A model generated the notes under the pieces. It had not been told where the DNA came from. It searched no databases and saw only the letters and a program-made list of their open reading frames with translations. Of a stretch of DNA of 64,000 bases, positions 1-64,000 are shown one piece after another. The position numbers and the translations under genes were made by a program. Numbering within the stretch: position 1 is the stretch's first letter; each line of letters opens with the position of its first letter. This DNA is from a bacterium (GTDB taxonomy: Bacteria; CAIWAD01): contig JAUIFJ010000017.1 in NCBI GenBank assembly GCA_030429345.1, positions 28,828-92,827 of the forward strand. The letters run 5' to 3'.

Positions 1-1553
1 TCCACTTCCTGCAGGTACCACAGCGGGAAGGTGTCGTTGTCCCCGTTGGTGAAGAGGATCGCGTTCTCCTCCAGCATCTCGAGGGCATTGTGGGCATAGT
101 CCCAGGCCACGTAGTTGCCGCTGCGGTCGTGTTCGTGATACCCGCTGAGCGTCATCCAGCCCGGCACCAGCAGCAGGAGCGCCGCCAGCAGGCCCAGGCC
201 CGCCGGTCGGCCCAGGCTGTCGCGCACGCGGCGCAGCAGCCAGGTCGCCCCGTAGCCGACCCAGAGCGCGGCGGCGAAGAAGCTGCCCACGTAGCTGTAG
301 TCGCGCTCGCGGGGCTGCGGGTCGGGCTGGTTGAGATACAACACGATGGCATAGCCCGTCAGGAAGAAGAGCGCGAAGATGCAGAGGCCCCGCCGCCAGT
401 CCTCGCGGAACTGGCTCCAGGCGCCGAGCGCGGCCAGCAGGAAGGGCAGCCCCAGCGACTTGGTAAAGGCGACGCCTGTGTCCGCTGCGCGACCGAGCAG
501 GTTCCAGCCCAGGTAGCGGTTGTACATGTGCTGCACCTGGTATTCCCAGAAAGGCGCCTTGCGGTTGAAGTACTGTTCGACAAAGCCCGCGCTCAAGCCG
601 TACTGTTCCCGGCTCAGGTAGCGGATCAGCGCGCCCAGGGTTTCGGGATCGTTCTCGTCCAGGGGCGGATTGAGCCCGCTGCGGATCAGGATCAGCAGGT
701 AGGACAGGTAGCCCAGCAGCACCAGGAAGGTCGCCGCGCTGCCCAGGCTGAGCCAGCGCAGGCCGGAACGCAGGCCGTATACATAGGCCCCGGCCAGCCC
801 CAGGAAGAGCGCCGGCACGACCCAGCCACCCATGGCATTGACGAGCCGGGGAAAGTAGAGCACCACGCCCGGGTAGACGGGCAGCACGCTGAGCATGCAG
901 AGCCCCAGGAAGAGCAGCCGCCGCGGCAGGGGGTCGTCGGGGCGCAGGTGGAAATAGATCACCATGAAGACCATCGGCAGGGCGAGCACGTTGAGCAGGT
1001 GCACGCCGATGGCCAGGCCGATCAGGTAGAAGATCAACAGCAGGATGCGCGTGCCGTCGCCCTGGCCCTCCTCGACCCGCTTGTGCCACACGAAGGCCAG
1101 CCAGACCACCAGCGCCGTGAAGAGCATGCTGATGGCGTATACTTCGGCCTCGACGGCGTTGAACCAGAAGCTGTCCATGGCCATGCAGCACAGCGCGCCG
1201 ATGGCCGCCCCGCCGATCTCGGCCACTCCCATCTCGCTGCGCTTCATGCGGTAGGCCAGCAGGTGGATCACGATCAGGTAGGCCAGCATCACGCAGAGCG
1301 CGCTGGAGAGCACGCTGATGAAGTTGACCCGCGCCCCGATGTCGGCGAAAAAGGGCACCATGGTGAAGGCGCGGCCGAGCAGCAGGTAGAAGGGCGCGCC
1401 CGGCGGATGGGGCACGGACAAGGTCTTCGAGCTGGCGATAAACTCGCCACAGTCCCAGAAACTGGTGGTCGGCGCCATGGTCAGCGTGTAGAGGGTCAGG
1501 GCCATCAGGAAGATCAGGCCCGCGGCCAGGCGGTGTCGCCGTTCAAAGTCCAT
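1..1553 (-). CDS. DUF2723 (TMEM260-like) polytopic membrane protein, 3' end outside window
   Basis: The frame opens at an ATG at 1553-1551 and runs off the left edge; about 517 codons are visible with no stop. The protein is strongly hydrophobic. A first membrane segment near residues 10-28 is followed by the motif FWDCGEFIASS and then PHPPGAPFYLLLGR, the signature of the DUF2723 family, which is common in Bacteroidetes and relatives and is related to the eukaryotic O-mannosyltransferase TMEM260. About ten further membrane segments alternate with short loops, and a soluble stretch containing TNGDNDTFPLWYLQE begins near the window edge, as expected for the family's C-terminal part. A glycosyltransferase role is inferred from the family only. 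The start follows a GGTGGA-like ribosome site. The gene diverges from the small gene at 1677. Confidence 0.85.
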   Translation of the reverse strand, partial: MDFERRHRLAAGLIFLMALTLYTLTMAPTTSFWDCGEFIASSKTLSVPHPPGAPFYLLLGRAFTMVPFFADIGARVNFISVLSSALCVMLAYLIVIHLLAYRMKRSEMGVAEIGGAAIGALCCMAMDSFWFNAVEAEVYAISMLFTALVVWLAFVWHKRVEEGQGDGTRILLLIFYLIGLAIGVHLLNVLALPMVFMVIYFHLRPDDPLPRRLLFLGLCMLSVLPVYPGVVLYFPRLVNAMGGWVVPALFLGLAGAYVYGLRSGLRWLSLGSAATFLVLLGYLSYLLILIRSGLNPPLDENDPETLGALIRYLSREQYGLSAGFVEQYFNRKAPFWEYQVQHMYNRYLGWNLLGRAADTGVAFTKSLGLPFLLAALGAWSQFREDWRRGLCIFALFFLTGYAIVLYLNQPDPQPRERDYSYVGSFFAAALWVGYGATWLLRRVRDSLGRPAGLGLLAALLLLVPGWMTLSGYHEHDRSGNYVAWDYAHNALEMLEENAILFTNGDNDTFPLWYLQEV

Positions 1554-1676
1554 CGAAGTGTCCACCGTTTCCGTGTTTCGAATGCATGGCAGGATCCCGC
1601 CGGAAAAATGCACCTTGCTTCCGGCGCGGAACCCGGATCGCTGTTCCGGGTTCCTCAAGGTATGAAGGAAGACGCG

Positions 1677-1928
1677 ATGCCCCGCACATACGCCCGCATG
1701 GTTCCGATTGCGGACCTGGAAAACCCTCTCGAGGCGGATCTGCTAAGCGCCCTGCTGGAGGAACTCTGCGTGGCCCACCGCATTCGCAGTTTCGCCGACA
1801 GCGCCTACGGCCACATCCCGATCTTCGAAGGCCGCGGCGCCTGGGGCCGGGTCTACGCCGAAGAGTCCCGCAGGGACATCATCCACCGAACCCTGGAAAG
1901 CATCCGAAGAAAACACGAGGAAAGGTAA
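1677..1928 (+). CDS. small DUF2007-like protein (83 aa)
   Basis: The start ATG at 1677 has an AAGGAAG ribosome site 6-7 bases upstream; an in-frame ATG at 1662 lacks one. The 83-residue product has the layout of the DUF2007 'putative signal transducing protein' family: a short strand and helix (ADLENPLEADLLSALLEE), a central segment (SFADSAYGHIPIFEGRG), then a strand and helix (WGRVYAEESRRDIIHRTLES). The function of that family is not established. No signal peptide or membrane segment is visible. The gene stands alone between two minus-strand units. The family match is by pattern only and could be wrong at this length. Confidence 0.6.
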   Translation: MPRTYARMVPIADLENPLEADLLSALLEELCVAHRIRSFADSAYGHIPIFEGRGAWGRVYAEESRRDIIHRTLESIRRKHEER

Positions 1929-2023
1929 AGGAACGATTCCACCCGCAACCATCCCTATCACGCAACCGCCTCACTGCACCAAAAACCCATCGCACTTCCA
2001 CACACTCACTTCATCCTTCATCC

Positions 2024-2842
2024 CTACTCCCCATCCGTGTTTCTCTCCAGCCCCTTCTTCTTCACTTCCTCACCGGGCTTGACGCTGCCTTCGGCCAGGC
2101 GCTGGCGGGCGATTTCCGCTTCCGGGCTCTGCGGCCAGTTGCGCATCACGGCCAGGAAGAGCTCCTGCGCCTGCTGCTCTTCGCCGCGGGCGGCCAGCAG
2201 CATGGCCTTGCGGCTCATCGCCGCCGGTTCCTTGGCGCTGCCGGGGTAGCGCGTCAGGAAGTCCTCCAGCACGCGCAGGGCCGAGTCGGGCTGCTGCTCG
2301 CTGAGGAAGGTTTCGGCCAGCCAGTAGCGCACATCTTCTTCGTGCTCGGCGCCCGGAAAGCGCGCCAGGTATTCGCGGAAGGAAAGCCGCGCCAGTTCGG
2401 GAAAGCCGCGGTAGAGGTCCAGGGTGCCCTGGTTGTAGAGCCAGTCGGGATCGGCTCCGGCCAGGCTGTCGCGTTCCTGCCGCAGGCCGCTCTGGGCCAG
2501 CAGGACATTCAGCTCCTCGATCTTCGTCGCCAGCCTGCGGTTGAAGTCCTGGCCCTCGACCAGGGTGCGCTGCATGGTGACGATCAGCTCGCGCAGCTCC
2601 TCGCCGGTCGAGATCTGGTCGGCCTTCATGGTGCGCTGAATCGTCTCGCCCTCGCGGATCCGCTCCTTCAGGTATTCGACCCGGTCCAGCAGCAGGCTGT
2701 CCTGGGCGGCCTGTCGCTGCTCGATGCGTTCCAGGCCGGCGCGCATCTCCCGGCTGTCCTGCAGCAGGCCCTCGATCTCGTGGCGCGAGGCGCAGGCCGA
2801 CAGCAGAAGCAGCAGCAGCACTCCGATGCGGGTTCGTATCAC
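2024..2842 (-). CDS. cpoB: Tol-Pal accessory lipoprotein CpoB/YbgF-like
   Basis: This is the last gene of the Tol-Pal unit. It encodes 272 residues: a lipoprotein signal (LLLLLLSACAS, lipobox Cys at about 17), a helical coiled-coil region (about 25-120), then tetratricopeptide-like repeats (about 130-245; for example ADPDWLYNQGTLDLYRG and PGAEHEEDVRYWLAETF). This is the CpoB architecture; in E. coli CpoB couples Tol to peptidoglycan synthesis. The difference from E. coli is the lipid anchor. The start is a GTG whose GTGA overlaps the stop of the cation efflux gene, so translation is probably coupled. The last residues are Lys/Glu-rich. Confidence 0.85.
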   Translation of the reverse strand: MIRTRIGVLLLLLLSACASRHEIEGLLQDSREMRAGLERIEQRQAAQDSLLLDRVEYLKERIREGETIQRTMKADQISTGEELRELIVTMQRTLVEGQDFNRRLATKIEELNVLLAQSGLRQERDSLAGADPDWLYNQGTLDLYRGFPELARLSFREYLARFPGAEHEEDVRYWLAETFLSEQQPDSALRVLEDFLTRYPGSAKEPAAMSRKAMLLAARGEEQQAQELFLAVMRNWPQSPEAEIARQRLAEGSVKPGEEVKKKGLERNTDGE

Positions 2843-3759
2843 GGCATTCTTCCTTCCCCATTGCGCGCCCGGCGCAGGCGCTCCTCGTCCAGCGGCTCCA
2901 CGTGCACCAGGGCATCCAGCACCGGCAGCTCGCTCTGCAGCAGCCGGTCCTTGACCCGGTGGGCCAGGTCGTGTCCCCGCGCGACGGAAATGGTCCCGTC
3001 GACGACAATATGAATGTCCACCAGCAGGTGCATGCCGCTCTTGCGCACGCGCACCTTGTCCAGGGCCTCGACTCCTTCCACCTGGCCGGCGATCTCCCGC
3101 AGCTGCTGCAGGTTGTGCTGCGGAATGCGCTCGTCCATGATTTCCGACAAGGCGGCGCGCAGCATGCGCTGGGCGTTGAAGACGATCACGGCGCAGGCGA
3201 AAAAGGCCGCCCAGGCATCCGCCGTCGCCCAGCCCGGCCCTCCCAGCCGCGCCAGCAGGATGCCGCCGAAGGCCACGCCGCTGGTCAGGGCGTCGCTGCG
3301 GTGGTGCCAGGCCTCCGAGACCAGCGCCGTCGATTCCAGCTCCCGGGCGATCTGCATGGCGCGGCGGTAGAGCGCCTCCTTGAGCAGGATGATCACCGCC
3401 AGCACGACCAGGGTGAAGGCCGCCGGCGGCTCACCGGGGTCCAGCAGTTCGCGCAGACTGTTCCAGGCCACGCCCGCGGCGGCCAGCAAGAGGCCCAGGC
3501 CGCCGACCAGCCCGGCCAGGGAATCGGCCTTGCCATGTCCCCAGGGGTGGTTCTCGTCCGGCGGCCGCGCCCCGATCCACAGCCCGGTGGCCGTCACCAG
3601 GGAACCGAAGACATCCGCCGTCGACTCGACCCCGTCCGCCAGCAGGGCCGCGCTGTGTCCGACCAGGCCGGCCGTGATCTTCCCCGCCGCCAGCAGGATG
3701 TTGCCCACCAGCCCCAGCAGGGTGATGCGCAGGCCCTGCTCGATGCGCTCGTGGCTCAC
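2839..3759 (-). CDS. cation diffusion facilitator family transporter
   Basis: The 306-residue protein exchanges divalent metal ions (Zn/Fe/Mn/Co type) for protons across the inner membrane. It has an N-terminal six-helix domain with the family metal-site segments LLADGVESTADVFGS in TM2 and EAWHHRSDALTSG in TM5 (HxxxD type), then a cytoplasmic domain from about residue 205 (LREIAGQVEGVEALDKVRVR) ending in a histidine-bearing strand (MHLLVDIHIVVDG). The start is GTG at 3759; its GTGA overlaps the tolB stop. The gene sits between tolB and cpoB, where other bacteria usually have pal or nothing, so it has been inserted into the operon without breaking it. Substrate specificity cannot be read here. 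Confidence 0.9.
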   Translation of the reverse strand: MSHERIEQGLRITLLGLVGNILLAAGKITAGLVGHSAALLADGVESTADVFGSLVTATGLWIGARPPDENHPWGHGKADSLAGLVGGLGLLLAAAGVAWNSLRELLDPGEPPAAFTLVVLAVIILLKEALYRRAMQIARELESTALVSEAWHHRSDALTSGVAFGGILLARLGGPGWATADAWAAFFACAVIVFNAQRMLRAALSEIMDERIPQHNLQQLREIAGQVEGVEALDKVRVRKSGMHLLVDIHIVVDGTISVARGHDLAHRVKDRLLQSELPVLDALVHVEPLDEERLRRARNGEGRMP

Positions 3760-5036
3760 GGCAGCTCCGCCACCCACTGCGGCGAGTGGCCTTCCCCGGC
3801 CAGCAGCTGGCGTTCGCCGCCGCCGTCGATGAAGATGATCCACAGCCGGCCCTCGCGGCTGTATACGAGCTGGCTGCCGTCCGGCGACCAGCAGGGATCG
3901 AAATGGTTGCCCGGCGCGCTGGTCAGGCGGCGCGCGTCGCTGCCGTCGGGCCGCATGATGCAGAGCTGGTAGCCCTTGCGCTCCCGTGTGACAAAAGCGA
4001 TCCATTCCCCGTCGGGCGACCAGCTGGGGCAGTCGTTGGAATAGCCGAACCAGCTGATGCGCCTGTGCTCCAGTCCGTCGACCGTGCAGCGGTAGATCTG
4101 CAGGCCGCCGGCGCGGTCGCTGCAGTAGACCAGGTGCCGCGAATCCGGCGACCAGGAAGGCGAGGTGTCGATGCCGCGGTCGAAGGTCAACCGGCGCTCG
4201 CGGCGCTCGAAGGCCTTGTCTCCCGCGGGCACCAGGTAGAGGTCTGTGTTGCCCTGGCGGGTGCTGGCGCAGGCGATCCACTGCCCGTCCGGCGACCAGG
4301 CCGCCGCGGCGTCCGATTCCGGATGCTCGACCAGGGGCACGGCGCGCCCGCCGGAATGCAGGGGCAGCAGGAAGAGGTCGGCCCCGCTCTGCTCGCGGAC
4401 GGCGCCGTATACGAGCTCCCCGCCGTCGGGCGACAGGCTGGGCGAGACCTTGGTGCTCGGAGTGCTTGTAAGACGACGCAGGGGATCGCCGAAGAGGGAG
4501 GTGGCGAAAAGGTTCCGTCCCTCGCTTTCGCTGCGCACGAAGACAATGCGGCTGAAGACCAGCGAGGGCCTGCCGGTGAGCAGCTGCAGCACCTCGTGAC
4601 ACAGGCTGTCGGCCGTCGCCTCCGGCCGGGCGCCCAGGGTCTTCTCGAAGCGGGCGTAGTGCAGGCTGTCCCCCAGGTCGCGCAGGCCGATCCAGGCCCG
4701 GCGGCCCGTGCTGTCGGCGCGCAGGCCGCCCTCGAGCACCGTGATCGCTCCCCACTGGCCCTCGGGAGCCGGCGAGGCCGGGGTGGCCGTGGTGTCGACG
4801 GCCACCGAATCGAGGATCGTCAGGGCGGCGCTGTAGACCAGGCCGCGCCGCAGGCGCTCGCGCAGCCGGTTCTCCTCGCCCTGCGCCGCAGGCCAGGCGA
4901 AATGGAGTGCCGGACGGAAGTAGGGGCTGGCGCTGATCTCGATCACCACTTCCGGGATTTCCGGACGGCCGCGCTGGGCGAAGGCCGCGTGGCAGAGCAT
5001 CAGCAGACAGAGCATGGAAGAGAACAGTCGCGCCAT
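3756..5036 (-). CDS. tolB: TolB beta-propeller periplasmic protein
   Basis: TolB is the periplasmic partner of Pal and TolA. The 426 residues start with a signal peptide (MARLFSSMLCLLMLCHAAFA), followed by the TolB N-terminal alpha/beta domain to about residue 170. A six-bladed propeller follows, whose blades carry the WSPDG signature: SPSLSPDGGELVYG, AAWSPDGQWIACAS, PSWSPDSRHLVYCSD, PSWSPDGEWIAFVT and PCWSPDGSQLVYSREG. It lies 10 bases after the TolA/TonB-like gene, and its TGA overlaps the GTG of the cation efflux gene. The length is typical. Confidence 0.95.
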   Translation of the reverse strand: MARLFSSMLCLLMLCHAAFAQRGRPEIPEVVIEISASPYFRPALHFAWPAAQGEENRLRERLRRGLVYSAALTILDSVAVDTTATPASPAPEGQWGAITVLEGGLRADSTGRRAWIGLRDLGDSLHYARFEKTLGARPEATADSLCHEVLQLLTGRPSLVFSRIVFVRSESEGRNLFATSLFGDPLRRLTSTPSTKVSPSLSPDGGELVYGAVREQSGADLFLLPLHSGGRAVPLVEHPESDAAAAWSPDGQWIACASTRQGNTDLYLVPAGDKAFERRERRLTFDRGIDTSPSWSPDSRHLVYCSDRAGGLQIYRCTVDGLEHRRISWFGYSNDCPSWSPDGEWIAFVTRERKGYQLCIMRPDGSDARRLTSAPGNHFDPCWSPDGSQLVYSREGRLWIIFIDGGGERQLLAGEGHSPQWVAELP

Positions 5037-5046
5037 GGGCTCGCTT

Positions 5047-5826
5047 TCAATCGGAGAACTTGAAGGAGACGGCCAGCTGCTGCAGGCCCGATGCCGGAGG
5101 CAGGGGCGGCAGGCGGCTGGCCTTCAGGGCCACCAGGGCCGCGTGATCCAGGATCGGATCCCCGCTGGCCTGTGTCAGTTCGGGCTCGCTCATGCGGCCG
5201 TCGCTTTCGACCTGGAAGCGGTAGACGCAGAAGCGTCCGCTGCCGCGGGCCGGATAACGATAGTTGCGCAGCACACTGCCCTTGACCCGGCTGAGCCAGT
5301 TGCCGATGCCGGTAGCCGAGCCCGCGTCGCTGACCACATCGTGCCCCGGACCGAAAGGGCCCGGACGGGGGCTCTCGTCCACGGGAAGCGTCGCCTCCCC
5401 CTCCGATTCCTGCACCTCCGACGACGGGGCGGGAGCTGCAGGGGCCGGCTCTTCGACGAGCTCCTCGACAGGACGCGGCTCCCGGGCCTGCGGAGTCCGC
5501 GCCAGGGGCGGGACGCTGTCCGCCTGCCGTTTCCGCAAGGGCAGGGCATCCCGCAGCGGGCTGGGCAGGTCCGGGGATTCCTCCGCTTCCACCGGTCGTG
5601 TCTCACGCATTTCCGGCGGCGGCGCCAGCTCCCTCTTGAGCGGCGGGCGAATGAAGCCCGGCAGGTTGTCGCCCCCGCCCACCAGCCGGACCATGCGCAG
5701 CTGCAGTTCCGGCAGCACGGGGACCGAGGGCGACAGCGGCGCGTTCCACAGGAAGGCCAGCAGCAGCAGGTGCAGCAGCAGGCTGCCCGCCAGGGCCAGG
5801 CTCCGCGCGCCGGCCTGGCTTTTCAC
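5047..5826 (-). CDS. TolA/TonB-like energy-transducing protein with TonB C-terminal domain
   Basis: The 259 residues comprise one N-terminal membrane anchor (LALAGSLLLHLLLLAFLW), a proline/glutamate-rich periplasmic spacer (about 60-165) and a C-terminal TonB-box-type domain (NYRYPARGSGRFCVYRFQVE to SFKFSD). By position between tolR and tolB it should act as TolA, linking the TolQ-TolR motor to TolB/Pal. By C-terminal fold it looks more like TonB, as in many non-proteobacteria. The GTG start overlaps the tolR stop as GTGA. I cannot tell from sequence whether it also serves TonB-dependent receptors. Confidence 0.85.
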   Translation of the reverse strand: MKSQAGARSLALAGSLLLHLLLLAFLWNAPLSPSVPVLPELQLRMVRLVGGGDNLPGFIRPPLKRELAPPPEMRETRPVEAEESPDLPSPLRDALPLRKRQADSVPPLARTPQAREPRPVEELVEEPAPAAPAPSSEVQESEGEATLPVDESPRPGPFGPGHDVVSDAGSATGIGNWLSRVKGSVLRNYRYPARGSGRFCVYRFQVESDGRMSEPELTQASGDPILDHAALVALKASRLPPLPPASGLQQLAVSFKFSD

Positions 5827-6254
5827 CGCTCCTCCCGGCGCTCCCGGGCAGGATCCGCCTGCCGTGTCACCATGCCCACGTCGACGATTCCCGCTGCGCG
5901 CACCTCGTCGAGCACGCGGATCACGCGGCCATAGGGGCTCTGCTCGTCGGCTTCGATGTATACGGGCGCCTTCTCCCCGGCCAGCCCCTGGCGCCAGTCC
6001 TGCAGGTAGCGCGGCAGATGCTCGATCTCCAGGTCGCGGCCTTCCACGCTCAGCCGGCCGTCGCGGGCCAGGCGGATGCTGAGGCCATCCGTGGGCGCGC
6101 TGACGGCGCTCTGCGCGGAGGGCAGGCCGACCTCGATGGCCTGGCGCAGCACCGGAGCGGTGATCATGAAGATCACCAGGAGCACGAGGAAGACGTCGAC
6201 CAGCGGTGTCACGTTGATCTCCGACAGGGGGCCGCGTCCCTCCGGGAGTTTCAT
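5823..6254 (-). CDS. tolR: TolR/ExbD family stator protein
   Basis: The 143-residue inner-membrane protein forms the proton-driven motor with TolQ. It has one N-terminal membrane helix ([16 protein letters not shown]) preceded by EINVTPLVD, whose aspartate is the family's proton-path residue, and a periplasmic ExbD/TolR domain containing [20 protein letters not shown]. The ATG overlaps the tolQ stop (ATGA) and its own stop overlaps the next GTG. The length is typical. Confidence 0.95.
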
Positions 6255-6892
6255 GCCTTGCCGCCTTCCGCCAGCAGCAGCGCCTGGCCGGCCATGTCCT
6301 CCAGGCGGCGGCGATTGTTCCGCGCCGCGCTCTGGAAGGCGTTGTAGGCCATGGTCGCGGGAATGGCGGTCGCCAGGCCGGCCACCGTGGCGATCAGCGC
6401 TTCCGCAATGCCCGGCCCGACCACTTCCAGCATGGCCGCGCCCTGGTGGCTGCCGATGCGCAGGAAGGCGACCATCACGCCCCAGACCGTGCCCAGCAGG
6501 CCGATGAAGGGGCTGGCCGAACTGACGGTGGCCAGGAAGGTCAGGCCACGCTCCGCCGCTTCGGCCTCGGCCTGGGCGTGTGACAGGAATTGCCTTTCCC
6601 AGGCGGCGGGCGCGTGGGTGCCCCCTCCCGGGGCCTCCAGCCGGCGATGCGCCTCTTCGAGCATGCGCGCCGCCGGGGCCGCCGGATGGTGCGGGGCCAG
6701 CTCGAGCAGGTCGTGCAGGGTGGCGCAGTCCAGGGCCAGCGAGGCGAAGGAGCGCCCGGCCCCCGCCATGCGGCGGAAGGCGATCGCGCGCTCGAGGATC
6801 AGGCCCCAGGAAACCACCGACAGCAGGACCAGCAGGGCCAGGATCCCCTGTGAAAAGGGGGATGCATCACGAACGAAGTGCCAGAACTCCAT
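6251..6892 (-). CDS. tolQ: TolQ/ExbB family proton channel
   Basis: The 213-residue MotA/TolQ/ExbB protein has three membrane segments: [17 protein letters not shown] near residue 17, then [19 protein letters not shown] and [20 protein letters not shown], the conserved pair that lines the channel. The GLLGTVWG and GLATAIPA motifs are diagnostic. It starts 3 bases after the pal stop and overlaps tolR by ATGA. With TolR it harvests proton-motive force for outer-membrane constriction during division. Confidence 0.95.
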
Positions 6893-6895
6893 GCC

Positions 6896-7501
6896 CTAGT
6901 CCAGGTCTTCGGGGCGGAACTCGCAGCGGCGGTTCTTGGCCCAGATGCGCTCGCCCTGCCCCAGGGCCACCGGCCGGGTCTTGCCGTAGCTGATCGTGCG
7001 CAGCCGCTCCTCGCCGACGCCCAGCCGCACCAGGTAGTCGCGCACCGTGTCCGCCCGCCGATCGCCGAGGGCGAAGTTGTAGCTGTCGCTGCCGTTCTGG
7101 TCGCAGTGTCCCTCGATGACCAGCTTCACTGCCGGGTGCTCGCGCAGCAGCAGGGCGTGCTCTTCCAGGGTGTTGCGCGCGTCCGGCCGCAGGTGATGCT
7201 GGTCGAAGTCGAAGTAGACCTCGTCCAGGGTCTGCAGGGTCTGCAACAGGGCCTGGCGGGCTTCCTCTTCGGCCAAGCGGGCCTGCTCCGCGGCGCGCTC
7301 TTCCTGGCGGCGCAGCTGCTCCTCGACCCGGGCCAGGCTGTCGGCCAGCGCGATGCTGTCCGCGGCCGCCTGTTCGGGACTGATCGTGTTCCGCGTCTCG
7401 TCGTCCAGCAGGCTCTGCTCGGCGGCCTTCTTGCCGCAGGCGCCCAGGGCCAGCCCGAGCAGGATCGTATACAAAACGGCTCTCAGGGTTCCGTGATTCA
7501 T
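6896..7501 (-). CDS. pal: Pal-like peptidoglycan-associated lipoprotein
   Basis: The 201 residues start with a lipoprotein signal (TILLGLALGACGKK, lipobox Cys about residue 22). A long charged, Glu/Gln/Ala-rich helical linker (about 40-100) follows, then an OmpA-type peptidoglycan-binding domain (YFDFDQHHLRPDARNTLE, LVIEGHCDQNGSDSYNFALG, RRADTVRDYL, TISYGKTRP). Pal anchors the outer membrane to the wall and binds TolB. Here it is first in the unit, before tolQ, rather than after tolB. The long coiled-coil-like linker is unusual for Pal. The ATG at 7501 lies 47 bases from the upstream oxidase gene, so a separate promoter is possible but I see no clear one. Confidence 0.9.
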   Translation of the reverse strand: MNHGTLRAVLYTILLGLALGACGKKAAEQSLLDDETRNTISPEQAAADSIALADSLARVEEQLRRQEERAAEQARLAEEEARQALLQTLQTLDEVYFDFDQHHLRPDARNTLEEHALLLREHPAVKLVIEGHCDQNGSDSYNFALGDRRADTVRDYLVRLGVGEERLRTISYGKTRPVALGQGERIWAKNRRCEFRPEDLD

Positions 7502-7548
7502 CCCTGTCTGTTCTCCTGGATTGGTGAGTGCCACGGGCAGGCCGTGGA

Positions 7549-8997
7549 TCAATTGCTTTTTTCGCCTTCCCGCATGGCGCCGAAGAGCTCGCGGGCCCTG
7601 TCCGACTGCCAGTCGAAGATCTTGCCCGGGTTGAGGATGCCCTGCGGATCCCAGGCCTGCTTGATGCGCTTCTGCAGGTCGAGCAGCGTCGGCGGGAGTT
7701 CCAGCCCGATCCAGGGCTGCTTGGCGACGCCGACGCCGTGCTCTCCGCTGATCGTGCCGCCCAGCTCCACCGCCAGGGCCAGCAGGCGGTCGACACAGGC
7801 CCGCATGCGCTGAAGCGTCGGCGAGTCGTCGACCGTGGCCAGCACGTTGACGTGGATGTTGCCGTCGCCCAGGTGCCCGTAGCCCAGCACCAGCAGATCG
7901 TGCTCCCTGCCGATGGTCCGCGCGCCCCGCATGTACTCGCCGATGCGGTCCAGCGGCACAGCAATGTCCTCGCTGATCTTGCGCGCGAAGGCGCGCCGTG
8001 TGACACGGCTCAGCGAGCGCCGCACCTCCCAGAGCTTCTCGCGCCTTGGCCCGCCCTCGGCGACGAGCACATCCAGCGCCCCGCCTTCCAGGCAGGCCTC
8101 GCCGATGGCCAGGCTGTCCTGCTCCACCGCGGCCTCGCGGCCGTCGCACTCGAGCAGCAGCAGGCCGGCGCAGGCCTCCGGCAGCTCGCCGGGCAGCTCC
8201 TGTCTCACGATGCGGATCGCCTCCCCGTCCATGAATTCGATGGCCGAGGGCGTGATGCCGGCCCTCGAGAAGGCGGGCACCATGGCGCAGGCCGCGTCCA
8301 GGTCCGGGAAGAAGGCCAGCAGGGTCCGCGTGGCTTCCGGCTTCGGCAGCAGGCGCAACAGGGCCTGTGTGACGACGGCCAGCGTGCCTTCGCTGCCCAC
8401 CACCAGGTCGCGCAGGCTGTAGCCCACGACCCCCTTGCGCGTCGCCGGTCCCAGCGTGGCCTCGCTGCCGTCGGCCAGCACCACGCGCAGCTGCATCACC
8501 CAGTCCCGTGTCACGCCGTACTTCACGCAGCGCGGCCCGCCCGCGTTGTGGGCGATGTTGCCCCCCAGCGAACTGCTTTCCCAGCTGGAAGGATCCGGCG
8601 GGTAGAACAGTCCCCGGCGGGCGGCGGCCTCCTGCAGGGCGGCGTTGATCACGCCCGGTTCGACCCGGGCCGTCTGGTTGACCGGGTCGATCTCCAGGAT
8701 GCGGTCCAGCCGCGCCAGGCTGAGCAGCACTCCGCCATGCACCGGCAGGGCTCCTCCGCTGAGGCCGGTTCCCGCTCCGCGGGCCGTGACCGGAATACGG
8801 TGCCGCGCGGCCCAGCGCAGCAGCGGCGGCACCTGCCGCGCCTCTCGCGCCTCCACCACCAGCTCCGGCAGGACCGGCAGCTTCAGTTCATCGGCGGCGA
8901 AGGCTTCCAGGCGCTGCGGCTCGCGCAGCAGGCACTCGGGGGGAAGCTCCCCCTGCAGCTCGCGCAGGCGATCGTCTGTGACACGGCCGAAGTCCAA
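7549..8997 (-). CDS. FAD-linked oxidase, GlcD/D-lactate dehydrogenase type
   Basis: The 482 residues contain an FAD-binding PCMH domain (about 40-220; TARGAGTGLSGGALP, LGGNIAHNAGG) and an FAD-oxidase C-terminal domain with the family's active-site stretches GYGHLGDGNIHVNV and SGEHGVGVAKQ. It oxidises a 2-hydroxy acid (glycolate or D-lactate) to the 2-oxo acid; the substrate cannot be decided here. No GlcE/GlcF or iron-sulfur subunit is adjacent, so an LldD/Dld-like single-subunit form or a remote partner is likely. The start is an unusual TTG (8997), two codons after the TGA of the upstream gene and in the same frame. A downstream start would cut into the conserved N-terminus. Confidence 0.88.
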   Translation of the reverse strand: MDFGRVTDDRLRELQGELPPECLLREPQRLEAFAADELKLPVLPELVVEAREARQVPPLLRWAARHRIPVTARGAGTGLSGGALPVHGGVLLSLARLDRILEIDPVNQTARVEPGVINAALQEAAARRGLFYPPDPSSWESSSLGGNIAHNAGGPRCVKYGVTRDWVMQLRVVLADGSEATLGPATRKGVVGYSLRDLVVGSEGTLAVVTQALLRLLPKPEATRTLLAFFPDLDAACAMVPAFSRAGITPSAIEFMDGEAIRIVRQELPGELPEACAGLLLLECDGREAAVEQDSLAIGEACLEGGALDVLVAEGGPRREKLWEVRRSLSRVTRRAFARKISEDIAVPLDRIGEYMRGARTIGREHDLLVLGYGHLGDGNIHVNVLATVDDSPTLQRMRACVDRLLALAVELGGTISGEHGVGVAKQPWIGLELPPTLLDLQKRIKQAWDPQGILNPGKIFDWQSDRARELFGAMREGEKSN

Positions 8998-9000
8998 GAC

Positions 9001-10206
9001 TCAGGCATCCCCTTTCGGGTTTCGTCCGGGCGCCTGCGGCTTTTCCGCGGCGCGCTGCCGAATGAGACTGGCCATTTCCGGACTCAGTTCCCGGCCGCGG
9101 CGTCCGACAACGATTTCGGCCGTCGAGAGGGCCTTGTCCACGCGATAGTCGGCGAAACCCCGCGGCGGTCCGCCCCAGCTGAAGGCGGGCACTTCGCCCT
9201 GCGGAAAGCCCCCGCCCCAGATGTTGGCGAAAATGCCGACCACGGTGCCCGTGTTGAACATGGTGTTGATCGCCGTCTTCGAGTGGTCGCCCATCATCAG
9301 GCCGACGAAGCGGCGGCCGGTCTGGATCACCTGGCCCTTCAGGCTGACGCTGACATTGCCGTAGTTGTTCTTCAGGTCGCTGTTGTTGGTGTCCGCGCCC
9401 AGGTTGCACCACTCCCCCAGGTAGGCGTGTCCCAGGAAGCCGTCGTGCTGCTTGTTGCTGTAGCCCTGGATCACCGATTCGCCGATCTCGCCGGCGACCC
9501 GTGAGACAGGCCCCAGGTGGCAGCCCTCGTAGAGCCGCGTGTGCGCCTTCAGCCGGCAGTCGCGGCCGATCACGCAGGGGCCCTCGATGTAGCAGAAGGG
9601 CAGGATGCGCGCGCCCTGCTGGATCACGACCGGCCCGCCGCGGGCGTCGATCACCGTGTAGGCCCCGATCTCCACGTCGGCGGCGATGCGCAGGTTCTGC
9701 TCGCCCTGGATCACGACCGTGGCGTGCGGTTCGCTTTCCCGCCCTCCGCCGGGACAGAGCTCCCAGTCCGCCCGCAGGTGCTGCGGCAGGTCCAGCACCA
9801 GGTCCCAGAGGCGCTCGGCCAGCTGCCAGCGGCCCTCGGCCTGCCGGCCTGCGCGGGGCAGCTCGCCCCGGGCCTCTCTCGCGTTGGCGGGCTTCCAGGC
9901 CAGCAGCGCCTCGCCCTGGAAGAGCGCTTCCCCCTGTTGCAGGGACTGCAGTTCCTGGCGGTCGATCTCGAGCAGGCGGCCGTTCAGCAGGCAGGGGATC
10001 TGCTCGACGGGATTCTCGAAGCCCAGTTCCGCCGCCAGGGGCTGCAGCTCGGGACGGCTGCGCCCCAGGCGGATCGGCTCTTCCAGCCGCCAGCTCAGGC
10101 GCTCGCGCAGGGTGCCCATGCCCGTTCGCAGCTCCCAGACAGGGCGCAATTCGGTCAGGGGGTAGAAATCGGCGGCATGTCGGTCTTCAAAGAGGCAATA
10201 GCTCAT
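9001..10206 (-). CDS. GlmU-like putative sugar nucleotidyl/acetyltransferase
   Basis: The 401 residues comprise an N-terminal region (about 1-150) with the start MSYCLFEDRHAADFYPLTELRPVWELRTG-like layout of the 'alternative GlmU' family seen in Bacteroidetes and relatives, then a left-handed beta-helix of hexapeptide repeats (about 165-370; VEIGAYTVIDARGG, GARILPFCYIEGP, AHTRLYEGCHLGP). A conserved segment, KTAINTMFNTGTVVGIFAN, is typical of this subfamily. It probably makes an activated amino sugar or acetylates it for the cell envelope, but its reaction is not experimentally certain for the family. It is followed in frame, after one stop, by the oxidase. Confidence 0.8.
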   Translation of the reverse strand: MSYCLFEDRHAADFYPLTELRPVWELRTGMGTLRERLSWRLEEPIRLGRSRPELQPLAAELGFENPVEQIPCLLNGRLLEIDRQELQSLQQGEALFQGEALLAWKPANAREARGELPRAGRQAEGRWQLAERLWDLVLDLPQHLRADWELCPGGGRESEPHATVVIQGEQNLRIAADVEIGAYTVIDARGGPVVIQQGARILPFCYIEGPCVIGRDCRLKAHTRLYEGCHLGPVSRVAGEIGESVIQGYSNKQHDGFLGHAYLGEWCNLGADTNNSDLKNNYGNVSVSLKGQVIQTGRRFVGLMMGDHSKTAINTMFNTGTVVGIFANIWGGGFPQGEVPAFSWGGPPRGFADYRVDKALSTAEIVVGRRGRELSPEMASLIRQRAAEKPQAPGRNPKGDA

Positions 10207-10250
10207 GCGGTCCCCGTGATTCGGCGGCCGGAGTCTTCCGGCGGGTCGTT

Positions 10251-11138
10251 CTAGCGGTCGAGGAACTCGAGCAGGCGATCCAGCTCCTCGTCGCTGTAGT
10301 ACTCGATCTCGATCTGGCCGCCCTTGCGCTTGGGCGTGATACGCACCTGGGTGCCCAGGCTGCTGCGCATGCGGTCCTCCGCGTCAAGGATTTCGAAGGG
10401 CTTTTCCACCCGCGGCTTCTCCGCGGCCGGGCGTTCGCCCTCCTTCAGCCGGGAGGCCAGCTGCTCCAGCTGGCGCACACTTAGCTGGCGCTTCAGGCAG
10501 CGGCGCCAGAGGCTGACCTTGTCGTCGTCGCTGCTGAGGCCGAGCAGCACCTTGGCGTGGCCGACGCTGATCTCCCCGCCCTTGAGGCTGAGCTTGATCA
10601 CCGCCGGCAGCTTGAGCAGGCGCAGGATGTTGGTGATGCCGCTGCGGCTGATCGCCAGGGCCTTGCCCAGCTCTTCCTGGGTCATGCCGTGCTCGTCCAT
10701 CAGGTTGCGGTAGGCGCTTGCCAGGTCCAGGGGATTCAGGTCCTCGCGCTGGATGTTCTCGATCAGCGCCAGGCGCATCAGTTCCTGTTCATCGGGCTTG
10801 TCGCGCAGGATGGCCGGGATGGTGGTCTGGCCGGCCTGGATCGAGGCGCGGTAGCGGCGTTCGCCGGCGATCAGCACATAGCCGCCGCCATCCTCGAAAA
10901 CGATCACCGGCTGCAGGACCCCGTTCTCGCGGATCGAGTCGGCCAGTTCCTGCAGGGCTTCGGGATCCATTTCCCGCCGCGGCTGGTCCGGGTTGGGGCG
11001 GACATCCGCCAGGGGCAGCCGTCGCGGAGTGCCCGCGCCCGTCGCCTGCGCCCCCTCGGGCGAAGAGGCGGAACGCGGAGTGCGGTTGTCGCGGATCAGG
11101 GCCCCCAGACCCTTGCCGAGGGGCTTGGACTTAGTCAT
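10251..11138 (-). CDS. parB: ParB/Spo0J chromosome partition protein
   Basis: The 295 residues run: an N-terminal MTKSKPLGKGLGALI motif that stimulates the ParA ATPase, a ParB/sulfiredoxin nuclease-like CTPase domain (about 45-135; NPDQPRREMDPEAL, GERRYRAS, ENIQREDLNPLD), a helix-turn-helix (MTQEELGKALAISRSGITN) for parS binding, and a C-terminal dimerisation segment (KRKGGQIEIEYYSDEELDRL). The ATG at 11138 lies inside the end of parA, giving the 8-base overlap ATGACTAA. I see no intact parS palindrome in the window. It acts with ParA in origin segregation. Confidence 0.95.
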   Translation of the reverse strand: MTKSKPLGKGLGALIRDNRTPRSASSPEGAQATGAGTPRRLPLADVRPNPDQPRREMDPEALQELADSIRENGVLQPVIVFEDGGGYVLIAGERRYRASIQAGQTTIPAILRDKPDEQELMRLALIENIQREDLNPLDLASAYRNLMDEHGMTQEELGKALAISRSGITNILRLLKLPAVIKLSLKGGEISVGHAKVLLGLSSDDDKVSLWRRCLKRQLSVRQLEQLASRLKEGERPAAEKPRVEKPFEILDAEDRMRSSLGTQVRITPKRKGGQIEIEYYSDEELDRLLEFLDR

Positions 11139-11889
11139 GCAGGAATTCCTCCGCCAGGGCGATGTAGTTCTGCGCGCCGGTGCATCCCGCGTCGTAGAGC
11201 AGGACCGGTTTGCCGTGGCTGGGGGCTTCCCCCAGCTTGACATTGCGCTGGATGATGGTCTGGTAGACGCGTTTGCCGAAGTAGGTCTCGATCTCCTCGC
11301 GCACGTTCTTGCTCAGGCGAAGGCGGTTGTCGTACATGGTCAGCAGGATGCCGCGCAGCTTGAGCAGCGGATTCAGGTTCTGCTGCACCAGTTCGATGGT
11401 ATTCAGCAGCTGGCTCAGGCCTTCCAGGGCGAAGAACTCGGTCTGCATGGGCACCAGCACTCCGTCGGCGGCGCTGAGCCCGTTGAGGGTCAGCAGGCCC
11501 AGGCTGGGCGGGCAGTCGATCAGGATGTGGTCCCAGTCCTTGCGCAGCGGGTCCAGCACCTGGCGCAGGCGGAACTCGCGCTCGGGCAGGTTGACCAGTT
11601 CCACCTGGGCGCCGACCAGGTTCATATGGCTGGGGAGCAACGACAGGCACTCGATCTCCGTGGGAAGGATCATTCCGCGGGCTTTTTCGGGCTCGAGCAG
11701 GGCCTCGTAGAGGCTCGCTTCGACGGCCTGGTGGTCCACGCCCAGGGCCGAGGTGGCGTTGGCCTGCGGATCCAGGTCGACCAGAAGGACCTTCTTCTCG
11801 TCGATGGCGATGCTGGCCGCCAGGTTGACCGCCGTGGTGGTTTTGCCCACGCCACCTTTCTGGTTGGCGAGGGCCGTGATCTGTGCCAT
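11131..11889 (-). CDS. parA: ParA/Soj chromosome partition ATPase
   Basis: The 252-residue deviant Walker-type ATPase has a P-loop NQKGGVGKTTTAVN, Walker A' LLVDLDPQANATSALG, and switch/Walker B LIDCPPSLGLLTLN. The chosen ATG at 11889 has CAGGAG 5 bases upstream; the frame is open further upstream but that extension lacks family similarity. ParA and ParB form a two-gene unit. The leader (11890-12057) holds a small perfect hairpin at 11911-11926 (stem GGTCCG) and GGGAC/GTCCC arms at 11951-11976. These could be operators or structure in the 5' leader. Confidence 0.95.
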   Translation of the reverse strand: MAQITALANQKGGVGKTTTAVNLAASIAIDEKKVLLVDLDPQANATSALGVDHQAVEASLYEALLEPEKARGMILPTEIECLSLLPSHMNLVGAQVELVNLPEREFRLRQVLDPLRKDWDHILIDCPPSLGLLTLNGLSAADGVLVPMQTEFFALEGLSQLLNTIELVQQNLNPLLKLRGILLTMYDNRLRLSKNVREEIETYFGKRVYQTIIQRNVKLGEAPSHGKPVLLYDAGCTGAQNYIALAEEFLHD

Positions 11890-12006
11890 GAGACTCCTGC
11901 TGCTTGCGCCGGTCCGGTCGCGGACCGAGAGGAGGAAAAGTAAAGCTTTTGGGACTCTCTTTGGTATGATGGTCCCAACCAGAAACAGCGATTCCACTCA
12001 AAGAGG

Positions 12007-12036
12007 TCGATATCGAATGCGATAGCGATGTCGACC
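12007..12036. repeat. period-6 CGA tract upstream of a VOC gene
   Basis: The trinucleotide CGA recurs at 12008, 12014, 12020, 12026 and 12032, exactly every six bases, with the other three positions varying. It lies between the divergent parA and VOC genes. Similar tracts occur at 12849-12887, 20196-20216 and, more weakly, 43612-43626. Confidence 0.7.
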
Positions 12037-12057
12037 TGTACGACCCGGGGACAGAGA

Positions 12058-12432
12058 ATGGCGACATTGAGCCTGAACATCATCAAGCTGCCGGTCAAGG
12101 ACCTGAAACGGGCGGTGGCCTTCTACCGCGACAAGCTGGGCTTCCAGGAGCTCTTCGTCGTCGAGGAATACGGATGGGGTCAGTTGCAGCGCGACCAGGT
12201 GCCGCTGGCGCTCTACCTGCCGGGCAAGGGAGGCGGAGACCGTCCCGTGGGCGGCAGCGCGGATTTTCATTTCTCGGTGGACGACATTGTCGAGCTGGCG
12301 AAGGAATGGATGGAAAAGGGGGCGGACCTGGGCCAGGGCCTGGTCAGCGGGGACGACACGACGGTCTTCCTGGAATTCCCCGACAGCGAGGGGAACGTGC
12401 TCAAGGTGATCCAGCAGCCGAAAGAGGGATGA
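12058..12432 (+). CDS. VOC superfamily (glyoxalase/bleomycin resistance-like) protein
   Basis: The 124-residue single-domain protein has the paired beta-alpha-beta-beta-beta modules of the VOC fold: NIIKLPVKDLKRAVAFYRDKLGF, a central sheet, then ADFHFSVDDIVELAKEWMEKG and VFLEFPDSEGNVLKVI. The FxDPdGN-type end motif is present as FPDSEGNVLK. Substrate and metal cannot be assigned. The ATG at 12058 was chosen over an in-frame ATG at 12028, which would prepend residues encoded by the CGA repeat tract. It is followed 19 bases later by a second VOC gene. Confidence 0.8.
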   Translation: MATLSLNIIKLPVKDLKRAVAFYRDKLGFQELFVVEEYGWGQLQRDQVPLALYLPGKGGGDRPVGGSADFHFSVDDIVELAKEWMEKGADLGQGLVSGDDTTVFLEFPDSEGNVLKVIQQPKEG

Positions 12433-12451
12433 CCCGGCGGGGAAGAAGAGC

Positions 12452-12820
12452 ATGAAACACATCGTCAACAGCGTGCAGGTCGTGGCGATCTACGTCAGCG
12501 ACCTGGAACGAGCCCTGGCCTTCTACCGGGATACACTCGGCCTGCAGGAGGGGGGCGAAATGGCGCCCGGCAGGCTGCTGCAGGCCGGCGAGACGACCGT
12601 CTACATCGAGGGCGGGCGCGTACCTGCCGAGCCGGCGGGCCTCAAGCACCCGGCGTGTTCGGTCTGCTTCGGCGCCGAAAGCCTGCGCGCCGCCTGGGAG
12701 CATCTGCAGGCGAAGCAGGTTCCCGTGATCGAAGCCTTCCAGCAGATGGGCCAGGACTTCGCCTTCTTCCGCGTGGCCGACCCCGACGGCAACGTGGTCG
12801 AGTTCGCGGGAAAACCCTAG
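12452..12820 (+). CDS. VOC superfamily protein
   Basis: The 122-residue second VOC protein shares the layout of its neighbour: VVAIYVSDLERALAFYRDTLGL at the N-terminus and FAFFRVADPDGNVVEFAG at the end, with a conserved DPDGN turn and terminal acidic metal ligand. GGGGAAGAAGAGC precedes the ATG. The pair is probably co-transcribed. It could form a heterodimer with the first, or the two may have separate substrates; nothing in the context names one. Confidence 0.8.
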   Translation: MKHIVNSVQVVAIYVSDLERALAFYRDTLGLQEGGEMAPGRLLQAGETTVYIEGGRVPAEPAGLKHPACSVCFGAESLRAAWEHLQAKQVPVIEAFQQMGQDFAFFRVADPDGNVVEFAGKP

Positions 12821-12848
12821 ACAACAAGCAACGTACACGGGTTTCGCT

Positions 12849-12887
12849 CGAAGTCGATCGCGACTTCCGGGCTGAAATCGATTTCGA
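12849..12887. repeat. period-6 CGA tract upstream of the SlyD-like gene
   Basis: CGA at 12849, 12855, 12861, 12879 and 12885 share one six-base phase; the two intermediate slots (12867, 12873) hold CCG and TGA, as if degraded. The tract fills most of the 82-base gap between the VOC and SlyD-like genes. Confidence 0.65.
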
Positions 12888-12902
12888 CCGAAAGGATGAG
12901 GC

Positions 12903-13388
12903 ATGAAGAAGGCATTGAGCGGTGATACGGTCCAGGTACACTACACGGGCAAACTCGAAGACGGCACGGTCTTCGACAGCAGCCGCCAGCGCGAACCGCT
13001 CAGTTTCGAGCTCGGCGCCTCGCAGGTGATTCCCGGCTTCGAGAAGGCCGTGATCGGTCTCGAGGTGGGCGAGAGCCGCAGCGTGCACATTCCCATGGAG
13101 GAAGGCTACGGCCCCTACCACCAGGAACTGCTCAGCCGCGTGGAGCGCAAGGACTTCCCGGAAGAGATCACGCCCGAAGTGGGCCTGCCCCTGGAAGCCC
13201 ACGGCCAGGACGGCCAGACCATGCGCGTGGTGATCACCGAAGTCGACGAGGAAAGCATCCTGCTCGACGCCAACCATCCCCTGGCCGGCAAGGCGCTCAA
13301 CTTCGAGGTCGAGCTGGTGGCCTTCGGCGCAGGTCCCGAGCCCGAAGGCTGCTGCGGCGGTGACGGGGGCGGCTGCGGCTGCAACTAG
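12903..13388 (+). CDS. slyD: SlyD-like FKBP-type peptidyl-prolyl isomerase with metal-binding tail
   Basis: The 161 residues comprise an FKBP domain interrupted by an insert-in-flap chaperone domain (HYTGKLEDGTVFDSSRQREP, then VIPGFEKAVIGLEVGESRSV, insert about 75-125, return near HPLAGKALNFEVELV). The tail GCCGGDGGGCGCN has five cysteines. SlyD proteins use Cys/His-rich tails to bind nickel or zinc, and assist hydrogenase and other metalloenzyme maturation. Here the tail is Cys-only. The gene lies 9 bases before a molybdopterin oxidoreductase gene, so a role in its folding is possible (inference). A GAGGC ribosome site precedes the ATG. Confidence 0.9.
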   Translation: MKKALSGDTVQVHYTGKLEDGTVFDSSRQREPLSFELGASQVIPGFEKAVIGLEVGESRSVHIPMEEGYGPYHQELLSRVERKDFPEEITPEVGLPLEAHGQDGQTMRVVITEVDEESILLDANHPLAGKALNFEVELVAFGAGPEPEGCCGGDGGGCGCN

Positions 13389-13397
13389 GAGCCGCGC

Positions 13398-15569
13398 ATG
13401 TGGTACGGCTTTCGCAGGCGGATCGGTCCGCACAAGGAGATCCTGCGCACGCTGTGGGACAACCGGGACAGCCTGCCCCGCGCCTGGAAGATCCTGAACG
13501 AGGGCGTCTGCGACGGCTGCGCCCTGGGCACGAAGGGCCTGCGCGACTGGACCATCGACGGCATCCATCTCTGCTGGATCCGCCTCAACCTGCTGCGGCT
13601 GAACACCATGCCGGCCATGGATCCGGCCGTGATGCAGGACGCGGACGCCCTGCGAGGCATGGACGAGCGCCAGCTGCGCGGCCTGGGGCGCCTCGACCGT
13701 CCCTGGCTGCGCGAAGCCGGCGACAAGGGCTTCCGCGAGCTCTCCTGGGAAGAGGCGGAATCCCTGGCCGCCAGGGCCTTGTCCGAGAGCGACCCCCTGC
13801 GCAGCGCCTGGTATCTTGTATCACGCGGGACCCTCAACGAGAGCTATTACGCCTTCCAGAAGGCCGCTCGGCGCTACGGCAGTCCGCACATCGACAACAG
13901 CGCGCGCATCTGCCACGCGCCGAGCACGGTCGGGCTCAAGCAGTCCACCGGCTTCGGCGCGACGACCTGCTCCTACCGCGACCTCTTCCAGTGCAAGCTG
14001 CTGGTGCTCTTCGGCTCCGACCTGGCCAACAACCAGCCGGTGATGATGAAGTACCTCCACCTGGCGCGCAAAAAGGGCCTGCGCATCGTCAGCGTCAATC
14101 CCTACCGCGAGCCCGGTCTGGAGCGCTACTGGGTTCCCAGCAACGCGGACTCGGCCCTGCTGGGCACGAAGGTCGCCGACGCCCATTTCCGCGTGCGGGT
14201 CGGCGGGGACATCGCCTTCATCCATGGCACGCTGAAGGCCCTGCTGGAGGCGGACACGATCGATCGCGCCTTCATCGAGGCGCGCACGGAAGGCTGGCCG
14301 GAACTGGAAGCCGCGCTGCGTGATACAGCCTGGCCGGAGCTGGAGGCAAGCTCCGGCGTTTCGCGCGCGGAGATGGAGCGCATGGCGGAGCTCTACGCGC
14401 AGGCCGAAAGCGCGATCCTCTGCTGGAGCATGGGCGTTACCATGCACCGCCGCGGCGTGGACACGGTGCAGGCGATTGCCAACCTGGCCCTGGCGCGCGC
14501 CAACGTGGGGCGCCCCGGCAGCGGCCTGATGCCGATTCGCGGACACAGCGGCGTGCAGGGCGGAGCCGAGATGGGCTGTGCTCCCAACCTGCTTCCCGGC
14601 GGCCTGCCGCTCGAAGAGGAAGCCCTGAGGCGCCTCGAGAAGCATTGGGGCTTCCGTCCGCCCGCAGGGGGCGAGTACATTTCGCAGAGCCTGGCCCGCG
14701 CAGCCGAAGGCGATCTGGACCTGCTGTGGTGCGTCGGCAGCAATCTCTTCGCCGTCTTTCCGGACAGCGACAGCGTCAAGCGCGCGCTGGGCCGCATCCC
14801 CTACCGCATCCACCAGGATATCGTGCTCAATCCGCAGGTGCTGGTCGACGCCGGCAGGCAGCTGCTGTTGCTGCCCGCCACCACCCGCTACGAAGTGCAG
14901 GGCGGCGGCTGTGAGACAACCACAGAGCGCCGCGTGATCTACAGCCCGGAGATCCCCGGCAGCCGCATCGAGGGCGCCCGCGAGGAGTGGCGCGTGCTGC
15001 AGGCCGTGCTGCGGCGCCTGGATCCGGAAGCGGGCCAGGCCCTGCCCTGGCGTGACACAGCGGAGATCCGCCGCGAGATCGAGGCACTCGTTCCGTCCTA
15101 CAAGGGCATTGCCGGGCTGGAACGCGGCGGCCAGCACTTCCAGATCGGCGGCAGCCGGCTCGGCGGCGATGGGCGCTTCGATCGTCCCGGCGGCAAGGCG
15201 CTCTTCCTGCCCCTGGCCGTCGATCCCCCCGAGGAGGAGGACGGCCTCTTCGCGCTCAACACGCGGCGCGGCAAGCAGTTCAACAGCATGGTCTTCGGCG
15301 AAAAGGACATGCTCAACGACGAGGCCCGCGACGCGGTCGTGATGCATGCCAAGGACCTGGAGCGTCTGGGGCTTGCCGCCGACGCGGCGGTGAAGCTTTC
15401 CAGCGCCAGCGGGGAATTCCGCGGGCGCGCCCGGCCCGGCCCCGTGAGACCGGGCACCGTCCTGCTCTGCTGGCCGGAGGCCAACACCCTGATTGCCGCC
15501 GGCGATTGTGATCCACGCTGCGGCATTCCCGCCTACCGGGACGCGCGGGTGCGCGTGGAAGCCCTGTGA
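13398..15569 (+). CDS. molybdopterin oxidoreductase, FdhA/YdeP-like
   Basis: The 723-residue protein resembles the formate-dehydrogenase-alpha homologues of the YdeP type. The N-terminus carries a short CDGC pair (GVCDGCALGTKGLRDW) instead of a full [4Fe-4S] CxxCxxxC motif. Molybdopterin-binding segments follow: NSARICHAPSTVGLKQS, VLFGSDLANNQPV, MGVTMHRRGVDTVQAI, MPIRGHSGVQGGAEMG. A C-terminal dinucleotide-binding domain (FALNTRRGKQFNSM onward) closes it. The Mo-ligand region reads CHAPS, as in this subfamily; whether that Cys is the metal ligand is not certain. No electron-transfer subunit is adjacent. fdhD overlaps its end by GTGA, which supports a true formate-dehydrogenase-like enzyme needing sulfuration. 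AGGAG precedes the ATG. Confidence 0.85.
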   Translation: MWYGFRRRIGPHKEILRTLWDNRDSLPRAWKILNEGVCDGCALGTKGLRDWTIDGIHLCWIRLNLLRLNTMPAMDPAVMQDADALRGMDERQLRGLGRLDRPWLREAGDKGFRELSWEEAESLAARALSESDPLRSAWYLVSRGTLNESYYAFQKAARRYGSPHIDNSARICHAPSTVGLKQSTGFGATTCSYRDLFQCKLLVLFGSDLANNQPVMMKYLHLARKKGLRIVSVNPYREPGLERYWVPSNADSALLGTKVADAHFRVRVGGDIAFIHGTLKALLEADTIDRAFIEARTEGWPELEAALRDTAWPELEASSGVSRAEMERMAELYAQAESAILCWSMGVTMHRRGVDTVQAIANLALARANVGRPGSGLMPIRGHSGVQGGAEMGCAPNLLPGGLPLEEEALRRLEKHWGFRPPAGGEYISQSLARAAEGDLDLLWCVGSNLFAVFPDSDSVKRALGRIPYRIHQDIVLNPQVLVDAGRQLLLLPATTRYEVQGGGCETTTERRVIYSPEIPGSRIEGAREEWRVLQAVLRRLDPEAGQALPWRDTAEIRREIEALVPSYKGIAGLERGGQHFQIGGSRLGGDGRFDRPGGKALFLPLAVDPPEEEDGLFALNTRRGKQFNSMVFGEKDMLNDEARDAVVMHAKDLERLGLAADAAVKLSSASGEFRGRARPGPVRPGTVLLCWPEANTLIAAGDCDPRCGIPAYRDARVRVEAL

Positions 15570-16444
15570 GTCCCCTGCCCCCTTTCGATCCCCCGAAAAA
15601 CGGCCAGGCCCGGCGCCAGGTCTGGGCCCGCGAAGCGGGAGAGGCTCCAGCCCTTCTGCGGGAAGGAAGCGACGCGGTCGCCCGGGAGGAAGCGCTCGAG
15701 ATTCGGCTGCTCTCGCGCGACACGAGGGGCGAACCGCGCAGCCTCAGCCTGGGCATCGTGATGCGCAGCCCGGGCCAGGACCGCGAACTGGCTGTCGGCC
15801 TGGCGCTCAGCGAAGGGCTGATCCGCGGGCGCGAGCACCTGGCGGGCCTGGAGGCCTGCGCCGCCGGAGCCGAGGGCGAGGCTCCCCGGCTGCATCTGCA
15901 CCTGGCGGAAGGGGCGCCCGGGACGGAGCTGGATCCGGAAAGCCTGATGCGCCGCCAGGCGATCCAGGCGGCCTGCGGCCTCTGCGGGCGCGCTGAACTT
16001 CCGCTGCCGGTCTCCGCCGGGAATCGGCAGCCGGTGGCAGTGGACGGCGAGCTGCTGCGGCGGATCCAGGCCTGGAATCCACCGGAAGGTGGCCAGGCGC
16101 ATGCCGCCTGCGGCGGCCTGCACAGCGCGCGCCTGCACGACGAAAAAGGCAGACTGCTTTGCCTGCGGGAGGATGTCGGGAGGCACAACGCGGTGGACAA
16201 GGCCCTGGGAGCCCGTCTGCTGGAGGGAGAGAACTTGCCCGGGGCCCGCGTACTCTGGGTCAGCGGCCGGGCAAGCTATGAACTGGTCTGGAAGGCGGCA
16301 GCGGCCGGCATTCCCTGCCTGGCGGCCGTGGGCGCCCCGAGTACGGCGGCGGTGGAGCTGGCAGGGGCCTGCGGGCTGCTGCTGGTGGGCTTCCTGCGGG
16401 AGGGCGGCTTCAACGTCTACCGCCCCGCCGGGGGAAAAGACTAG
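15566..16444 (+). CDS. fdhD: FdhD sulfurtransferase for formate dehydrogenase
   Basis: The 292 residues contain the FdhD hallmarks: AACGLCGRAE, whose Cys pair relays sulfur from a desulfurase to the molybdenum cofactor, and LREDVGRHNAVDKALG. FdhD activates formate dehydrogenase and its homologues, here presumably the preceding gene, to which it is translationally coupled (GTG start inside the GTGA overlap). Its stop TAG overlaps the stop of the convergent gene at 16441 within the palindrome CTAG. Confidence 0.93.
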   Translation: MSPLPPFDPPKNGQARRQVWAREAGEAPALLREGSDAVAREEALEIRLLSRDTRGEPRSLSLGIVMRSPGQDRELAVGLALSEGLIRGREHLAGLEACAAGAEGEAPRLHLHLAEGAPGTELDPESLMRRQAIQAACGLCGRAELPLPVSAGNRQPVAVDGELLRRIQAWNPPEGGQAHAACGGLHSARLHDEKGRLLCLREDVGRHNAVDKALGARLLEGENLPGARVLWVSGRASYELVWKAAAAGIPCLAAVGAPSTAAVELAGACGLLLVGFLREGGFNVYRPAGGKD

Positions 16445-16704
16445 GGACGGCTCTTCTCCGTCTCCGCGAAGCGGCGATACAGTTCCCGAACCGGCAGGCT
16501 CTCTTTCAGATCCGGCCAATGAATGGTCGCGCCGTGTTCCGTAATGCGCCAGTTCTCCAGCTCCTCGCGCCGGGCTTCCTGCAGCCGGCTCAGCCGGTGC
16601 ACGGGCACATCGAAACTCTTGCTGTCACTCAACTGGATGCGAATCTTGTTGCCGCGGACACGCAGATCCGTCGCGCAGTGTTCGCCGGGTTCGTGAAGGG
16701 GCAT
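16441..16704 (-). CDS. DUF2442-like small protein
   Basis: The 87-residue product matches the pattern of DUF2442 proteins: a strand pair (KIRIQLSDSKSFDVPVHRLSRL), the helix EARREELENWRI and the motif GATIHWPDL, where family members have GxGIHWPxLDEDI. The family's function is unknown; it is often found near toxin-antitoxin-like genes. Upstream in-frame ATGs at about 16746 and beyond would add residues without family similarity; the ATG at 16704 has GAGAAAGG 7 bases upstream. It converges with fdhD. The 244-base gap to the divergent DUF6624 gene has AT-rich GTTAAAT on the minus strand that could be a -10, but no good -35. Confidence 0.65.
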   Translation of the reverse strand: MPLHEPGEHCATDLRVRGNKIRIQLSDSKSFDVPVHRLSRLQEARREELENWRITEHGATIHWPDLKESLPVRELYRRFAETEKSRP

Positions 16705-16948
16705 ACAATGGCCTTTCTCGAGAGCGATGGTGGGGGTTGTTGTCATTGCTATCGGAAGGAAACGCTTCGAATTTAACACACTTCGCCCCTCCACTCCAGC
16801 CCGAAAGCGACCTGCCCCAGCTTTGCCCCGCAAAGGTCCGCAACAATTTCCTGGCCTTCGCGTTGTACTGCAGGAAGAGAAGTCTTGCCGGAAACTGAAC
16901 ACTGACGACCGCTACCCGGCCGTCGCGGTTCCACGTAATACGGGACAA

Positions 16949-17821
16949 ATGCCCATGCCGAAGCTTGCTGGATTGCTCGGACTTTTTTGCGCCATACAGC
17001 TCTCCGCCGTCGAGAACCTGGATCTCAAGACCTTTGACGAGGGCATTCTGGACTATTTGCCGCCCGCGGCGCCCGAGGTGCAGAAAGAGGTATACGAACT
17101 GTGGTGCGAACGCCTGAAGCAGACCTACTCCAGCATCCGGCGTGAAGGTCGCCCCAATATCGGCGACTACTGGAACCTGGCGCGAGGATTCCAGACTCTT
17201 GGCGCGGACACGCATCTGGTCCGGCTGGCCTTCCTGCGCGCCAGCCAGAGCGACCCGGAAGGCTGGGCCGAGTACATGGAAATGCTGCCCCACACCTTCG
17301 ACCGGTGGATTCCCGCCGAATGGGCCGAGTGGGAACACTCCCGGCCCAATGAAGTGGTCGCGGAAGAAGTACTGGAAGAGGAGGGCGGCACAAATCCAGG
17401 CCTGCGGACGCTGCTCCGCCGCATGGACGAGGACGACAAGCGCTACCGCAAGGAGCCGGATTTTCTTGAGAACCCGCCTGCGATCGAAGCACAGCGGATC
17501 CTGGACCGGCAGAACATGGCGCGCCTGGATTCGCTGATCGCCGGGGGAGAGTACATCGGCCGTTCGCGGGTCGGTCCGGAGCTGGAACACGTGGCCTGGG
17601 CCGTGATCCAGCATTCCACCCTGCAGGACATGGAACGCTACCTGCCCGTGGTGGCAAGGGCTGTCGCACGGGACGAGCTGCACGAAACACCCCTGCGCAT
17701 GCTGATCGACCGCTGGCTGCTGCACAAGGAGGGCACCCAGGTCTTCGGCAGCCAGGAGGGGGTTCCCCTGGCGCCGAAGAACAGGCGGGAAGAACTGCGC
17801 GCGTTGTACAACCTGGAATGA
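16949..17821 (+). CDS. secreted or anchored DUF6624-like protein
   Basis: The 290 residues start at ATG 16949. A short hydrophobic N-terminus (KLAGLLGLFCAIQLSA) looks like a signal peptide. The C-terminal third has the DUF6624 pattern: NMARLDSLIAGGEYIGRSRV, HVAWAVIQHST, LPVVARAV, MLIDRWLLHKEGTQVFGSQ, in which the conserved DRxxxxxGxxQxYGxQ core is seen with small changes. The function of DUF6624 is not known. The middle (about 20-180) is Glu-rich and I do not recognise it. The gene is alone on its strand and is followed by a strong hairpin. Confidence 0.65.
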   Translation: MPMPKLAGLLGLFCAIQLSAVENLDLKTFDEGILDYLPPAAPEVQKEVYELWCERLKQTYSSIRREGRPNIGDYWNLARGFQTLGADTHLVRLAFLRASQSDPEGWAEYMEMLPHTFDRWIPAEWAEWEHSRPNEVVAEEVLEEEGGTNPGLRTLLRRMDEDDKRYRKEPDFLENPPAIEAQRILDRQNMARLDSLIAGGEYIGRSRVGPELEHVAWAVIQHSTLQDMERYLPVVARAVARDELHETPLRMLIDRWLLHKEGTQVFGSQEGVPLAPKNRREELRALYNLE

Positions 17822-17847
17822 GGCCTTCCAGGGCCTGCAACAGGAAG

Positions 17848-17887
17848 CGCGCCTTCTGCTGCGCGATTCGGCGCAGCAGAAGGCGCG
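17848..17887. terminator. 17-bp perfect hairpin between convergent genes
   Basis: CGCGCCTTCTGCTGCGC (17848-17864) pairs exactly with 17871-17887 around the six-base loop GATTCG. It sits between the DUF6624 stop (17821) and the end of the convergent VWA gene (17936). Neither strand has a following T-run, so it is either a Rho-assisted or transcript-stabilising hairpin rather than a classic intrinsic terminator. A smaller CATGCC/GGCATG hairpin follows at 17904-17919. Confidence 0.6.
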
Positions 17888-17935
17888 GTGCCACTCGGTG
17901 CTACATGCCCTGCGGCATGGAACTTCCGGCAGCCC

Positions 17936-19960
17936 TCAGCGTTCTCGTGCCTCACGCTGCAGCTCTTCGGCGCGGGCGGCCAGCACCAGGAACTCCGCCC
18001 GTTCCGCGCGGGGATCCTCGCCCAGCGCGCCCTGTCCCAGGCGGCGGGCCATGGCCGGACTGGCGCTGCCGGCGTACTCCGAACGGCGCAGGCTCAGTCC
18101 GAAGGCGGCGACGGCAGAGGCCCAGCGCATGTTCCCCGAGGCCTGCCCGATCTCCGGAACCTTCATCGGCGTATAGGGCTCCTCCACCAGCCGGCTGGCC
18201 TCTCCCGGCCCCTCCTTGTATCTCATGGAAAGCGTGAGCCATTCCATCTGCGAGGCCCGCGGATCCATGGTCGTACGCAGGTAGCGCCTTGTGTTCGCTC
18301 CTTCCGGTTCCGCCCGCGTCTGCTCCGTCGCGGGCCGCAGCTCGTAGAGCACGACCAGGCTGTGTCCGGCGCCGACCTCGGCGGCGTCCTTTCGATCATC
18401 GGCGAAGTCCTGCTCCGCCAGGCGGCGGTTGTCGTAGCCGATCAGCCGGTAGCCGGCGATGTGCGCCGGATTGAACTGCAGCTGCAGTTTCAGGTCGCGC
18501 GCCACGGTGTGCAGGGTGCCGCCCAGCTCGTGGCGGAAGACCCGGCGCGCCTCGCGCAGGTTGTCCAGGTAGTAGTGCTGTCCATCGCCCTTGCTGGCCA
18601 GCTGCTGCAGGCGGTCATCCTGCAGATTCCCGCGTCCGACACCGATCACGGTCAACTGCACGCCCTTGCGCCGTTCCTCCTCGATGGTCTCGAGCAGGGT
18701 GTCGGCGTCGCGGATGCCCACGTTGAAATCGCCGTCGGTGGCGAGGATCACGCGGTTGCTGCCGCCCGAAATGAAGTGTTCGCGCGCCACGCTGTAGGCC
18801 AGCTGCAAGCCTGCTCCTCCGGCGGTGCTGCCGCCGGCGCGCAGGCGGGCCAGGGCCTGAAGGATGCGCTGCTTGTGGCGGCCGGAAGTGCTTTCCAGCA
18901 CCAGGCCGGTGCTGCCGGCGTATACGACGATCGCCACGCGGTCCTTCCTGCCCAGGCCCTCGACCAGCACCGGAAAGGCTTGTTGCAACAGGGCCAGCTT
19001 ATCCGGCGAACTCATGCTGCCGCTGACATCCAGCAGGAAGACCAGGTTGCAGGGCGGCCGTTTCTTCTTCGGCAGTTCCTTCGCCTGCAGGCCCACCTGC
19101 AGCAGCAGGTGCTCCGGTTCCCAGGGACAGCGGGCGACTTCGCAGTGTGCGGCAAGGGGGTGCTCGCCCTCCGGCTGCGGCAGGTCGTAACGGAAGAAAT
19201 TGAGGCATTCCTCGATGCGCACGGCATCCGCCGGCGGCAGATGGCCGTCGTTGAGCATGCGGCGGATCGTCGTATACGAGGCCGCGTCCACATCCGCCGA
19301 GAGCGTGCTCACCGGCTGGAGCAGGACCGACTGCCAGTCGCTCTCCTGCGGTTGGTCGTAGGTCTCGCCGGGCGGGACCATTGGCGGGTGCGGAGGCTGG
19401 ACTTGTACCACATTCGAGGCATCCAGGTTGACGAAATGCTGGCCGCCAACCAGAGGGTCGCGGACCTCGATGCCGTTGAGCACGAACTTCACCTCCTCCG
19501 GGCGCGAGCCACGGGCGGCAACAGCGCCATCGTCGTTCAGCTGAAAGCCCGGCACGGAAGAAAGCAACTCGGTTCCGGACACTTTTAGCGAGGAGCGGGT
19601 CAGGTCCACCTTCTTGCGATCGGCGCGGGCGGACAGCAGTTCCAGCTCAACCTCGCAGGACTGGAGCTCGAGCGTGCCCAGGGAGCAGACGCTGTCCGCA
19701 ATGATGTGGACATCCTCGATACGAAGCGCCTCGTAGTGCAGGGCATCTACGAGAATCGTATACCGGCCCTCCGGAATCTGTGATACGGTGAACTTGCCTT
19801 CGAAATCCGAATAGGCGCCGTAGGTGGTTCCTTCGACAACCACCGCGGCAGAGACCACCGGCGCGCGGCTCTCCTTGTCGATCAACGAACCCTGGATCTT
19901 GCCTCGGGTGCCGGCCTGGGCGACCAGCAGCAGCAGCAGGGGGAGCAGATACTTGAACAT
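17936..19960 (-). CDS. VWA-domain protein with N-terminal carboxypeptidase-regulatory and TonB-plug-like regions
   Basis: The 674 residues start at ATG 19960, which has AGGAGG 8 bases upstream. In order: signal peptide (FKYLLPLLLLLVAQAG); a carboxypeptidase-regulatory-like beta sandwich (about 20-95; KIQGSLIDKESRAPVV, GAYSDFEGKFTVSQIPEGRY); a segment resembling a TonB-receptor plug (about 115-175; SGTELLSSVPGFQLND, VKFVLNGIEVRDPLVGGQ); a YfbK-type N-terminal VWA extension (DVDAASYTTIRRMLNDGHLP); a VWA domain with MIDAS FLLDVSGSM and a later ATDGDFNVG; then a DUF3520-like tail. YfbK-like proteins are extracytoplasmic and of unclear function. The first two modules are those that open SusC-type receptors, here fused to a VWA protein. 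It is monocistronic as far as can be seen. Confidence 0.85.
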   Translation of the reverse strand: MFKYLLPLLLLLVAQAGTRGKIQGSLIDKESRAPVVSAAVVVEGTTYGAYSDFEGKFTVSQIPEGRYTILVDALHYEALRIEDVHIIADSVCSLGTLELQSCEVELELLSARADRKKVDLTRSSLKVSGTELLSSVPGFQLNDDGAVAARGSRPEEVKFVLNGIEVRDPLVGGQHFVNLDASNVVQVQPPHPPMVPPGETYDQPQESDWQSVLLQPVSTLSADVDAASYTTIRRMLNDGHLPPADAVRIEECLNFFRYDLPQPEGEHPLAAHCEVARCPWEPEHLLLQVGLQAKELPKKKRPPCNLVFLLDVSGSMSSPDKLALLQQAFPVLVEGLGRKDRVAIVVYAGSTGLVLESTSGRHKQRILQALARLRAGGSTAGGAGLQLAYSVAREHFISGGSNRVILATDGDFNVGIRDADTLLETIEEERRKGVQLTVIGVGRGNLQDDRLQQLASKGDGQHYYLDNLREARRVFRHELGGTLHTVARDLKLQLQFNPAHIAGYRLIGYDNRRLAEQDFADDRKDAAEVGAGHSLVVLYELRPATEQTRAEPEGANTRRYLRTTMDPRASQMEWLTLSMRYKEGPGEASRLVEEPYTPMKVPEIGQASGNMRWASAVAAFGLSLRRSEYAGSASPAMARRLGQGALGEDPRAERAEFLVLAARAEELQREARER

Positions 19961-20193
19961 GGGGGGACCTCCTGGAAGGAAATGGATCGACGGAGAACTC
20001 CCGGCGTCCTGCGGGGAGAGAGCGCGTCGCGTCAAGGGGCGAGTCCGGTTCCAGAGTCCAGGCGAGCGGGTTCAGGTGGCTTCGGTATACGGAAACTGTA
20101 ACGGAAATGTCAGGGCCAAGGTTCCCGGCTCCACGCCAGGGGAATTCGTAGCTTTCAGGGTGGGTCGCCGGCCGAGGTGGGCGGAGACCTGCT

Positions 20194-20217
20194 TCCGATA
20201 GCGATAGCGATAGCGTT
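20194..20217. repeat. GATAGC triplet (period-6 tract) upstream of a thioesterase gene
   Basis: CGATAG is repeated in exact six-base steps from 20196 (CGA at 20196, 20202, 20208, then CGT at 20214). It lies 26 bases before the thioesterase ATG and resembles the tracts at 12007 and 12849. Confidence 0.7.
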
Positions 20218-20242
20218 GCGAGTCGTGAGAAAGGAGAAGGAA

Positions 20243-20626
20243 ATGAGTGAGATACAGGGAACGCTCTGCATCCAGACCATCGCCATGCCCCGTGATACGA
20301 ATCCCAACGGGGACATCTTCGGCGGCTGGCTGGTCTCGCAGATGGACCTTGCCGGCGCGATCCTGGCCCGCAGGATCGCCAGGGGCCGTGTGACAACCGT
20401 GGCCATCGAGAGCATGAGCTTCCATTCGCCGGTGCTGGTCGGCGACCTGGTCTCGTGCTACTCGCGCAAGCTGAAGACCGGCCGCAGCTCGATCCAGGTG
20501 GCGATCGAGGTCTGGGCGGGGCAGGAAAGCCTCTACGGCCTGAAGAAGGTCACCGAGGCCAATTTCACCTTCGTCGCCATCGACCGCAGCGGAAGGCCCC
20601 GCCCCCTGGAGCCGGATCCCGTCTGA
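20243..20626 (+). CDS. acyl-CoA thioesterase, YciA-type hotdog protein
   Basis: The 127-residue hotdog-fold enzyme hydrolyses acyl-CoA to free acid and CoA. The active-site motif NPNGDIFGGWLVSQMDLAG matches YciA/acyl-CoA hydrolases (NxxGxxFGGxLxxxMD), followed by TTVAIESMSFHSPVLVGD. The ATG at 20243 has AAGGAGAAGG upstream; the frame is open further up but would run through the GATAGC repeat. Its TGA overlaps the gluQ start as TGATG. Confidence 0.9.
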   Translation: MSEIQGTLCIQTIAMPRDTNPNGDIFGGWLVSQMDLAGAILARRIARGRVTTVAIESMSFHSPVLVGDLVSCYSRKLKTGRSSIQVAIEVWAGQESLYGLKKVTEANFTFVAIDRSGRPRPLEPDPV

Positions 20627-21627
20627 TGGCCGAGTGGCAGGAGCTCCTCGCCCACCGCCCTCCTGCGGCGCCGCTTCGCGGCCGCTGGGCCCCTTCCCCC
20701 ACCGGCGCCCTGCACATCGGCAACGCGCGGACGGCCCTGGCGGCCTGGCTCTCGATCCGCTCGCGGGGCGGTCGCCTGCTCTGGAGGCTGGAAGACCTGG
20801 ATCCGCAGCGCTCTCGCCCGGAGCTGGCGCGGCAGGCCGAAGAGGACCTGCGCTGGCTGGGCCTCGACTGGGACCTTGCCGCGGCCTCCCGGGGCCCGGC
20901 CTCCTCCACTCCCCAGTCCACGCGACATTTGTATTACGAAACCGCCCTGGAGGAGCTGGCCCGTCTCGGCAGGCTCTTCCCCTGCCGCCGCAGCCGCCGC
21001 GAGTTGCAGGACCTGGCCGCCCCCCCGCTTCCCGGAAGGGAGGAGCAACCCTATCCGCCGGCCTTGCGCCCCGCGCTTCTCCCCATGGACAAACTTCCCG
21101 GGAAGGGCAGCAACCTGCGCTTCCGGGTCGATGAGGGTGTAGTACACTGGGAGGATGCCCTGCGCGGCCCGCAGGAGGAGGATGTATCACGGGCTGTCGG
21201 GGACTTCGTGCTCCGCCGCCGCGACGGCGTGTACGCCTACCAGCTGGCCGTGGTCGTCGACGACATCCTGACCGGGATCACGGAAGTCCTGCGCGGCGGC
21301 GACCTGCTGCAGTCGACGGCGCGACAGATCCTGCTCTACCGGGCGCTGGGGGCCGCGCCTCCCCGCTGGATCCATGTCCCCCTGCTGCTGGATCCGGCAG
21401 GCCGCAAGCTGGGCAAGAGGGACGGTGACCTGGAAGTGGCGGCGCTGCGGAATAGCGGTGTGACACCGGCCGCGCTCTGCGGATGGCTGGGGGCCAGCCT
21501 GGGGCTGCTGGACCCGGTTCGTCCCTGCCGGCCGGAAGAGCTGCTGCCGCTCTGGTCGACGGCCTCCCTGCGGCAGGAGGATCAGCGCCTGCCCGCCGAT
21601 CTGCCTCGGCGGCTGCTCCGGCTCTGA
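20626..21627 (+). CDS. gluQ: glutamyl-Q tRNA(Asp) synthetase
   Basis: The 333-residue protein is a paralogue of the catalytic half of glutamyl-tRNA synthetase; it attaches glutamate to queuosine of tRNA(Asp). RWAPSPTGALHIGNARTAL carries the HIGH site, and GRKLGKRDGD is the KMSKS-like site (KLGKR). There is no anticodon-binding domain, as expected. The zinc-site region (LFPCRRSRRELQDL) keeps only one cysteine, so the usual Cys/Tyr zinc site of E. coli YadB appears lost; this is common in the family's variants. The ATG overlaps the thioesterase stop by one base. Confidence 0.9.
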   Translation: MAEWQELLAHRPPAAPLRGRWAPSPTGALHIGNARTALAAWLSIRSRGGRLLWRLEDLDPQRSRPELARQAEEDLRWLGLDWDLAAASRGPASSTPQSTRHLYYETALEELARLGRLFPCRRSRRELQDLAAPPLPGREEQPYPPALRPALLPMDKLPGKGSNLRFRVDEGVVHWEDALRGPQEEDVSRAVGDFVLRRRDGVYAYQLAVVVDDILTGITEVLRGGDLLQSTARQILLYRALGAAPPRWIHVPLLLDPAGRKLGKRDGDLEVAALRNSGVTPAALCGWLGASLGLLDPVRPCRPEELLPLWSTASLRQEDQRLPADLPRRLLRL

Positions 21628-21728
21628 GGCTCAGCCTCATTGGAAACCGGAGACCGAGACCGGCGATCCCCGGAATGCGGGAATCGCCGCGGCTCAGTCT
21701 GCGGCGCGCGGGAATCGCCGCCGCAGGT

Positions 21729-22085
21729 CTATCCGTCCTCCTGGATCCTCGAAATTCGCGTCCTGTCTTCCTGCCATTCAGGCAGCTGGTCCAGCTCTTC
21801 CCGCTGCAGGGCGTCCAGTCCCTCGATCACCAGGTGGATCATCTGCAGCAGGTCCGGGCGTCTGAATCTCAGCACCAGCTGGTCGCAGTGGACGTAGGCC
21901 AGTCCTTCCTGGGCATAGCGCTCGAAATCGGCGGCGATTGCCGCCAGCGTTTCTGAAAGCTTCACCAGTCGATGCGCTGTCAAAGGCAGCAGCACCGGGC
22001 CAAATGCCAGGGCCAGACGGCCCCGGCCGATACGGATCACCTGGTCCCCGGAAGGGGATTCGGCGAGAAGGGTCGCAGAACGCAT
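21729..22085 (-). CDS. hypothetical protein, 118 aa
   Basis: I do not recognise this gene with confidence. The 118-residue product has a first half rich in beta-type hydrophobics (GDQVIRIGRGRLALAFGPVL) and a helical second half (LLQMIHLVIEGLDALQREEL). The pattern 'x-C/V-x-i-x-i-x-fGn-x-l-l-x-l' recalls small DUF6686-like Bacteroidetes proteins, but the cysteines of those are missing. No signal peptide or membrane segment is seen. The start at 22085 was chosen because the upstream part of the open frame is low-complexity and lacks a ribosome site. It converges with gluQ. Confidence 0.45.
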   Translation of the reverse strand: MRSATLLAESPSGDQVIRIGRGRLALAFGPVLLPLTAHRLVKLSETLAAIAADFERYAQEGLAYVHCDQLVLRFRRPDLLQMIHLVIEGLDALQREELDQLPEWQEDRTRISRIQEDG

Positions 22086-22335
22086 AGCGTGTCCTGTCGT
22101 CTCAGGTGAGTCACGCCGGACGAGGCGGGTCCTGGGACCGGTGTGCGAGGCACCTCGGGCGTGGGTGCCGGCAGGTCCTTCCCCTGCCGGCTTCCACCCT
22201 ATCGGCGGCATTGCAAAAGGCTTGAACAGAAGACTTGCCGCGGGGTGGGCGGATCAGGCGGGCCCGGGCGACCCGCCCCGCAGGAGCTGATTCCGGCCGC
22301 GCTGCGGGCTTCCCTCCGCAGCTCGATGGCTCCCC
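22086..22335. other. intergenic region with a GCCGGCAGG hairpin
   Basis: These 250 bases lie between sppA (ending 22336) and the hypothetical gene (starting 22085), both minus. No gene is supported. One clear hairpin has arms GCCGGCAGG and CCTGCCGGC around TCCTTCC at 22168-22192, without a T-run. A minus-strand promoter for the small gene is expected here but I cannot point to convincing -35/-10 boxes. Confidence 0.4.
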
Positions 22336-24078
22336 CTAGCGCTCCTGGACCTGCCAGAGCCATTCGGCGCGCAGCCAGGAGGCGGGATCGTCCCGGGGGA
22401 GGTCCGGAAGCAGGGCCAGCAAATCGGCTGGCAATCCGGCCTGCAGGCCGGCGCGGCCGAAAAGGGGAATCAGGTCGGCCGGGTCCAGTTCGCCGCTCAG
22501 CAGAAGATCCAGCAGGTCGCGCGAGCGGGGATAATGCTCGACGAGCGGATCCTCCAGCTGCAGTTCCCCGGCCAGATCGGCAAGGGCGTCCTGCAGCGTG
22601 CCCAGGCTGTCGACCAGTCCGCCTCCCTGGGCGCGGCGAGCACTCCAGACGCGCCCTTCGGTCCAGAGATCCAGCTGGTCTGCCGGAACGGGGCGATGCT
22701 CGAGCACCCGCTGGCGAAAGGCGGAATAGATGCGATCCATGGACTGGCCCAGCGCTTCGAGCAGCTCGTCCTCGACGGGCAGTCCCGGACTGAGGCGCGA
22801 AAGCGGTGTCGAGTAGATGCCGTCAGCGCGCAGGCCCAGCTTGTCGAAGCTGCCGGAGAAATCGGGCAGCATGGCCACGACCCCGATCGACCCGGTGACG
22901 GTCCAGGGATCCGCATAGATCCGGCGCGCGGGCAGGCTGATGTAATAGCCTCCGGAGGCCGCCACTCCGCCCATGCTGACCAGTAGCGGTTTGTCGGCCG
23001 CCAGCTCCTTGAGCGCCAGGTAGATCTCCTCGCTGGGCAGGACCACTCCGCCGGGGCTCGAGACTCGCAGGACGACGGCCAGCACGCTCTCGTCCTCCTG
23101 CAGACGCTGGATCTCCTCTACCAGGCTCTTGCCGTAGATCCGCACCTGGCTCGCGCCGTGATCCGTCTTGCCAGGGACAATGGTTCCCTCGGCCCACAGA
23201 ACAGCCAGTCGTCCGCCTGTCCCCGCGCCCATCGGCTGACGGGCATACTGCCGCACGGAAAGACGCTGCGCGTCCCCGTAGTTCTCTTCCAGGAACTGCT
23301 CGTACTCGCTTTCCGGCTCGAGCGCGTCAACCAGATTGAGCTCCAGGGCTTCCTCGGGCTGGAAGACGAAGCGCTCGGGGTCCTCGATCCAGCGGCGGAA
23401 ATCCTCCGACTGAATGCCGCGGCGCCCGGCGATCCAGTCGCTGAGCAGCCGTTGGCGATCCTCGACCAGCAGGCCCAGGTTTTCCCGGACCGGCAGCGAC
23501 ATGCTGTCCAGGGTCCAGGTCTCGCCGAAACCCTTGGCTTCGCCCACGTGCCGCACGCGCATGCGCAGGCCCAGCTTTTCGGTCAGTTCGCGGCGATAGG
23601 TCTGCTGAATCGAGCTGCCCTGGAAATAGAGGCCGGCAGCGGAGGAAGGACTCATGCTCAGGCGGTCGGCCAGACTGGCCAGCAGGTAGGGACCGTCGCC
23701 GACCACATCGACGCGGGCATGGATCGCCTTCCCGGCGGCGCGGAACTCTTCCAGCACCTGGGCCACCTCGTGCAGCTGGGCCCGGCCCAGGCTGGCGCCG
23801 TTCTCGATCAGGATTCCCTGGATGCGTGGATCGTCCACGGCGCTGCGCAGCGCGGGCAGAAGGCGGGAGAGGGTCAGTTCCGGCGTAGCGCCCTGTTCCA
23901 GCACGGGAACCTGGTGTCCGCGCAGTCCGCCTTTCCAGTCCAGCACCAGCAAGGTATTGGCGCTGATGCTCGGAGCCGAGCCCTGGCCCAGGTTGCGAAA
24001 GGCGACAAAGCCCAGCACGCCGAGAATCAGTACCAGCAGGAAAAGCAGGAAGAAGATCCAGAGGAAGAAACGTTTCAT
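22336..24078 (-). CDS. sppA: signal peptide peptidase SppA, 67K type
   Basis: The 580-residue membrane-anchored serine protease degrades cleaved signal peptides. It has an N-terminal anchor (FFLWIFFLLFLLVLILGVLG) and then two tandem ClpP-like domains. The first supplies the general-base lysine, here in the segment RVRHVGEAKGFGETWT (about 200). The second supplies the nucleophile, in SMGGVAASGGYYISLPA (about 390). This is the E. coli-type double-domain form with usual length. The start at 24078 is the ATG just before the positively charged MKRFF. It is the first gene of no obvious operon. Confidence 0.92.
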   Translation of the reverse strand: MKRFFLWIFFLLFLLVLILGVLGFVAFRNLGQGSAPSISANTLLVLDWKGGLRGHQVPVLEQGATPELTLSRLLPALRSAVDDPRIQGILIENGASLGRAQLHEVAQVLEEFRAAGKAIHARVDVVGDGPYLLASLADRLSMSPSSAAGLYFQGSSIQQTYRRELTEKLGLRMRVRHVGEAKGFGETWTLDSMSLPVRENLGLLVEDRQRLLSDWIAGRRGIQSEDFRRWIEDPERFVFQPEEALELNLVDALEPESEYEQFLEENYGDAQRLSVRQYARQPMGAGTGGRLAVLWAEGTIVPGKTDHGASQVRIYGKSLVEEIQRLQEDESVLAVVLRVSSPGGVVLPSEEIYLALKELAADKPLLVSMGGVAASGGYYISLPARRIYADPWTVTGSIGVVAMLPDFSGSFDKLGLRADGIYSTPLSRLSPGLPVEDELLEALGQSMDRIYSAFRQRVLEHRPVPADQLDLWTEGRVWSARRAQGGGLVDSLGTLQDALADLAGELQLEDPLVEHYPRSRDLLDLLLSGELDPADLIPLFGRAGLQAGLPADLLALLPDLPRDDPASWLRAEWLWQVQER

Positions 24079-24223
24079 CAGGTGGCCCCGTTGTGATCCA
24101 TTTGCCGTCCGCCGCCGGGCGGACTGCCGCAAATGTAGGGCATTCTTCCCTGCCCCGGTTCAGACAGCGAAGCGGTCGACCGGAATCCTCCCGGGCCTGG
24201 CGCGAAACGGACCTGCGTGGGTC

Positions 24224-25861
24224 CTAGGGGGCCTCGCTGGAAGCCACCACCTGGTAGCGCATGACCAGGCGATTGGTCACATAGGGCATGGGAAGCTGGA
24301 ATTCGGTCTGTTCCGTCGTGCCCACCAGAAAGGTGGAATCGTCCGCCAGGGTGCCGTAGACGAAGTACTGGCGGGTGATGGCGTCCCCGATCCAGCTGAG
24401 ATGGATGGACGAGCCCTGCATCTCGATGGCCAGGGCCGGCCGCTTGGGATTCTCGCACTCGTCGGCCAGCCCGTTGAGGTTCAGGTCCAGCGAGGTGCCG
24501 TCCAGGATGTCGCAGTGGTCGGGCAGGCCGTTGCCGTTGCAGTCGCTTTCGCATTCGTCGGGACGACCGTTCAGGTTGCAGTCCAGGCTGCCTCCCTGGC
24601 TGATGTCACACCAGTCGGGAGTGCCGTTGCCGTTGCAGTCCTGGATGAACTGGCTGACGCCGGTGACCGAATGCATGGCCCGCGAGGGAACGAGCACGTC
24701 CTGCAGGCCATTGTTGAAGACGTCTCCGGGCCAGGCTTCCAGCACGAAGAGCACGTTTTCCTTGAGCATGCCGGCCTGGAAGGAAGGCTGGGGCAGGCCG
24801 TCGTTCTCGTACCAGTAGACGGCATGCTCGAGCTTGTGTGTCACCACCAGATCCGGGTCGCCGTCGCTGTCCATGTCCTCGGCTTCAATGGAAAGGGCGC
24901 CGGGAGCGTCGTTTCCGATGGTCTGGCGCTGGAAGGTCGCCGGCTGCGAGCCCTGGTGCCGGTACCAGTGCACCTGGTCGTCGCTGTAGGCCGTGACGAC
25001 GATGTCCGTCAGCCCGTCCCCATCCATGTCCTCGAGCACAAGGTGCAGCGGCCCCCCGGCGGTCTGTGAGACAAGATGCGGATCGAAGGAAGGGGCCTGG
25101 GCGCCGTCGTTGAACAGCACCCTCAGCTGGTCGTCCTCGAAGTGGGCCAGCACCACATCCAGATCCCCGTCTTCGTCCAGGTCCGCGCAATCGACATGCG
25201 TCACGCCGCCGACCGCTTCGTCGATCACCTGCTGCTCGAAGCCCATGGCGGTCTGGCGGGCCCAGACCACGCGCGGGTCGGAATCACAGACCAGCAGCAG
25301 GTCGAGCAGACCGTCGTTGTCCAGGTCGGCGCTGGCGATCCCGTCCAGGGTCGGCAGCTCGAAGGGGAAACTTTCCTGCTGGTAGGCGCCCTGGCCCTGG
25401 GCGTAGAAAATGCGCAGGGTCTGTCCCAGGTCCGCCACCAGGTCGGGCAGGCCGTCCCCGTTCAGGTCCGCGGAGTGCAGGCTGCGCGCCGGGCTGTTGT
25501 CGAAGCTCAGCAGGTGGGACACGAACTGGCTGTCCGGGTGCACGTTCTCGTAGCGGTACAAGCCCTGCAGCGTCGAGGCCAGCAGATCCAGGTCCCCGTC
25601 GGGCTCGAAGTCCACGGGCATGGCAATGCTCAGGTAGGGCACCGTTCCCAGGAGCTGTTCGACGGCGTCCTGACATTCGTCGGGAATCCCGTCGGCGTTG
25701 CAGTCCAGGCTGAAGCCTTCCGCAATGTCCTGGCTGTCCTCCACGCCGTTCTGGTTGCAGTCGTCCGCCTGGGCCGACTGCAGGGCCAGCAGCAGGAGGA
25801 GTGCTGGAACTCCCTTTCGAAAGGGTCCCGTGAAGAAAGAAAGAATGGAACGCACGCTCAA
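24224..25861 (-). CDS. secreted FG-GAP/VCBS repeat protein with EF-hand-like DCNGNGxPDxCD units
   Basis: The 545 residues start with a signal peptide (VPALLLLLALQSAQA). The first unit DCNQNGVEDSQDI and later ones (DCNADGIPDEC, DCNGNGTPDWCDI, DCNLNGRPDEC, DCNGNGLPDHCDI) are calcium-loop-like repeats. Between them lie five or six VCBS/FG-GAP blades with DxDxDGxxD cores (DLNGDGLPDLVADL, DLDNDGLLDLLLV, DLDEDGDLDVVLA, DMDGDGLTDIVVT, DMDSDGDPDLVVT). The C-terminal 90 residues form a beta-rich module. It is probably an extracellular calcium-stabilised propeller; the ligand is unknown. The start is TTG 25861 or GTG 25855; neither has a good ribosome site. Confidence 0.8.
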   Translation of the reverse strand: MSVRSILSFFTGPFRKGVPALLLLLALQSAQADDCNQNGVEDSQDIAEGFSLDCNADGIPDECQDAVEQLLGTVPYLSIAMPVDFEPDGDLDLLASTLQGLYRYENVHPDSQFVSHLLSFDNSPARSLHSADLNGDGLPDLVADLGQTLRIFYAQGQGAYQQESFPFELPTLDGIASADLDNDGLLDLLLVCDSDPRVVWARQTAMGFEQQVIDEAVGGVTHVDCADLDEDGDLDVVLAHFEDDQLRVLFNDGAQAPSFDPHLVSQTAGGPLHLVLEDMDGDGLTDIVVTAYSDDQVHWYRHQGSQPATFQRQTIGNDAPGALSIEAEDMDSDGDPDLVVTHKLEHAVYWYENDGLPQPSFQAGMLKENVLFVLEAWPGDVFNNGLQDVLVPSRAMHSVTGVSQFIQDCNGNGTPDWCDISQGGSLDCNLNGRPDECESDCNGNGLPDHCDILDGTSLDLNLNGLADECENPKRPALAIEMQGSSIHLSWIGDAITRQYFVYGTLADDSTFLVGTTEQTEFQLPMPYVTNRLVMRYQVVASSEAP

Positions 25862-26118
25862 AGGTCACTCCGTGAATTGGACCCGTTTCCGAAAACGGAT
25901 AACCCCTTCCACGCGTACTTCAACACGCGGAAGGCCCCTTCGGGCCATCGAACTGGAATGGCGAATTGCCTGGTTTTGCTGCCATCGGAAGAGCAAAAGT
26001 CATACCGAAGCAACCGTATTCGCAGAGTGCTGTTTTTCAAGTTCTTGGTTAAGGGAGCTGCCCTGGCGGGTGTACAGGATCAGGATAGGGCATGGCCGAT
26101 TCAAACCACCCTGGTGCA

Positions 26119-26151
26119 GAAAGCCCCGCCGTCCGCAAGGGACGACGGGGC
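26119..26151 (-). terminator. intrinsic terminator downstream of the lamin-tail gene
   Basis: GCCCCG/CGGGGC arms, a one-base mismatch and an inner CGTCC/GGACG stem form a hairpin (26123-26151) 52 bases beyond the stop at 26203. On the minus strand it is followed by TTTCT. Confidence 0.6.
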
Positions 26152-26202
26152 CTGGATGACTGAGCAGGAAGAAGCGATAACGCGCCTCTCCGTGCAAGGG
26201 TT

Positions 26203-28830
26203 CTAGTTGGTCGCTTCGACCCAGTAGAACCAGGGGCCGGTGCCCAGGGCGCCGGCATCGGTGTAGCCCAGGGTGGCGGTGCTGCCGACCATCACGAAGC
26301 CGCTGTAGGCGTCCGCGCTGCGGTAGACATTGTAGTTGGTGGCGCCGTCGACGGCGGTCCAGCTCAGCTCGATGTCATTGCTGTTGACGCTGATGCTGAG
26401 AACGGTCGGATCCAGCTCGGTGGGTCCGGTGACGTCGAACTGGTCGCGGGGCAGCAGCTGGTAGCCGCTGTAGTGCGGGGCGCTGCTGTCGAACTGGCTG
26501 ACCAGGCCCACCAGGTCCACGGTGCCGGCGGGCAGGATGAACTGGTCCGGGGTGCCGTCAATGTCATAGGCCAGGTCGCGGTCGATGCGGACCACGATCT
26601 GCACGCCGTCGGCGTCGCAGAGGTAGTCGTTGCCGCTGCCGGTGATCGTCACCTGACCGGTTTCCGGGAAGGTCACCTCGCTGATGACGACCAGGTGGGC
26701 CTCCATGGCTTCGATGGCCAGGCTGTCGTTGAAGGTGCTGGCGGCCAGGGGCTCGGGCGTCGGCGCGGGGTTGCCCGTGCTGATCACGCTGATCGTCGGG
26801 GAGCTGCTCAGCTGGGACAGGCCGTTGTAATGGGTCACCTCGCCGGTGGCCTCGATCACGTCGCCGGGCTGCAGGTCCAGGTCGTAGACGTCGCCGCCGA
26901 AGACGCAGGTGGCGCCGGTCTCGTCCATCATGTAAATCGGGCCGCCGGCATTGAAGACCGCGCCGGCCAGGACCGTGCCGCAGATCATGCGGATCTCGCC
27001 GTTCAGCGGGCTGAGGCCGTCGGCATTGTCGGCGGCGACCTCGCTGATGTCAATGCAGCTCAGCGGGGCGGAAACGGTGTAGCTCAGGGTGCTGCTGGTG
27101 CTGCTGTCCATGTCGTCGTCGGTGGCGACCACGTAGTACTCGACCATGGCGCCCTCGGCCTGGGGAGCGATGACCGCGCTCCAGGTGTCGCCCATGGCGC
27201 TCATGGCCAGGGTGTTGAGGCTGCCGGCGTCGACAGTGTAGTTCAGCTCCACGCCGGTGACGGTGCCATCGCTATCGACGGCATCGACGCTGACGGTGAC
27301 CGGGTCCGTGTTGCTCGGGAAATCCGGGCTGTGCATCAGGTTGGAAATAGCCGGGGGCAGGTTGCCGCCGCCGACGGGCACATCGGCCTGGAAGCGGGGC
27401 AGCAGCTGGTAGCCTTCCGTGTGCGGAGCGCTGAAGTCGAACTGGCCCAGCACGCCGGTGACGGTGGTCGGACCGGAGGGCAGGATGAACTGGCTCATCT
27501 CGTCGCCCAGGTCGCTGTCGATGCGCACGGTGATGGTGTCCACGCCGACGGTGGCCAGGAAATTCTGGCTGCTGGAAACGTCCTGCACGCCAGGGGTCAG
27601 GAACTCTACGTTCTCGACGCTGATCAGGTAGGCCTCGTTGGCCTCGTTGAACTCGGCGGGAGTGATCACGGTCGGGGCGGGCACGGGATTGCCGCTGCTG
27701 ATCACGGTGAAGGAGCCGGTCGGGTAGAGTTCCGTCAGGCCGTTGTAGAAGTCCAGCTCGCCGACCATGACCACGCTGTCGCCGATGGCGCACTCGGCAT
27801 TGGTGAAGAGCTCACTGTAGAAGGCCATGGCGCCGCTGCTGGTCTGCAGGTAGCCGGGACCGGGATCACCGAACTCGTGGGCCACGGTCACGATGCCGCA
27901 GAGCTGCTGGACCGAGTACAGGTTGACCGGCACCTCGTCGGCGTCCTGCACGCGCATGTCCGCAGCGATGTCGCCGCAGGACAGGCTCTCCGACGTATAG
28001 GAGAAGGTGGCGCTGGTGCTGGTCTCCATGTCGTTGTCTGTGGCCTCGATGTAGTACTCGACCATGGAGCCCTCGGGCTGCATGGGAATCTCGGCCTCGT
28101 ACTGCACGCGGGCCGCGCTGATGGTCATGTCGAGCACGACCGGCGTGCCGCTGTCGACGGTGTAGACCAGGTCCACGTTGTCCAGGGTGCCGTTGTCGGC
28201 GACTTCGGCGGTGACGAATACGTCATCGGAAGGCGTCGGGGCAACCGGGGTCTGGGTCACGCCGGTGATCGAGGGGGCCGTGGAGGGCGCAAAGCCCGGG
28301 GTGCCCAGGTCGCCGTCTCCGTAGGGCTGGGTGGAGGTGCCCCAGCTGGTGTTCACGTTGTTGTCGCTGTTCAGGTCCAGCAGGAACATGGAGGCCCCGT
28401 TGGGGTCCGGCCAGCCGGCGCCGTCATCATACTCGACACGGTCGACCTCGGTAGGGCCGTCCACGAGGATGATCTCGTCGTCTCCGTTGGACAGCTGGAA
28501 GGCACTAGTCCACACGTAATCCACCGGCACACCGCCGTTGGTGCCCGTGTCGCCATTGACGCCGAAGACGACGAAGTCGCCAGCGGCGACGATCAGGCTG
28601 GACTCGACCGTGAAGGTGTTGCTGCTATTGTCCGAAAAGACCAGGCCCTGCATCTCGATCGGGGAAGCGGTGGCATTGTAGACCTCGAACCACTCACCGG
28701 CGCTGTCAAAAACAGCCGAAGGGTTCTGCATGATCTCGGAAATGACCAGGTCGCCCTCGCCGACGGCCCACGCGGACATCGCGCAGCCCAGGGACAGGGT
28801 GACACCAAGGAGCTTGGCACCAAAGGCCAT
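26203..28830 (-). CDS. secreted lamin-tail-domain protein with duplicated Ig-like/OB-like modules
   Basis: The 875 residues have a signal peptide (LLGVTLSLGCAMSAWAVG). A lamin-tail domain (about 25-165) follows: VISEIMQNPSAVFDSAGEWF, FVVFGVNGD, DEIILVDGPTEVDRVEYDDG. Two tandem copies of a roughly 290-residue module come next, each with an Ig-like half (PxxVxVxAxVxDxDGTxxxVxLxYTVD-like; MVEYYIEATDND and MVEYYVVATDDD) and an OB-like half (QLCGIV or RMICGTV, then LTELYPTG or LSQLSSSP, ending GYQLLPR in both). A final fibronectin-III-like domain (SWTAVDGATNYNVYRS) closes it. It is probably exported and surface-associated; the role is unknown. AGGAGG lies 7 bases before the ATG. Confidence 0.85.
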   Translation of the reverse strand: MAFGAKLLGVTLSLGCAMSAWAVGEGDLVISEIMQNPSAVFDSAGEWFEVYNATASPIEMQGLVFSDNSSNTFTVESSLIVAAGDFVVFGVNGDTGTNGGVPVDYVWTSAFQLSNGDDEIILVDGPTEVDRVEYDDGAGWPDPNGASMFLLDLNSDNNVNTSWGTSTQPYGDGDLGTPGFAPSTAPSITGVTQTPVAPTPSDDVFVTAEVADNGTLDNVDLVYTVDSGTPVVLDMTISAARVQYEAEIPMQPEGSMVEYYIEATDNDMETSTSATFSYTSESLSCGDIAADMRVQDADEVPVNLYSVQQLCGIVTVAHEFGDPGPGYLQTSSGAMAFYSELFTNAECAIGDSVVMVGELDFYNGLTELYPTGSFTVISSGNPVPAPTVITPAEFNEANEAYLISVENVEFLTPGVQDVSSSQNFLATVGVDTITVRIDSDLGDEMSQFILPSGPTTVTGVLGQFDFSAPHTEGYQLLPRFQADVPVGGGNLPPAISNLMHSPDFPSNTDPVTVSVDAVDSDGTVTGVELNYTVDAGSLNTLAMSAMGDTWSAVIAPQAEGAMVEYYVVATDDDMDSSTSSTLSYTVSAPLSCIDISEVAADNADGLSPLNGEIRMICGTVLAGAVFNAGGPIYMMDETGATCVFGGDVYDLDLQPGDVIEATGEVTHYNGLSQLSSSPTISVISTGNPAPTPEPLAASTFNDSLAIEAMEAHLVVISEVTFPETGQVTITGSGNDYLCDADGVQIVVRIDRDLAYDIDGTPDQFILPAGTVDLVGLVSQFDSSAPHYSGYQLLPRDQFDVTGPTELDPTVLSISVNSNDIELSWTAVDGATNYNVYRSADAYSGFVMVGSTATLGYTDAGALGTGPWFYWVEATN

Positions 28831-29261
28831 TGCGTACCTCCTACAGGATTTTCATTGAAATGGATTGGTTTGCAAAGAGTCGATCGAAAACCCGCGGACC
28901 ATCAACAGCCGCACTGTCTTCGATCCTGGACAAAGAGCAAAAGCTATGCCCTTGAGAGGCCTCCTGTGGCCAATGAGCCGGAAGCAACAGGATTCTAACC
29001 ACCGACTGACAACTCTGTCTTTAGCCTGCGCAATATCAGCTACTTAGTCCTGGCTTCTTTTCGGCCACCGGGCAGGCAAACATTCTCCAAATCCTGCCTT
29101 CCCCGAAGGGGAGGTCAGGACGAGGCCTGCCGGCTGTCCAAGGTCGGGCGGGCGGAGTCCAATTTCGGGCGAAGGGAGGCTTTTTTGCTTGACAGGAGTT
29201 GCGCAGAACACTAAGGCCCGAAGGTGAGGCAGTACACGAAAAGGGCACAGGGGACAAGCTG
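28831..29261. other. intergenic region without a supported gene
   Basis: These 431 bases lie between the start of the lamin-tail gene (minus) and the terminator of tRNA-Pro. It is clearly less G+C-rich near 28840-29040. It must hold the promoter of the lamin-tail gene, but no convincing -35/-10 pair is seen on the minus strand. A 12-bp hairpin with one mismatch (CCTGCCTTCCCC, loop GAA) lies at 29092-29118, and a consensus TTGACA (29189-29194) faces right, with only a weak TAAGGC 17 bases on. A small RNA here cannot be excluded. Confidence 0.4.
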
Positions 29262-29297
29262 GAAAAAGAAAGAGCCTGCTCTGGGGGAGCAGGCTCT
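29262..29297 (-). terminator. intrinsic terminator of the merR/tRNA-Pro transcript
   Basis: An 11-bp perfect stem (AGAGCCTGCTC paired with GAGCAGGCTCT, loop of five) lies about 15 bases beyond the tRNA 3' end. On the minus strand it is followed by TTTCTTTTT. Confidence 0.85.
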
Positions 29298-29312
29298 CGT
29301 ATACAATGAAAA

Positions 29313-29684
<372 letters not shown>

Positions 29685-29774
29685 GATCTGGCCTTCTCCC
29701 ACTGGCCACCGTTCCGGCGGCAGATGAGAAGGCTGAACATAGCGAATGCGGGAAATGGATGCAACGAAGAGGGC

Positions 29775-30569
29775 TCAGGACTTGCGCCGCGAGGCGACCC
29801 AGGCCGATAGCGCGGCCCCGCGGGCGGCCCAGCGCTGCCGGCGGTCCGGCAGAGTGCCGGCGAGCAGCGAACGCAGCTCCTGCGGTCCATGGCTGTCGTA
29901 GAGCATGCAGCGGGGCAGGTCGAAGAGCCCTTCTCCGCCGAAGCGCCCCAGGCCCAGCCGCAGTCCGGCCGCGCTGGCCAGATGCCTCGCCCGGCGATCG
30001 CTCAGCCCATAGGGCCAGCTGATCACCTTGACCAGCTGGTCGAAGCGCAGCTCCAGCTCGGCGCGCGCGCTGACCAGTTCCGCGTCCAGTTGCTCCAGGT
30101 CCAGCCCGACAAGGGGCCGATGGCTGCGGCCGTGCAGCCCCAGGCTCCAGCCCTCTTCCAGCAGGATGGCGATCTGTTCTTCGCTCATGTGGGTGCGCGC
30201 GCGCAGACGGGGAGCCGGGTCCCAGTTCGCCTTGCGGCCGATGTAGTCGAGCACGGGGAACAGCGTGGCCTGGTAGCCCGCCTCCCGCAGCAGGGGGCGG
30301 GCATGGTGGTATACGCCCTCGTAGGCGTCGTCGAAGACCAGCAGGACCGTTCTCTCCCCGGGGGCCGCGCGCCCCTGGCCTTCCACCCAGTGCTCCAGGC
30401 CCAGGGAGCGGTAGCCTTCCTGCTGCAGCGTCTCCAGCTGGCGGGAGAATGTTTCCGGTGATACACGGGTCGGCGAGGGAAGGAAGCCCGGCGCGATCTC
30501 GTGCCAGCAGAGCACGGGGACCGCCTGCCCGCCTTCCTCCGCCTGGCCGAGTCCTTCGCGCAGATCCAC
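29775..30569 (-). CDS. polysaccharide deacetylase (NodB-like, CE4)
   Basis: The 264-residue metal-dependent deacetylase fold shows motif 1 VLLVFDDAYEGVY (catalytic-base and metal Asp pair), motif 2 LGLHGRSHRPLV (HxxxH metal ligands) and motif 3 ISWPYGLSDRR. The substrate could be an N-acetylated glycan of the envelope; no signal peptide is visible, so a cytoplasmic or membrane-face role is possible. The start is a GTG two bases after the dut stop; no ATG is available before the conserved VPVLCWHEI strand. Confidence 0.85.
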   Translation of the reverse strand: MDLREGLGQAEEGGQAVPVLCWHEIAPGFLPSPTRVSPETFSRQLETLQQEGYRSLGLEHWVEGQGRAAPGERTVLLVFDDAYEGVYHHARPLLREAGYQATLFPVLDYIGRKANWDPAPRLRARTHMSEEQIAILLEEGWSLGLHGRSHRPLVGLDLEQLDAELVSARAELELRFDQLVKVISWPYGLSDRRARHLASAAGLRLGLGRFGGEGLFDLPRCMLYDSHGPQELRSLLAGTLPDRRQRWAARGAALSAWVASRRKS

Positions 30570-30571
30570 GC

Positions 30572-31015
30572 TCAGCGCCCCGTGTGACCGAAGCCGCCGC
30601 TGCCGCGACGGGTCTCGTCGAGTTCGTCCACGGGCAGCAGCCGCGCCTGCTCCACCTTGACCAGCGCCGCCTGGCAGATGCGCATGCCACGTGTAATACA
30701 AAAATCCTCGCGGCCCAGGTTGCCCAGGATCACCTGGACCTCGCCGCGGTAGTCGCTGTCGATGGTTCCCGGGCTGTTGGGAACGATCAGGCCGTGCTTG
30801 AGCGCCAGGCCGCTGCGCGGTCGGATCTGCAGCTCGTGGCCCTGCGGCACGGCGAACTGCAGGCCGGTCGGCACCAGCAGGATCTCGCCCGGCGGCAGGC
30901 GCAGCTCGTCCTCCACCGCCGCCAGCAGGTCCATGGCGGCGCTGCCCGGCGTCTGGTAGGCGGGCAGGGGCAGGCCGCGGCCGTGTTCCAGCACGCGGAT
31001 CTTGCAGTCGATCAT
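30572..31015 (-). CDS. dut: dUTP diphosphatase
   Basis: The 147-residue homotrimeric dUTPase converts dUTP to dUMP and PPi. All five motifs are present: 1 [12 protein letters not shown], 2 RPRSGLALK, 3 [13 protein letters not shown], 4 [10 protein letters not shown], 5 [11 protein letters not shown]. The ATG overlaps the M16 peptidase stop (ATGA). The position after pnp and an M16 peptidase is a conserved neighbourhood in several phyla. Confidence 0.96.
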
Positions 31016-32244
31016 GTGTCCTCCCCGATGATGACGGATTCGTGGAACCCTTCCGGTTGCAGCCAGCGCCGGGCGCAGTCGGCCAGGGGCTCGCGGCTGC
31101 GGGCGCCCAGGCGGGCGGCGATCTGCGCGCTGTCCAGCGGCTCGAGCCGCGCCAGTTCCCGCCGGGCCAGGCGCTGCAGGCGGTTGCCGCTCTGCTCGTC
31201 GGCAATGGCCAGGGCGCCCAGCAGCTGGCGCCGGGTGCGCAGCACTTCCTCTTCCGTCGGCCCCTTGTCGGCCAGGCGGGACAGCTCCCCGGCGAGCAGA
31301 GCGCGCGCTTCCTGCAGGCGGCTCTCGTCGCAGGCCAGGTAGACGCCGAGCAGGCTGCAGCGCTCGTGCAGGTCGAGCCAGCTGAAGATGCTGTAGCACA
31401 GGGCCCGCTCCTCGCGCAGCTCGACGAAGAGCCGGCTGCTCATGCCTTCGCCGAGCAGGGTGTTGAGGAAGGCCAGCTGGCCGTAGTCCTCGCTGCCGTA
31501 GACCGGGCCGGGACGCATGACCTGCAGGTGCGCCTGCAGGGCGGCGGCTCGCCGGTGGATCACGCGGCCCGGCTGGACGGGCTCCGGACAGGGGCTGTGG
31601 GCCTCCTCCCCGGCACGAAGGTCGCCGAAAAGCGCCTCCGCGCGGCGGACCAGGGCGGCGTGTGCCACAGGACCGCTGCAGGCCAGCACCAGGTTGCGCC
31701 CCCTCAGCAGGCGGTCGTGGAAGCGCGTCAGCGTCCCGCGATCGATGGCCGCCACGCTCGCCTCGTCGCCCTGCACCGGGCGGCCGAAGGCCTGCCCCGG
31801 GTAGAGGTCCTCGTAGAGCAGGTCGCCCAGCTCGTCCTCCGGGCTTTCGGCGACCATGCGGATCTCGTCGACGATTACCGAAAGCTCGCGTTCCAGGTCT
31901 TCGGCATCCAGCCGGGAATCGCGGATCATCTCGGCCAGCAGGTCGAGGCAGGGTTCCCAGTCGCCGGCCGGCAGGCTGCAGTAGAGGCTCGTGTCACATC
32001 GTCCGGTGGCGGCGTTCAACAGGCCGCCGCGGCCCTCGATCTCCGCGCTGAGCCCGAAGGCCGTGTGACGGGAGGTGCCCTTGAAGAGCATGTGCTCGAG
32101 CACATGGCAGATGCCGCCGGGCACGCCCGTTTCGGCGCTGCTACCCTCGCGGAACCAGAGCCCCAGGCTGGCGACCTGCCCCGGAAGGTTCTCGCTGATC
32201 ACCGTGACTCCGTTGGGAAGCACGCTGCGTTCGATTGTCGGCAT
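31012..32244 (-). CDS. M16 family zinc peptidase
   Basis: The 410-residue insulinase/processing-peptidase-like protein carries the inverted zinc motif [11 protein letters not shown] (HxxEH, about 47-51), and the third ligand is expected in the segment [16 protein letters not shown] (about 125). A C-terminal inactive half follows ([38 protein letters not shown]). Two-domain single-chain members often act with a partner. It starts 129 bases after pnp, beyond that gene's terminator, and is coupled to dut. No signal peptide is seen, so it is likely cytoplasmic. Confidence 0.92.
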
Positions 32245-32311
32245 GTCTCTCTCTACAGGTCAGGATGCAGACAGGAGTCGCCGTCGACTCCGGTCGAGGT
32301 GCAGGCCGCTA

Positions 32312-32347
32312 CGAGAAAAGGCGGAACCGTGTTCCCGGTTCCGCCTT
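32312..32347 (-). terminator. intrinsic terminator of pnp
   Basis: The perfect 11-bp stem AAGGCGGAACC (32318-32328) pairs with GGTTCCGCCTT (32337-32347) around eight bases. On the minus strand it continues into TTTTCTCG. It lies 26 bases after the pnp stop and separates pnp from the M16-dut-deacetylase-merR unit. Confidence 0.85.
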
Positions 32348-32372
32348 CGTGTGTCGTACACTTCCTGGCGGT

Positions 32373-34595
32373 CTAGCGCCGGCCGCCGCGGTCCCGGCCT
32401 CCGCCGCCTCCGCGCCCGCCGCGGTCACGGTCACGACCGCCGCCTCCGCGGGGTCCGCGGTCGCCGTCCCGACGCTCGCCGCGCGGCTCGCGGGGACGCT
32501 CGGTCCAGCCCTCGGGCTTGGGCATCAGGGCCCGTCGGCTGAGCGACAGCTTGCCGCCCTCGGCCTCCTTCAGCAGGACCGTCACCTTGTCGCCGACCTT
32601 GAGCACGTCCTCGACGCGCTCCGTGCGCTGGTAGTCGATCTCGCTGATGTGCAGCAGGCCTTCGCGGCCGGGCATGATCTCGACGAAGGCGCCGAAGGTC
32701 TGAATGCCGACCACCTTGCCTTCGTAGGTCGCGCCGACCTCGGGTTCGGCGACCAGGCTCTTGATCCACTCCATGGCCTGCTTCATGCTGTCGCCGTTGT
32801 CGCTGGCCACGGTGACCTTGCCGTCGTTCTCGATGTCGATCGAGGTGCCGGTGGCGTCGGTGATCTCGCGGATCATCTTGCCGCCGGGCCCGATCACCAT
32901 GCCGATCTTGTCGATGGGAATCATCACGAACTCGAGGCGCGGCGCGTAGGCGCTCAGCTCGCTGCGGGTCTCTTGGATCGCCTCGGCCATCTTGCCCAGG
33001 ATGTGGGCGCGGCCCTCGCGGGCCTGGTTCAGCGCGCGCTCCATGATCTCGTAGGACAGGCCGTCGATCTTGATGTCCATCTGGAAGGCGGTGATGCCCT
33101 CGCTGGTGCCGCAGACCTTGAAGTCCATGTCGCCCAGGTGGTCCTCGTCGCCGAGGATGTCACTCAGGATCGCAATGTCCTCGCCTTCCTTGATCAGGCC
33201 CATGGCGATGCCCGCAACGGGACGGTGCATGGGCACGCCGGCGGCCATCATCGCCATGGAGCCGGCGCAGACCGTGGCCATGGAGCTGGAGCCGTTGCTT
33301 TCCAGCACCTCGCTCACGTAGCGGATCGTATACGGGAAGTTCTCGCGGTCGATCATGCGCTTGAGGGCGCGCTCGGCCAGGTTGCCGTGGCCGATCTCGC
33401 GGCGGCTGGTGCCGGGACGCTTGACCTCGCCCACGCAGAAGGGCGGGAAATTGTAATGCAGCATGAAGCCGCGCGTGATGTCGCCGAAGATGCCGTCCAG
33501 GCGCTGCTCGTCGCGCTTGGTGCCCAGCGTGATCGCTCCCAGGGCCTGGGTCTGGCCGCGGGTGAAGAGCGCGCTGCCGTGGGCGCGGGGCAGCAGGTCC
33601 GTCTCACAGGCGATGGGGCGGATCTGGGTTGTCTCACGACCGTCCAGGCGGCGTCCCTTGCCGGTGATGTTGCCGCGCATGACGTCCTTCATGCGGTCGT
33701 GGATCAGCTCCGAGGCCAGCGAGGCGGCTTCCTCGAGCTTGTCCGCGTCTTCCGCGTAGGGAGCGAGCACTCGCTCCTTGCAGGCCTTGATGGCGACCTT
33801 GCGCTCGGCCTTTCCGGCGATCGAGCAGATCTCGTCCATGTCCTTCTCGACCTCGGCGGCCAGGGCGGCCTTCAGCTGCTCGTCGACTTCCGGAGGGCTG
33901 ACCACCCACTTCTCGGGGGTGGGCAGATCAGCGAGCATGCTTTCCTGCAGGTCGATGATCAGGCGGATCTTCTCGTGGGCGAAGCGAATGATCTCCAGCA
34001 GTTCGCCTTCGCTGATCTCGGCGCTCTCGCCTTCGACCATGGCGATGTTGTCGCGGGTCGCGGCCACCACCACCTCGATGTCGCTGGCTTCTTCCTGCTC
34101 CTGGGTCGGGAAGACGACCAGCTGACCGTCTACGCGGCCCACGTTGACGCTCGCCACGGGAGTGTGGAAGGGCAGCACGCTGGAGCACAGCGCCAGGCTG
34201 GCGCCGCAGGTGGCCAGCGCGCCGGGGTGGGTCGCGCCGTCATAGCTGATCACTTCGGCCATGATCTGGGTCTCGTTCATGAAGCCGTCGGCGAAGAGCG
34301 GACGCAGCGGACGGTCGATCAGGCGGCAGGCCAGCACTTCGCGCTCGCTGGGACGGGCCTCGCGCTTGAAATAGCCGCCGGGGATGCGGCCGGCCGAGTA
34401 CTGCTTTTCCTTGTACTCGACGGACAGGGGAAAGAAGTCCTGTCCGGGGCGGGTGCTGTCCAGGGCGCAGGCCGTGGTCAGCACGATGGTGTCTTCCAGG
34501 CGGATCCAGCAGGCACCGTGCGCCTGCTTGGCCACCTTGCCGACCTGCATGGTCAGCGTGCGTCCATCCAGCTGGATGGATTTCTCGATCATCAT
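32373..34595 (-). CDS. pnp: polyribonucleotide nucleotidyltransferase (PNPase)
   Basis: The 740-residue 3'-5' phosphorolytic RNase has two RNase PH domains (1-about 230 and about 300-540; FPLSVEYKEKQYSAGRIPGG, ILGDEDHLGDMDFKV) separated by an alpha domain, then a KH domain (VIGPGGKMIREITDATG) and an S1 domain (GREGLLHISEIDYQRTERVE). The C-terminal 40 residues are an Arg/Gly/Asp-rich low-complexity tail, probably RNA-binding, longer than in E. coli. AGGAG precedes the ATG at 34595. The leader carries a long hairpin at 34661-34716 that may mediate autoregulation. Confidence 0.97.
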   Translation of the reverse strand: MMIEKSIQLDGRTLTMQVGKVAKQAHGACWIRLEDTIVLTTACALDSTRPGQDFFPLSVEYKEKQYSAGRIPGGYFKREARPSEREVLACRLIDRPLRPLFADGFMNETQIMAEVISYDGATHPGALATCGASLALCSSVLPFHTPVASVNVGRVDGQLVVFPTQEQEEASDIEVVVAATRDNIAMVEGESAEISEGELLEIIRFAHEKIRLIIDLQESMLADLPTPEKWVVSPPEVDEQLKAALAAEVEKDMDEICSIAGKAERKVAIKACKERVLAPYAEDADKLEEAASLASELIHDRMKDVMRGNITGKGRRLDGRETTQIRPIACETDLLPRAHGSALFTRGQTQALGAITLGTKRDEQRLDGIFGDITRGFMLHYNFPPFCVGEVKRPGTSRREIGHGNLAERALKRMIDRENFPYTIRYVSEVLESNGSSSMATVCAGSMAMMAAGVPMHRPVAGIAMGLIKEGEDIAILSDILGDEDHLGDMDFKVCGTSEGITAFQMDIKIDGLSYEIMERALNQAREGRAHILGKMAEAIQETRSELSAYAPRLEFVMIPIDKIGMVIGPGGKMIREITDATGTSIDIENDGKVTVASDNGDSMKQAMEWIKSLVAEPEVGATYEGKVVGIQTFGAFVEIMPGREGLLHISEIDYQRTERVEDVLKVGDKVTVLLKEAEGGKLSLSRRALMPKPEGWTERPREPRGERRDGDRGPRGGGGRDRDRGGRGGGGGRDRGGRR

Positions 34596-34660
34596 TTGAT
34601 CTCCTGGTGTTGCGGAAGGCTGTTTGCTTCACGCAGCCCTGAATTCCGACCGGAACCAGA

Positions 34661-34716
34661 GGCACACCGGCGGGAGCACGACGCGGAAAACCGCGCGATG
34701 CTCCCACCGTTGTGCC
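34661..34716 (-). promoter_or_regulatory. 26-bp leader hairpin of pnp
   Basis: Bases 34661-34686 and 34691-34716 are inverted around AAAA with only a G.A mismatch, one G.U wobble (transcript sense) and a central 3x3 internal loop; all other pairs are Watson-Crick. It lies 66 bases upstream of the pnp ATG and after the rpsO terminator. A long duplex here is what E. coli uses for RNase III cleavage and PNPase autocontrol; that role is inference. Confidence 0.7.
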
Positions 34717-34726
34717 AGTGCTCCAG

Positions 34727-34791
34727 CCAAAAAGCACAATCGCTTCGCCGGGGGGTCTCCCGGGGGTCCGGGCGAATCCCGGCGAAGCGAT
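34727..34791 (-). terminator. rpsO terminator/attenuator before pnp
   Basis: The perfect 14-bp stem ATCGCTTCGCCGGG (34739-34752) pairs with 34778-34791, and the loop contains a second CCCGG/CCGGG-type hairpin. On the minus strand it is followed within seven bases by TTTTT. A small GTGGATC/GATCCAC hairpin (34828-34844) sits directly after the rpsO stop. Confidence 0.75.
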
Positions 34792-34848
34792 GACGGGTCA
34801 GGCCGTCAACACGACGCAAAGGTCGGAGTGGATCTGTGATCCACGGAG

Positions 34849-35121
34849 TTAACGGCGCAGTCCAAGCTGCTTGATGAGGGCGCGATAGCCTTCCAGGTCG
34901 CGGCTCATCATGTAATTCAACAGACGCCGGCGCTTGCCGACCAGCATCAGCAGCCCGCGGGTGCTGTGGTGGTCCTTGGGATTCGCCTTGGCGTGCTCGG
35001 TCAGGTTGACGATGCGCTCGGTGAGAATGGCGATCTGCACCTTGGTGTTGCCGGTGTCTTCGCCGTTGGCGCCGTACTCGGCGGCCAGTTCGACCGTGCG
35101 CTCTTTGGTGATGGTGGACAT
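34849..35121 (-). CDS. rpsO: 30S ribosomal protein S15
   Basis: The 90-residue S15 binds the central domain of 16S rRNA. Typical segments are YGANGEDTGNTKVQIAILTE, HAKANPKDHHSTRGL and KRRRLLNYMMSRDLEGY. GGAG lies 6 bases before the ATG. The gene is placed between ribF and pnp as in many bacteria, and ends in a strong terminator/attenuator before pnp. Confidence 0.98.
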   Translation of the reverse strand: MSTITKERTVELAAEYGANGEDTGNTKVQIAILTERIVNLTEHAKANPKDHHSTRGLLMLVGKRRRLLNYMMSRDLEGYRALIKQLGLRR

Positions 35122-35161
35122 GCAGTGCTCCTTTGTCGTCCAGGGTCAGTCCGGCGGATGC

Positions 35162-36115
35162 TCAGGATCCCTTGCCGCTGTCCAAGGCGGCGAACCGTCC
35201 CTGAATGCTTATGCGGTCCTGCTCCAGCTGCTGGAGCAGATCCTCGATTTTGGAAAACTTCACAATATGGCGCTCGAAGTCCACAAGTTCAACGATCAGC
35301 TCCAGGCCGTAGATGGTCTCGGAGAAATCGAAGAGATGGATTTCCGGCACCCATTCCTCTTCCGAGAAGGTCGGCCGGCTGCCCAGGTTCATCATGCCGC
35401 GCAGGCGCCGCCCCTCCAGCTGCACTTCCACCGCATAGACGCCCGGCGCGGGCAGCAGCTTGTCCGGAACCGAGAGACGCAGGTTGGCGGTGGGAAAGCC
35501 CAGCTCGCGCCCCCGGCTGCGGCCGGCGACGACCGCTCCGCGAAAGCTGTAGGGGCGCCCCAGCATGGCGGCCGCCTCGCGCACGCGGCCTTCCTGGAGA
35601 CAGTGCCGGATGCGGGTGCTGCTCAAGGGTTTCCCGCCATGGTCGACGGGCGGCAGCACTTCCAGCTCGAAGTCCAGCTGCGGAGCCAGACGGCTCAGGG
35701 TGTCGCGATTGCCGGAACGCTTGTGTCCGAAGGCGTGGTCGTAGCCGATGACCAGCCGCCGAAAGCCGACCCGCGGCTTGAGGGTCTCGCGAATGAAATC
35801 CTCCGCGCTGCGAGAAGCCAGCTCCGGGGTGAAGTTGAGCACCACCAGGCGATCCAGGCCGAAGCCTTCCAGCAGGCGGATGCGCTCTTCGGCGTCGCAG
35901 AGCAGGCCCGGCCGCTCGCCCTTGCGGTCCAGCACCTGCCGGGGATGGGGCGAGAAGGTGACCAGACCGCTCGTACAGCCGGCCTCTTCCGCCCGCTCGA
36001 CCACTCGTCGCACAAGGGCCTGGTGTCCCCGATGCAGCCCGTCGAAACTGCCGATGGTGATCACGGCGCAGGGGTCGGGGCGCAGATCGGCCAGGTCGCT
36101 GCGGACGATCTGCAT
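35162..36115 (-). CDS. ribF: bifunctional riboflavin kinase/FAD synthetase
   Basis: The 317 residues comprise an N-terminal FAD synthetase (nucleotidyltransferase) domain with IGSFDGLHRGHQALVRR, FSPHPRQVL and LSSTRIRHCL, and a C-terminal riboflavin kinase domain with GRELGFPTANLRL and ETIYGLELIVELVDF. It phosphorylates riboflavin to FMN and adenylates FMN to FAD. The ATG overlaps the truB stop (TGATG). The length is typical. Confidence 0.96.
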   Translation of the reverse strand: MQIVRSDLADLRPDPCAVITIGSFDGLHRGHQALVRRVVERAEEAGCTSGLVTFSPHPRQVLDRKGERPGLLCDAEERIRLLEGFGLDRLVVLNFTPELASRSAEDFIRETLKPRVGFRRLVIGYDHAFGHKRSGNRDTLSRLAPQLDFELEVLPPVDHGGKPLSSTRIRHCLQEGRVREAAAMLGRPYSFRGAVVAGRSRGRELGFPTANLRLSVPDKLLPAPGVYAVEVQLEGRRLRGMMNLGSRPTFSEEEWVPEIHLFDFSETIYGLELIVELVDFERHIVKFSKIEDLLQQLEQDRISIQGRFAALDSGKGS

Positions 36116-36774
36116 CAGGCGCTCTCACGGGGCAGGGAGCGCTCGGCAATCTGTTCCAGCTCTTCCAGGCGGATCGCGTCCTGCAGGCGGTAGACTCCGC
36201 TCGCCGTGCGGCGCAACTCGTCCACGTAGGCCCCGCAGCCCAGGGCCTCGCCGATGTCGGCGGCCAGGCTGCGAATGTAGGTGCCCTTGCCGCAGCCCAC
36301 CCGCAGCCGCAGCCGCGGCCACTCCCAGTCGAGCAGCTCGATGGAATGGATCACGACGGTGCGCCAGGGGATCTCGGCGCTCTCGCCGCGGCGCGCCTTG
36401 CGGTAGAGCCGTTCCCCGCCGACCTTGATCGCCGAGAAGATCGGCGGCTGCTGGCGGATCTCGCCCCTGAAGCGGGCCAATGTCTCACGCAGCTGATCAG
36501 GAGAGGGGCGGGGCGGGTTGTCGCGGGGGGTGATCACCCCGGTGGGGTCGCCGCTGTCGCTGGTCGCGCCCAGCAGGAAAGTCGTCTCGTAGACTTTGTC
36601 GCCGGCCATCACCGCGTCCTGCAGGCGGGTCGCCGGCTTGCCGACCAGGACGACCACCAGGCCGGTGGCGAAGGGGTCCAGGGTGCCGGCGTGTCCGACG
36701 CGCTTGACCTTCGTGATCCGCCGCACCTGGCGCACAAGCCAGAAGGAACTGCGGCCGGCGGGCTTGTCGAGCAC
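36115..36774 (-). CDS. truB: tRNA pseudouridine-55 synthase TruB (true start probably upstream)
   Basis: TruB makes pseudouridine 55 in the T loop of tRNAs. The catalytic motif GHAGTLDPFATGLVVVLVG holds the nucleophilic Asp; further family segments are YETTFLLGATSDSGDPTG, QQPPIFSAIKVGGERLY and GTYIRSLAADIGEALG. The first ATG/GTG/TTG start is GTG 36774, but that would begin at VLDKPAG and lose the family's preceding strand (EFGAGHALVLDKPAG). A CTG at 36834 lies 7 bases after GGAGGAGGG in the same frame and is a better biological start; the protein would then have 239 residues. It is situated between rbfA and ribF. Confidence 0.93.
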   Translation of the reverse strand: MLDKPAGRSSFWLVRQVRRITKVKRVGHAGTLDPFATGLVVVLVGKPATRLQDAVMAGDKVYETTFLLGATSDSGDPTGVITPRDNPPRPSPDQLRETLARFRGEIRQQPPIFSAIKVGGERLYRKARRGESAEIPWRTVVIHSIELLDWEWPRLRLRVGCGKGTYIRSLAADIGEALGCGAYVDELRRTASGVYRLQDAIRLEELEQIAERSLPRESA

Positions 36775-36860
36775 GAGGGCGTGCCCGGCGCCGAACTCGC
36801 AGCGCTCCTCGCCCGGGCGCAGCAGCGGCGGCAGCGCGGGTCCCTCCTCCAGGAGAGCGC

Positions 36861-37229
36861 TCAGGAGGATTCCTCTCCGTCGCCGCGCTCGTCCTCGATC
36901 TGGCGCAGCAGGCGGTCGACGTTCTCGACCCGGTCCAGGCTCTCGTCCAGCTGGAACTGCAGTTCAGGGACAGCGCGGATTCTCAGGCGGGAGGCAAGGC
37001 CCATGCGCAGCTCGCGGCCCGCGGCCTTCAAGCGTTTGAAGGCGCGCTGGCGTTCGCTTTCCTCGCCCAGGATGCTGACGAAGACCCGGGCATAGCCCAG
37101 GTCCTTGCTCAGCCGGACCTCGGAAATGGTAATGAAGCCGCCGTCGCGGACGGCGCCGCGCAGGATCAGGGTGCCCAGCTCCTTGCGGATCTGCTCCGCC
37201 ACGCGGCCGATGCGCTTTTCACTGGCCAT
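36861..37229 (-). CDS. rbfA: 30S ribosome-binding factor A
   Basis: The 122-residue KH-like late 30S assembly factor shows RIGRVAEQIRKELGTLILRG at the N-terminus, then ITISEVRLSKDLGYARVFVS and PELQFQLDESLDRVENVDRL, the standard RbfA pattern. The ATG lies five bases after the infB stop. The extreme C-terminus is acidic. Confidence 0.95.
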   Translation of the reverse strand: MASEKRIGRVAEQIRKELGTLILRGAVRDGGFITISEVRLSKDLGYARVFVSILGEESERQRAFKRLKAAGRELRMGLASRLRIRAVPELQFQLDESLDRVENVDRLLRQIEDERGDGEESS

Positions 37230-37234
37230 CGATG

Positions 37235-40021
37235 CTATCCCTCGTGATCGCTGAGCTCCAGGCGGCGCACGACTTCGCGCGTACTCATGCCCTGGATCAG
37301 GTCGCCTTCCTTCAGGTCGTTGAAGCCGTTGATCTGGATGCCGCATTCGTAGCCCTGCAGCACCTCGCGGACATCGTCCTTGAAGCGCTTGAGGCTGGCG
37401 ACCGTGCCTTCGTGGATCACCTGGTTCTCGCGTACGACACGCAGCTTCATGCTGCGGTCGATCTTGCCGCTGAGCATCATGCAGCCGGCAATGACCTTGC
37501 GCGAGATGCGGAAGAGCTGGCGCACCTCGGCGGTGCCGATCACCTCTTCGACCATCTCCGGACGCAGCATGCCTTCCAGGCCGGCCTTCATCTCCTCGAC
37601 CACCTCGTAGATGATCTTGTAGAGGCGCACGTCCACGTGTTCGCGCTGGGCCAGCTCGCGGGCCTTCTGGTTCGGTGTCACATGGAAACCGATGATCACG
37701 GCGCCGGAGGCCTTGGCCAGCAGGACGTCGTTCTCGGTGATCGTGCCCACTCCGCGGCTGACCACCGTGATGCCGACCTCTTCGGTCTGCATCTTCATCA
37801 GTTCGTCGGCAATGGCCTCGATCGAGCCGTTCACGTCGCCCTTGATGATGATCGGCAGCTCGGCCACTTCGCCGGCGGCGATCTGGCTGGAGAGCTTGGC
37901 CAGCGAGAAGCGCGCGATGCGCTGCTGGTTCTGCTCGGCCTGGATCTGGCGGCGCTTGGCGGCCACCTGACGGGCTTCCTTGTCGCTGTCGAAGACCTGC
38001 AGGCTGTCGCCGGCCTGCGGCACCTCGTTCAGGCCGATCACCTGGACCGGTGTCGAGGGGCCGGCCTTCTTCTTCTCCTTGCCCTTCTCGTCGACCATCA
38101 TGCGCACGCGGCCGGTGGTCGAGCCGACGACGATCACATCGCCCTTCTTCAGCGTGCCGCGCTCGACGAGCACGGTGGCCAGGGCGCCGCGGCCCTTGTC
38201 CAGCTGGGACTCGATGACCGCGCCGCGGGCGTTGCCCTCGCTGACGGCATTCAGCTCGAGGATCTCGCTGCAGACCAGAATCTCTTCCAGCAGCTTGTCC
38301 ATGTTGTGGCCGGTCTTGGCGCTGATGTCCACGCACTGGTACTTGCCGCCCCAGTCCTCGACCAGGATGTTCTTCTCGGCCAGTTCCTTGCGGATCTTCT
38401 GCGGGTCGGCGGTGGGACGGTCGCACTTGTTGATGGCGACAATGATCGGCACGTCGGCCGCCTTGGCGTGATCGATGGCCTCGACGGTCTGCTCCTGCAC
38501 GCGGTCGTCGGCGGCGACGACCAGGACCACCACGTCGGTGACCTTGGCGCCGCGGGCGCGCATGGCGGTGAAGCTGTGGTGACCGGGCGTGTCAAGGAAG
38601 GTGATCCGCTGGTCGTTGTGCACGACCTCGTAGGCGCCGATGTGCTGCGTGATGCCTCCGGACTCCCCGGAGACCACGTTGGCCTCGCGGATGTAGTCCA
38701 GCACGGAGGTCTTGCCGTGATCCACGTGGCCCATGACGGTGACCACCGGATGGCGGGTCTGGGTCGGCAGGTCCTCGACTTCCTTGTCCTCGACCGCCTC
38801 CTCCTCCATCTCCGTGAGGAATTCCACTTCCTGGTCGTACTCGGCGCAGAGCAGCTCGATCACCTCGCGCTCGAGGCGCTGGTTGATGGTGATCATGGTG
38901 CCCATCATGAAGCACTTCTTGATCAGGTCGGCGACGGGTTCGTCCAGCAGGGTCGCCAGCTCGTTTGCGCTGATGAACTCTGTCACACGCAGGGTGTTCG
39001 TGTCCTCGTTGAACTCGCCGACGCCTGTCACACGACGATGACGGCGCTTCTTGCCCCCGCTGGCCTCCATGGCCCGCGTGGTGTCCTTGATGTTCTTGAG
39101 GATCTCGGACTGGCTGATCTTCTCCTTCTTGCCCTTGCGGCGCCGTGATTCACCGCCCTGGCTGCGCCCGCGCTCGATCTTCTTCAGGCGCTCCTCTTCG
39201 GACTTGGTGCGCTTGGCGCTGCGCTTGCGGCCCTTGGGGCCGGGCTTGCCGGTCTCGCCCGTGTCGACGGGCATGCGCGGATCCGGTTCGCCGGCGGCGG
39301 GCTGGGGCTCTTCGGCGGCCTTCTTGCGCTTGGCGGGCTTGGGCTCCTCCTCGTGGTGATACCCAAGCACCTTGCCCGGCTTGAAAACCGGCAGGGCGAT
39401 CTTGTCCTCGTCGGCAGCGGGGGCCTCTTCGGCCTTCGTTTCCGCAGGGGCCGGGCTTTCGGGCTCGGCGGGCGCCTCTTCCGGGGCGGCGGCCTCGACT
39501 GGCGCTTCGGCCTCTTCCCTGGCGACGGGCTCGGCCTCCGCCGCGACGGCGGGTTCCTCGGCGGGGGTCTCTTCGGGCTCTTCGGAGGATACCGCCTCGA
39601 CGCTTTCCTCTTCGGGCTGCTCCGGGGCTTCCGCTTCGGCTTCCGGCTCTTCCTCGGCGGCCGGGGCCTCCTCGACGACCTTGAGGGTCTTCAGGGTTTC
39701 CAGGTGCTCGCTTTCGAAGCGCTCTTCCTCGGCCGCTGCGCCCTCGCCGCTTTCGTGCAGGATCGAGTCCACTTCCGCCTTGCGCAGGTCGGCCTGGTTC
39801 TCTTCCGGCACCTCCTCCTTCGGCTTCAGCGAATCCAGGTGCTCCTGGTAGAGCTCCGGCGCCTTGGCCTCGAGGACGCGCAGATAGGCTTCCTCGGTGA
39901 TGGAAGCATTGGGGGACGAGGGAGCCTCGAAACCTTCCGCTTCCAGGTATTCCCGCAGATGCTGAATGGTGACCTTCAGCTCCCGCGCCAGTTTGATCAG
40001 TTTGAGTTTGCTTTTCTGCAA
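37235..40021 (-). CDS. infB: translation initiation factor IF-2
   Basis: The 928 residues contain an N-terminal IF2_N-type subdomain (KLIKLARELKVTIQHLREYL), a roughly 200-residue Glu/Ala/Pro-rich low-complexity stretch (about 100-260), a basic linker and a second IF2_N motif (RVTEFISANELATLLDEPVA). The GTPase has G1 GHVDHGKTSVLDYI, G3 DTPGHHSF and G4 NKCD, followed by domains II-IV. The start is TTG at 40021; the closest ATG is out of frame. The first 25 bases overlap the end of the YlxQ-like gene in another frame. Confidence 0.96.
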   Translation of the reverse strand: MQKSKLKLIKLARELKVTIQHLREYLEAEGFEAPSSPNASITEEAYLRVLEAKAPELYQEHLDSLKPKEEVPEENQADLRKAEVDSILHESGEGAAAEEERFESEHLETLKTLKVVEEAPAAEEEPEAEAEAPEQPEEESVEAVSSEEPEETPAEEPAVAAEAEPVAREEAEAPVEAAAPEEAPAEPESPAPAETKAEEAPAADEDKIALPVFKPGKVLGYHHEEEPKPAKRKKAAEEPQPAAGEPDPRMPVDTGETGKPGPKGRKRSAKRTKSEEERLKKIERGRSQGGESRRRKGKKEKISQSEILKNIKDTTRAMEASGGKKRRHRRVTGVGEFNEDTNTLRVTEFISANELATLLDEPVADLIKKCFMMGTMITINQRLEREVIELLCAEYDQEVEFLTEMEEEAVEDKEVEDLPTQTRHPVVTVMGHVDHGKTSVLDYIREANVVSGESGGITQHIGAYEVVHNDQRITFLDTPGHHSFTAMRARGAKVTDVVVLVVAADDRVQEQTVEAIDHAKAADVPIIVAINKCDRPTADPQKIRKELAEKNILVEDWGGKYQCVDISAKTGHNMDKLLEEILVCSEILELNAVSEGNARGAVIESQLDKGRGALATVLVERGTLKKGDVIVVGSTTGRVRMMVDEKGKEKKKAGPSTPVQVIGLNEVPQAGDSLQVFDSDKEARQVAAKRRQIQAEQNQQRIARFSLAKLSSQIAAGEVAELPIIIKGDVNGSIEAIADELMKMQTEEVGITVVSRGVGTITENDVLLAKASGAVIIGFHVTPNQKARELAQREHVDVRLYKIIYEVVEEMKAGLEGMLRPEMVEEVIGTAEVRQLFRISRKVIAGCMMLSGKIDRSMKLRVVRENQVIHEGTVASLKRFKDDVREVLQGYECGIQINGFNDLKEGDLIQGMSTREVVRRLELSDHEG

Positions 40022-40434
40022 GAGCTCCCGTCCCTTCTCTGCATGCTCCTAGGGGTGCCCCGTTCGGGGTCCTTCCGAATGTCCTGGCGATCCTCGTCCC
40101 TGCCGGGTTCGTGATCCGGTGGCCGGCAGCGATCCGCTCCGCGGATCCACTGCTCGTCCACGAGGGCGGCCACGCTGACGCCGGGCTTGCCCAGCCTCTC
40201 GCGCAGGAGGTCGAACTCCCGCAGTTCCGTGATCCGCCAGTTCCTGCCGGCCGAAGCCAGCCTCTGCAGCTCGCCCTTGCTGCGTTCCGACAGCCCGGGC
40301 GCGATGTATACGCGCGCCTGCCGAATGCGGCGCGCCCTGTTCTTCAGCGTGTCCAGTCCCAGGACCAGGGCTCCGGCGCGCCGGGCCAGCCCCAGCAGGC
40401 GCAGCAGCGCCTCCGGCGTTTCTTCGTGATCCAC
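39997..40434 (-). CDS. YlxQ-like L7Ae-family RNA-binding protein
   Basis: The 145 residues contain the L7Ae/L30e-like region at 1-95: LLGLARRAGALVLGLDTLKN, RVYIAPGLSERSKGELQRLA and GKPGVSVAALVDEQW, matching the nusA-infB-linked YlxQ proteins. The C-terminal 45 residues are charged, and the last eight codons are read through the infB start region in another frame. The usual YlxR partner is absent between nusA and this gene. The start is GTG 40434, 12 bases after the nusA stop. Confidence 0.85.
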   Translation of the reverse strand: MDHEETPEALLRLLGLARRAGALVLGLDTLKNRARRIRQARVYIAPGLSERSKGELQRLASAGRNWRITELREFDLLRERLGKPGVSVAALVDEQWIRGADRCRPPDHEPGRDEDRQDIRKDPERGTPRSMQRRDGSSCRKANSN

Positions 40435-40446
40435 CGGCCCTCTCCG

Positions 40447-41973
40447 CTAGTCCTCGACCTGCGTGTCGAAGGTCGAGAGCACGCGCGTGATCTCGGCCAG
40501 GTCCTCCGGGTCCAGGCCCGTGGACTCGACCACTTCCTCCATGCGCGCGTCCAGGTACTGCTCGACGGTGTGGAAGCCGCCCGAGATCAGCGCCTCCTTG
40601 TAGGCGCGCGGCAGGTCGGCCACATCGGCGATCTTGATGTCCTGGAAATAGGCCGCCACGCGGCGACGCACCTGCGCCACCTGCTCCTCGCTCATGCCGG
40701 TCTTCTCGCGGATCGTCTCGACGCTGTCGTCGAGCAGGCCTTCCGCCAGCAGGTAGCCCGAGTCGATGAGCTGGCCGGCCAGGACGGGGTTGATGCCTTC
40801 CACGTCGATGACCTTCAGGTCCTCCTCGATCTCCTCGCTGTGCAGCTGGTCGGCCAGGTGATCGCTCTCGTTGACCAGGGTCAGCTTGAAGCCGGTGATC
40901 TCGGCGGCCAGGCGGAAGACCATGTCCTCCATGGGATTGAAGACGAACTCGCCGACCATGTCGTCGCGGTTCTCGAAACGCCGCTTCTGGCGCTCGATCA
41001 TCTTGCCGTACTCTTCCTCGTTGAGCACGACCACCGCCTCGCCCAGGCCCGTGACACTGACCAGCAGCGGCTTGTTGGGGCTCATCGCCTTCTTGATGAA
41101 GGCCTGCGAATCGGAGGTGAAGTTGATGATGTCGATCTTCTCGTTTTCCAGCTCGCGCACGATGGCCTGGATGCGCACGCCCTTCATGCCGACGCAGGAT
41201 CCGACCGGATCGATGCGCGGGTCGTTGGACTCGACGGCGATCTTCGTGCGACGCCCCGGCACGCGCGCGATGGCGCGGATCTGGATGATGCCCTCGGCGA
41301 TCTCCGGCACCTCGACCTCGAAGAGGCGGCGGATGAAGGCCGGATCGCTGCGTGAGACAATGATCTCCGGGTCGCGGTTGTTTTCGCGTACGACATCCTT
41401 GATCAGCACCCGGATGCTGCTGCCGCGGAAGTAGCGCTCGCTGCGCACCTGCTCGCGCGGGGGCATGAGGAACTCCGTGCGGTCGATGTTGAGGATCACG
41501 CCGCGGCGGTTGACCTGGTGCACGTCGGCGTGGATGATCTCGCCGACGCGGTCCTTGTATTCCTCGTAGACGGCGTTCTTCTCGATCTCGCGGATCTTGT
41601 GCATCAGCGCCTGCTTGAGGTTCGTGATCGCGCGACGGCCGAACTGGCGGTAGTCGATGATCTCGATGTACTCGTCGCCCTCTTCCAGGTCCGGATCCAG
41701 CTCGCGGGCCTTGCTGAGCGGCAGCTGGGTCTCCTCGTTCTCCAGCTCCTCGTCGCCGATCACTTCCCACTCGCGGTAGATCTCGATGTCGCCCTTGTCC
41801 ATGTTGAAGGTCACCATGAACACTTCCTCAAGGGTGTACTTCTTCTTGAGAACGGAAATGAAGGCCGACTCGACGACTTCCTGGAAATCCTCGCGGTCCA
41901 GATTCTTGGTGCCCAGGAGATCCTTGATGGCATCGACGATGCCCTGCGGCTCCAGCTCCTGCTTGCGCTTCAT
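40447..41973 (-). CDS. nusA: transcription termination/antitermination factor NusA
   Basis: The 508 residues have an N-terminal RNA-polymerase-binding domain, then S1 (GEIIHADVHQVNRRGVILNI), KH1 (SRSDPAFIRRLFEVEVPEIA) and KH2 (VGSCVGMKGVRIQAIVREL) domains. The C-terminal region has two helix-hairpin-helix repeats (GINPVLAGQLIDSGYLLAEG, DLPRAYKEALISGGFHTVEQ) like the acidic repeats of proteobacterial NusA. The ATG at 41973 has GGAAAGGA immediately upstream; an in-frame TTG eight codons earlier is weaker. NusA stimulates pausing and intrinsic termination, relevant to the terminator abutting rimP. Confidence 0.97.
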   Translation of the reverse strand: MKRKQELEPQGIVDAIKDLLGTKNLDREDFQEVVESAFISVLKKKYTLEEVFMVTFNMDKGDIEIYREWEVIGDEELENEETQLPLSKARELDPDLEEGDEYIEIIDYRQFGRRAITNLKQALMHKIREIEKNAVYEEYKDRVGEIIHADVHQVNRRGVILNIDRTEFLMPPREQVRSERYFRGSSIRVLIKDVVRENNRDPEIIVSRSDPAFIRRLFEVEVPEIAEGIIQIRAIARVPGRRTKIAVESNDPRIDPVGSCVGMKGVRIQAIVRELENEKIDIINFTSDSQAFIKKAMSPNKPLLVSVTGLGEAVVVLNEEEYGKMIERQKRRFENRDDMVGEFVFNPMEDMVFRLAAEITGFKLTLVNESDHLADQLHSEEIEEDLKVIDVEGINPVLAGQLIDSGYLLAEGLLDDSVETIREKTGMSEEQVAQVRRRVAAYFQDIKIADVADLPRAYKEALISGGFHTVEQYLDARMEEVVESTGLDPEDLAEITRVLSTFDTQVED

Positions 41974-42015
41974 GGGATCCTTTCCTTCAATGGACAAGGC
42001 CTGCGGCCCCGTCTC

Positions 42016-42492
42016 CTACCAGTTCAGCTTGTATACGGCGTCCACCAGCATTGCGCGGGGAATCGTCCTCTCGCCTTCCGGGGCGGCGAGGGACAGGGTC
42101 CTCTCGTCCACCGCCTGCAGGCGGCCTTCGCACTTGTGTTCCAGCAGGCCCTCCGGGCCTTCCTCGCGCCAGCGCAGGCGCAGGTCATGGCCGACGGCCT
42201 TGCGGAACTGGCGCTCGCTCTTCAACGGGCGGGTCAGCCCCGGGGAGCAGACCTCCAGCCGGTAGCGGAAGGGCACCAGGTCCTCCTGGTCCAGCAGGGC
42301 TCCGATGCTGCGCGACAAGTGCCCCAGCTGATCCACCCCGATGCCGCGATCCGTGTCGACCAGGAAACGGATCACGCGGCCCTTGCCGTCCCCGGTCAAC
42401 TCGATGTCGACCAGCCAGGGACTGTCTTCCTGCTCGGCGCCCGGCAGGAGTTCCTCTTCCACCAGGCTGCGAATCTGCGCCAGATCCAGCAC
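42016..42492 (-). CDS. rimP: ribosome maturation factor RimP
   Basis: The 158-residue 30S assembly factor matches RimP through LVDIELTGDGKGRVIRFLVD, GIGVDQLGHLSRSIGALLD and YRLEVCSPGLTRPLKSERQF. The start is GTG 42492 with GGAGG four bases upstream; the GGAGG directly follows the T-run of an intrinsic terminator. It is the first gene of rimP-nusA-ylxQ-infB-rbfA-truB-ribF. The frame is open through the terminator, but the extra residues would be hairpin-encoded and are unlikely. Confidence 0.94.
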   Translation of the reverse strand: MLDLAQIRSLVEEELLPGAEQEDSPWLVDIELTGDGKGRVIRFLVDTDRGIGVDQLGHLSRSIGALLDQEDLVPFRYRLEVCSPGLTRPLKSERQFRKAVGHDLRLRWREEGPEGLLEHKCEGRLQAVDERTLSLAAPEGERTIPRAMLVDAVYKLNW

Positions 42493-42499
42493 AGAACCT

Positions 42500-42529
42500 C
42501 CAAAAAAAATGGTGGGCAAGCCCACCAGT
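42500..42529 (-). terminator. intrinsic terminator abutting the rimP ribosome-binding site (probable attenuator)
   Basis: On the minus strand TGGTGGG-cttg-CCCACCA (42527-42510) is followed by eight T (42509-42502) and then at once by GGAGG and the rimP GTG. No room remains for a promoter between T-run and start. Any rimP-operon transcript that carries its leader must therefore pass this terminator. Confidence 0.85.
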
Positions 42530-42677
42530 TCACGGCGATTGGACGCAATCCGGCTTCACGAGGAAGCGGGTTGTGTCCCGCTGCGCGGCAGTCGAAACCG
42601 CCGCCCTGCCCCGAAGAGCAGGATTCCGCCCGAAGGCGAAAGGGACAGCGGGCCTGGCCGCGCCGTCCCGGGGTGGT

Positions 42678-43355
42678 CTAGTGATGCATGTGATCCATCC
42701 TCTTCAGAACCAGCTCGGCGCGGGCCTTCTGCGGCGAATCCTCGTGCTTCTCGATGATTCGCTCCAGCAGCGGCAGCGCATCTTCCTTCTTGCCGGCGCG
42801 CTCATAACAAAGGGCCGCGGCCAGAAGATGATAGGGAGCATTGAAGTTCTCCGGAAAGGAAAGCCCGGCCTTGGCAAACTGCGCCGCCGCTTCCTCCCAG
42901 GCCTCCTCCTGCTCCAGGCAGTAGGCCAGTCCCGCATGGGAGGCCGCCAGCAGGAAGCCGTTCTCCATGTGGGAATGAATCGCTTCCTCGAAGAGACGGG
43001 CGGCCTCGTCGAAGTTCCCGTTCCGCGACTCGATGCTCGCCAGCAGGTAGGTCGCCTCCTGGGAGGCTGCGCTGCCGTCGAATTCCGATCGTGTCCGCTC
43101 CAGCCAGGGGCGGGCCTCGATGTACTGCTCGGCGTCGAAATACTGCAGGCCCCGGTTCAACAGGACGGCTGCGTCACCGGCTGCGGTTTCCCGCGCTTCC
43201 TTCATCCAGACGCCGCCCAGCACGATCGCGACGATGGCGACCGCCGCAATGATCAGCTTGGACTGGTGCTCGCGCACGAAATCCGCCGCGCGAAGAGTGT
43301 TCTCCATGAACACATCATGGTCGCTGTCTTCGCTGAGTCGGGGATTCTGGTTCAT
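42678..43355 (-). CDS. membrane-anchored TPR protein, YfgM/BamD-like layout
   Basis: The 225 residues comprise a short acidic cytoplasmic N-terminus, one membrane helix (KLIIAAVAIVAIVLGGVWM, about 35-53) and then about four tetratricopeptide repeats (LLNRGLQYFDAEQYIEARPW, SIESRNGNFDEAARLFEEAI, AGLAYCLEQEEAWEEAAAQF, ALCYERAGKKEDALPLLERI). The layout resembles YfgM-type ancillary translocon proteins, but the specific role cannot be assigned. The ATG at 43355 was chosen over an upstream start that would run into tRNA-Arg. It lies 65 bases after the tRNA and probably shares its transcript. Confidence 0.75.
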   Translation of the reverse strand: MNQNPRLSEDSDHDVFMENTLRAADFVREHQSKLIIAAVAIVAIVLGGVWMKEARETAAGDAAVLLNRGLQYFDAEQYIEARPWLERTRSEFDGSAASQEATYLLASIESRNGNFDEAARLFEEAIHSHMENGFLLAASHAGLAYCLEQEEAWEEAAAQFAKAGLSFPENFNAPYHLLAAALCYERAGKKEDALPLLERIIEKHEDSPQKARAELVLKRMDHMHH

Positions 43356-43420
43356 GTCCTTCGGGTCCTGCTTTCCAAATAGATCTGTTCCGGACGATCG
43401 GTTCGGCCTGCCGCCGGGCA

Positions 43421-43494
43421 TGCCCCCGAGAGGACTCGAACCTCTGGCCTACGGTTTAGGAAACCGTTGCTCTATCCACCTGAGCTACGGAGGC
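43421..43494 (-). tRNA. tRNA-Arg (anticodon CCT)
   Basis: The minus-strand cloverleaf has acceptor GCCTCCG paired with CGGGGGC (one G.U), discriminator A and no encoded CCA. The anticodon stem ACGGT/ACCGT encloses loop TTCCTAA, giving anticodon CCT, which reads the AGG codon. The T arm AGAGG-TTCGAGT-CCTCT is canonical. The TPR gene follows. Confidence 0.97.
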
Positions 43495-43525
43495 GGGTGT
43501 CCTGCCGGAAATCGCTGAACGCGGA

Positions 43526-43554
43526 AAGGTATCGCTAAGCATACTCATTCGCAA
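43526..43554 (-). promoter_or_regulatory. candidate promoter of tRNA-Arg
   Basis: On the minus strand TTGCGA (43554-43549) and TACCTT (43531-43526) are separated by exactly 17 bases; a start near 43519 would leave a 25-base leader before the tRNA. Each box matches consensus at only three or four positions. Confidence 0.35.
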
Positions 43555-43659
43555 GAGGCCTTGCCTGCTTCGCTCTGCCTGCCATTACCATATTGATGCT
43601 TCCGCAGGACTCGTCATCGATTTCGATTCGCTCAGGTTCCCCCAAAACCCAGGTGCGCC

Positions 43660-45267
43660 ATGCCCACCCGCTTGCTGACCCTGTTTCTCCTGATGATTGC
43701 CGCCACGGCTCCCGGTCGCGCCGAATGGCTCGCCGTCATCGACCGTTCCATGCCCGAAAGTTCTGGCCTGAGCGAGGACCAGCTGATCCTGCTCTCGCAG
43801 GTGGCCCGCGGCATTGCCGGGGAAGCCACGCCGGATTCGATCCGCGTGCTCTCGGAAGAGAACACCTTCATCCTGCTCGAGGAAGCGGGCATCGACCCGG
43901 CGGATTGCGAAGGCCAATGCGAGATCGACATTGCCCGCCAGCTGCAGGCCGATTGGCTGCTGTCGACCCAGATCGTGCGTTTCGGCAGCAACTGGACCAT
44001 GCAGCTGAACCTCTTCCGCACCGAAAGCGGCGAACTGGTGGCCAGCGAGATCCGCGGCGAAGCCCGCGAGGAGAACCTGGTCGAAAGCGCGCGCCGGGGC
44101 ACACGAGCCCTCTTCCGTGAACTCTTCGCTCCCCCGACGCCCGCCGTATACAGCGCGGACAGCCTTCTTGCGCCTCCGATCGGCGTATACGACTGGCTGA
44201 TCGACAGCCGCCCCCGCGAGGCCCACGTGATCCTGGACGGCCTGCCGGCCGGGCAGACTCCGCTGCAGCTCGAACTGGAGCCGGGCCCGCACCGCCTGCG
44301 CCTCGAGCTGGCCGAGCACGAGGCCCAGGAGCGGGAGATCCTCGTGCACGATGACGGCGCCGAACTCTTCCTGATGCAGGCCCTCCCCGGAGTCCTGGAG
44401 CTGGAGAGCCGCCCGACCGATCTGCCCGTGAGACTCGACGGCCTGACCATCGGCAGCACGCCGCTGCGCCGCAGCCTGGATGCCGGCTCGTATACGCTCG
44501 AGGTCGGCGACCCGAAGCGGCACCAGGTGCGCGGCATGCCGCTCCGCATCCAGGCAGGCGAGACCCAGCGGCTGTCGCTGGAGGTCGACGAGCGCCTGGG
44601 CCGCCTGGCCATTGCGGCCATGGACCGCCGGGAGCGGTCGCTGAGCCTGCCGGTGAATGTAGACGGAAAACAAAGGGGACGCACTCCGCTTACTCTCAGC
44701 CTGCCGCCCGGCGATTATCGCGTGAAAGTAGGCGACTCCGAGCGCCAGGCCCGCGTCGAGCCCGACGGCCGGGCGGAGCTGCTCTTCCGCGACCAGAAGA
44801 AACTGCAGGAGGGCCCCGAGCGCATGGGGACCATCGGCGTGGCCTTTGGCCAGGACCGGGGACGTCTGGACTGGATCCGCTCGCACGGCATCCACGAGGA
44901 CATCGGCTTCAGCGGGAACATGCCCGGCGTCGTGATCCACCTGGACCTGCTGCACCGGAAGTGGTGGGCCCTGGCCTACCGCCACGAGGGCTTCTGGACC
45001 CGGCTCAGCCTCCGCCCTCCCGGCAAGAGCGAGTCCCGAAGCCTGGACATGGTGACACACGGAAGTTCCCTGGCCCTGCAGTACAAGCTGGACCGGCTGG
45101 TCTTCGGCGGCCTGCTGGGGCGCAACTGGGAGTTCACCGTCAAGGACGAGCACAGCGTGAGACACGGCTACAACTGGCTCGGCCTGCAGGCCGGCCTGCG
45201 CAAGTTCTACCTGGAAGCGCGCCGAAGGCAGGGGGAGACCAGCCTGCGGGTGGTGTGGCTGTTCTAG
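43660..45267 (+). CDS. exported protein with CsgG/FlgO-like N-terminus and three PEGA domains
   Basis: The 535 residues start with a signal peptide (LLTLFLLMIAATAPGRA). Region 22-155 has the ordering SEENTFILLEEAGIDPADCE, CEIDIARQLQADWLLSTQ, SGELVASE, typical of TolB/CsgG-like N-terminal domains with a Cys pair. Three PEGA repeats follow: about 185-225 (AHVILDGLPAGQTPLQLELE), 255-290 (LPVRLDGLTIGSTPLRRSLD) and 330-360 (LPVNVDGKQRGRTPLTLSLP). The last 150 residues are beta-rich and end in VVWLF, a hydrophobic aromatic end that could be an outer-membrane barrel signal. It may be an envelope sensor or scaffold; the function is unknown. It is alone on its strand beside a divergent tRNA-Arg. Confidence 0.8.
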   Translation: MPTRLLTLFLLMIAATAPGRAEWLAVIDRSMPESSGLSEDQLILLSQVARGIAGEATPDSIRVLSEENTFILLEEAGIDPADCEGQCEIDIARQLQADWLLSTQIVRFGSNWTMQLNLFRTESGELVASEIRGEAREENLVESARRGTRALFRELFAPPTPAVYSADSLLAPPIGVYDWLIDSRPREAHVILDGLPAGQTPLQLELEPGPHRLRLELAEHEAQEREILVHDDGAELFLMQALPGVLELESRPTDLPVRLDGLTIGSTPLRRSLDAGSYTLEVGDPKRHQVRGMPLRIQAGETQRLSLEVDERLGRLAIAAMDRRERSLSLPVNVDGKQRGRTPLTLSLPPGDYRVKVGDSERQARVEPDGRAELLFRDQKKLQEGPERMGTIGVAFGQDRGRLDWIRSHGIHEDIGFSGNMPGVVIHLDLLHRKWWALAYRHEGFWTRLSLRPPGKSESRSLDMVTHGSSLALQYKLDRLVFGGLLGRNWEFTVKDEHSVRHGYNWLGLQAGLRKFYLEARRRQGETSLRVVWLF

Positions 45268-45341
45268 GGAGACGCGCCCTGGCGACCCGATTCGTCACCT
45301 GTGTTACGACGCCAAAACCGACTCATCCCATCCTGCATTTC

Positions 45342-45387
45342 TTCTCCGTGCTCTCCGTCTTCCCCGCGCTCTCCGTGCGAGCTCTTC
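45342..45387. repeat. CTCCGTG-type dispersed repeat, copy 1
   Basis: This is a series of CTCCGTG/CTCTCCGT/CCCCGCG units about 9-10 bases apart, ending CTCCGTGCGAGCTCTTC. The reverse complement of 62762-62806 aligns over nearly the whole length (about three quarters identical by eye). It lies between the ends of two convergent genes. Confidence 0.65.
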
Positions 45388-45397
45388 AAAAAGAACA

Positions 45398-45430
45398 CGG
45401 CCGACTCCAGGGAGCCGGCCGCTTTCTTTC
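45398..45430. terminator. bidirectional terminator between the PEGA gene and ftsZ
   Basis: CGGCCG (45398) pairs with CGGCCG ending at 45421, with an inner CTC/GAG after one mismatch. It is followed by CTTTCTTTCC on the plus strand and by TGTTCTTTTT on the minus strand. Confidence 0.65.
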
Positions 45431-45510
45431 CTCTCCGGGAAAGAACAAGGGGAGAAAACAGTGGCGATGCCGCCAAGGGGGAAGCGGCACCGCGGGAAAG
45501 AGTCAATCCG

Positions 45511-46752
45511 CTAGTCCATGGACCGGCGCAGGAAAGTCGGGATCTCCAGGTTGTCCTGTTCGCGCCGGCTGTCCGCCGGGTTGGCCGCGGGACGCGCCGG
45601 TTCCTCCCGGGGCTCGGGCGCGGGAGCAGGCGTCTCACGCACCGGTTCCGCCGGGCGCGCCGCCGGCCAGTCGACGACACGGCTCTCGCCCTGGCCGGCC
45701 GGGGCCTGGGGACGCGCCGCCGCTCCCTGGCCGGGCAGGACATAGGTCCGCTGGGTGTTCTGGGGAGCCGGCTGGCTGGCCTCGTTCTCACCCAGTCCCG
45801 TGGCAATGACTGTCACACGGATCTCGCCGTCCATGGAAGGATCCGTCACGGCGCCGAAGAAGATGTCGCAGTCCGGCCCGGCCTCGTCGTAGATCACGTT
45901 GCTGGCTTCGCTGACATCGTTGAGCGTCATCTTGCTGCCGCCGGTGATGTTGATCAGCAGGGCGCGGGCGCCGTTGATCGAGCATTCGTCGAGCAGCGGA
46001 CTGCTGACCGCCTTCTGGGCCGCCTCCACCGCCGCGTACTCACCGGTCGCGGAGCCGACGCCCATGAGGGCCTCGCCGGGCTCGCTCATCACGGCGCGCA
46101 CGTCGGCGAAATCCAGGTTGATCAGGCCGGTGACCGTGATCAGGTCGCTGATCCCCTTGACCGCCTGCAGCAGCACCTCGTCGGCGATCTTGAAGGCGTC
46201 CGAGATCGAGGTCGAATTGTCTACAATCGACTGCAGGCGCTGGTTGGGGACGACGATCAGCGTATCGACGCATTCCTTGAGGCGGGCGATGCCCTCGTCC
46301 GCACGGCGCATGCGGGGACGCCCCTCGAAGGTGAAGGGGCGTGAGACGATGCCCACCGTCAGCGCGCCGGCCTCCCGGGCCCTGGCGGCGACTTCCGGGG
46401 CGGCGCCCGTTCCCGTGCCCCCGCCCATGCCGGCCGTGACGAAGACCATGTCGACGCCCTGGACCAGCGGCTGGATCTCCTCGACATCCTCGAGTACGGC
46501 GCGACGGGCCCGTTCCGGGTCCGCCCCGGCGCCCAGGCCGCGGGTCTCGACCTTGCCGATCTGGACCTTGACCGGCGCCGAGTTGGCGGTCAGCGCCTGC
46601 ATGTCCGTGTTGACCACGGCGAATTCGACGCCCTTGAGATGCGAGTGGATCATGCGATCCACCGCATTGCCACCGGCGCCGCCGACTCCTACGACCCGGA
46701 TCCTGGCGCCATCGCTGGGGCCGTCATCCAGTGTGAACAGCAACTCAGACAT
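45511..46752 (-). CDS. ftsZ: cell division protein FtsZ
   Basis: The 413-residue tubulin-like GTPase forms the Z ring. It has RVVGVGGAGGNAVDRM, the tubulin signature AGMGGGTGTGAAP, the synergy loop region INLDFADVRAVM, and after an Ala/Pro/Glu-rich linker (about 330-400) the C-terminal binding peptide LEIPTFLRRSMD that recruits FtsA. It is the last gene of the dcw cluster, 100 bases after the second ftsA, so a promoter of its own is likely; a TATACA box at 46823-46836 (minus) lacks a clear -35. Confidence 0.98.
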   Translation of the reverse strand: MSELLFTLDDGPSDGARIRVVGVGGAGGNAVDRMIHSHLKGVEFAVVNTDMQALTANSAPVKVQIGKVETRGLGAGADPERARRAVLEDVEEIQPLVQGVDMVFVTAGMGGGTGTGAAPEVAARAREAGALTVGIVSRPFTFEGRPRMRRADEGIARLKECVDTLIVVPNQRLQSIVDNSTSISDAFKIADEVLLQAVKGISDLITVTGLINLDFADVRAVMSEPGEALMGVGSATGEYAAVEAAQKAVSSPLLDECSINGARALLINITGGSKMTLNDVSEASNVIYDEAGPDCDIFFGAVTDPSMDGEIRVTVIATGLGENEASQPAPQNTQRTYVLPGQGAAARPQAPAGQGESRVVDWPAARPAEPVRETPAPAPEPREEPARPAANPADSRREQDNLEIPTFLRRSMD

Positions 46753-46852
46753 TTTCCGTCTCCCCTTGAAAGTGTCCGTGTACGGACTGCCCGTGAGCCA
46801 GGCCCAAAGGACCTGCGGACAGAGCTAATGTTGTATAATCCGTTCTCAATGT

Positions 46853-48124
46853 CTACAACGCGGCAGTGTCACTCAGCCGCTTGTTGTATCTCATCCACTG
46901 CCGCAGGCTCCCCCCGAGACGCGCCAGCATGCCGCGAGGCTGGGACTTGCCGGCGGGCACCTGGGACTGCTCCATCCGGGCCGCTCCCAGCGCCGCTGTC
47001 CAGCTTTCCGGCTCCATGCTCTCCTCGACCCCGATCACCTTCTCGGGCAGGCCGACACGTACCGGCAGGCCCAGGCGTTCGACAGCGAGTTCCGGCAATC
47101 CCGCGAGGCGGGCTCCGCCTCCCGTGAGGACGATTCCCGCACCCAGCAGGCGATGATACCCGCTCGCCTGCAGGCGGCTCTCGACCCAGTCCAGGATCTC
47201 CTCGACCCGCATCTGGACGATCTGGCAAAGCTGGCTGCGGCTGATCTCCTCGCCGTGTCCGCCTCCCATGGTGCCGACGCTGAAGCGCTCGTCGCGGCGG
47301 ATCAGCTTCTGGCTGCAGCAGCCCCAGCGGCGCTTGACCTCCTCGGACTCGCTATGCGGCGTACGGAGCGCCATGGTGATGTCCCGTGTGATGTTCTCGC
47401 CGCCGATGCCGCACACGGCCACCGTCCGGAGTCGTCCTGCCTGGTATACCGCCAGGTCGGTGGTTCCGCCGCCGATGTCGAGCAGGGCCACGCCCAGGTC
47501 GCGCTCGTCGGGACGCAGGGTGATTTCCGCCGCCCCCAGGATGCCCAGGCCCATGCCCTCGACCGACAGGCCCGCCCGCTCCACGCAGCGCCCCAGGTTC
47601 TGGGTCGCCGTTACGGGACAGCTGACGAGCATCACGCGCCCTTCCAGGCGCAGCCCGTTGATGCCGACCGGATTGCGGATGCCGGGAATCCCGTCCAGGG
47701 TGAAATCCTGCGGGATCACGTGGAGGTAGCGCCGGTCGATGGCGAGGGCCTCTTCCTTGCGCGCGTGCTCGATCACCGTGCGAAGGTGTTCGGGCCGCAC
47801 CAGGCTGGAGGCCGTATCACGAGGGTTCCGCGTGATGTCGATCGCCGCGCGGCGCTGCTGGCATTCCACCTGCTCGCTGGTCATCGCCACGCGCAGGGAG
47901 TCGATCGGCCTCCCCGCGCTGTCCTCCGCCTGCTGCACGGCCTCCTCGACCGCGGCGATGGTCTCGTCCACATTGATCGGCTGGCCGCGGCTCATGCCCG
48001 AGCAGGGAGCGAGGCCGGTTCCCAGCACCTTGAGCACGCCGTCCTCCAGCTGCTCGACCAGCACGGCCTTGATCGTCGTCGTGCCCAGGTCGAGCACGCA
48101 GCGCATACGCCGTCGTACAGCCAT
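46853..48124 (-). CDS. FtsA paralogue next to ftsZ (FtsA2)
   Basis: The 423-residue actin-like ATPase has phosphate-1 VLDLGTTTIKAVLVEQ, a 1C/SHS2-type insert about 85-165 (VAMTSEQVECQQRRAAIDIT, VIPQDFTLDGIPGIRNPVG), phosphate-2 ALLDIGGGTTDLAVY and adenosine motif IVLTGGGARLAGLP. The C-terminus MLARLGGSLRQWMRYNK is a good amphipathic membrane-targeting helix, followed by a 10-residue tail. The adenosine motif is closer to canonical FtsA than in its neighbour. It begins one base after the stop of the other ftsA, with GGAGG in the end of that gene. Confidence 0.9.
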   Translation of the reverse strand: MAVRRRMRCVLDLGTTTIKAVLVEQLEDGVLKVLGTGLAPCSGMSRGQPINVDETIAAVEEAVQQAEDSAGRPIDSLRVAMTSEQVECQQRRAAIDITRNPRDTASSLVRPEHLRTVIEHARKEEALAIDRRYLHVIPQDFTLDGIPGIRNPVGINGLRLEGRVMLVSCPVTATQNLGRCVERAGLSVEGMGLGILGAAEITLRPDERDLGVALLDIGGGTTDLAVYQAGRLRTVAVCGIGGENITRDITMALRTPHSESEEVKRRWGCCSQKLIRRDERFSVGTMGGGHGEEISRSQLCQIVQMRVEEILDWVESRLQASGYHRLLGAGIVLTGGGARLAGLPELAVERLGLPVRVGLPEKVIGVEESMEPESWTAALGAARMEQSQVPAGKSQPRGMLARLGGSLRQWMRYNKRLSDTAAL

Positions 48125-48125
48125 C

Positions 48126-49403
48126 CTACCTCCAGCCCACGAGTTGGCCCAGTCTGCGCATCAGTCCTCCGCGGCGTGTGCCGGCGCGGGCGTCCATGTT
48201 GTCGAAGGCGCCGATCGCCGGATACTGGCCGCGGTCCAGGTCCCCTTCGGCGGCGGCCGCGTGCAGCAGCAGGCCGACGCCGGTGGCGTGTTCGCCCCGC
48301 TGCAGCATCTCGGACAGGCCGAGCAGGTTGCCCGGTGTCGCGACCCTCGCCGGCATGCCCAGAACCCGCTCGGCAAGGGCGCCGAGCCCCGGCGTGTGCG
48401 CCACTCCGCCGCAGAGCACCAGGCCGGCCGCCAGTCGGCCTTCGAGTCCCATGGACTGGACCTGGACGGCGACGTGTTCCAGGATCTCCCTCAGCCTCGC
48501 GTTGAGGATCGAGGCCAGGTAGCTCCGGAAATACTGTCGCACGAAGGCGCCGTTCACGTCCGGCACGTCGACCTGCTCGTCCTTTTCGCCCAGCAGGTGC
48601 GGATCGGCGACGCCGTGCTCCAGCTTGACGCGCTCGGCGACCGCCATCGAGGTCTTGAGCACCACGGCCAGGTCCCGTGTCAGGGTTTCTCCGGCATAGG
48701 GAAAGGACCAGCTGTGGCGGATTGCTCCTTCGACGAAGAAGGCCGCGTCCACGGTTCCGCCGCCCAGGTCGAGCAGGATCGATCCCATCTCCTTCTCTTC
48801 CCGGCTCAGCACCGCGTAGCTGCTGGCGAGCGGGCTGTAGACCATGCCGGCCAGGCGCAGGCCGGCGCGCTCGCTGACCCGGCGCAGGTTGCTCTGGCTT
48901 GTGATCGCTCCCAGGACCAGGTGCGTGTTCACTCCCAGCCGGAAACCGACCATGCCGATCGGGTTGGGCACGGCGCTCTGCCCGTCCACGGTGAAGGACT
49001 GCGGAATCGAGTGCAGCAGGCTCTTGTCCAGCGGCAGCTGAACCGAGCGCGAGGACTCGACGGCGCGCTCCACGTCCTCCAGGGCGATGTCGTGTCCCAC
49101 GGTAGGGTCCTGCGGCGTGAAGGACAGTCCGCCGTCGGAATTGATGCACTGGATGTGATCCCCGCTGATGCCCGCCGTGATCGACGGCATCCGCTCCTCG
49201 GCCATTTCCTCGGCCAGGTGGGAGGCCGTCACCAGGGCGGCGGACGCGCTTTCCAGGTCCGTGATCGCGCCCTGGCGCACCCCCCCGCTCTCGGCGATGC
49301 CGATGCCGCGCACGTGGATCAGGCCGCTCTGGTCCACCTCCCCGATCAGGGCCGTGGTCTTGTGGCTGCCCAGGTCGACGGCGCCGATGAGCCGCTTAGC
49401 CAT
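48126..49403 (-). CDS. ftsA: cell division protein FtsA (first of two tandem paralogues)
   Basis: The 425 residues have phosphate-1 IGAVDLGSHKTTALIGEV, a 1C domain about 85-165 (TAGISGDHIQCINSDGGLSF, SIPQSFTVDGQSAVPNPIG), phosphate-2 ILLDLGGGTVDAAFF and adenosine motif LVLCGGVAHTPGLG, with Val-Ala instead of the usual Gly-Ala. The C-terminus GLMRRLGQLVGWR is an amphipathic membrane-targeting helix ending the protein. FtsA tethers FtsZ to the membrane and recruits later division proteins. It overlaps ftsQ by ATGGCTAA and sits one base before the second ftsA. Confidence 0.93.
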   Translation of the reverse strand: MAKRLIGAVDLGSHKTTALIGEVDQSGLIHVRGIGIAESGGVRQGAITDLESASAALVTASHLAEEMAEERMPSITAGISGDHIQCINSDGGLSFTPQDPTVGHDIALEDVERAVESSRSVQLPLDKSLLHSIPQSFTVDGQSAVPNPIGMVGFRLGVNTHLVLGAITSQSNLRRVSERAGLRLAGMVYSPLASSYAVLSREEKEMGSILLDLGGGTVDAAFFVEGAIRHSWSFPYAGETLTRDLAVVLKTSMAVAERVKLEHGVADPHLLGEKDEQVDVPDVNGAFVRQYFRSYLASILNARLREILEHVAVQVQSMGLEGRLAAGLVLCGGVAHTPGLGALAERVLGMPARVATPGNLLGLSEMLQRGEHATGVGLLLHAAAAEGDLDRGQYPAIGAFDNMDARAGTRRGGLMRRLGQLVGWR

Positions 49404-50178
49404 GGTTCCTCCGGACGATCACCTGGTTGACGAATCGCAGATCCACTTCCGCCTCCTCTTCCAGCAGGGCCGGCCGTCCCTGGATCACGCCGGCCAACAG
49501 GGCCAGACCGTGTTCCAGGTCGTCCCGGCGCAGCAGCACGCGCGCCGGCCTCTCGCGCAATCGCAGTTCCGGCGCTTCCCCCCAGCGGAGTTCCGCCAGG
49601 CGCACGAAGATGCCCGGAGCCGTCCGCCGGATCAGCTCGACCGCAGCGGCCACTTCGGCCAATTCGTCAGGGCCGGCCTGCTCCGGGCCGCTGACCAGCG
49701 GAAGATCCAGCGCCAGTCCGCTGCCCGGCAGCGGAAGCAGCTGGCCGTCCCCGGCAAGCACCATCACCCCGCGGCTCGTGTTGCAGAGCGCGACCGCGCG
49801 ATGCTCGCGTATACGAAGCTCGATCGCGTTCGGCCACTGGCGAAGCAGCTCCGCCCCGCGGATCCAGGGCTGCGCCGCGAGGGCCAGGTCCAGGTCCTGG
49901 CGATGGATGCTTCCCAGCGGCCGCCCGATCAGCTTGTCCAGTTCGGCGCGCAGGCTCTCTTCCCGGGCGTGGAGCAATCCGCTGACGGTCCACTTCTTCA
50001 GGGGGAACAGGTCCAGCGCCTCCGCCTTGCGACCCAGTTCCGGTCCCTTGAGTGCCAGCAGGGCCGGCAGCAGCGCCAGGGCCGTCCAGCCGGCCACCGC
50101 GCCCAGGCGACGCAGTCCGCGCTGCAGGCGGCGTTGCCTCCCGTTGACCGCTTTGCCCCGTTTGCGGCTGGCGCTCAT
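49396..50178 (-). CDS. ftsQ: cell division protein FtsQ
   Basis: The 260-residue bitopic protein has a basic cytoplasmic tail (about 1-25), a membrane helix (VAGWTALALLPALLAL), a POTRA domain (KWTVSGLLHAREESLRAELD, LGSIHRQDLDLALAAQPWI) and then a beta domain (AIELRIREHRAVALCNT, LLPLPGSGLALDLPLVSG). FtsQ links early and late divisome components with FtsL. The ATG overlaps the murB stop (ATGA). Confidence 0.92.
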   Translation of the reverse strand: MSASRKRGKAVNGRQRRLQRGLRRLGAVAGWTALALLPALLALKGPELGRKAEALDLFPLKKWTVSGLLHAREESLRAELDKLIGRPLGSIHRQDLDLALAAQPWIRGAELLRQWPNAIELRIREHRAVALCNTSRGVMVLAGDGQLLPLPGSGLALDLPLVSGPEQAGPDELAEVAAAVELIRRTAPGIFVRLAELRWGEAPELRLRERPARVLLRRDDLEHGLALLAGVIQGRPALLEEEAEVDLRFVNQVIVRRNHG

Positions 50179-51086
50179 GGCCGGTGCTCCCTCTCGATGC
50201 AGCGGAACTCCTCTTCCAGGCGGACTCCGCTGTGCTCGTATACGCCTTCCTTGACCCGCTCGACGAGTTCGAGCACCTGGGCCGCCGTGCCCTCCCCGTG
50301 ATTCACGAAGAAATTCGCGTGTACGGACGAGACCTCGATGTCGCCGCAGCGCTGCCCCTTGAAGCCCGCCTCCTCGATCAGCTTGCCCGGGTAGAGTTCC
50401 GGACCCGGGCGCTTGAAAACGCTGCCGCAGGTCCATGCGCGCAGCGGCTGCGTCTCCTGGCGGTACTTCTGGCAGGCCTGTGTCCGTTCGCGGACCTGCT
50501 CCGCGGAGCCGGGGTTCATGCACAGACGGGCGAAGAGAGCCGTGCTCTCGCTCAGCGCACCGCAACGACGATAGCTGAAATCCAGTTCCTCGCTTTCGAG
50601 CCAGGAGGTCGATCCGTCCGCCTGCAGGACCTGGACGGCTTCGACCACGTTGCCCGTCTCGGAACCGTGCGCTCCGGCGTTCATGCGCAGCGCGCCGCCG
50701 AGCAGGGCCGGAATCCCCACGAGGAATTCCAGTCCGGACAAGCCTTCACGGGCAGCCCTGCGCGCCAGGCTGCCGACGGGCACCGCCGCGCCGCAATGGA
50801 TCACATGCTCGCGCACCTGCAGTTCACGGAACTCGCCGGCAAGACGGATCACGACACCGGGCAGGCCCTCGTCCGGGAAAAGCAGGTTCGACCCGTTGCC
50901 GATCAGCCACCAGGGCAGGCCCTCCTCGCGTACGCTTCCCAGGAGATCCGCCAGTTCGCCCGGGCTGCGCGGCTCGGCCAGCAGGGCCGCCGGCCCTCCG
51001 ATGCGCCAGGTGCAGCACTCGCTCAAGGGCACTTCCGTGAGACAGATCGCGGGGAAGCGCTCCCGAATTCCCTGCACCGCGCTCAT
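50175..51086 (-). CDS. murB: UDP-N-acetylenolpyruvoylglucosamine reductase
   Basis: The 303-residue FAD enzyme reduces UDP-GlcNAc-enolpyruvate to UDP-MurNAc. Motifs are WWLIGNGSNLLFPDEGLPGV, VGIPALLGGALRMNAGAHGS, CGSVFKRP (catalytic Ser) and ANFFVNHGEGTAAQVLEL (catalytic Glu region). It is of the short type II form, lacking the extra loop of E. coli MurB. murC, usually beside it, is missing. It overlaps ftsW and ftsQ by ATGA. Confidence 0.96.
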   Translation of the reverse strand: MSAVQGIRERFPAICLTEVPLSECCTWRIGGPAALLAEPRSPGELADLLGSVREEGLPWWLIGNGSNLLFPDEGLPGVVIRLAGEFRELQVREHVIHCGAAVPVGSLARRAAREGLSGLEFLVGIPALLGGALRMNAGAHGSETGNVVEAVQVLQADGSTSWLESEELDFSYRRCGALSESTALFARLCMNPGSAEQVRERTQACQKYRQETQPLRAWTCGSVFKRPGPELYPGKLIEEAGFKGQRCGDIEVSSVHANFFVNHGEGTAAQVLELVERVKEGVYEHSGVRLEEEFRCIEREHRP

Positions 51087-52201
51087 CGTCCGATGTCCAG
51101 TTTGCGCGACTGGAAACTGACGTTCATCAGGATTCCCAGGGCTCCGAGCAGGCTGACCATGGCCGTGCCGCCGAAACTGAAGAGCGGCAGGGGCAGGCCG
51201 GTCACGGGCAGCAGGCCGGTCGTGACCATCATGTTGACCAGGGCGTAGAAGGTGATCATGCCCGTGATCCCCGCGGCGAGCAGGCGCCCGAAGTGATCCG
51301 GCGCCCGTCTCACGATGTTCATGCCGCGCAGGAAGACCAGGGCATAGGCCGCCAGCAGCAGCAGGCAGCCGATGAATCCGAACTCCTCGCCCCAGATCGA
51401 GAAGATGAAGTCGTTGAAGGGTTCCGGCAGGTAGAAGTACTTCTGCATCGAGTTGCCGGCGCCGACGCCGCTAAGCCCGCCGCGCCCGAAGCCGATGTAG
51501 GACTGCATCACCTGGTCCACCGGGCTCACCGGACTGAAGAAGGACCCCAGCCACTGCTGGACCCGCACGCTGTGGAAGTCGGGCCGTGTGACAAGAGCCA
51601 GGGCCCCGATGGAGCAGGAGACAGCGGCGAAGAGGATCCAGCGCAGCGGCAGGCCGGCCAGCACGCTCATCAGCACGCAGACCGCGGCGATCACCATCAG
51701 CATGGAGAAATTGGGCTGCAGGAAGAGCAGCACCAGCAGCAGGCCGACGGGCGCCAGGGTCAGCATCAGCTTGCGGGTCTCCCAGCCTTCCTCGGAAAGC
51801 TTCGCCAGGCGTCCGGCCATGTAGATGATCACGGCGAACTTGGCCAGCTCGGAGGGCTGAAAACGCAAGGGCCCCAGCTGCAGCCAGCGCTCGGCACCGT
51901 TCATGCCCGTGTCGACCATGAACAGCAGGCCCAGGCTGAGCAGCATCAACGGCACTCCCAGGCGGCGCCAGAAGCGGTAATCGATCTTAAGGGCCACCAG
52001 GAACACGGCCAGGCCCAGCACGACTTTTTTCAGGTGAGACAGGAAGTACATGCTGGGACCCAGGCTGCGCAGGCCGTACTGGCTGCTGGCGCTGAAGACG
52101 GTGATGCAGCCGGCGAGCAGCACGGCCAGCAGGGCCACCAGCAGCAGCCGGTCGATCATGGCCGAGCCGCCGGCCACTGTTTCCGCGCGTCGATCAGCCA
52201 T
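51083..52201 (-). CDS. ftsW: SEDS peptidoglycan polymerase FtsW/RodA type
   Basis: The 372-residue protein has about ten membrane helices. It shows the SEDS pattern: MNGAERWLQLGPLRFQPSEL, QPNFSMLMVIAAVCVL, GRGGLSGVGAGNSMQKYFYL, NDFIFSIWGEEFGFIGCL and LPVTGLPLPLFSFGGTAMV. Within the dcw cluster and next to ftsI it is presumably FtsW. The ATG at 52201 was chosen because it gives the 8-base overlap ATGGCTGA with murF, mirrored at ftsQ/ftsA; another ATG 15 codons later is possible. Confidence 0.93.
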   Translation of the reverse strand: MADRRAETVAGGSAMIDRLLLVALLAVLLAGCITVFSASSQYGLRSLGPSMYFLSHLKKVVLGLAVFLVALKIDYRFWRRLGVPLMLLSLGLLFMVDTGMNGAERWLQLGPLRFQPSELAKFAVIIYMAGRLAKLSEEGWETRKLMLTLAPVGLLLVLLFLQPNFSMLMVIAAVCVLMSVLAGLPLRWILFAAVSCSIGALALVTRPDFHSVRVQQWLGSFFSPVSPVDQVMQSYIGFGRGGLSGVGAGNSMQKYFYLPEPFNDFIFSIWGEEFGFIGCLLLLAAYALVFLRGMNIVRRAPDHFGRLLAAGITGMITFYALVNMMVTTGLLPVTGLPLPLFSFGGTAMVSLLGALGILMNVSFQSRKLDIGR

Positions 52202-53555
52202 GGCAGATCTCCCGCACGAGCTCGTCCAGCCCCGCGCTGCGACTGCCCTTGACCAGCAGGGCATCCCCGCTGCGCAGGCCGGCCAATCGCCGCGCCGCGT
52301 CCTTGACGGTGTGACAGTACAATCCGTCTCCGCAGCCGGCTTCCCGGTAGCCGGCTAGCACTTCGCGCATCACGGGGCCGCCGATCACCAGCAGCTCGTC
52401 GACTCCCGCCCGGCAGGCCTCGCTTCCCGTGCAGCGATGCCACTCGGCCTCCCGCGGTCCCAGCTCGGCCATGTATCCGAGGGCGGCGAAACGGCGTCCC
52501 GCGACGGGAAAGGCGGCCAAGGTCGCCAGCGCGGCGCGCACGGAGGCCGGATTGGCGTTGTAGCTGTCGTCGATCACGATGCGGCCGCGATGATGGATCA
52601 CGCGCATCCTGCCGGCCACCCGGTCGGAGGGGTCCAGGGAGGCCGCCTGCAGCAGGTCCTCGTCCGACACTCCCGCCAGCAGGGCCAGGGCAGCGGCGCT
52701 GAGCCAGCATTCGGCGAAGGCGCGCCCCGGAACGGCGAGGGTGCAGTCCTCGCTGCCAATGCGGAAACGGCCCCGTGCCTGCTCGTCCAGTCCGAGCCAG
52801 CGCAGCCTCCTCCCTTCGTGTTCCAGCCCGCCCTCCATGCTGTAGCACAGCGCCTCGGGAAGGGTCTCGACCAGGGTCCTCAGGCGAATGTCGCCCGTGT
52901 TGAGCGCGACGCGTCCTCCATGCTCCGCCAGCCAGCGGAGCAGTTCCGACTTGGCGCGCAGCACCCCCTCCAGGTCGCCGAAGGCTTCCAGGTGCGCCTC
53001 GGCGATGTTCGTCACCAGGCCGGCATGCGGCGAGAGCAGCGCGCTCATGCGGGCGATCTCGCCGAAATCGCTGGCGCCCAGTTCCTGGACCCAGATCCCC
53101 GGCGCCTGCGACAGGCCATTCACCAGCGCCAGCGGCATGCCGATGGTGCTGTTCAGGTTGCCCGGGTTGCCCGCCGCGCGTTTCGGGCCCAGCATGCCCA
53201 GCAGGAGCTCCTTGCTTGTGGTCTTGCCGTTGCTCCCGGTCAGGGCGAGCACAGTCCCGGTATACTCGCAGCGCGCCTGCCGCGCCAGCTCTTCGAGCGC
53301 CTCCCGCGCGGATGGAACACGAAGGCAGCGCGGATCCGCAGCAGGCTGCTCCGTGATGGCCCCGATGGCCCCCTGCTGCAGCGCGGCGGGAATGAAGGCA
53401 TGCCCGTCTACGCGCTCGCCGGGCAGGGCGAGGAAGAGATCGCCTTCCCCCGCCTGGCGGCTGTCCAGCACCAGGGCGCGCGGCACCTGCCCCTGCCAGG
53501 AAGCGGGCGCAGCTTGTCCGAGCCGCTCGGCGATCTGCTGCAGGGAATCGATCAT
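52194..53555 (-). CDS. murF: UDP-MurNAc-tripeptide-D-Ala-D-Ala ligase
   Basis: The 453-residue Mur ligase has an N-terminal UDP-binding domain (VLDSRQAGEGDLFLALPGER), a central ATPase (LALTGSNGKTTSKELLLG, NSTIGMPLALVN, TNIAEAHLEAFG) and a C-terminal domain with IDDSYNANPASVRAAL, the MurF-specific signature. It adds D-Ala-D-Ala to the UDP-MurNAc tripeptide. It is the only Mur ligase in this cluster; murE, murD and murC are not in the window. Confidence 0.95.
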   Translation of the reverse strand: MIDSLQQIAERLGQAAPASWQGQVPRALVLDSRQAGEGDLFLALPGERVDGHAFIPAALQQGAIGAITEQPAADPRCLRVPSAREALEELARQARCEYTGTVLALTGSNGKTTSKELLLGMLGPKRAAGNPGNLNSTIGMPLALVNGLSQAPGIWVQELGASDFGEIARMSALLSPHAGLVTNIAEAHLEAFGDLEGVLRAKSELLRWLAEHGGRVALNTGDIRLRTLVETLPEALCYSMEGGLEHEGRRLRWLGLDEQARGRFRIGSEDCTLAVPGRAFAECWLSAAALALLAGVSDEDLLQAASLDPSDRVAGRMRVIHHRGRIVIDDSYNANPASVRAALATLAAFPVAGRRFAALGYMAELGPREAEWHRCTGSEACRAGVDELLVIGGPVMREVLAGYREAGCGDGLYCHTVKDAARRLAGLRSGDALLVKGSRSAGLDELVREICHG

Positions 53556-55636
53556 GGTTCGAGCACCAGTTGAATGTGCCCCTCTTCGGGCCAGGCTTCT
53601 CCGGCCCCGGGCGATTGCCGCACAACCCGCCCCTCGCCGCTCAGCTCGACAGAGGCCGTCGCCATGCTCAGGACACTCAGGGCGGCGCGCGCGTCCAGCC
53701 CCTGCAGGTTCGGCAGGCCCTCGCCCGCGCTTCCGCAGACCAGGCGCAGCTCGTCCGGGAGGCGCATGTAGACGCCTGCCGGAAGCGACTGGCTACGGAC
53801 CAACCCTTCCCCTTCCAGGTGGAGGATCTCGAGCCACTCGCGCCCCAGTCGCCTGCGGACCTCTTCGTGCTCCAGGCCGCGCAGTTCGGGCAGGTGGCGC
53901 GGGGTCCCGGGAGCGTATACGAGGGGCTGCCGGGGATCCACGCCCCGCTCGAGGGCCTGGACGCGGCGCATGGTCTCGGCGAAGAGCGGCGCGGCCACGT
54001 GGCCCCCTTCCACCTGTCCGCGCGGTGTGTCCACCAGCGCCAGGCAGACCAGGCGACGTTCCTCGCTCTCGCAGACGCCCAGGAAGCTGGCGATGTAGTC
54101 GCGGTTGGAGTAGCCTCCCTCTGGATCCACCTTCTGGGCGGTGCCGGTCTTGCCCCAGACAAGGCAGCCCGGCACACGCGCCTTCCGGCCCGTCCCCTCC
54201 TCGACGACTTCGATCAGCAGGGCCTTCAGATCCTGGATCACGGAGCGCGAGAGCACCCGTCGGATCTTGAGGCTGCCCGGAGCCCGGCTCTCCTCCAGGC
54301 CGCGGATCTCGCGGATCACATGCGGCCGATAGAGCACGCCGCCATTGGCCATGGCGCACATGGCGGCGGTCATCTGCATGCCGTTGACGGCCAGGCCCTG
54401 CCCCATGCTGATGTTGGCGTACTCGACCGGCCCCCATTCCTTCAGCTTGGGCAGCCGCCCGCGCACTTCCCCGGGAAGATCAATGCCCGTGCGCTCGCCC
54501 AGGCCGAAGCGGCGCGCCATGCGGTAGAGCTCCTCGCGCGGCAGCTCCTCCGCCAGCACCACGGTCCCGATATTCGAGGACTTGGTGAAGACCTCGCGCA
54601 CGCTCAGCGTGTCGTAGCCGCGCCGGTTGCTGTCCCGGATCGTGCGGTTGGCGACACGGTAGCGGCCGTTGTGACAGGGCACGGGGCGCTGAAGGTCCTC
54701 CAGCAGCCCGTTCTCCAGCAGGGAGGCGAAGGTGATCAGCTTCATGGTCGAGCCGGGTTCGAACTGCTCCTCGACCGGTCGTATACGGGCGTACTCGGCC
54801 TGCCAGTCGCTCATGCGGTTCGGATCGAGAGGCGGCGAGGAAGCAAGGGCGAGGACCTCGCCGTTCTCCGGATCCATGATCACCAGTTGGCCGCCGACGG
54901 CGTCGAACTGCGAGACGCTTCGGTTGAGCTCTTCCTCGGCGATGGTCTGCATGCGCTGATCGATGGTCAAACGCACTTCGGCGCCGGCGCGGGCCTCGAC
55001 CCGCGGTCGCAGGTCGTTCTCCACCGGTTTGCCGCTGGCGTTCCGCACCAGGTATTCCTTGCCCGGCGTGCCACGCAGCAGGCTGTCCATGTACATTTCC
55101 ACGCCGCCCACCGGCTGTCCGTCTCGGCGGATCGCGCCCAGCAGGTTGCCTGCCACCGTCCCGTGGGGGTAATAGCGCTGGCCCGTGCGCTCGAAGTCCA
55201 GCCCCTTCAGCCCCAGGCGCCGGATGCTGCGCCTTTCGGCCTCGCCGACGCTTTCCGCCAGCAGCACACGCCCCTCTTCCCGCTGCAGGCGGCTTCGCAG
55301 TTCGCCCGCTCCGCGATCCAGGCTGGGCGCGAGCAGGTCGGCCGCCACGCGGGGATCCCCGAGCTGGCCCGTCCGGGCATAGAGGCGGTATACACGACTG
55401 AACTCGGTCGCCAGCAGGCGCCCATCGCGATCGACGATCGAGCCGCGCACCGCCGGCAGGGGACGGCTTCCGCGGAACTGGGCGTCGGCGCGCTCGCGGT
55501 ATTCTCCGCTCCACAGGAGCTGGATCACGCCCAGCTTGAGCGCGATCAGCCCGAAGGCCAGAAGGCCCAGCACCTGCACCAGCCTGACGCGGCCGTGGTA
55601 GTGGTAGGGACTGCGGTATGGCCTTACCGCGCGCAT
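53552..55636 (-). CDS. ftsI: FtsI-like penicillin-binding protein 2/3 with PASTA domains
   Basis: The 694-residue class B PBP is the divisome transpeptidase. It has a membrane anchor (VQVLGLLAFGLIALKLGVIQ), a dimerisation/pedestal domain (RGSIVDRDGRLLATE) and a transpeptidase domain with FEPGSTMKLITF (SxxK), SSNIG (SxN) and VWGKTGTAQ (KTG). Two PASTA repeats follow at the C-terminus (about 560-694; PELRGLEHEEVRRRLG, PNLQGLDARAALSVL), as in Bacteroidetes and Gram-positive homologues and unlike E. coli. The ATG lies 13 bases inside the end of ftsL, and the stop overlaps murF by ATGA. Confidence 0.95.
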   Translation of the reverse strand: MRAVRPYRSPYHYHGRVRLVQVLGLLAFGLIALKLGVIQLLWSGEYRERADAQFRGSRPLPAVRGSIVDRDGRLLATEFSRVYRLYARTGQLGDPRVAADLLAPSLDRGAGELRSRLQREEGRVLLAESVGEAERRSIRRLGLKGLDFERTGQRYYPHGTVAGNLLGAIRRDGQPVGGVEMYMDSLLRGTPGKEYLVRNASGKPVENDLRPRVEARAGAEVRLTIDQRMQTIAEEELNRSVSQFDAVGGQLVIMDPENGEVLALASSPPLDPNRMSDWQAEYARIRPVEEQFEPGSTMKLITFASLLENGLLEDLQRPVPCHNGRYRVANRTIRDSNRRGYDTLSVREVFTKSSNIGTVVLAEELPREELYRMARRFGLGERTGIDLPGEVRGRLPKLKEWGPVEYANISMGQGLAVNGMQMTAAMCAMANGGVLYRPHVIREIRGLEESRAPGSLKIRRVLSRSVIQDLKALLIEVVEEGTGRKARVPGCLVWGKTGTAQKVDPEGGYSNRDYIASFLGVCESEERRLVCLALVDTPRGQVEGGHVAAPLFAETMRRVQALERGVDPRQPLVYAPGTPRHLPELRGLEHEEVRRRLGREWLEILHLEGEGLVRSQSLPAGVYMRLPDELRLVCGSAGEGLPNLQGLDARAALSVLSMATASVELSGEGRVVRQSPGAGEAWPEEGHIQLVLEP

Positions 55637-56004
55637 GCGTAGCCTTCCGTCCGCCGCACGGATTCGGCGCGCCCCTCGCGGGGAAGCAGGCCTTCGCCGG
55701 CCACTGTGATCCATTCTCTCCGGCCGTCCGCCGCCACCATGCCCAGCTCTTCCCCGGCCAGTCGCTGGATGCGGCTGTAGCTCACCAGCCCCAGGCGGGC
55801 GGCGCGCAGCTGCCCGTTCTCCGCCAGCAGGCTGGAGCACTTGCCCTGCTGCTCGAAGAGCTCGGCGCGCAGGCGTCCGCATTCCACCTGCTTCCAGACA
55901 AGGAAGAGGGCCAGCAGGCCGCCGCCGAGCAGGATCGTCGACAGTCGTCCCAGAAAGCCCAGCTGCTGGCCCAGGTCGATCTTCTGTGTGCGGCGTGTGC
56001 TCAT
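55624..56004 (-). CDS. ftsL: FtsL-like septum protein
   Basis: The 126-residue bitopic protein has a basic N-terminus, a membrane helix (LSTILLGGGLLALFLVW) and then a coiled-coil (VECGRLRAELFEQQGKCSSL). A following short segment (YSRIQRLAGEELGMVAADG) matches the conserved 'rIE.iAre.lGM' end of FtsL. The assignment rests on layout plus position between rsmH and ftsI, since FtsL sequences diverge. It overlaps rsmH by ATGA and ftsI by 13 bases. The C-terminal 25 residues are an extension. Confidence 0.85.
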   Translation of the reverse strand: MSTRRTQKIDLGQQLGFLGRLSTILLGGGLLALFLVWKQVECGRLRAELFEQQGKCSSLLAENGQLRAARLGLVSYSRIQRLAGEELGMVAADGRREWITVAGEGLLPREGRAESVRRTEGYACAR

Positions 56005-56957
56005 TGCAGGCTCCCCGGCCGATCGGGCAGGATCGGCGCTGTCGTGCGCGTGGCCCAGCGCAGGCGCGCGCTGCGGGCTCGCGGATTCGTCCGGATCTCT
56101 TCCTCCCCCGGCACCCGCCCCTTCCGTTCCGGCACCTTGAAGAGGGCGCGGTGCGCGCAGGCGCAGAGCGGCAGCTCGGGCGGGCAGAAGCAGTCGCGCT
56201 CCCAGTCGCGCAGGCAGCGCTTGACCATGCGGTCCTCGCCGCTGTGATACGTGATCACGGCCAGGACCCCTTCCGGCTGCAGCAGTTCCGGCACCAGGGC
56301 CAGCGCACGCCGCAGCGCGTCCAGTTCCCCGTTGATCTCCATGCGCAATGCCTGGAAGACCTGGCTCAGCACCTTGTAGCTCCCGCGTGTTCCAACCAGT
56401 TCCTCGACGGCGCTCGCCAGGTCGCCGGTGGTGCGGAAGGGCTGGCGCTCGCGCCGGGTCGCCAGGTGGGCGGCCATGCGGTCCGGCCGGTTCAAGTCCC
56501 CGCCTCGCTGGAACACGCGGCACAGGGCTCCTTCATCCGCCGTGTTGAGCAGATCCGCCGCCGTCCGCGTGTCCTGTCGGTTCATCCGCATGTCCAGAGG
56601 ACCTTCTCTCAGGTAGGAAAAACCCCGTTCCGCCGTATCGATCTGGTGGGACGAGACGCCAAGGTCAAGCAGGATGCCGTTCCGCGGGGCCCTCTCCCCG
56701 GGAGGCAGCAGATCCAGTTCTCCGAAATTGAGCTGCAGCACGCTGACCCGCGGATCACGCGCCAGCTCCCCGCCGGCCTTGCGGATCGCGTCCGTGTCCT
56801 GGTCGATGCAAAGCAGCCGGCCGCCCTCTTCCAGTTGCTCGAGGATGCGCCGGCTGTGTCCGCCTCCGCCCAGGGTTCCGTCCAGATAGCGCCCCCCGGG
56901 ATCCCGGACCAGCCGGGCCACCGTCTCCTCCAGCAGGACAGGGGCGTGATACTCCAT
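56001..56957 (-). CDS. rsmH: 16S rRNA (cytosine(1402)-N(4))-methyltransferase
   Basis: The 318-residue SAM-dependent methyltransferase shows EYHAPVLLEETVARLV, YLDGTLGGGGHSRRIL (SAM-binding), FGELDLLP, LLDLGVSSHQIDTAERGFSY, GPLDMRMNR and ITYHSGEDRMVKR. It methylates C1402 in the decoding centre. The ATG overlaps the STAS-like gene's stop (TGATG). The length is standard. Confidence 0.97.
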   Translation of the reverse strand: MEYHAPVLLEETVARLVRDPGGRYLDGTLGGGGHSRRILEQLEEGGRLLCIDQDTDAIRKAGGELARDPRVSVLQLNFGELDLLPPGERAPRNGILLDLGVSSHQIDTAERGFSYLREGPLDMRMNRQDTRTAADLLNTADEGALCRVFQRGGDLNRPDRMAAHLATRRERQPFRTTGDLASAVEELVGTRGSYKVLSQVFQALRMEINGELDALRRALALVPELLQPEGVLAVITYHSGEDRMVKRCLRDWERDCFCPPELPLCACAHRALFKVPERKGRVPGEEEIRTNPRARSARLRWATRTTAPILPDRPGSLQ

Positions 56958-57247
56958 CAGACGAAGACTCCTGGCGGCAGGCCCAGGCGTGCGCAGCTTC
57001 TCCGCTCGCGGGGCGCCACGCCCGCGAAGCGCAGGGTGCAGTCGGGCCGCGCCTCCGCGTGCAGCTCCTTGAGCCAGCGCGAGGCTTCCCGGTCGTGGCT
57101 CACCTGGCCGAAGTCCAGTTCGAGCACGCGATCCCCCTGGGCGAGGCGAGCGACGATGAAGGACAATTGGCGGTAGGCGCCCTCGTTGAGGGCCCCTTTC
57201 AATTGGTATACGTCGCGATCCGCGCGACTGCGATGCTGAATCACCAT
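56957..57247 (-). CDS. small STAS-like protein between mraZ and rsmH
   Basis: The 96 residues have the alternating strand/helix order of a STAS domain: VYQLKGALNEGAYRQLSFIV, VLELDFGQVSHDREASRWLK, then CTLRFAGVAP. In anti-sigma-factor antagonists the loop after the LDF strand holds D-S-x-G with the phosphorylated serine; here it reads HDREAS, so that site is absent. If STAS, it is probably not a phospho-switch. mraZ and rsmH are adjacent in nearly all bacteria, so an inserted gene here is unusual. AGGAAG precedes the ATG, and its TGA overlaps the rsmH start. The fold assignment is tentative. Confidence 0.6.
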   Translation of the reverse strand: MVIQHRSRADRDVYQLKGALNEGAYRQLSFIVARLAQGDRVLELDFGQVSHDREASRWLKELHAEARPDCTLRFAGVAPRERRSCARLGLPPGVFV

Positions 57248-57256
57248 GATCGCTTC

Positions 57257-57706
57257 CTAGAGTTCCACGTCGCTCTGCTGCTCGCTGAGTATGTCCCCGC
57301 CTTCCTCGATCGCCTGCAGGTAATCCTGCGGATTCCAGATCTGGACAATGCGCTGGAACCCGGCCAGGGTGACCGTGCCGCCCTTTTCCAGGCGGGCATG
57401 GGCGATGAGGGCCGCCGGGACCTTGATCCGCCCCTGGTTGTCCACCGGACACTCGAAGACCGAGCTGACCAGGCGACGCACGAGCTGCCGGTTGGCGCGC
57501 ACCTGCATGTTGAGGCCCTGAAGGCGCTCACGCAGGAGAGCGTATTCGTCCGGGGTATACACGGCGACGCAATTCTCCACGTCGCGGGTCAGGTAGACGA
57601 TGGCCTCCTCGCCGGGGGCGAGGTCGTTCTTGAAGGGCGCAGGGATCTTGACCCGACCCTTCTGGTCCAGCGCGTAGTTGTATTCGCCCTGGAAGTACGC
57701 CATCAT
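57257..57706 (-). CDS. mraZ: transcriptional regulator MraZ
   Basis: The 149-residue protein has two SpoVT/AbrB-like half-domains: FQGEYNYALDQKGRVKIPAP and ECPVDNQGRIKVPAALIAHA, each with the DxxGR core. MraZ is a ring-shaped DNA-binding repressor of its own dcw operon. Start ATG 57706 (or the second ATG 57703) follows GGGGAA. Four spaced repeats directly upstream are candidate operators. Confidence 0.96.
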   Translation of the reverse strand: MMAYFQGEYNYALDQKGRVKIPAPFKNDLAPGEEAIVYLTRDVENCVAVYTPDEYALLRERLQGLNMQVRANRQLVRRLVSSVFECPVDNQGRIKVPAALIAHARLEKGGTVTLAGFQRIVQIWNPQDYLQAIEEGGDILSEQQSDVEL

Positions 57707-57746
57707 TTCCCCGTGGTTACCACGTTTTCCTACTTTCTACCCCAAT
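57707..57746 (-). promoter_or_regulatory. candidate MraZ boxes: four 10-bp direct repeats
   Basis: Reading the minus strand toward the ATG, the 40 bases divide into ATTGGGG-TAG, AAAGTAG-GAA, AACGTGG-TAA and CCACGGG-GAA. Known MraZ operators are short G-rich direct repeats on a 10-bp period (TGGGN with 5-base gaps in E. coli; AAAGTG(T/G)N3 in mycoplasma). The fit is good in spacing and moderate in sequence. Confidence 0.55.
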
Positions 57747-57993
57747 TCAATCGGCAACATACAAACATGGATCGAGTGCTGCAGAAAAAAAGAACGCACT
57801 TCACTTCCTGGGATTCGCTGTACAATTCGCAATCAATTAACTGGTTTTATATGACTTATAACAGATGGCCTTTTCGATCTCCAGGAACAAAGTCCGACCC
57901 CCTGTTCAACTTGGGGGATTGGAAGATAGATGTCCACAAGAGATCATCTCCTATTCAATGCTGTTATTTAATGATTTAGGAGGGTGGTAAGAA

Positions 57994-58593
57994 GTGGGAA
58001 CCAGTATAAGGCCGGATGAACGACTCCAGGTGCAGGAAATCCCCCTGGAGCAGCGGCTTCGCGCCCTGGCTCATCCGATGCGTCAGCAGATCCTGGAACG
58101 GCTTGCCAGCTGCAATGCCAACGCCGGGGACCTGCAGGAGGAACTGGAGCTGGGCGGCCCTTCCCTCTCCCAGCACCTGAGGCAGCTGCATGCCGCCGGC
58201 CTGATCCACCGGATATCGCGAGGACCCCACAAGGACTATGGCCTGTCCGCGGAGGGACTGCGGGAAGTGCTGGATTGGCTGGAAGAGCTGCTCGAGCTGC
58301 GCCTGGACGGACGGGCGGAAGAGCGCTTCCGCAAAAGAGTGCTGAGCGAGTTTCTTGCCCAGGACAAGCCGCGCGCCCTGCCGAGGCATTCACTGAAAAG
58401 GGAGTTGGTGGCGGCGCATTTTGCAGGAGAAATGAAACAGGGCGAATTCTACGCGGCAGCGGATGTGGAAGCAGGCCTGAGGGAGGCCTGCCGGGACTGG
58501 AAGGACCTGCTGGCACTCATGCGGGACCTGGGCCTGATCGAGGGAAACGGACAGTACTGGAGAAGGAAAACGGAAACCGGCCGAGGCCTCTAG
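57994..58593 (+). CDS. ArsR-type HTH regulator with C-terminal DUF2087-like domain
   Basis: The 199 residues have an N-terminal winged HTH (LRALAHPMRQQILERLAS, GGPSLSQHLRQLHAAGLI), as in ArsR regulators but without metal-binding cysteines in the recognition helix. The C-terminal 75 residues (AHFAGEMKQGEFYAAADVEA, WKDLLALMRDLGLIEGNGQY) follow the DUF2087 pattern (Y-x-E-xEVN... eDyaxLRReLvdyglL). Such fusions are putative regulators of unknown signal. The start is GTG 57994, about ten bases after AGGAGG. Its stop shares CTAG with the convergent gene. Confidence 0.75.
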   Translation: MGTSIRPDERLQVQEIPLEQRLRALAHPMRQQILERLASCNANAGDLQEELELGGPSLSQHLRQLHAAGLIHRISRGPHKDYGLSAEGLREVLDWLEELLELRLDGRAEERFRKRVLSEFLAQDKPRALPRHSLKRELVAAHFAGEMKQGEFYAAADVEAGLREACRDWKDLLALMRDLGLIEGNGQYWRRKTETGRGL

Positions 58594-58925
58594 AAAGCCT
58601 GCGGAGCTTCGTGATTCGGCCCATCCAGCGCCCCTTCCCCGCGCAGGGCGATCACCTTAATCATGTCCTGCTGCAGCCGGAAGTTGGGCACGACCCGCTT
58701 GATCAGGCTGTGCACGTTCTTGTAGACATTGTCGAAATCCTGGGCCGAAAAGGGATTGTCGACCAGTTTCCCAAGCCATTGCTGCCCGTCGATCGAGAGG
58801 GGCTCCAGGAAGCCGGACCCGGGCTGCAGGTAGAGCTCTTCCGCCTTCTTGATGTTTTCCAGGTGATCCTTCAGGCGACTGGTCACTTCCAGGCCGACGA
58901 AGAGCTTCAGTTGAGTGCTTTGCAT
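58590..58925 (-). CDS. hypothetical protein, 111 aa
   Basis: I do not recognise this protein. It encodes 111 residues, beginning QSTQLKLFVGLEVTSRLKDH; the middle is helical and amphipathic (AEELYLQPGSGFLEPLSIDG, NVYKNVHSLIKRVVPNFRLQ). No signal peptide, membrane segment or metal motif is visible. AAGGA lies five bases before the ATG, which supports real translation. It converges with the ArsR/DUF2087 gene, sharing the CTAG that contains both stops, and precedes no co-directed overlap. Confidence 0.6.
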   Translation of the reverse strand: MQSTQLKLFVGLEVTSRLKDHLENIKKAEELYLQPGSGFLEPLSIDGQQWLGKLVDNPFSAQDFDNVYKNVHSLIKRVVPNFRLQQDMIKVIALRGEGALDGPNHEAPQAF

Positions 58926-58968
58926 GGGTTCCTTTCCAGATTAAGCCTCTGAAAGTAGCAATGCCCGG

Positions 58969-59439
58969 CTAGCGGTGGTAGGGACGACCGGCGCGGATCA
59001 TGCAGGCCCGGTAGAGCTGCTCGACCAGGAAAAGCCGCACCATCTGGTGGGTGAAGGTCATTCGCGAGAGGGAGAGCACGGTGTCGGCCCGTTGCAGGAC
59101 CGGCGGGGCCAGCCCTTCGGTGCCGCCGATCAGGAAGGCCAGCTCGGGCGCCCCGCTTTCCAGCCAGCCGCCCAGCAGCGCGGCGAAGGACGGGCTGTCC
59201 TCAAGGGTTCCCGAAGCGTCCAGCGCGACACACACTGCCCGAGGATCCAGCCCCGACAGCAGGCGCTGCCCTTCCAGTTGCCTGCAATCCTCCGCGTTCC
59301 GGCCGGGACGCAGCTCCTCGGCGCGCAGTTCCTCGCCGTCGAGCCGCATCCAGGGGCGCAGGCGCTTGTGATACTCGGCTTCGGCCTGCCGTGCCCAGTC
59401 CTCGCGGGTGCGGCCGATCATGCGGATGCGGACCTTCAT
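58969..59439 (-). CDS. rlmH: 23S rRNA (pseudouridine(1915)-N(3))-methyltransferase
   Basis: The 156-residue SPOUT-class methyltransferase has a trefoil knot with SAM-binding segment LAFLIGGTEGLAP and the C-terminal signature LSLSRMTFTHQMVRLFLVEQ, RACMIRAGRPYHR. It modifies pseudouridine 1915 in helix 69. The ATG overlaps the rarA stop (ATGA). Confidence 0.96.
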   Translation of the reverse strand: MKVRIRMIGRTREDWARQAEAEYHKRLRPWMRLDGEELRAEELRPGRNAEDCRQLEGQRLLSGLDPRAVCVALDASGTLEDSPSFAALLGGWLESGAPELAFLIGGTEGLAPPVLQRADTVLSLSRMTFTHQMVRLFLVEQLYRACMIRAGRPYHR

Positions 59440-60764
59440 TCCTTCTCCCCCAGTCCCCTGTCCGGCCAGCAGGCGGCCAGGTACTCGCGCAGGCGGGCCT
59501 CGATGCCGCGATCCGCGGGCCGGTAGAAGACGCGCTGCTCGAGACCATCGGGCAGGTACTGCTGTGCGACATGCGCGCCCGGGTGGTCGTGGGGATATCG
59601 GTAGTCCTTCCCGTGTCCCAGCTTCTTCGCCAGGGCGGTCGGCGCATTGCGCAGGTGGAGCGGAACCGCCGGGCTGTCCCCCGCGCGCACGGCCTGGCGG
59701 GCTTCGTGATACGCCATTCCGGCGCGGTTGGACTTGGGCTGGGCGGCCAGGTAGGTCGTGCACTGCGCCAGGGGATACATGGCTTCCGGCATGCCCAGGG
59801 CGTGCACGGCCTGGAAGGCGGCCTGGGCGATCACGAGGGCATTGGGGCTGGCATTGCCCACGTCCTCGGAGGCCAGGATCAGCAGGCGCCGTGCGACAAA
59901 GACCGGGTCCTCCCCGGCTTCCAGCATGCGCGCCAGCCAGTAGATGCCGGCGTCGGCATCGCTCCCGCGGATGCTCTTGATGAAGGCGCTGACCATGTCG
60001 TAGTGCATGTCGCCCTTGCGGTCCATGGGCAGGATGCGATTGGCCAGCAGGCGCTCGAGCACGGCCGCGTCGACCACACGCTTGCCGGGCGGCAGGTCGG
60101 CGGCGACCCCGGCGGCCATTTCCAGCAGCTGCAGCAGCTTGCGGGCGTCCCCTCCGGCCAGGCCGACCAGGCGCTCGCGGCTCGCCGCGGGGAGCTCGAT
60201 CCCGAGCCCCGTGATCCATTCATCCTCCTGCAGCGCCCGGTCGATCAGCGTCAGCAGGGCGCTGTCCTCCAGGGCCTCGAACTGGATCACGTGGCAGCGG
60301 CTGAGCAGGGCGCGAATGATCTCGAAGCCCGGATTCTCCGTCGTCGCCCCGACCAGGGTCAGGGTGCCGTCCTCCACGCTGCCCAGCAGGGCATCCTGCT
60401 GGGCCTTGTTGAAACGGTGGATCTCGTCGATGAAGAGGATCGTGCCGCGCCCCTGCAGGCGGCGGCTGTCGCGGGCCTGGGCGATCACCTTGCGCAGCTC
60501 GGCGACGCCGCTGGTGACCGCGTTGAGGCTGTAGTACAACAGCCCGCTCTGGCGGATCAGCATGCGGGCCACGGTGGTCTTCCCGCAGCCCGGCGGGCCC
60601 CAGAAGATCATCGATTCGACCTTCTGCAGCTTCAGCAGCCGATGCAGCAGGCCGTCCTCGGCGGTGATGCCGGGCTGGCCGACCACCTGCTCGAGGCGCT
60701 CGGCGCGCAGGCGCTCGGCAAGGGGGGCGTGGCGGGTGTCCGGGTTCTGGTCGAAGAGGTCCAT
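59436..60764 (-). CDS. rarA: replication-associated recombination protein RarA (MgsA)
   Basis: The 442-residue AAA+ ATPase of the clamp-loader family shows Walker A IFWGPPGCGKTTVARML, Walker B TILFIDEIHRFNKAQQD, sensor 1 LVGATTENPGFE, and the C-terminal tetramerisation domain with GDMHYDMVSAFIKSIRGSD and KDYRYPHDHPGA. It acts at stalled forks with SSB and RecA. No ribosome site is seen before the ATG. It is coupled to rlmH. Confidence 0.96.
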   Translation of the reverse strand: MDLFDQNPDTRHAPLAERLRAERLEQVVGQPGITAEDGLLHRLLKLQKVESMIFWGPPGCGKTTVARMLIRQSGLLYYSLNAVTSGVAELRKVIAQARDSRRLQGRGTILFIDEIHRFNKAQQDALLGSVEDGTLTLVGATTENPGFEIIRALLSRCHVIQFEALEDSALLTLIDRALQEDEWITGLGIELPAASRERLVGLAGGDARKLLQLLEMAAGVAADLPPGKRVVDAAVLERLLANRILPMDRKGDMHYDMVSAFIKSIRGSDADAGIYWLARMLEAGEDPVFVARRLLILASEDVGNASPNALVIAQAAFQAVHALGMPEAMYPLAQCTTYLAAQPKSNRAGMAYHEARQAVRAGDSPAVPLHLRNAPTALAKKLGHGKDYRYPHDHPGAHVAQQYLPDGLEQRVFYRPADRGIEARLREYLAACWPDRGLGEKE

Positions 60765-60813
60765 GGGAAGAAACTAGCACTTCCCTGCCCGCGAAGGCAG
60801 CGCTGTTTCCGGT

Positions 60814-61929
60814 TCAGGGAGCGCCACCGGCCTCCCCGGCACAGTTGCGCACTCCCTTGAAGCCGTGCTCCCCGGGAAAGAAGCGCTTGCCCAGCCTCAA
60901 GGCCACATGCACCAGGCCGATCAGCACGGGAACTTCCACCAGGGGACCGATCACGGCGGCCAGCGCGGCTCCGTGATGCAGGCCGAAAGTGGCGACGGCG
61001 ACGGCGATCGCCAGCTCGAAGTTGTTGGATGCGGCGGTGAAACTCAGGGTGACGGTCTGGCCGTAGCTCGCGCCCACCTTGTGCGACATGAACCAGGAGA
61101 CGAAGAACATCAGTACGAAATAGATCAGCAGCGGCACGGCGATCCGCAGCACGTCGAAGGGCAGCTGCAGGATGCGCTCGCCCTGCAGCGAGAACATGAG
61201 CACGATGGTGAACAGCAGCGCCACCAGGGTCAGCGGGCTGATGCGCGGGATGAAGACGCCTTCGTACCACTCGCGGCCTCGGGATTTCAGCAGCAGGAAC
61301 CGTGTCACCATGCCGGCCAGGAAGGGGATCCCCAGGTAGATGAAGACGCTCTGCGCGATCTCGCCGATCGTGATGTCTACGGTGACACCTTCCAGCCCGA
61401 ACCAGGTCGGCAACACGCTGAGGAAGAGCCAGGCGTAGACGGAGTACAGCAGCACCTGGAAGATCGAGTTGAAGGCAACGAGGCCGGCGCAGTACTCGCT
61501 GTCGCCGTCGGCCAGGTCGTTCCAGACGATGACCATGGCGATGCAGCGTGCCAGGCCGATCAGGATCAGGCCGACCATGTACTCCGGCTTGTCGTGCAGG
61601 AAGGCCAGGGCCAGGGCGAACATCAGGATCGGGCCGACGACCCAGTTCTGCACCAGCGAGAGCCCGAGCACCTTCGTGTTGCGGAAGACCGGCCCCAGCT
61701 CCTCGTAGCGCACCTTGGCCAGCGGCGGGTACATCATCAGGATCAGGCCGATGGCGATCGGCAGCGAGGTCGTGCCGACGCTCATCGAGTCGATGGTCGC
61801 CACCCACTCCGGCGAGAGCGCGCCCAGCCCCACGCCGAGGGCCATGGCGACGAAGATCCACAGCGTGAGCCAGCGGTCAAGAAAAGACAAGCGCTTCGGC
61901 GCGGCCTGTGCGACAGGGGCATCAGCCAC
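60814..61929 (-). CDS. arsenite efflux transporter, ACR3 family
   Basis: The 371-residue protein has about ten membrane helices. The ACR3 core shows [51 protein letters not shown] (with the essential Cys in TM4) and [20 protein letters not shown]. It exports As(III) (possibly Sb(III)) using the proton gradient. The start is GTG 61929 with GGAGG six bases upstream, inside an 8-base overlap (GTGGCTGA) with arsC. It is the last gene of arsR-arsC-acr3. Confidence 0.95.
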
Positions 61930-62365
61930 GGGACACCTCCAGCAGTTCGGGCAGTTCGCGCAGCCAGTCGCGGATCTCATCGCGCACGCGGCGGTAGACG
62001 GGAAGGATCTGCTCCTCGTCCACCATGTCCTTCGTCAGTCCAGGAGGATCGTCGAAGCTGCGGTGCATCACACGTGCGCTGCCGGGAAAGACCGGGCAGG
62101 CCTCGGCCGCGTTGTCGCACACGGTCAGCACAAGGTTGAATTCCAGGCTTCCCAGCTCGGTCAGCAGCTTGGAACTGTGCCCTTCCATGGAAACGCCGGC
62201 CTCCTGCATCACCGCCAGGGCGCGGGGATTGAGGCCGTGTTTCTCCACACCTGCGGAAGCAACCGCCCAGCGCTCGCCGTGAAAGAGGCGCGCCCAGCCC
62301 TCGGCCATCTGGCTGCGACAGCTGTTGCCGGTGCAGAGGATCAGCAGTTTCGGTTTCAGCAGCAT
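61922..62365 (-). CDS. arsC: arsenate reductase, thioredoxin-coupled (LMW-PTPase fold)
   Basis: The 147 residues have the catalytic P-loop [17 protein letters not shown] (CxxNSCRS) and the redox relay cysteines in [15 protein letters not shown], as in staphylococcal/Bacillus ArsC. It reduces As(V) to As(III), which the ACR3 pump exports. It overlaps arsR by ten bases and acr3 by eight. Confidence 0.96.
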
Positions 62366-62697
62366 GGGGCCAATCCTTTCGTTTCGATGTGGTTCTGCAG
62401 GATCCGGGACAGCTTCCGGCGTTCCGAGTCCAGTTCCGGCATGTCAAGCAGCAGGGCCAGCAGGGCATCCTTTCCCGAATCAGCTAGCCGGAAATGCACC
62501 CATTTCCCCTGCCGCCGCGCCTCGAGGAATCCCGCGTCCCGTAGCAGGGCCACATGCCGCGAAAGGGTCGAGGCGGCCAGCCCCAGCAGGTCCTGCAGGT
62601 GGCAGAGGCAGAGTTCCTCTTCCAGTTGCAGCAGGGCCAGGATCTTCAGCCGGGTCTCGTCGGCCAGGGCCGCAAAGCGGCGACGCAGGGTTTCCAC
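62356..62697 (-). CDS. arsR: arsenic-responsive repressor ArsR
   Basis: The 113-residue winged HTH shows LADETRLKILALLQLEEE, ELCLCHLQDLLGLAASTLSR, HVALLRDAGFLEARRQGKW. The sensor segment has ELCLC where E. coli has ELCVCDLC; the third ligand Cys is missing, but the protein ends in APCC, so a C-terminal Cys pair could complete an As(III) site. The start is GTG 62697 with AAGGAGG five bases upstream. It is the first gene of the ars unit. Confidence 0.93.
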   Translation of the reverse strand: METLRRRFAALADETRLKILALLQLEEELCLCHLQDLLGLAASTLSRHVALLRDAGFLEARRQGKWVHFRLADSGKDALLALLLDMPELDSERRKLSRILQNHIETKGLAPCC

Positions 62698-62706
62698 GAT
62701 CCCTCC

Positions 62707-62751
62707 TTTCGCGAATTGACGAAATGTACGACAGGCAAATGCCCAGGGCAA
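62707..62751 (-). promoter_or_regulatory. ars promoter with overlapping inverted repeat
   Basis: On the minus strand TTGCCC (62751-62746), a 17-base spacer and TACATT (62728-62723) form a plausible sigma-70 promoter. The inverted repeat TTTCG-N8-CGAAA at 62707-62724 overlaps the -10 and start point, where an ArsR operator would be expected. Confidence 0.55.
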
Positions 62752-62761
62752 GGGGCGCGAT

Positions 62762-62806
62762 GAAGAACTCGCACGGAGGGCACTGAGAAGACTGAGGACA
62801 CAGAGG
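62762..62806. repeat. CTCCGTG-type dispersed repeat, copy 2 (inverted)
   Basis: GAAGAACTCGCACGGAGGGC and the following 25 bases are the reverse complement of a variant of 45342-45387, ending in CTCCGTGCGAG(T/C)TCTTC in that sense. It lies upstream of the ars promoter. Confidence 0.65.
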
Positions 62807-62882
62807 GTGTGGAACAAAAAGGCTCCGACCGCAAGAGAGCGCCCGACCAAATACCACAACCGACCGTGAAACGGCCGTGGAA

Positions 62883-62913
62883 TCCATCCCGCATGTGAAA
62901 CATGCGGGATGGA
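62883..62913. repeat. 14-bp perfect inverted repeat with GAA loop
   Basis: TCCATCCCGCATGT (62883-62896) is followed by GAA and its exact reverse complement (62900-62913). A smaller CCGT-GAA-ACGG hairpin lies about 20 bases upstream (near 62864-62874) with the same GTGAAAC centre. No T-run follows on either strand. The stretch 62814-63118 otherwise contains no gene I can support. Confidence 0.7.
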
Positions 62914-63118
62914 ATGGCGGCCCCCAAACAGGGCCACCATCTTCCGGTAGACGAACAGTCTTGTGCCCGGTTTCCCGAGTGACGCAGTCCAAGCAAGCTT
63001 GGGTATTCAGAACTCTGAATTCCCTATTCTTCTCAGTCGATACTCCCTTTCATGCCATCCTGAACTGCTCCACGCGGAAAGGGAAAGTGAATCACTTGCG
63101 CCATGAGGAGGGAATACC

Positions 63119-63922
63119 ATGCGCACACATCTGACACTTGCGACCGGTCTTCTCGTCACCAGCCTGCTGCTGGGCCTGACGGGCTGCTCCGATGACGACG
63201 AGGACGCGACGATCACGATCGCCCCTGCACACACCACGGGCACGACCGGCGCCGACGGCACGGTGACCCTGGACCTGGCGGAGTACGACATCGCCGTGAC
63301 GGTCGAAGCCGACGGCAACGGAGCGGAGGGCGTCTCCGTCGAGCTCTACCATGGCTCTTCCCTGGCCCTGGTCTGGGCCAGCATCGAAGGGTACTACAAC
63401 AATTTCGCGCTGCTCAACCTCGCCAGCGTGAACGGCGACCAGGCGCTGACCATCGAACTGGTCGAGCAGGGCATCGAGTACTACGAATGGAACGTGGATC
63501 CGGCCCTGATCAGCCTGCTCTACTCCGACGCCTCCTTCGTCGAGCACTGCGGCGAGGGCACCCTGGAGGATCTCTTCGGCCAGGCCGGCTCGCTGGGGGA
63601 TTTCGTCTTCTTCCGTGTATACGGCGGCGGCGCCGCGCTGCGCGAGGGCAACATCTCCGTCGGATTCGACATCGATGGCCTGTCCTACGCGGCCTTCCAG
63701 GAGCTGGCCTTCGGGCTCTTCGGATTCATTCCGCAGGATATCTTCGAATACTGCTACTACACCCTGGAACTGGAGGGCACGACCTTCGTGCTGCCGACCC
63801 TGCACATCGGGACCATCGTGCAGCAGGGCACGCCCTACGCCTACAAGTTCATCCTGACCTGGGGCGAGAACCCCCCGTCAAGTCCAAAACTGTGTGCAAA
63901 TTCAACTGGCCTTCCGAAGTGA
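63119..63922 (+). pseudogene. lipoprotein gene disrupted by an IS256-family element
   Basis: A frame of 267 codons begins with a lipoprotein signal (TSLLLGLTGCSDDDED, lipobox Cys 23). A beta-rich domain (VTLDLAEYDIAVTVEADGNG, GVSVELYHGSSLALVW) and a second half with aromatic/Gly-rich segments (FVFFRVYGGGAALREGNISV, LHIGTIVQQGTPYAYKFILT) follow. I do not recognise a family. From about 63877 the sequence is transposon end, so the last 15 or so residues (SSPKLCANSTGLPK) are not native. The native C-terminus is displaced beyond the window. GAGGAGGG precedes the ATG. Confidence 0.75.
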
Positions 63923-64000
63923 TAGCATTTCAAGTAATTCAGGATTGAGGTAGCGGCGCTCACTCCGCCACTCTTCATCCTGCTCAACGGTCAGCGCTGT
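63877..64000 (-). mobile_element. IS256-family insertion sequence, one end only
   Basis: From 63877, GTCAAGTCCAAAACTGTGTG resembles IS256-family terminal repeats (compare the AAGTCC...TGTGT.AAA core). Inside it lies the 3' end of a Mutator-type transposase on the minus strand. The other end is outside the window, so target duplication cannot be checked. Confidence 0.75.
63902..64000 (-). CDS. IS256/Mutator-family transposase, C-terminal fragment
   Basis: Thirty-two C-terminal residues and a TGA are visible on the minus strand; the rest lies beyond the right edge. The segment TVEQDEEWRSERRYLNPELL matches the family's conserved end (E-x-DEEW-x-x-x-RRYL). It is placed 25 bases inside the proposed element end, as usual for this family. 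Confidence 0.8.
   Translation of the reverse strand, partial: TALTVEQDEEWRSERRYLNPELLEMLSLRKAS

What the first reader, a model, noticed from the sequence alone, without database searches (positions are those of the whole stretch)
777..63622. GTATAC is over-represented and drives rare-codon choice in every reading phase
I count about 30 GTATAC sites by eye, spread through the window. Examples are 777, 1137, 3861, 4407, 5958, 7467, 17090, 18920, 19272, 19758, 29488, 30309, 33328, 40306, 42031, 44146, 44185, 44490, 47444, 49809, 50238, 53260, 53915, 54781, 55388, 57206, 57555 and 63617. At roughly 64% G+C a zero-order estimate is about seven, and the similar-composition palindrome GATATC appears only about five times. 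All three codon phases occur. Val-Tyr is often written GTA TAC although GTA is otherwise rare. Tyr becomes TAT when flanked as G-TAT-AC (pnp, ftsI-type genes, murF). In ftsQ and ftsI, Arg-Ile-Arg is CGT ATA CGN, using the rare ATA. That pattern fits selection on the DNA word (methylation site, nucleoid or segregation protein site, or similar), not codon bias.
Basis: partly seen in the sequence, partly recalled or inferred. Interest (0 to 1): 0.85.

Follow-up and report, generated by a model that had tools for sequence, protein, structure and literature searches.

The report
Highly repeated palindrome GTATAC, genome-wide
One six-letter DNA palindrome, GTATAC, is written about 1,800 times across this uncultured bacterium's genome, often enough to override normal codon choice and probably to add Val-Tyr pairs to its proteins, which points to an unidentified protein that recognises this word, as in the still unexplained HIP1 palindrome of cyanobacteria.

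Summary
The window has 30 GTATAC sites and its genome has 1,793. Three same-family genomes have 16-23 each. GTATAC is the most enriched of all 2,080 hexamers in 1.24 Mb of coding DNA (517 sites vs 120 in synonymous-codon shuffles), over-represented in every phase and ~10-fold over a Markov estimate in intergenic DNA. Where a codon can complete GTATAC, rare GTA, ATA and TAT rise to 34%, 44% and 76% (otherwise about 2-4%, 2-4% and 20-30%). Val-Tyr dipeptides exceed shuffles by 286, matching the 287 Val-Tyr sites; the sister genome has no excess. The real unit is the 8-bp palindrome YGTATACR; with both flanks wrong there is no enrichment. Among 386 genomes this one is the outlier (1,118 vs 25 for the reversed word). 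Spacing looks random. Codon bias is excluded. The best reading is a HIP1-like highly iterated palindrome outside cyanobacteria, maintained by a word-recognising protein, most plausibly a solitary DNA methyltransferase. Two such core genes were found, but neither specificity is known, and both have orthologues in sister genomes where the word is rare, so the mechanism is inferred.

The parts
777..782 (.). GTATAC, Val-Tyr, flanks C-A
1137..1142 (.). GTATAC, Val-Tyr, flanks C-T
3861..3866 (.). GTATAC, Val-Tyr, flanks T-G
4407..4412 (.). GTATAC, Val-Tyr, flanks C-G
5958..5963 (.). GTATAC, Val-Tyr, flanks T-G
7467..7472 (.). GTATAC, Leu-Tyr-Thr (phase 2), flanks C-A
17090..17095 (.). GTATAC, Val-Tyr, flanks G-G
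18920..18925 (.). GTATAC, Val-Tyr, flanks C-G
19272..19277 (.). GTATAC, Ser-Tyr-Thr (phase 2), flanks C-G
19758..19763 (.). GTATAC, Arg-Tyr-Thr (phase 2), flanks C-C
20085..20090 (.).
29299..29304 (.).
29488..29493 (.). GTATAC, Lys-Tyr-Thr (phase 2), flanks C-T
30309..30314 (.). GTATAC, Val-Tyr, flanks G-G
33328..33333 (.). GTATAC in pnp, Pro-Tyr-Thr (phase 2), flanks C-G
40306..40311 (.). GTATAC, Val-Tyr, flanks T-G
42031..42036 (.). GTATAC, Val-Tyr, flanks T-G
44146..44151 (.). GTATAC, Val-Tyr, flanks C-A
44185..44190 (.). GTATAC, Val-Tyr, flanks C-G
44490..44495 (.). GTATAC, Ser-Tyr-Thr (phase 2), flanks C-G
47444..47449 (.). GTATAC, Val-Tyr, in an FtsA-like gene, flanks G-C
49809..49814 (.). 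GTATAC in the FtsQ-type gene, Arg-Ile-Arg CGT ATA CGC (phase 1)
50238..50243 (.). GTATAC in murB, Val-Tyr
53260..53265 (.). GTATAC in a Mur ligase, Glu-Tyr-Thr (phase 2), flanks G-T
53915..53920 (.). GTATAC in the FtsI-type gene, Val-Tyr
54781..54786 (.). GTATAC in the FtsI-type gene, Arg-Ile-Arg CGT ATA CGA (phase 1)
55388..55393 (.). GTATAC in the FtsI-type gene, Val-Tyr
57206..57211 (.). GTATAC, Val-Tyr, flanks G-G
57555..57560 (.). GTATAC, Val-Tyr-Thr (phase 2), flanks G-A
63617..63622 (.). GTATAC, Val-Tyr, flanks T-G

Best explanation
SHOWN: GTATAC, more exactly the 8-bp palindrome YGTATACR, is under genome-wide pressure at the DNA level in this genome. Once formed, the word is kept or favoured wherever protein function tolerates it, in all codon phases and between genes, and the dipeptide composition suggests it has been gained partly through amino-acid changes. 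INFERRED: it is a HIP1-like highly iterated palindrome. A resident sequence-specific protein recognises the 8-bp palindrome, most plausibly a solitary DNA methyltransferase (adenine methylation, GTAT-m6A-C, is the known chemistry on this word in Clostridium). Methylated sites are then favoured by a process linked to the mark, either methyl-directed repair that preserves newly made sites or selection for the mark as a strand or self label. Candidates are a gamma-class TaqI/BseCI-like N6-adenine MTase with no restriction gene beside it (G000:C13:23233-25041) and a small beta-class MTase (C64:75265-76086).
For: 1,793 sites vs 16-23 in three same-family genomes. Top of 2,080 hexamers under synonymous shuffle. 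Flank dependence: 8-11x with both Y and R flanks, 2-3x with one as a rule, about 1x with none, as expected of a palindrome-binding dimer or enzyme. Intergenic sites 21 vs 2.0 expected. Codon switches only in contexts that complete the word. Val-Tyr excess 970 vs 684 +/- 28 here, 189 vs 195 in G001. The word is also unusual in the other direction in the sister genome G001: lowest hexamer ratio, 1 vs 15.2, which hints at a recogniser present in the family. Solitary core MTases exist. Solitary GTATAC m6A methylation is documented in C. septicum and C. isatidis (PMC8696124, PMC12311949). In cyanobacteria every highly over-represented palindrome comes with an MTase able to methylate it, and the same MTase classes usually go with site avoidance (PMC4390886).
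Against: Both candidate MTases have orthologues in G001-G003, where the word is rare, and the target-recognition half of the gamma enzyme is as conserved as its catalytic half, so neither explains the gain in this genus by itself. Neither specificity is known. More distant homologues in other phyla do not go with enrichment. Random (Poisson) spacing does not show the gap filling expected if regular marks were selected. Not all MTase families were searched, and part of the genome was not read.
Confidence: 0.45

Rival explanations
1. DNA uptake sequence: competence machinery prefers DNA with YGTATACR, and transformation drives the word to high copy, as in Pasteurellaceae and Neisseriaceae.
For: Copy number and density (1 per 2.4 kb) are of the uptake-sequence kind. 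The apparent dipeptide-level effect and the lower density in low-GC islands and mobile contigs are typical of a drive acting on shared, vertically inherited DNA. ComEC is present.
Against: Uptake sequences are described as non-palindromic (PMC1939737), while this word is a perfect palindrome with symmetric flanks. They favour non-coding DNA (PMC1939737), while here intergenic density is lower than genic density (0.27 vs 0.49 per kb). ComEC is also present in G001 and G002, which lack the word.
Confidence: 0.15
2. Binding site of an abundant chromosome-organising protein or global regulator with an 8-bp palindromic target.
For: 8-bp palindrome with flank preference; spread over the genome.
Against: Not concentrated in intergenic or promoter DNA, no clustering and no macrodomain seen. 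Such proteins rarely need amino-acid changes to create sites. No candidate protein identified.
Confidence: 0.17
3. Mutation or repair bias alone: an enzyme converts near-miss words into GTATAC (a Vsr-like short-patch repair) without methylation or function.
For: Amino-acid-level effect without obvious benefit; Poisson spacing as expected of independent per-site events.
Against: Within-genome paralogue differences come from more than one neighbour, in rough proportion to supply (4 GTCTAC, 2 GTACAC). No neighbour word is specifically drained relative to G001, apart from a non-exceptional loss of GTAAAC. One specific conversion does not fit. The numbers are small.
Confidence: 0.15
4. Codon usage, codon-pair or amino-acid bias that happens to contain GTATAC.
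For: Val-Tyr and Tyr-Thr are the commonest hosts.
Against: Synonymous and dicodon nulls fail. GTA is 34% of Val codons before TAC but 2% before TAT. Intergenic enrichment is 10x. The sister genome uses GTATAC for 0 of 189 Val-Tyr.
Confidence: 0.01

Closest known systems
HIP1 (GCGATCGC) and alternate HIPs (GGCGCC in Calothrix PCC 7103, rCCGGy in Oscillatoria PCC 10802, GCsGC in Cyanothece PCC 7822), Elhai 2015 PMC4390886
   Same: Short perfect palindrome, by far the most over-represented word, in genes and between genes, density of hundreds per Mb, lineage-specific gain while relatives are low, solitary MTases in the genome.
   Different: Not cyanobacterial. TA-rich core in a 64-67% G+C genome, whereas HIPs are GC-rich. 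A documented same-specificity MTase is lacking here. Density is 423 per Mb (264 per Mb for YGTATACR), at or below the low end of HIPs (about 500-2500 per Mb).
Solitary GTATAC m6A methyltransferases (M.Csp7534III of Clostridium septicum, also C. isatidis)
   Same: Same DNA word; solitary type II MTase.
   Different: There the word is an ordinary 460-576 counts (both strands) per about 3 Mb low-GC genome and is not described as enriched; no protein sequence was available to compare.
Orphan GTWWAC MTase motif of Ralstonia (PMC11460718)
   Same: Includes GTATAC; m6A; solitary MTase.
   Different: Only 392 GTWWAC sites in the Ralstonia genome. In this genome GTAAAC and GTTAAC are depleted while GTATAC is enriched, and that depletion is shared by many TTA/TAA words.
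DNA uptake sequences (Haemophilus USS, Neisseria DUS)
   Same: Copy number; probable effect on protein composition; under-represented in islands.
   Different: Those are non-palindromic and 9-12 bp long; here intergenic DNA is not preferred.

Membership tests
Highly iterated palindrome (HIP) | Short palindrome far above expectation, the top word of the genome | tested here: met
   Rank 1 of 2,080 hexamers; 1,793 copies
Highly iterated palindrome (HIP) | Present in coding and non-coding DNA, all frames | tested here: met
Highly iterated palindrome (HIP) | Resident MTase able to methylate the word | not testable with these tools
   Solitary gamma and beta MTases found; specificity unknown
Highly iterated palindrome (HIP) | Found in cyanobacteria | tested here: not met
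   Core genes have no close named relative; best pnp match is about 50% identical, to delta/alphaproteobacterial and myxococcal MAGs. Hence 'HIP-like', not HIP1
DNA uptake sequence | Non-palindromic, asymmetric receptor-bound word | tested here: not met
   Perfect palindrome with symmetric flanks
DNA uptake sequence | Preferential uptake of DNA with the word | not testable with these tools
   needs a culture
Restriction-modification recognition site | Site avoided in host genome | tested here: not met
   Enriched 4.3x in G000; low in G001
Replication-oriented motifs (Chi, KOPS) | Non-palindromic, strand-biased along replichores | tested here: not met
   Palindrome, so no orientation; origin/terminus gradient not testable on 92 contigs
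REP or dispersed repeat | Longer conserved unit around the word | tested here: not met
   No information beyond position -1 (weak at -2) in the flanks

The most novel reading that the evidence does not exclude
An independently evolved highly iterated palindrome in a deep-branching non-cyanobacterial lineage, in which one word sits at opposite extremes in sister genera (most enriched hexamer here, lowest-ratio hexamer in the G001 sample), driven by a family-conserved recogniser whose consequence flipped from avoidance to accumulation and now alters the proteome (added Val-Tyr pairs).
Probability: 0.3. Interest if true: 0.8.

Novelty: new variant of a known kind. Interest (0 to 1): 0.62.

Why it matters
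Why cyanobacteria carry HIP1 has been open since 1995. A recent gain in a different phylum, with a TA-rich word in a GC-rich genome and a sister genus with almost none, is an independent replicate that separates HIP biology from photosynthesis and cyanobacterial phylogeny. It makes the methyltransferase link directly testable: methylation sequencing of one organism and expression of a handful of MTases would decide it. It also appears to be a clear case of a DNA word shaping protein sequence.

Tried and rejected
(1) G043 looked like a second case by GTATAC/CATATG counts (1037 vs 77), but sequence shows GTATAC at only 1.28x expectation; the control word is rare there. Rejected. (2) GTGTAC-to-GTATAC conversion: GTGTAC is scarce in Val-Tyr here, but about equally so in G001. 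Rejected. (3) GTWWAC recognition: GTAAAC and GTTAAC are depleted here, but so are many TTA/TAA words. Not supported. (4) Distant homologues of the candidate MTases against word frequency across 386 genomes: no link with enrichment. The two beta-MTase homologues in G298 and G011 sit at the low end (3rd and 8th percentile), too few to count. (5) Orthologue alignments to infer ancestral states: sister genus too distant (median 49% protein identity). Val-Tyr conservation 4/23 for sites vs 15/48 for other Val-Tyr, not significant. (6) A named taxon: pnp gave only about 50% matches. (7) The strong G001 avoidance rests on a 400 kb sample (1 site; whole genome 23), and by the GTATAC/CATATG-type ratio G001 is unremarkable (26th percentile), so I treat it as suggestive. 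(9) No structure prediction was tried on the MTases.
Full report
What is there. The window contains 30 GTATAC sites at 66.9% G+C; the zero-order expectation is 5.4. Thirty of its 36 TATA tetramers are inside GTATAC. The window is G000:C61:28828-92827 of a 4.24 Mb, 92-contig genome. Genome-wide there are 1,793 sites, against 128 for the same-composition reversed word CATATG. The three other genomes of the family have 23, 16 and 21. The phylum-level group holds only five genomes in this collection.

Statistics. In 424 kb of the genome GTATAC is 35 times a first-order Markov estimate (199 vs 5.6), the top hexamer by first-, second- and third-order models. In 1.24 Mb of called genes it is first of 2,080 hexamers under within-gene synonymous shuffling: 517 observed, 120 expected (that script counts a palindrome once per strand, so halve its figures). 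In a 424 kb sample the phase-specific figures are 99 vs 12.9, 15 vs 1.05 and 74 vs 24.8. Intergenic DNA has 21 vs 2.0. The codon-choice test is the clearest. GTA is 34% of Val codons before TAC but 2% before TAT. ATA is 44% of Ile codons between xGT and Cxx but 2-4% elsewhere. TAT is 76% of Tyr codons between xxG and ACx but 20-30% elsewhere. A dicodon Markov model still under-predicts phases 1 and 2 two-fold. Codon bias, tRNA supply and codon-pair effects are therefore excluded as the cause.

The unit. Flanking bases show a symmetric preference: C 51% and T 32% at -1, with almost no information further out. Under the synonymous null, YGTATACR words are 8-11 times over-represented. Words with one right flank are mostly 2-3 times over, one of them not at all (0.6x). 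Words with neither right flank are not enriched (AGTATACT, GGTATACC; 1.1-1.5x on 1-4 sites). Thus the recognised unit is an 8-bp degenerate palindrome; 1,118 of the 1,793 sites have it. In a survey of 386 genomes across the domain, this genome is the outlier with 1,118 vs 25 for the reversed control. The highest raw count elsewhere is 632 (vs 571 control, a 7.3 Mb genome), and the best ratio in 150 background genomes is about 18.

Distribution. Gaps between sites on long contigs fit an exponential law (231 gaps, mean 2.1 kb, KS p = 0.25), with no excess of close pairs and no gap filling. Sites are uniform along genes. Density falls in low-GC tiles (2.4 per 10 kb below 58% G+C, 4.3-5.0 above 64%) and in mobile or phage-like contigs (0.18 per kb; one 20-kb stretch has none). 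This fits slow accumulation in vertically inherited DNA.

Effect on proteins. Val-Tyr dipeptides number 970 against 684 +/- 28 in shuffled proteins, an excess of 286, while 287 Val-Tyr are written GTATAC. In the sister genome Val-Tyr is 189 vs 195, and none of those 189 uses GTATAC. The simplest reading is that many sites arose by amino-acid replacement. Orthologue alignments point the same way but are too few to be significant. Differences between close paralogues inside the genome come from GTCTAC (4) and GTACAC (2), with direction unknown.

Sister genus. In 363 kb of G001 genes GTATAC has the lowest observed/expected ratio of 1,875 hexamers (1 vs 15.2 sites). Genome-wide it has 23 in 3.6 Mb, so the sample is on the low side and the ratio nearer 0.17 by scaling. 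By comparison with its reversed control G001 is unremarkable. The contrast between the genera is certain; active avoidance in G001 is suggestive.

Candidate recognisers. Pfam searches for DNA MTases (PF01555, PF02384, PF00145, PF02086, PF07669) and family scans give: several type I systems; an MmeI-like type IIG enzyme in a low-GC island; a cytosine R-M pair (L146:8855-10962); repeated cytosine MTases on three near-identical mobile contigs; phage-like D12 MTases; and two solitary enzymes in GC-rich core DNA. The first solitary enzyme is a 603-aa gamma-class N6-adenine MTase (TaqI, BseCI and CamA are its solved relatives) in a 20-kb stretch with 15 GTATAC sites, between a transporter and a DEAD helicase. 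The second is a 274-aa beta-class MTase beside a MoxR/TPR operon. Both have orthologues in G001-G003 at about 45% and 54-59%. The gamma enzyme's C-terminal recognition half is as conserved as its catalytic half, so a swapped specificity is not indicated. Solitary GTATAC m6A MTases exist in Clostridium (PMC8696124, PMC12311949), which shows that the chemistry is available, not that these enzymes do it.

Interpretation. The closest known phenomenon is the cyanobacterial HIP (PMC4390886). There too, MTase carriers usually avoid the site and exceptional strains accumulate it, and every accumulated palindrome had an MTase able to methylate it. Elhai's methyl-directed repair ratchet would give word-level gain without function; selection for a mark would give gap filling, which is not seen here. 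I commit to a methyltransferase-linked HIP-like element at 0.45, with uptake sequence, architectural protein and pure repair bias as live rivals. What is shown is word-level pressure, its 8-bp unit, its lineage specificity and its association with codon choice and Val-Tyr excess. What is inferred is the recogniser and the driving process.

Noticed in passing
window 46853-48106 and 48126-49403: Two FtsA-like genes lie side by side between ftsZ and ftsQ (both match PF14450 and PF02491).
   Followed up: no
L058, L062 (G000:C62, C86); L059 (G001:C87): Phage-like contigs encode a D12-type adenine MTase domain in one long reading frame with what looks like a phage structural or protease region; near-identical copies on two contigs of G000, relatives in G001.
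   Followed up: partly
L050, L052, L054 (G000:C57, C43, C26): Three contigs about 91% identical in DNA carry near-identical 305-aa cytosine MTases among many short genes; they look like a family of related mobile elements.
   Followed up: partly
G000, 1.24 Mb of genes: Secondary words are also above the synonymous null here but not in G001, e.g. GTGATA (2.25x vs 0.59x) and GATCAC (1.84x vs 0.75x); unexplained.
   Followed up: no
G043: CATATG is scarce relative to GTATAC, and palindromes such as GGGCCC, GGCGCC, CGGCCG, CCTAGG and AGCGCT are absent from 400 kb; the genome has 23 PF01555 MTase matches, which suggests heavy restriction-modification.
   Followed up: no
window 26203-28830, 24224-25855: Long genes with lamin-tail and FG-GAP domains, typical of secreted or surface proteins.
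   Followed up: no
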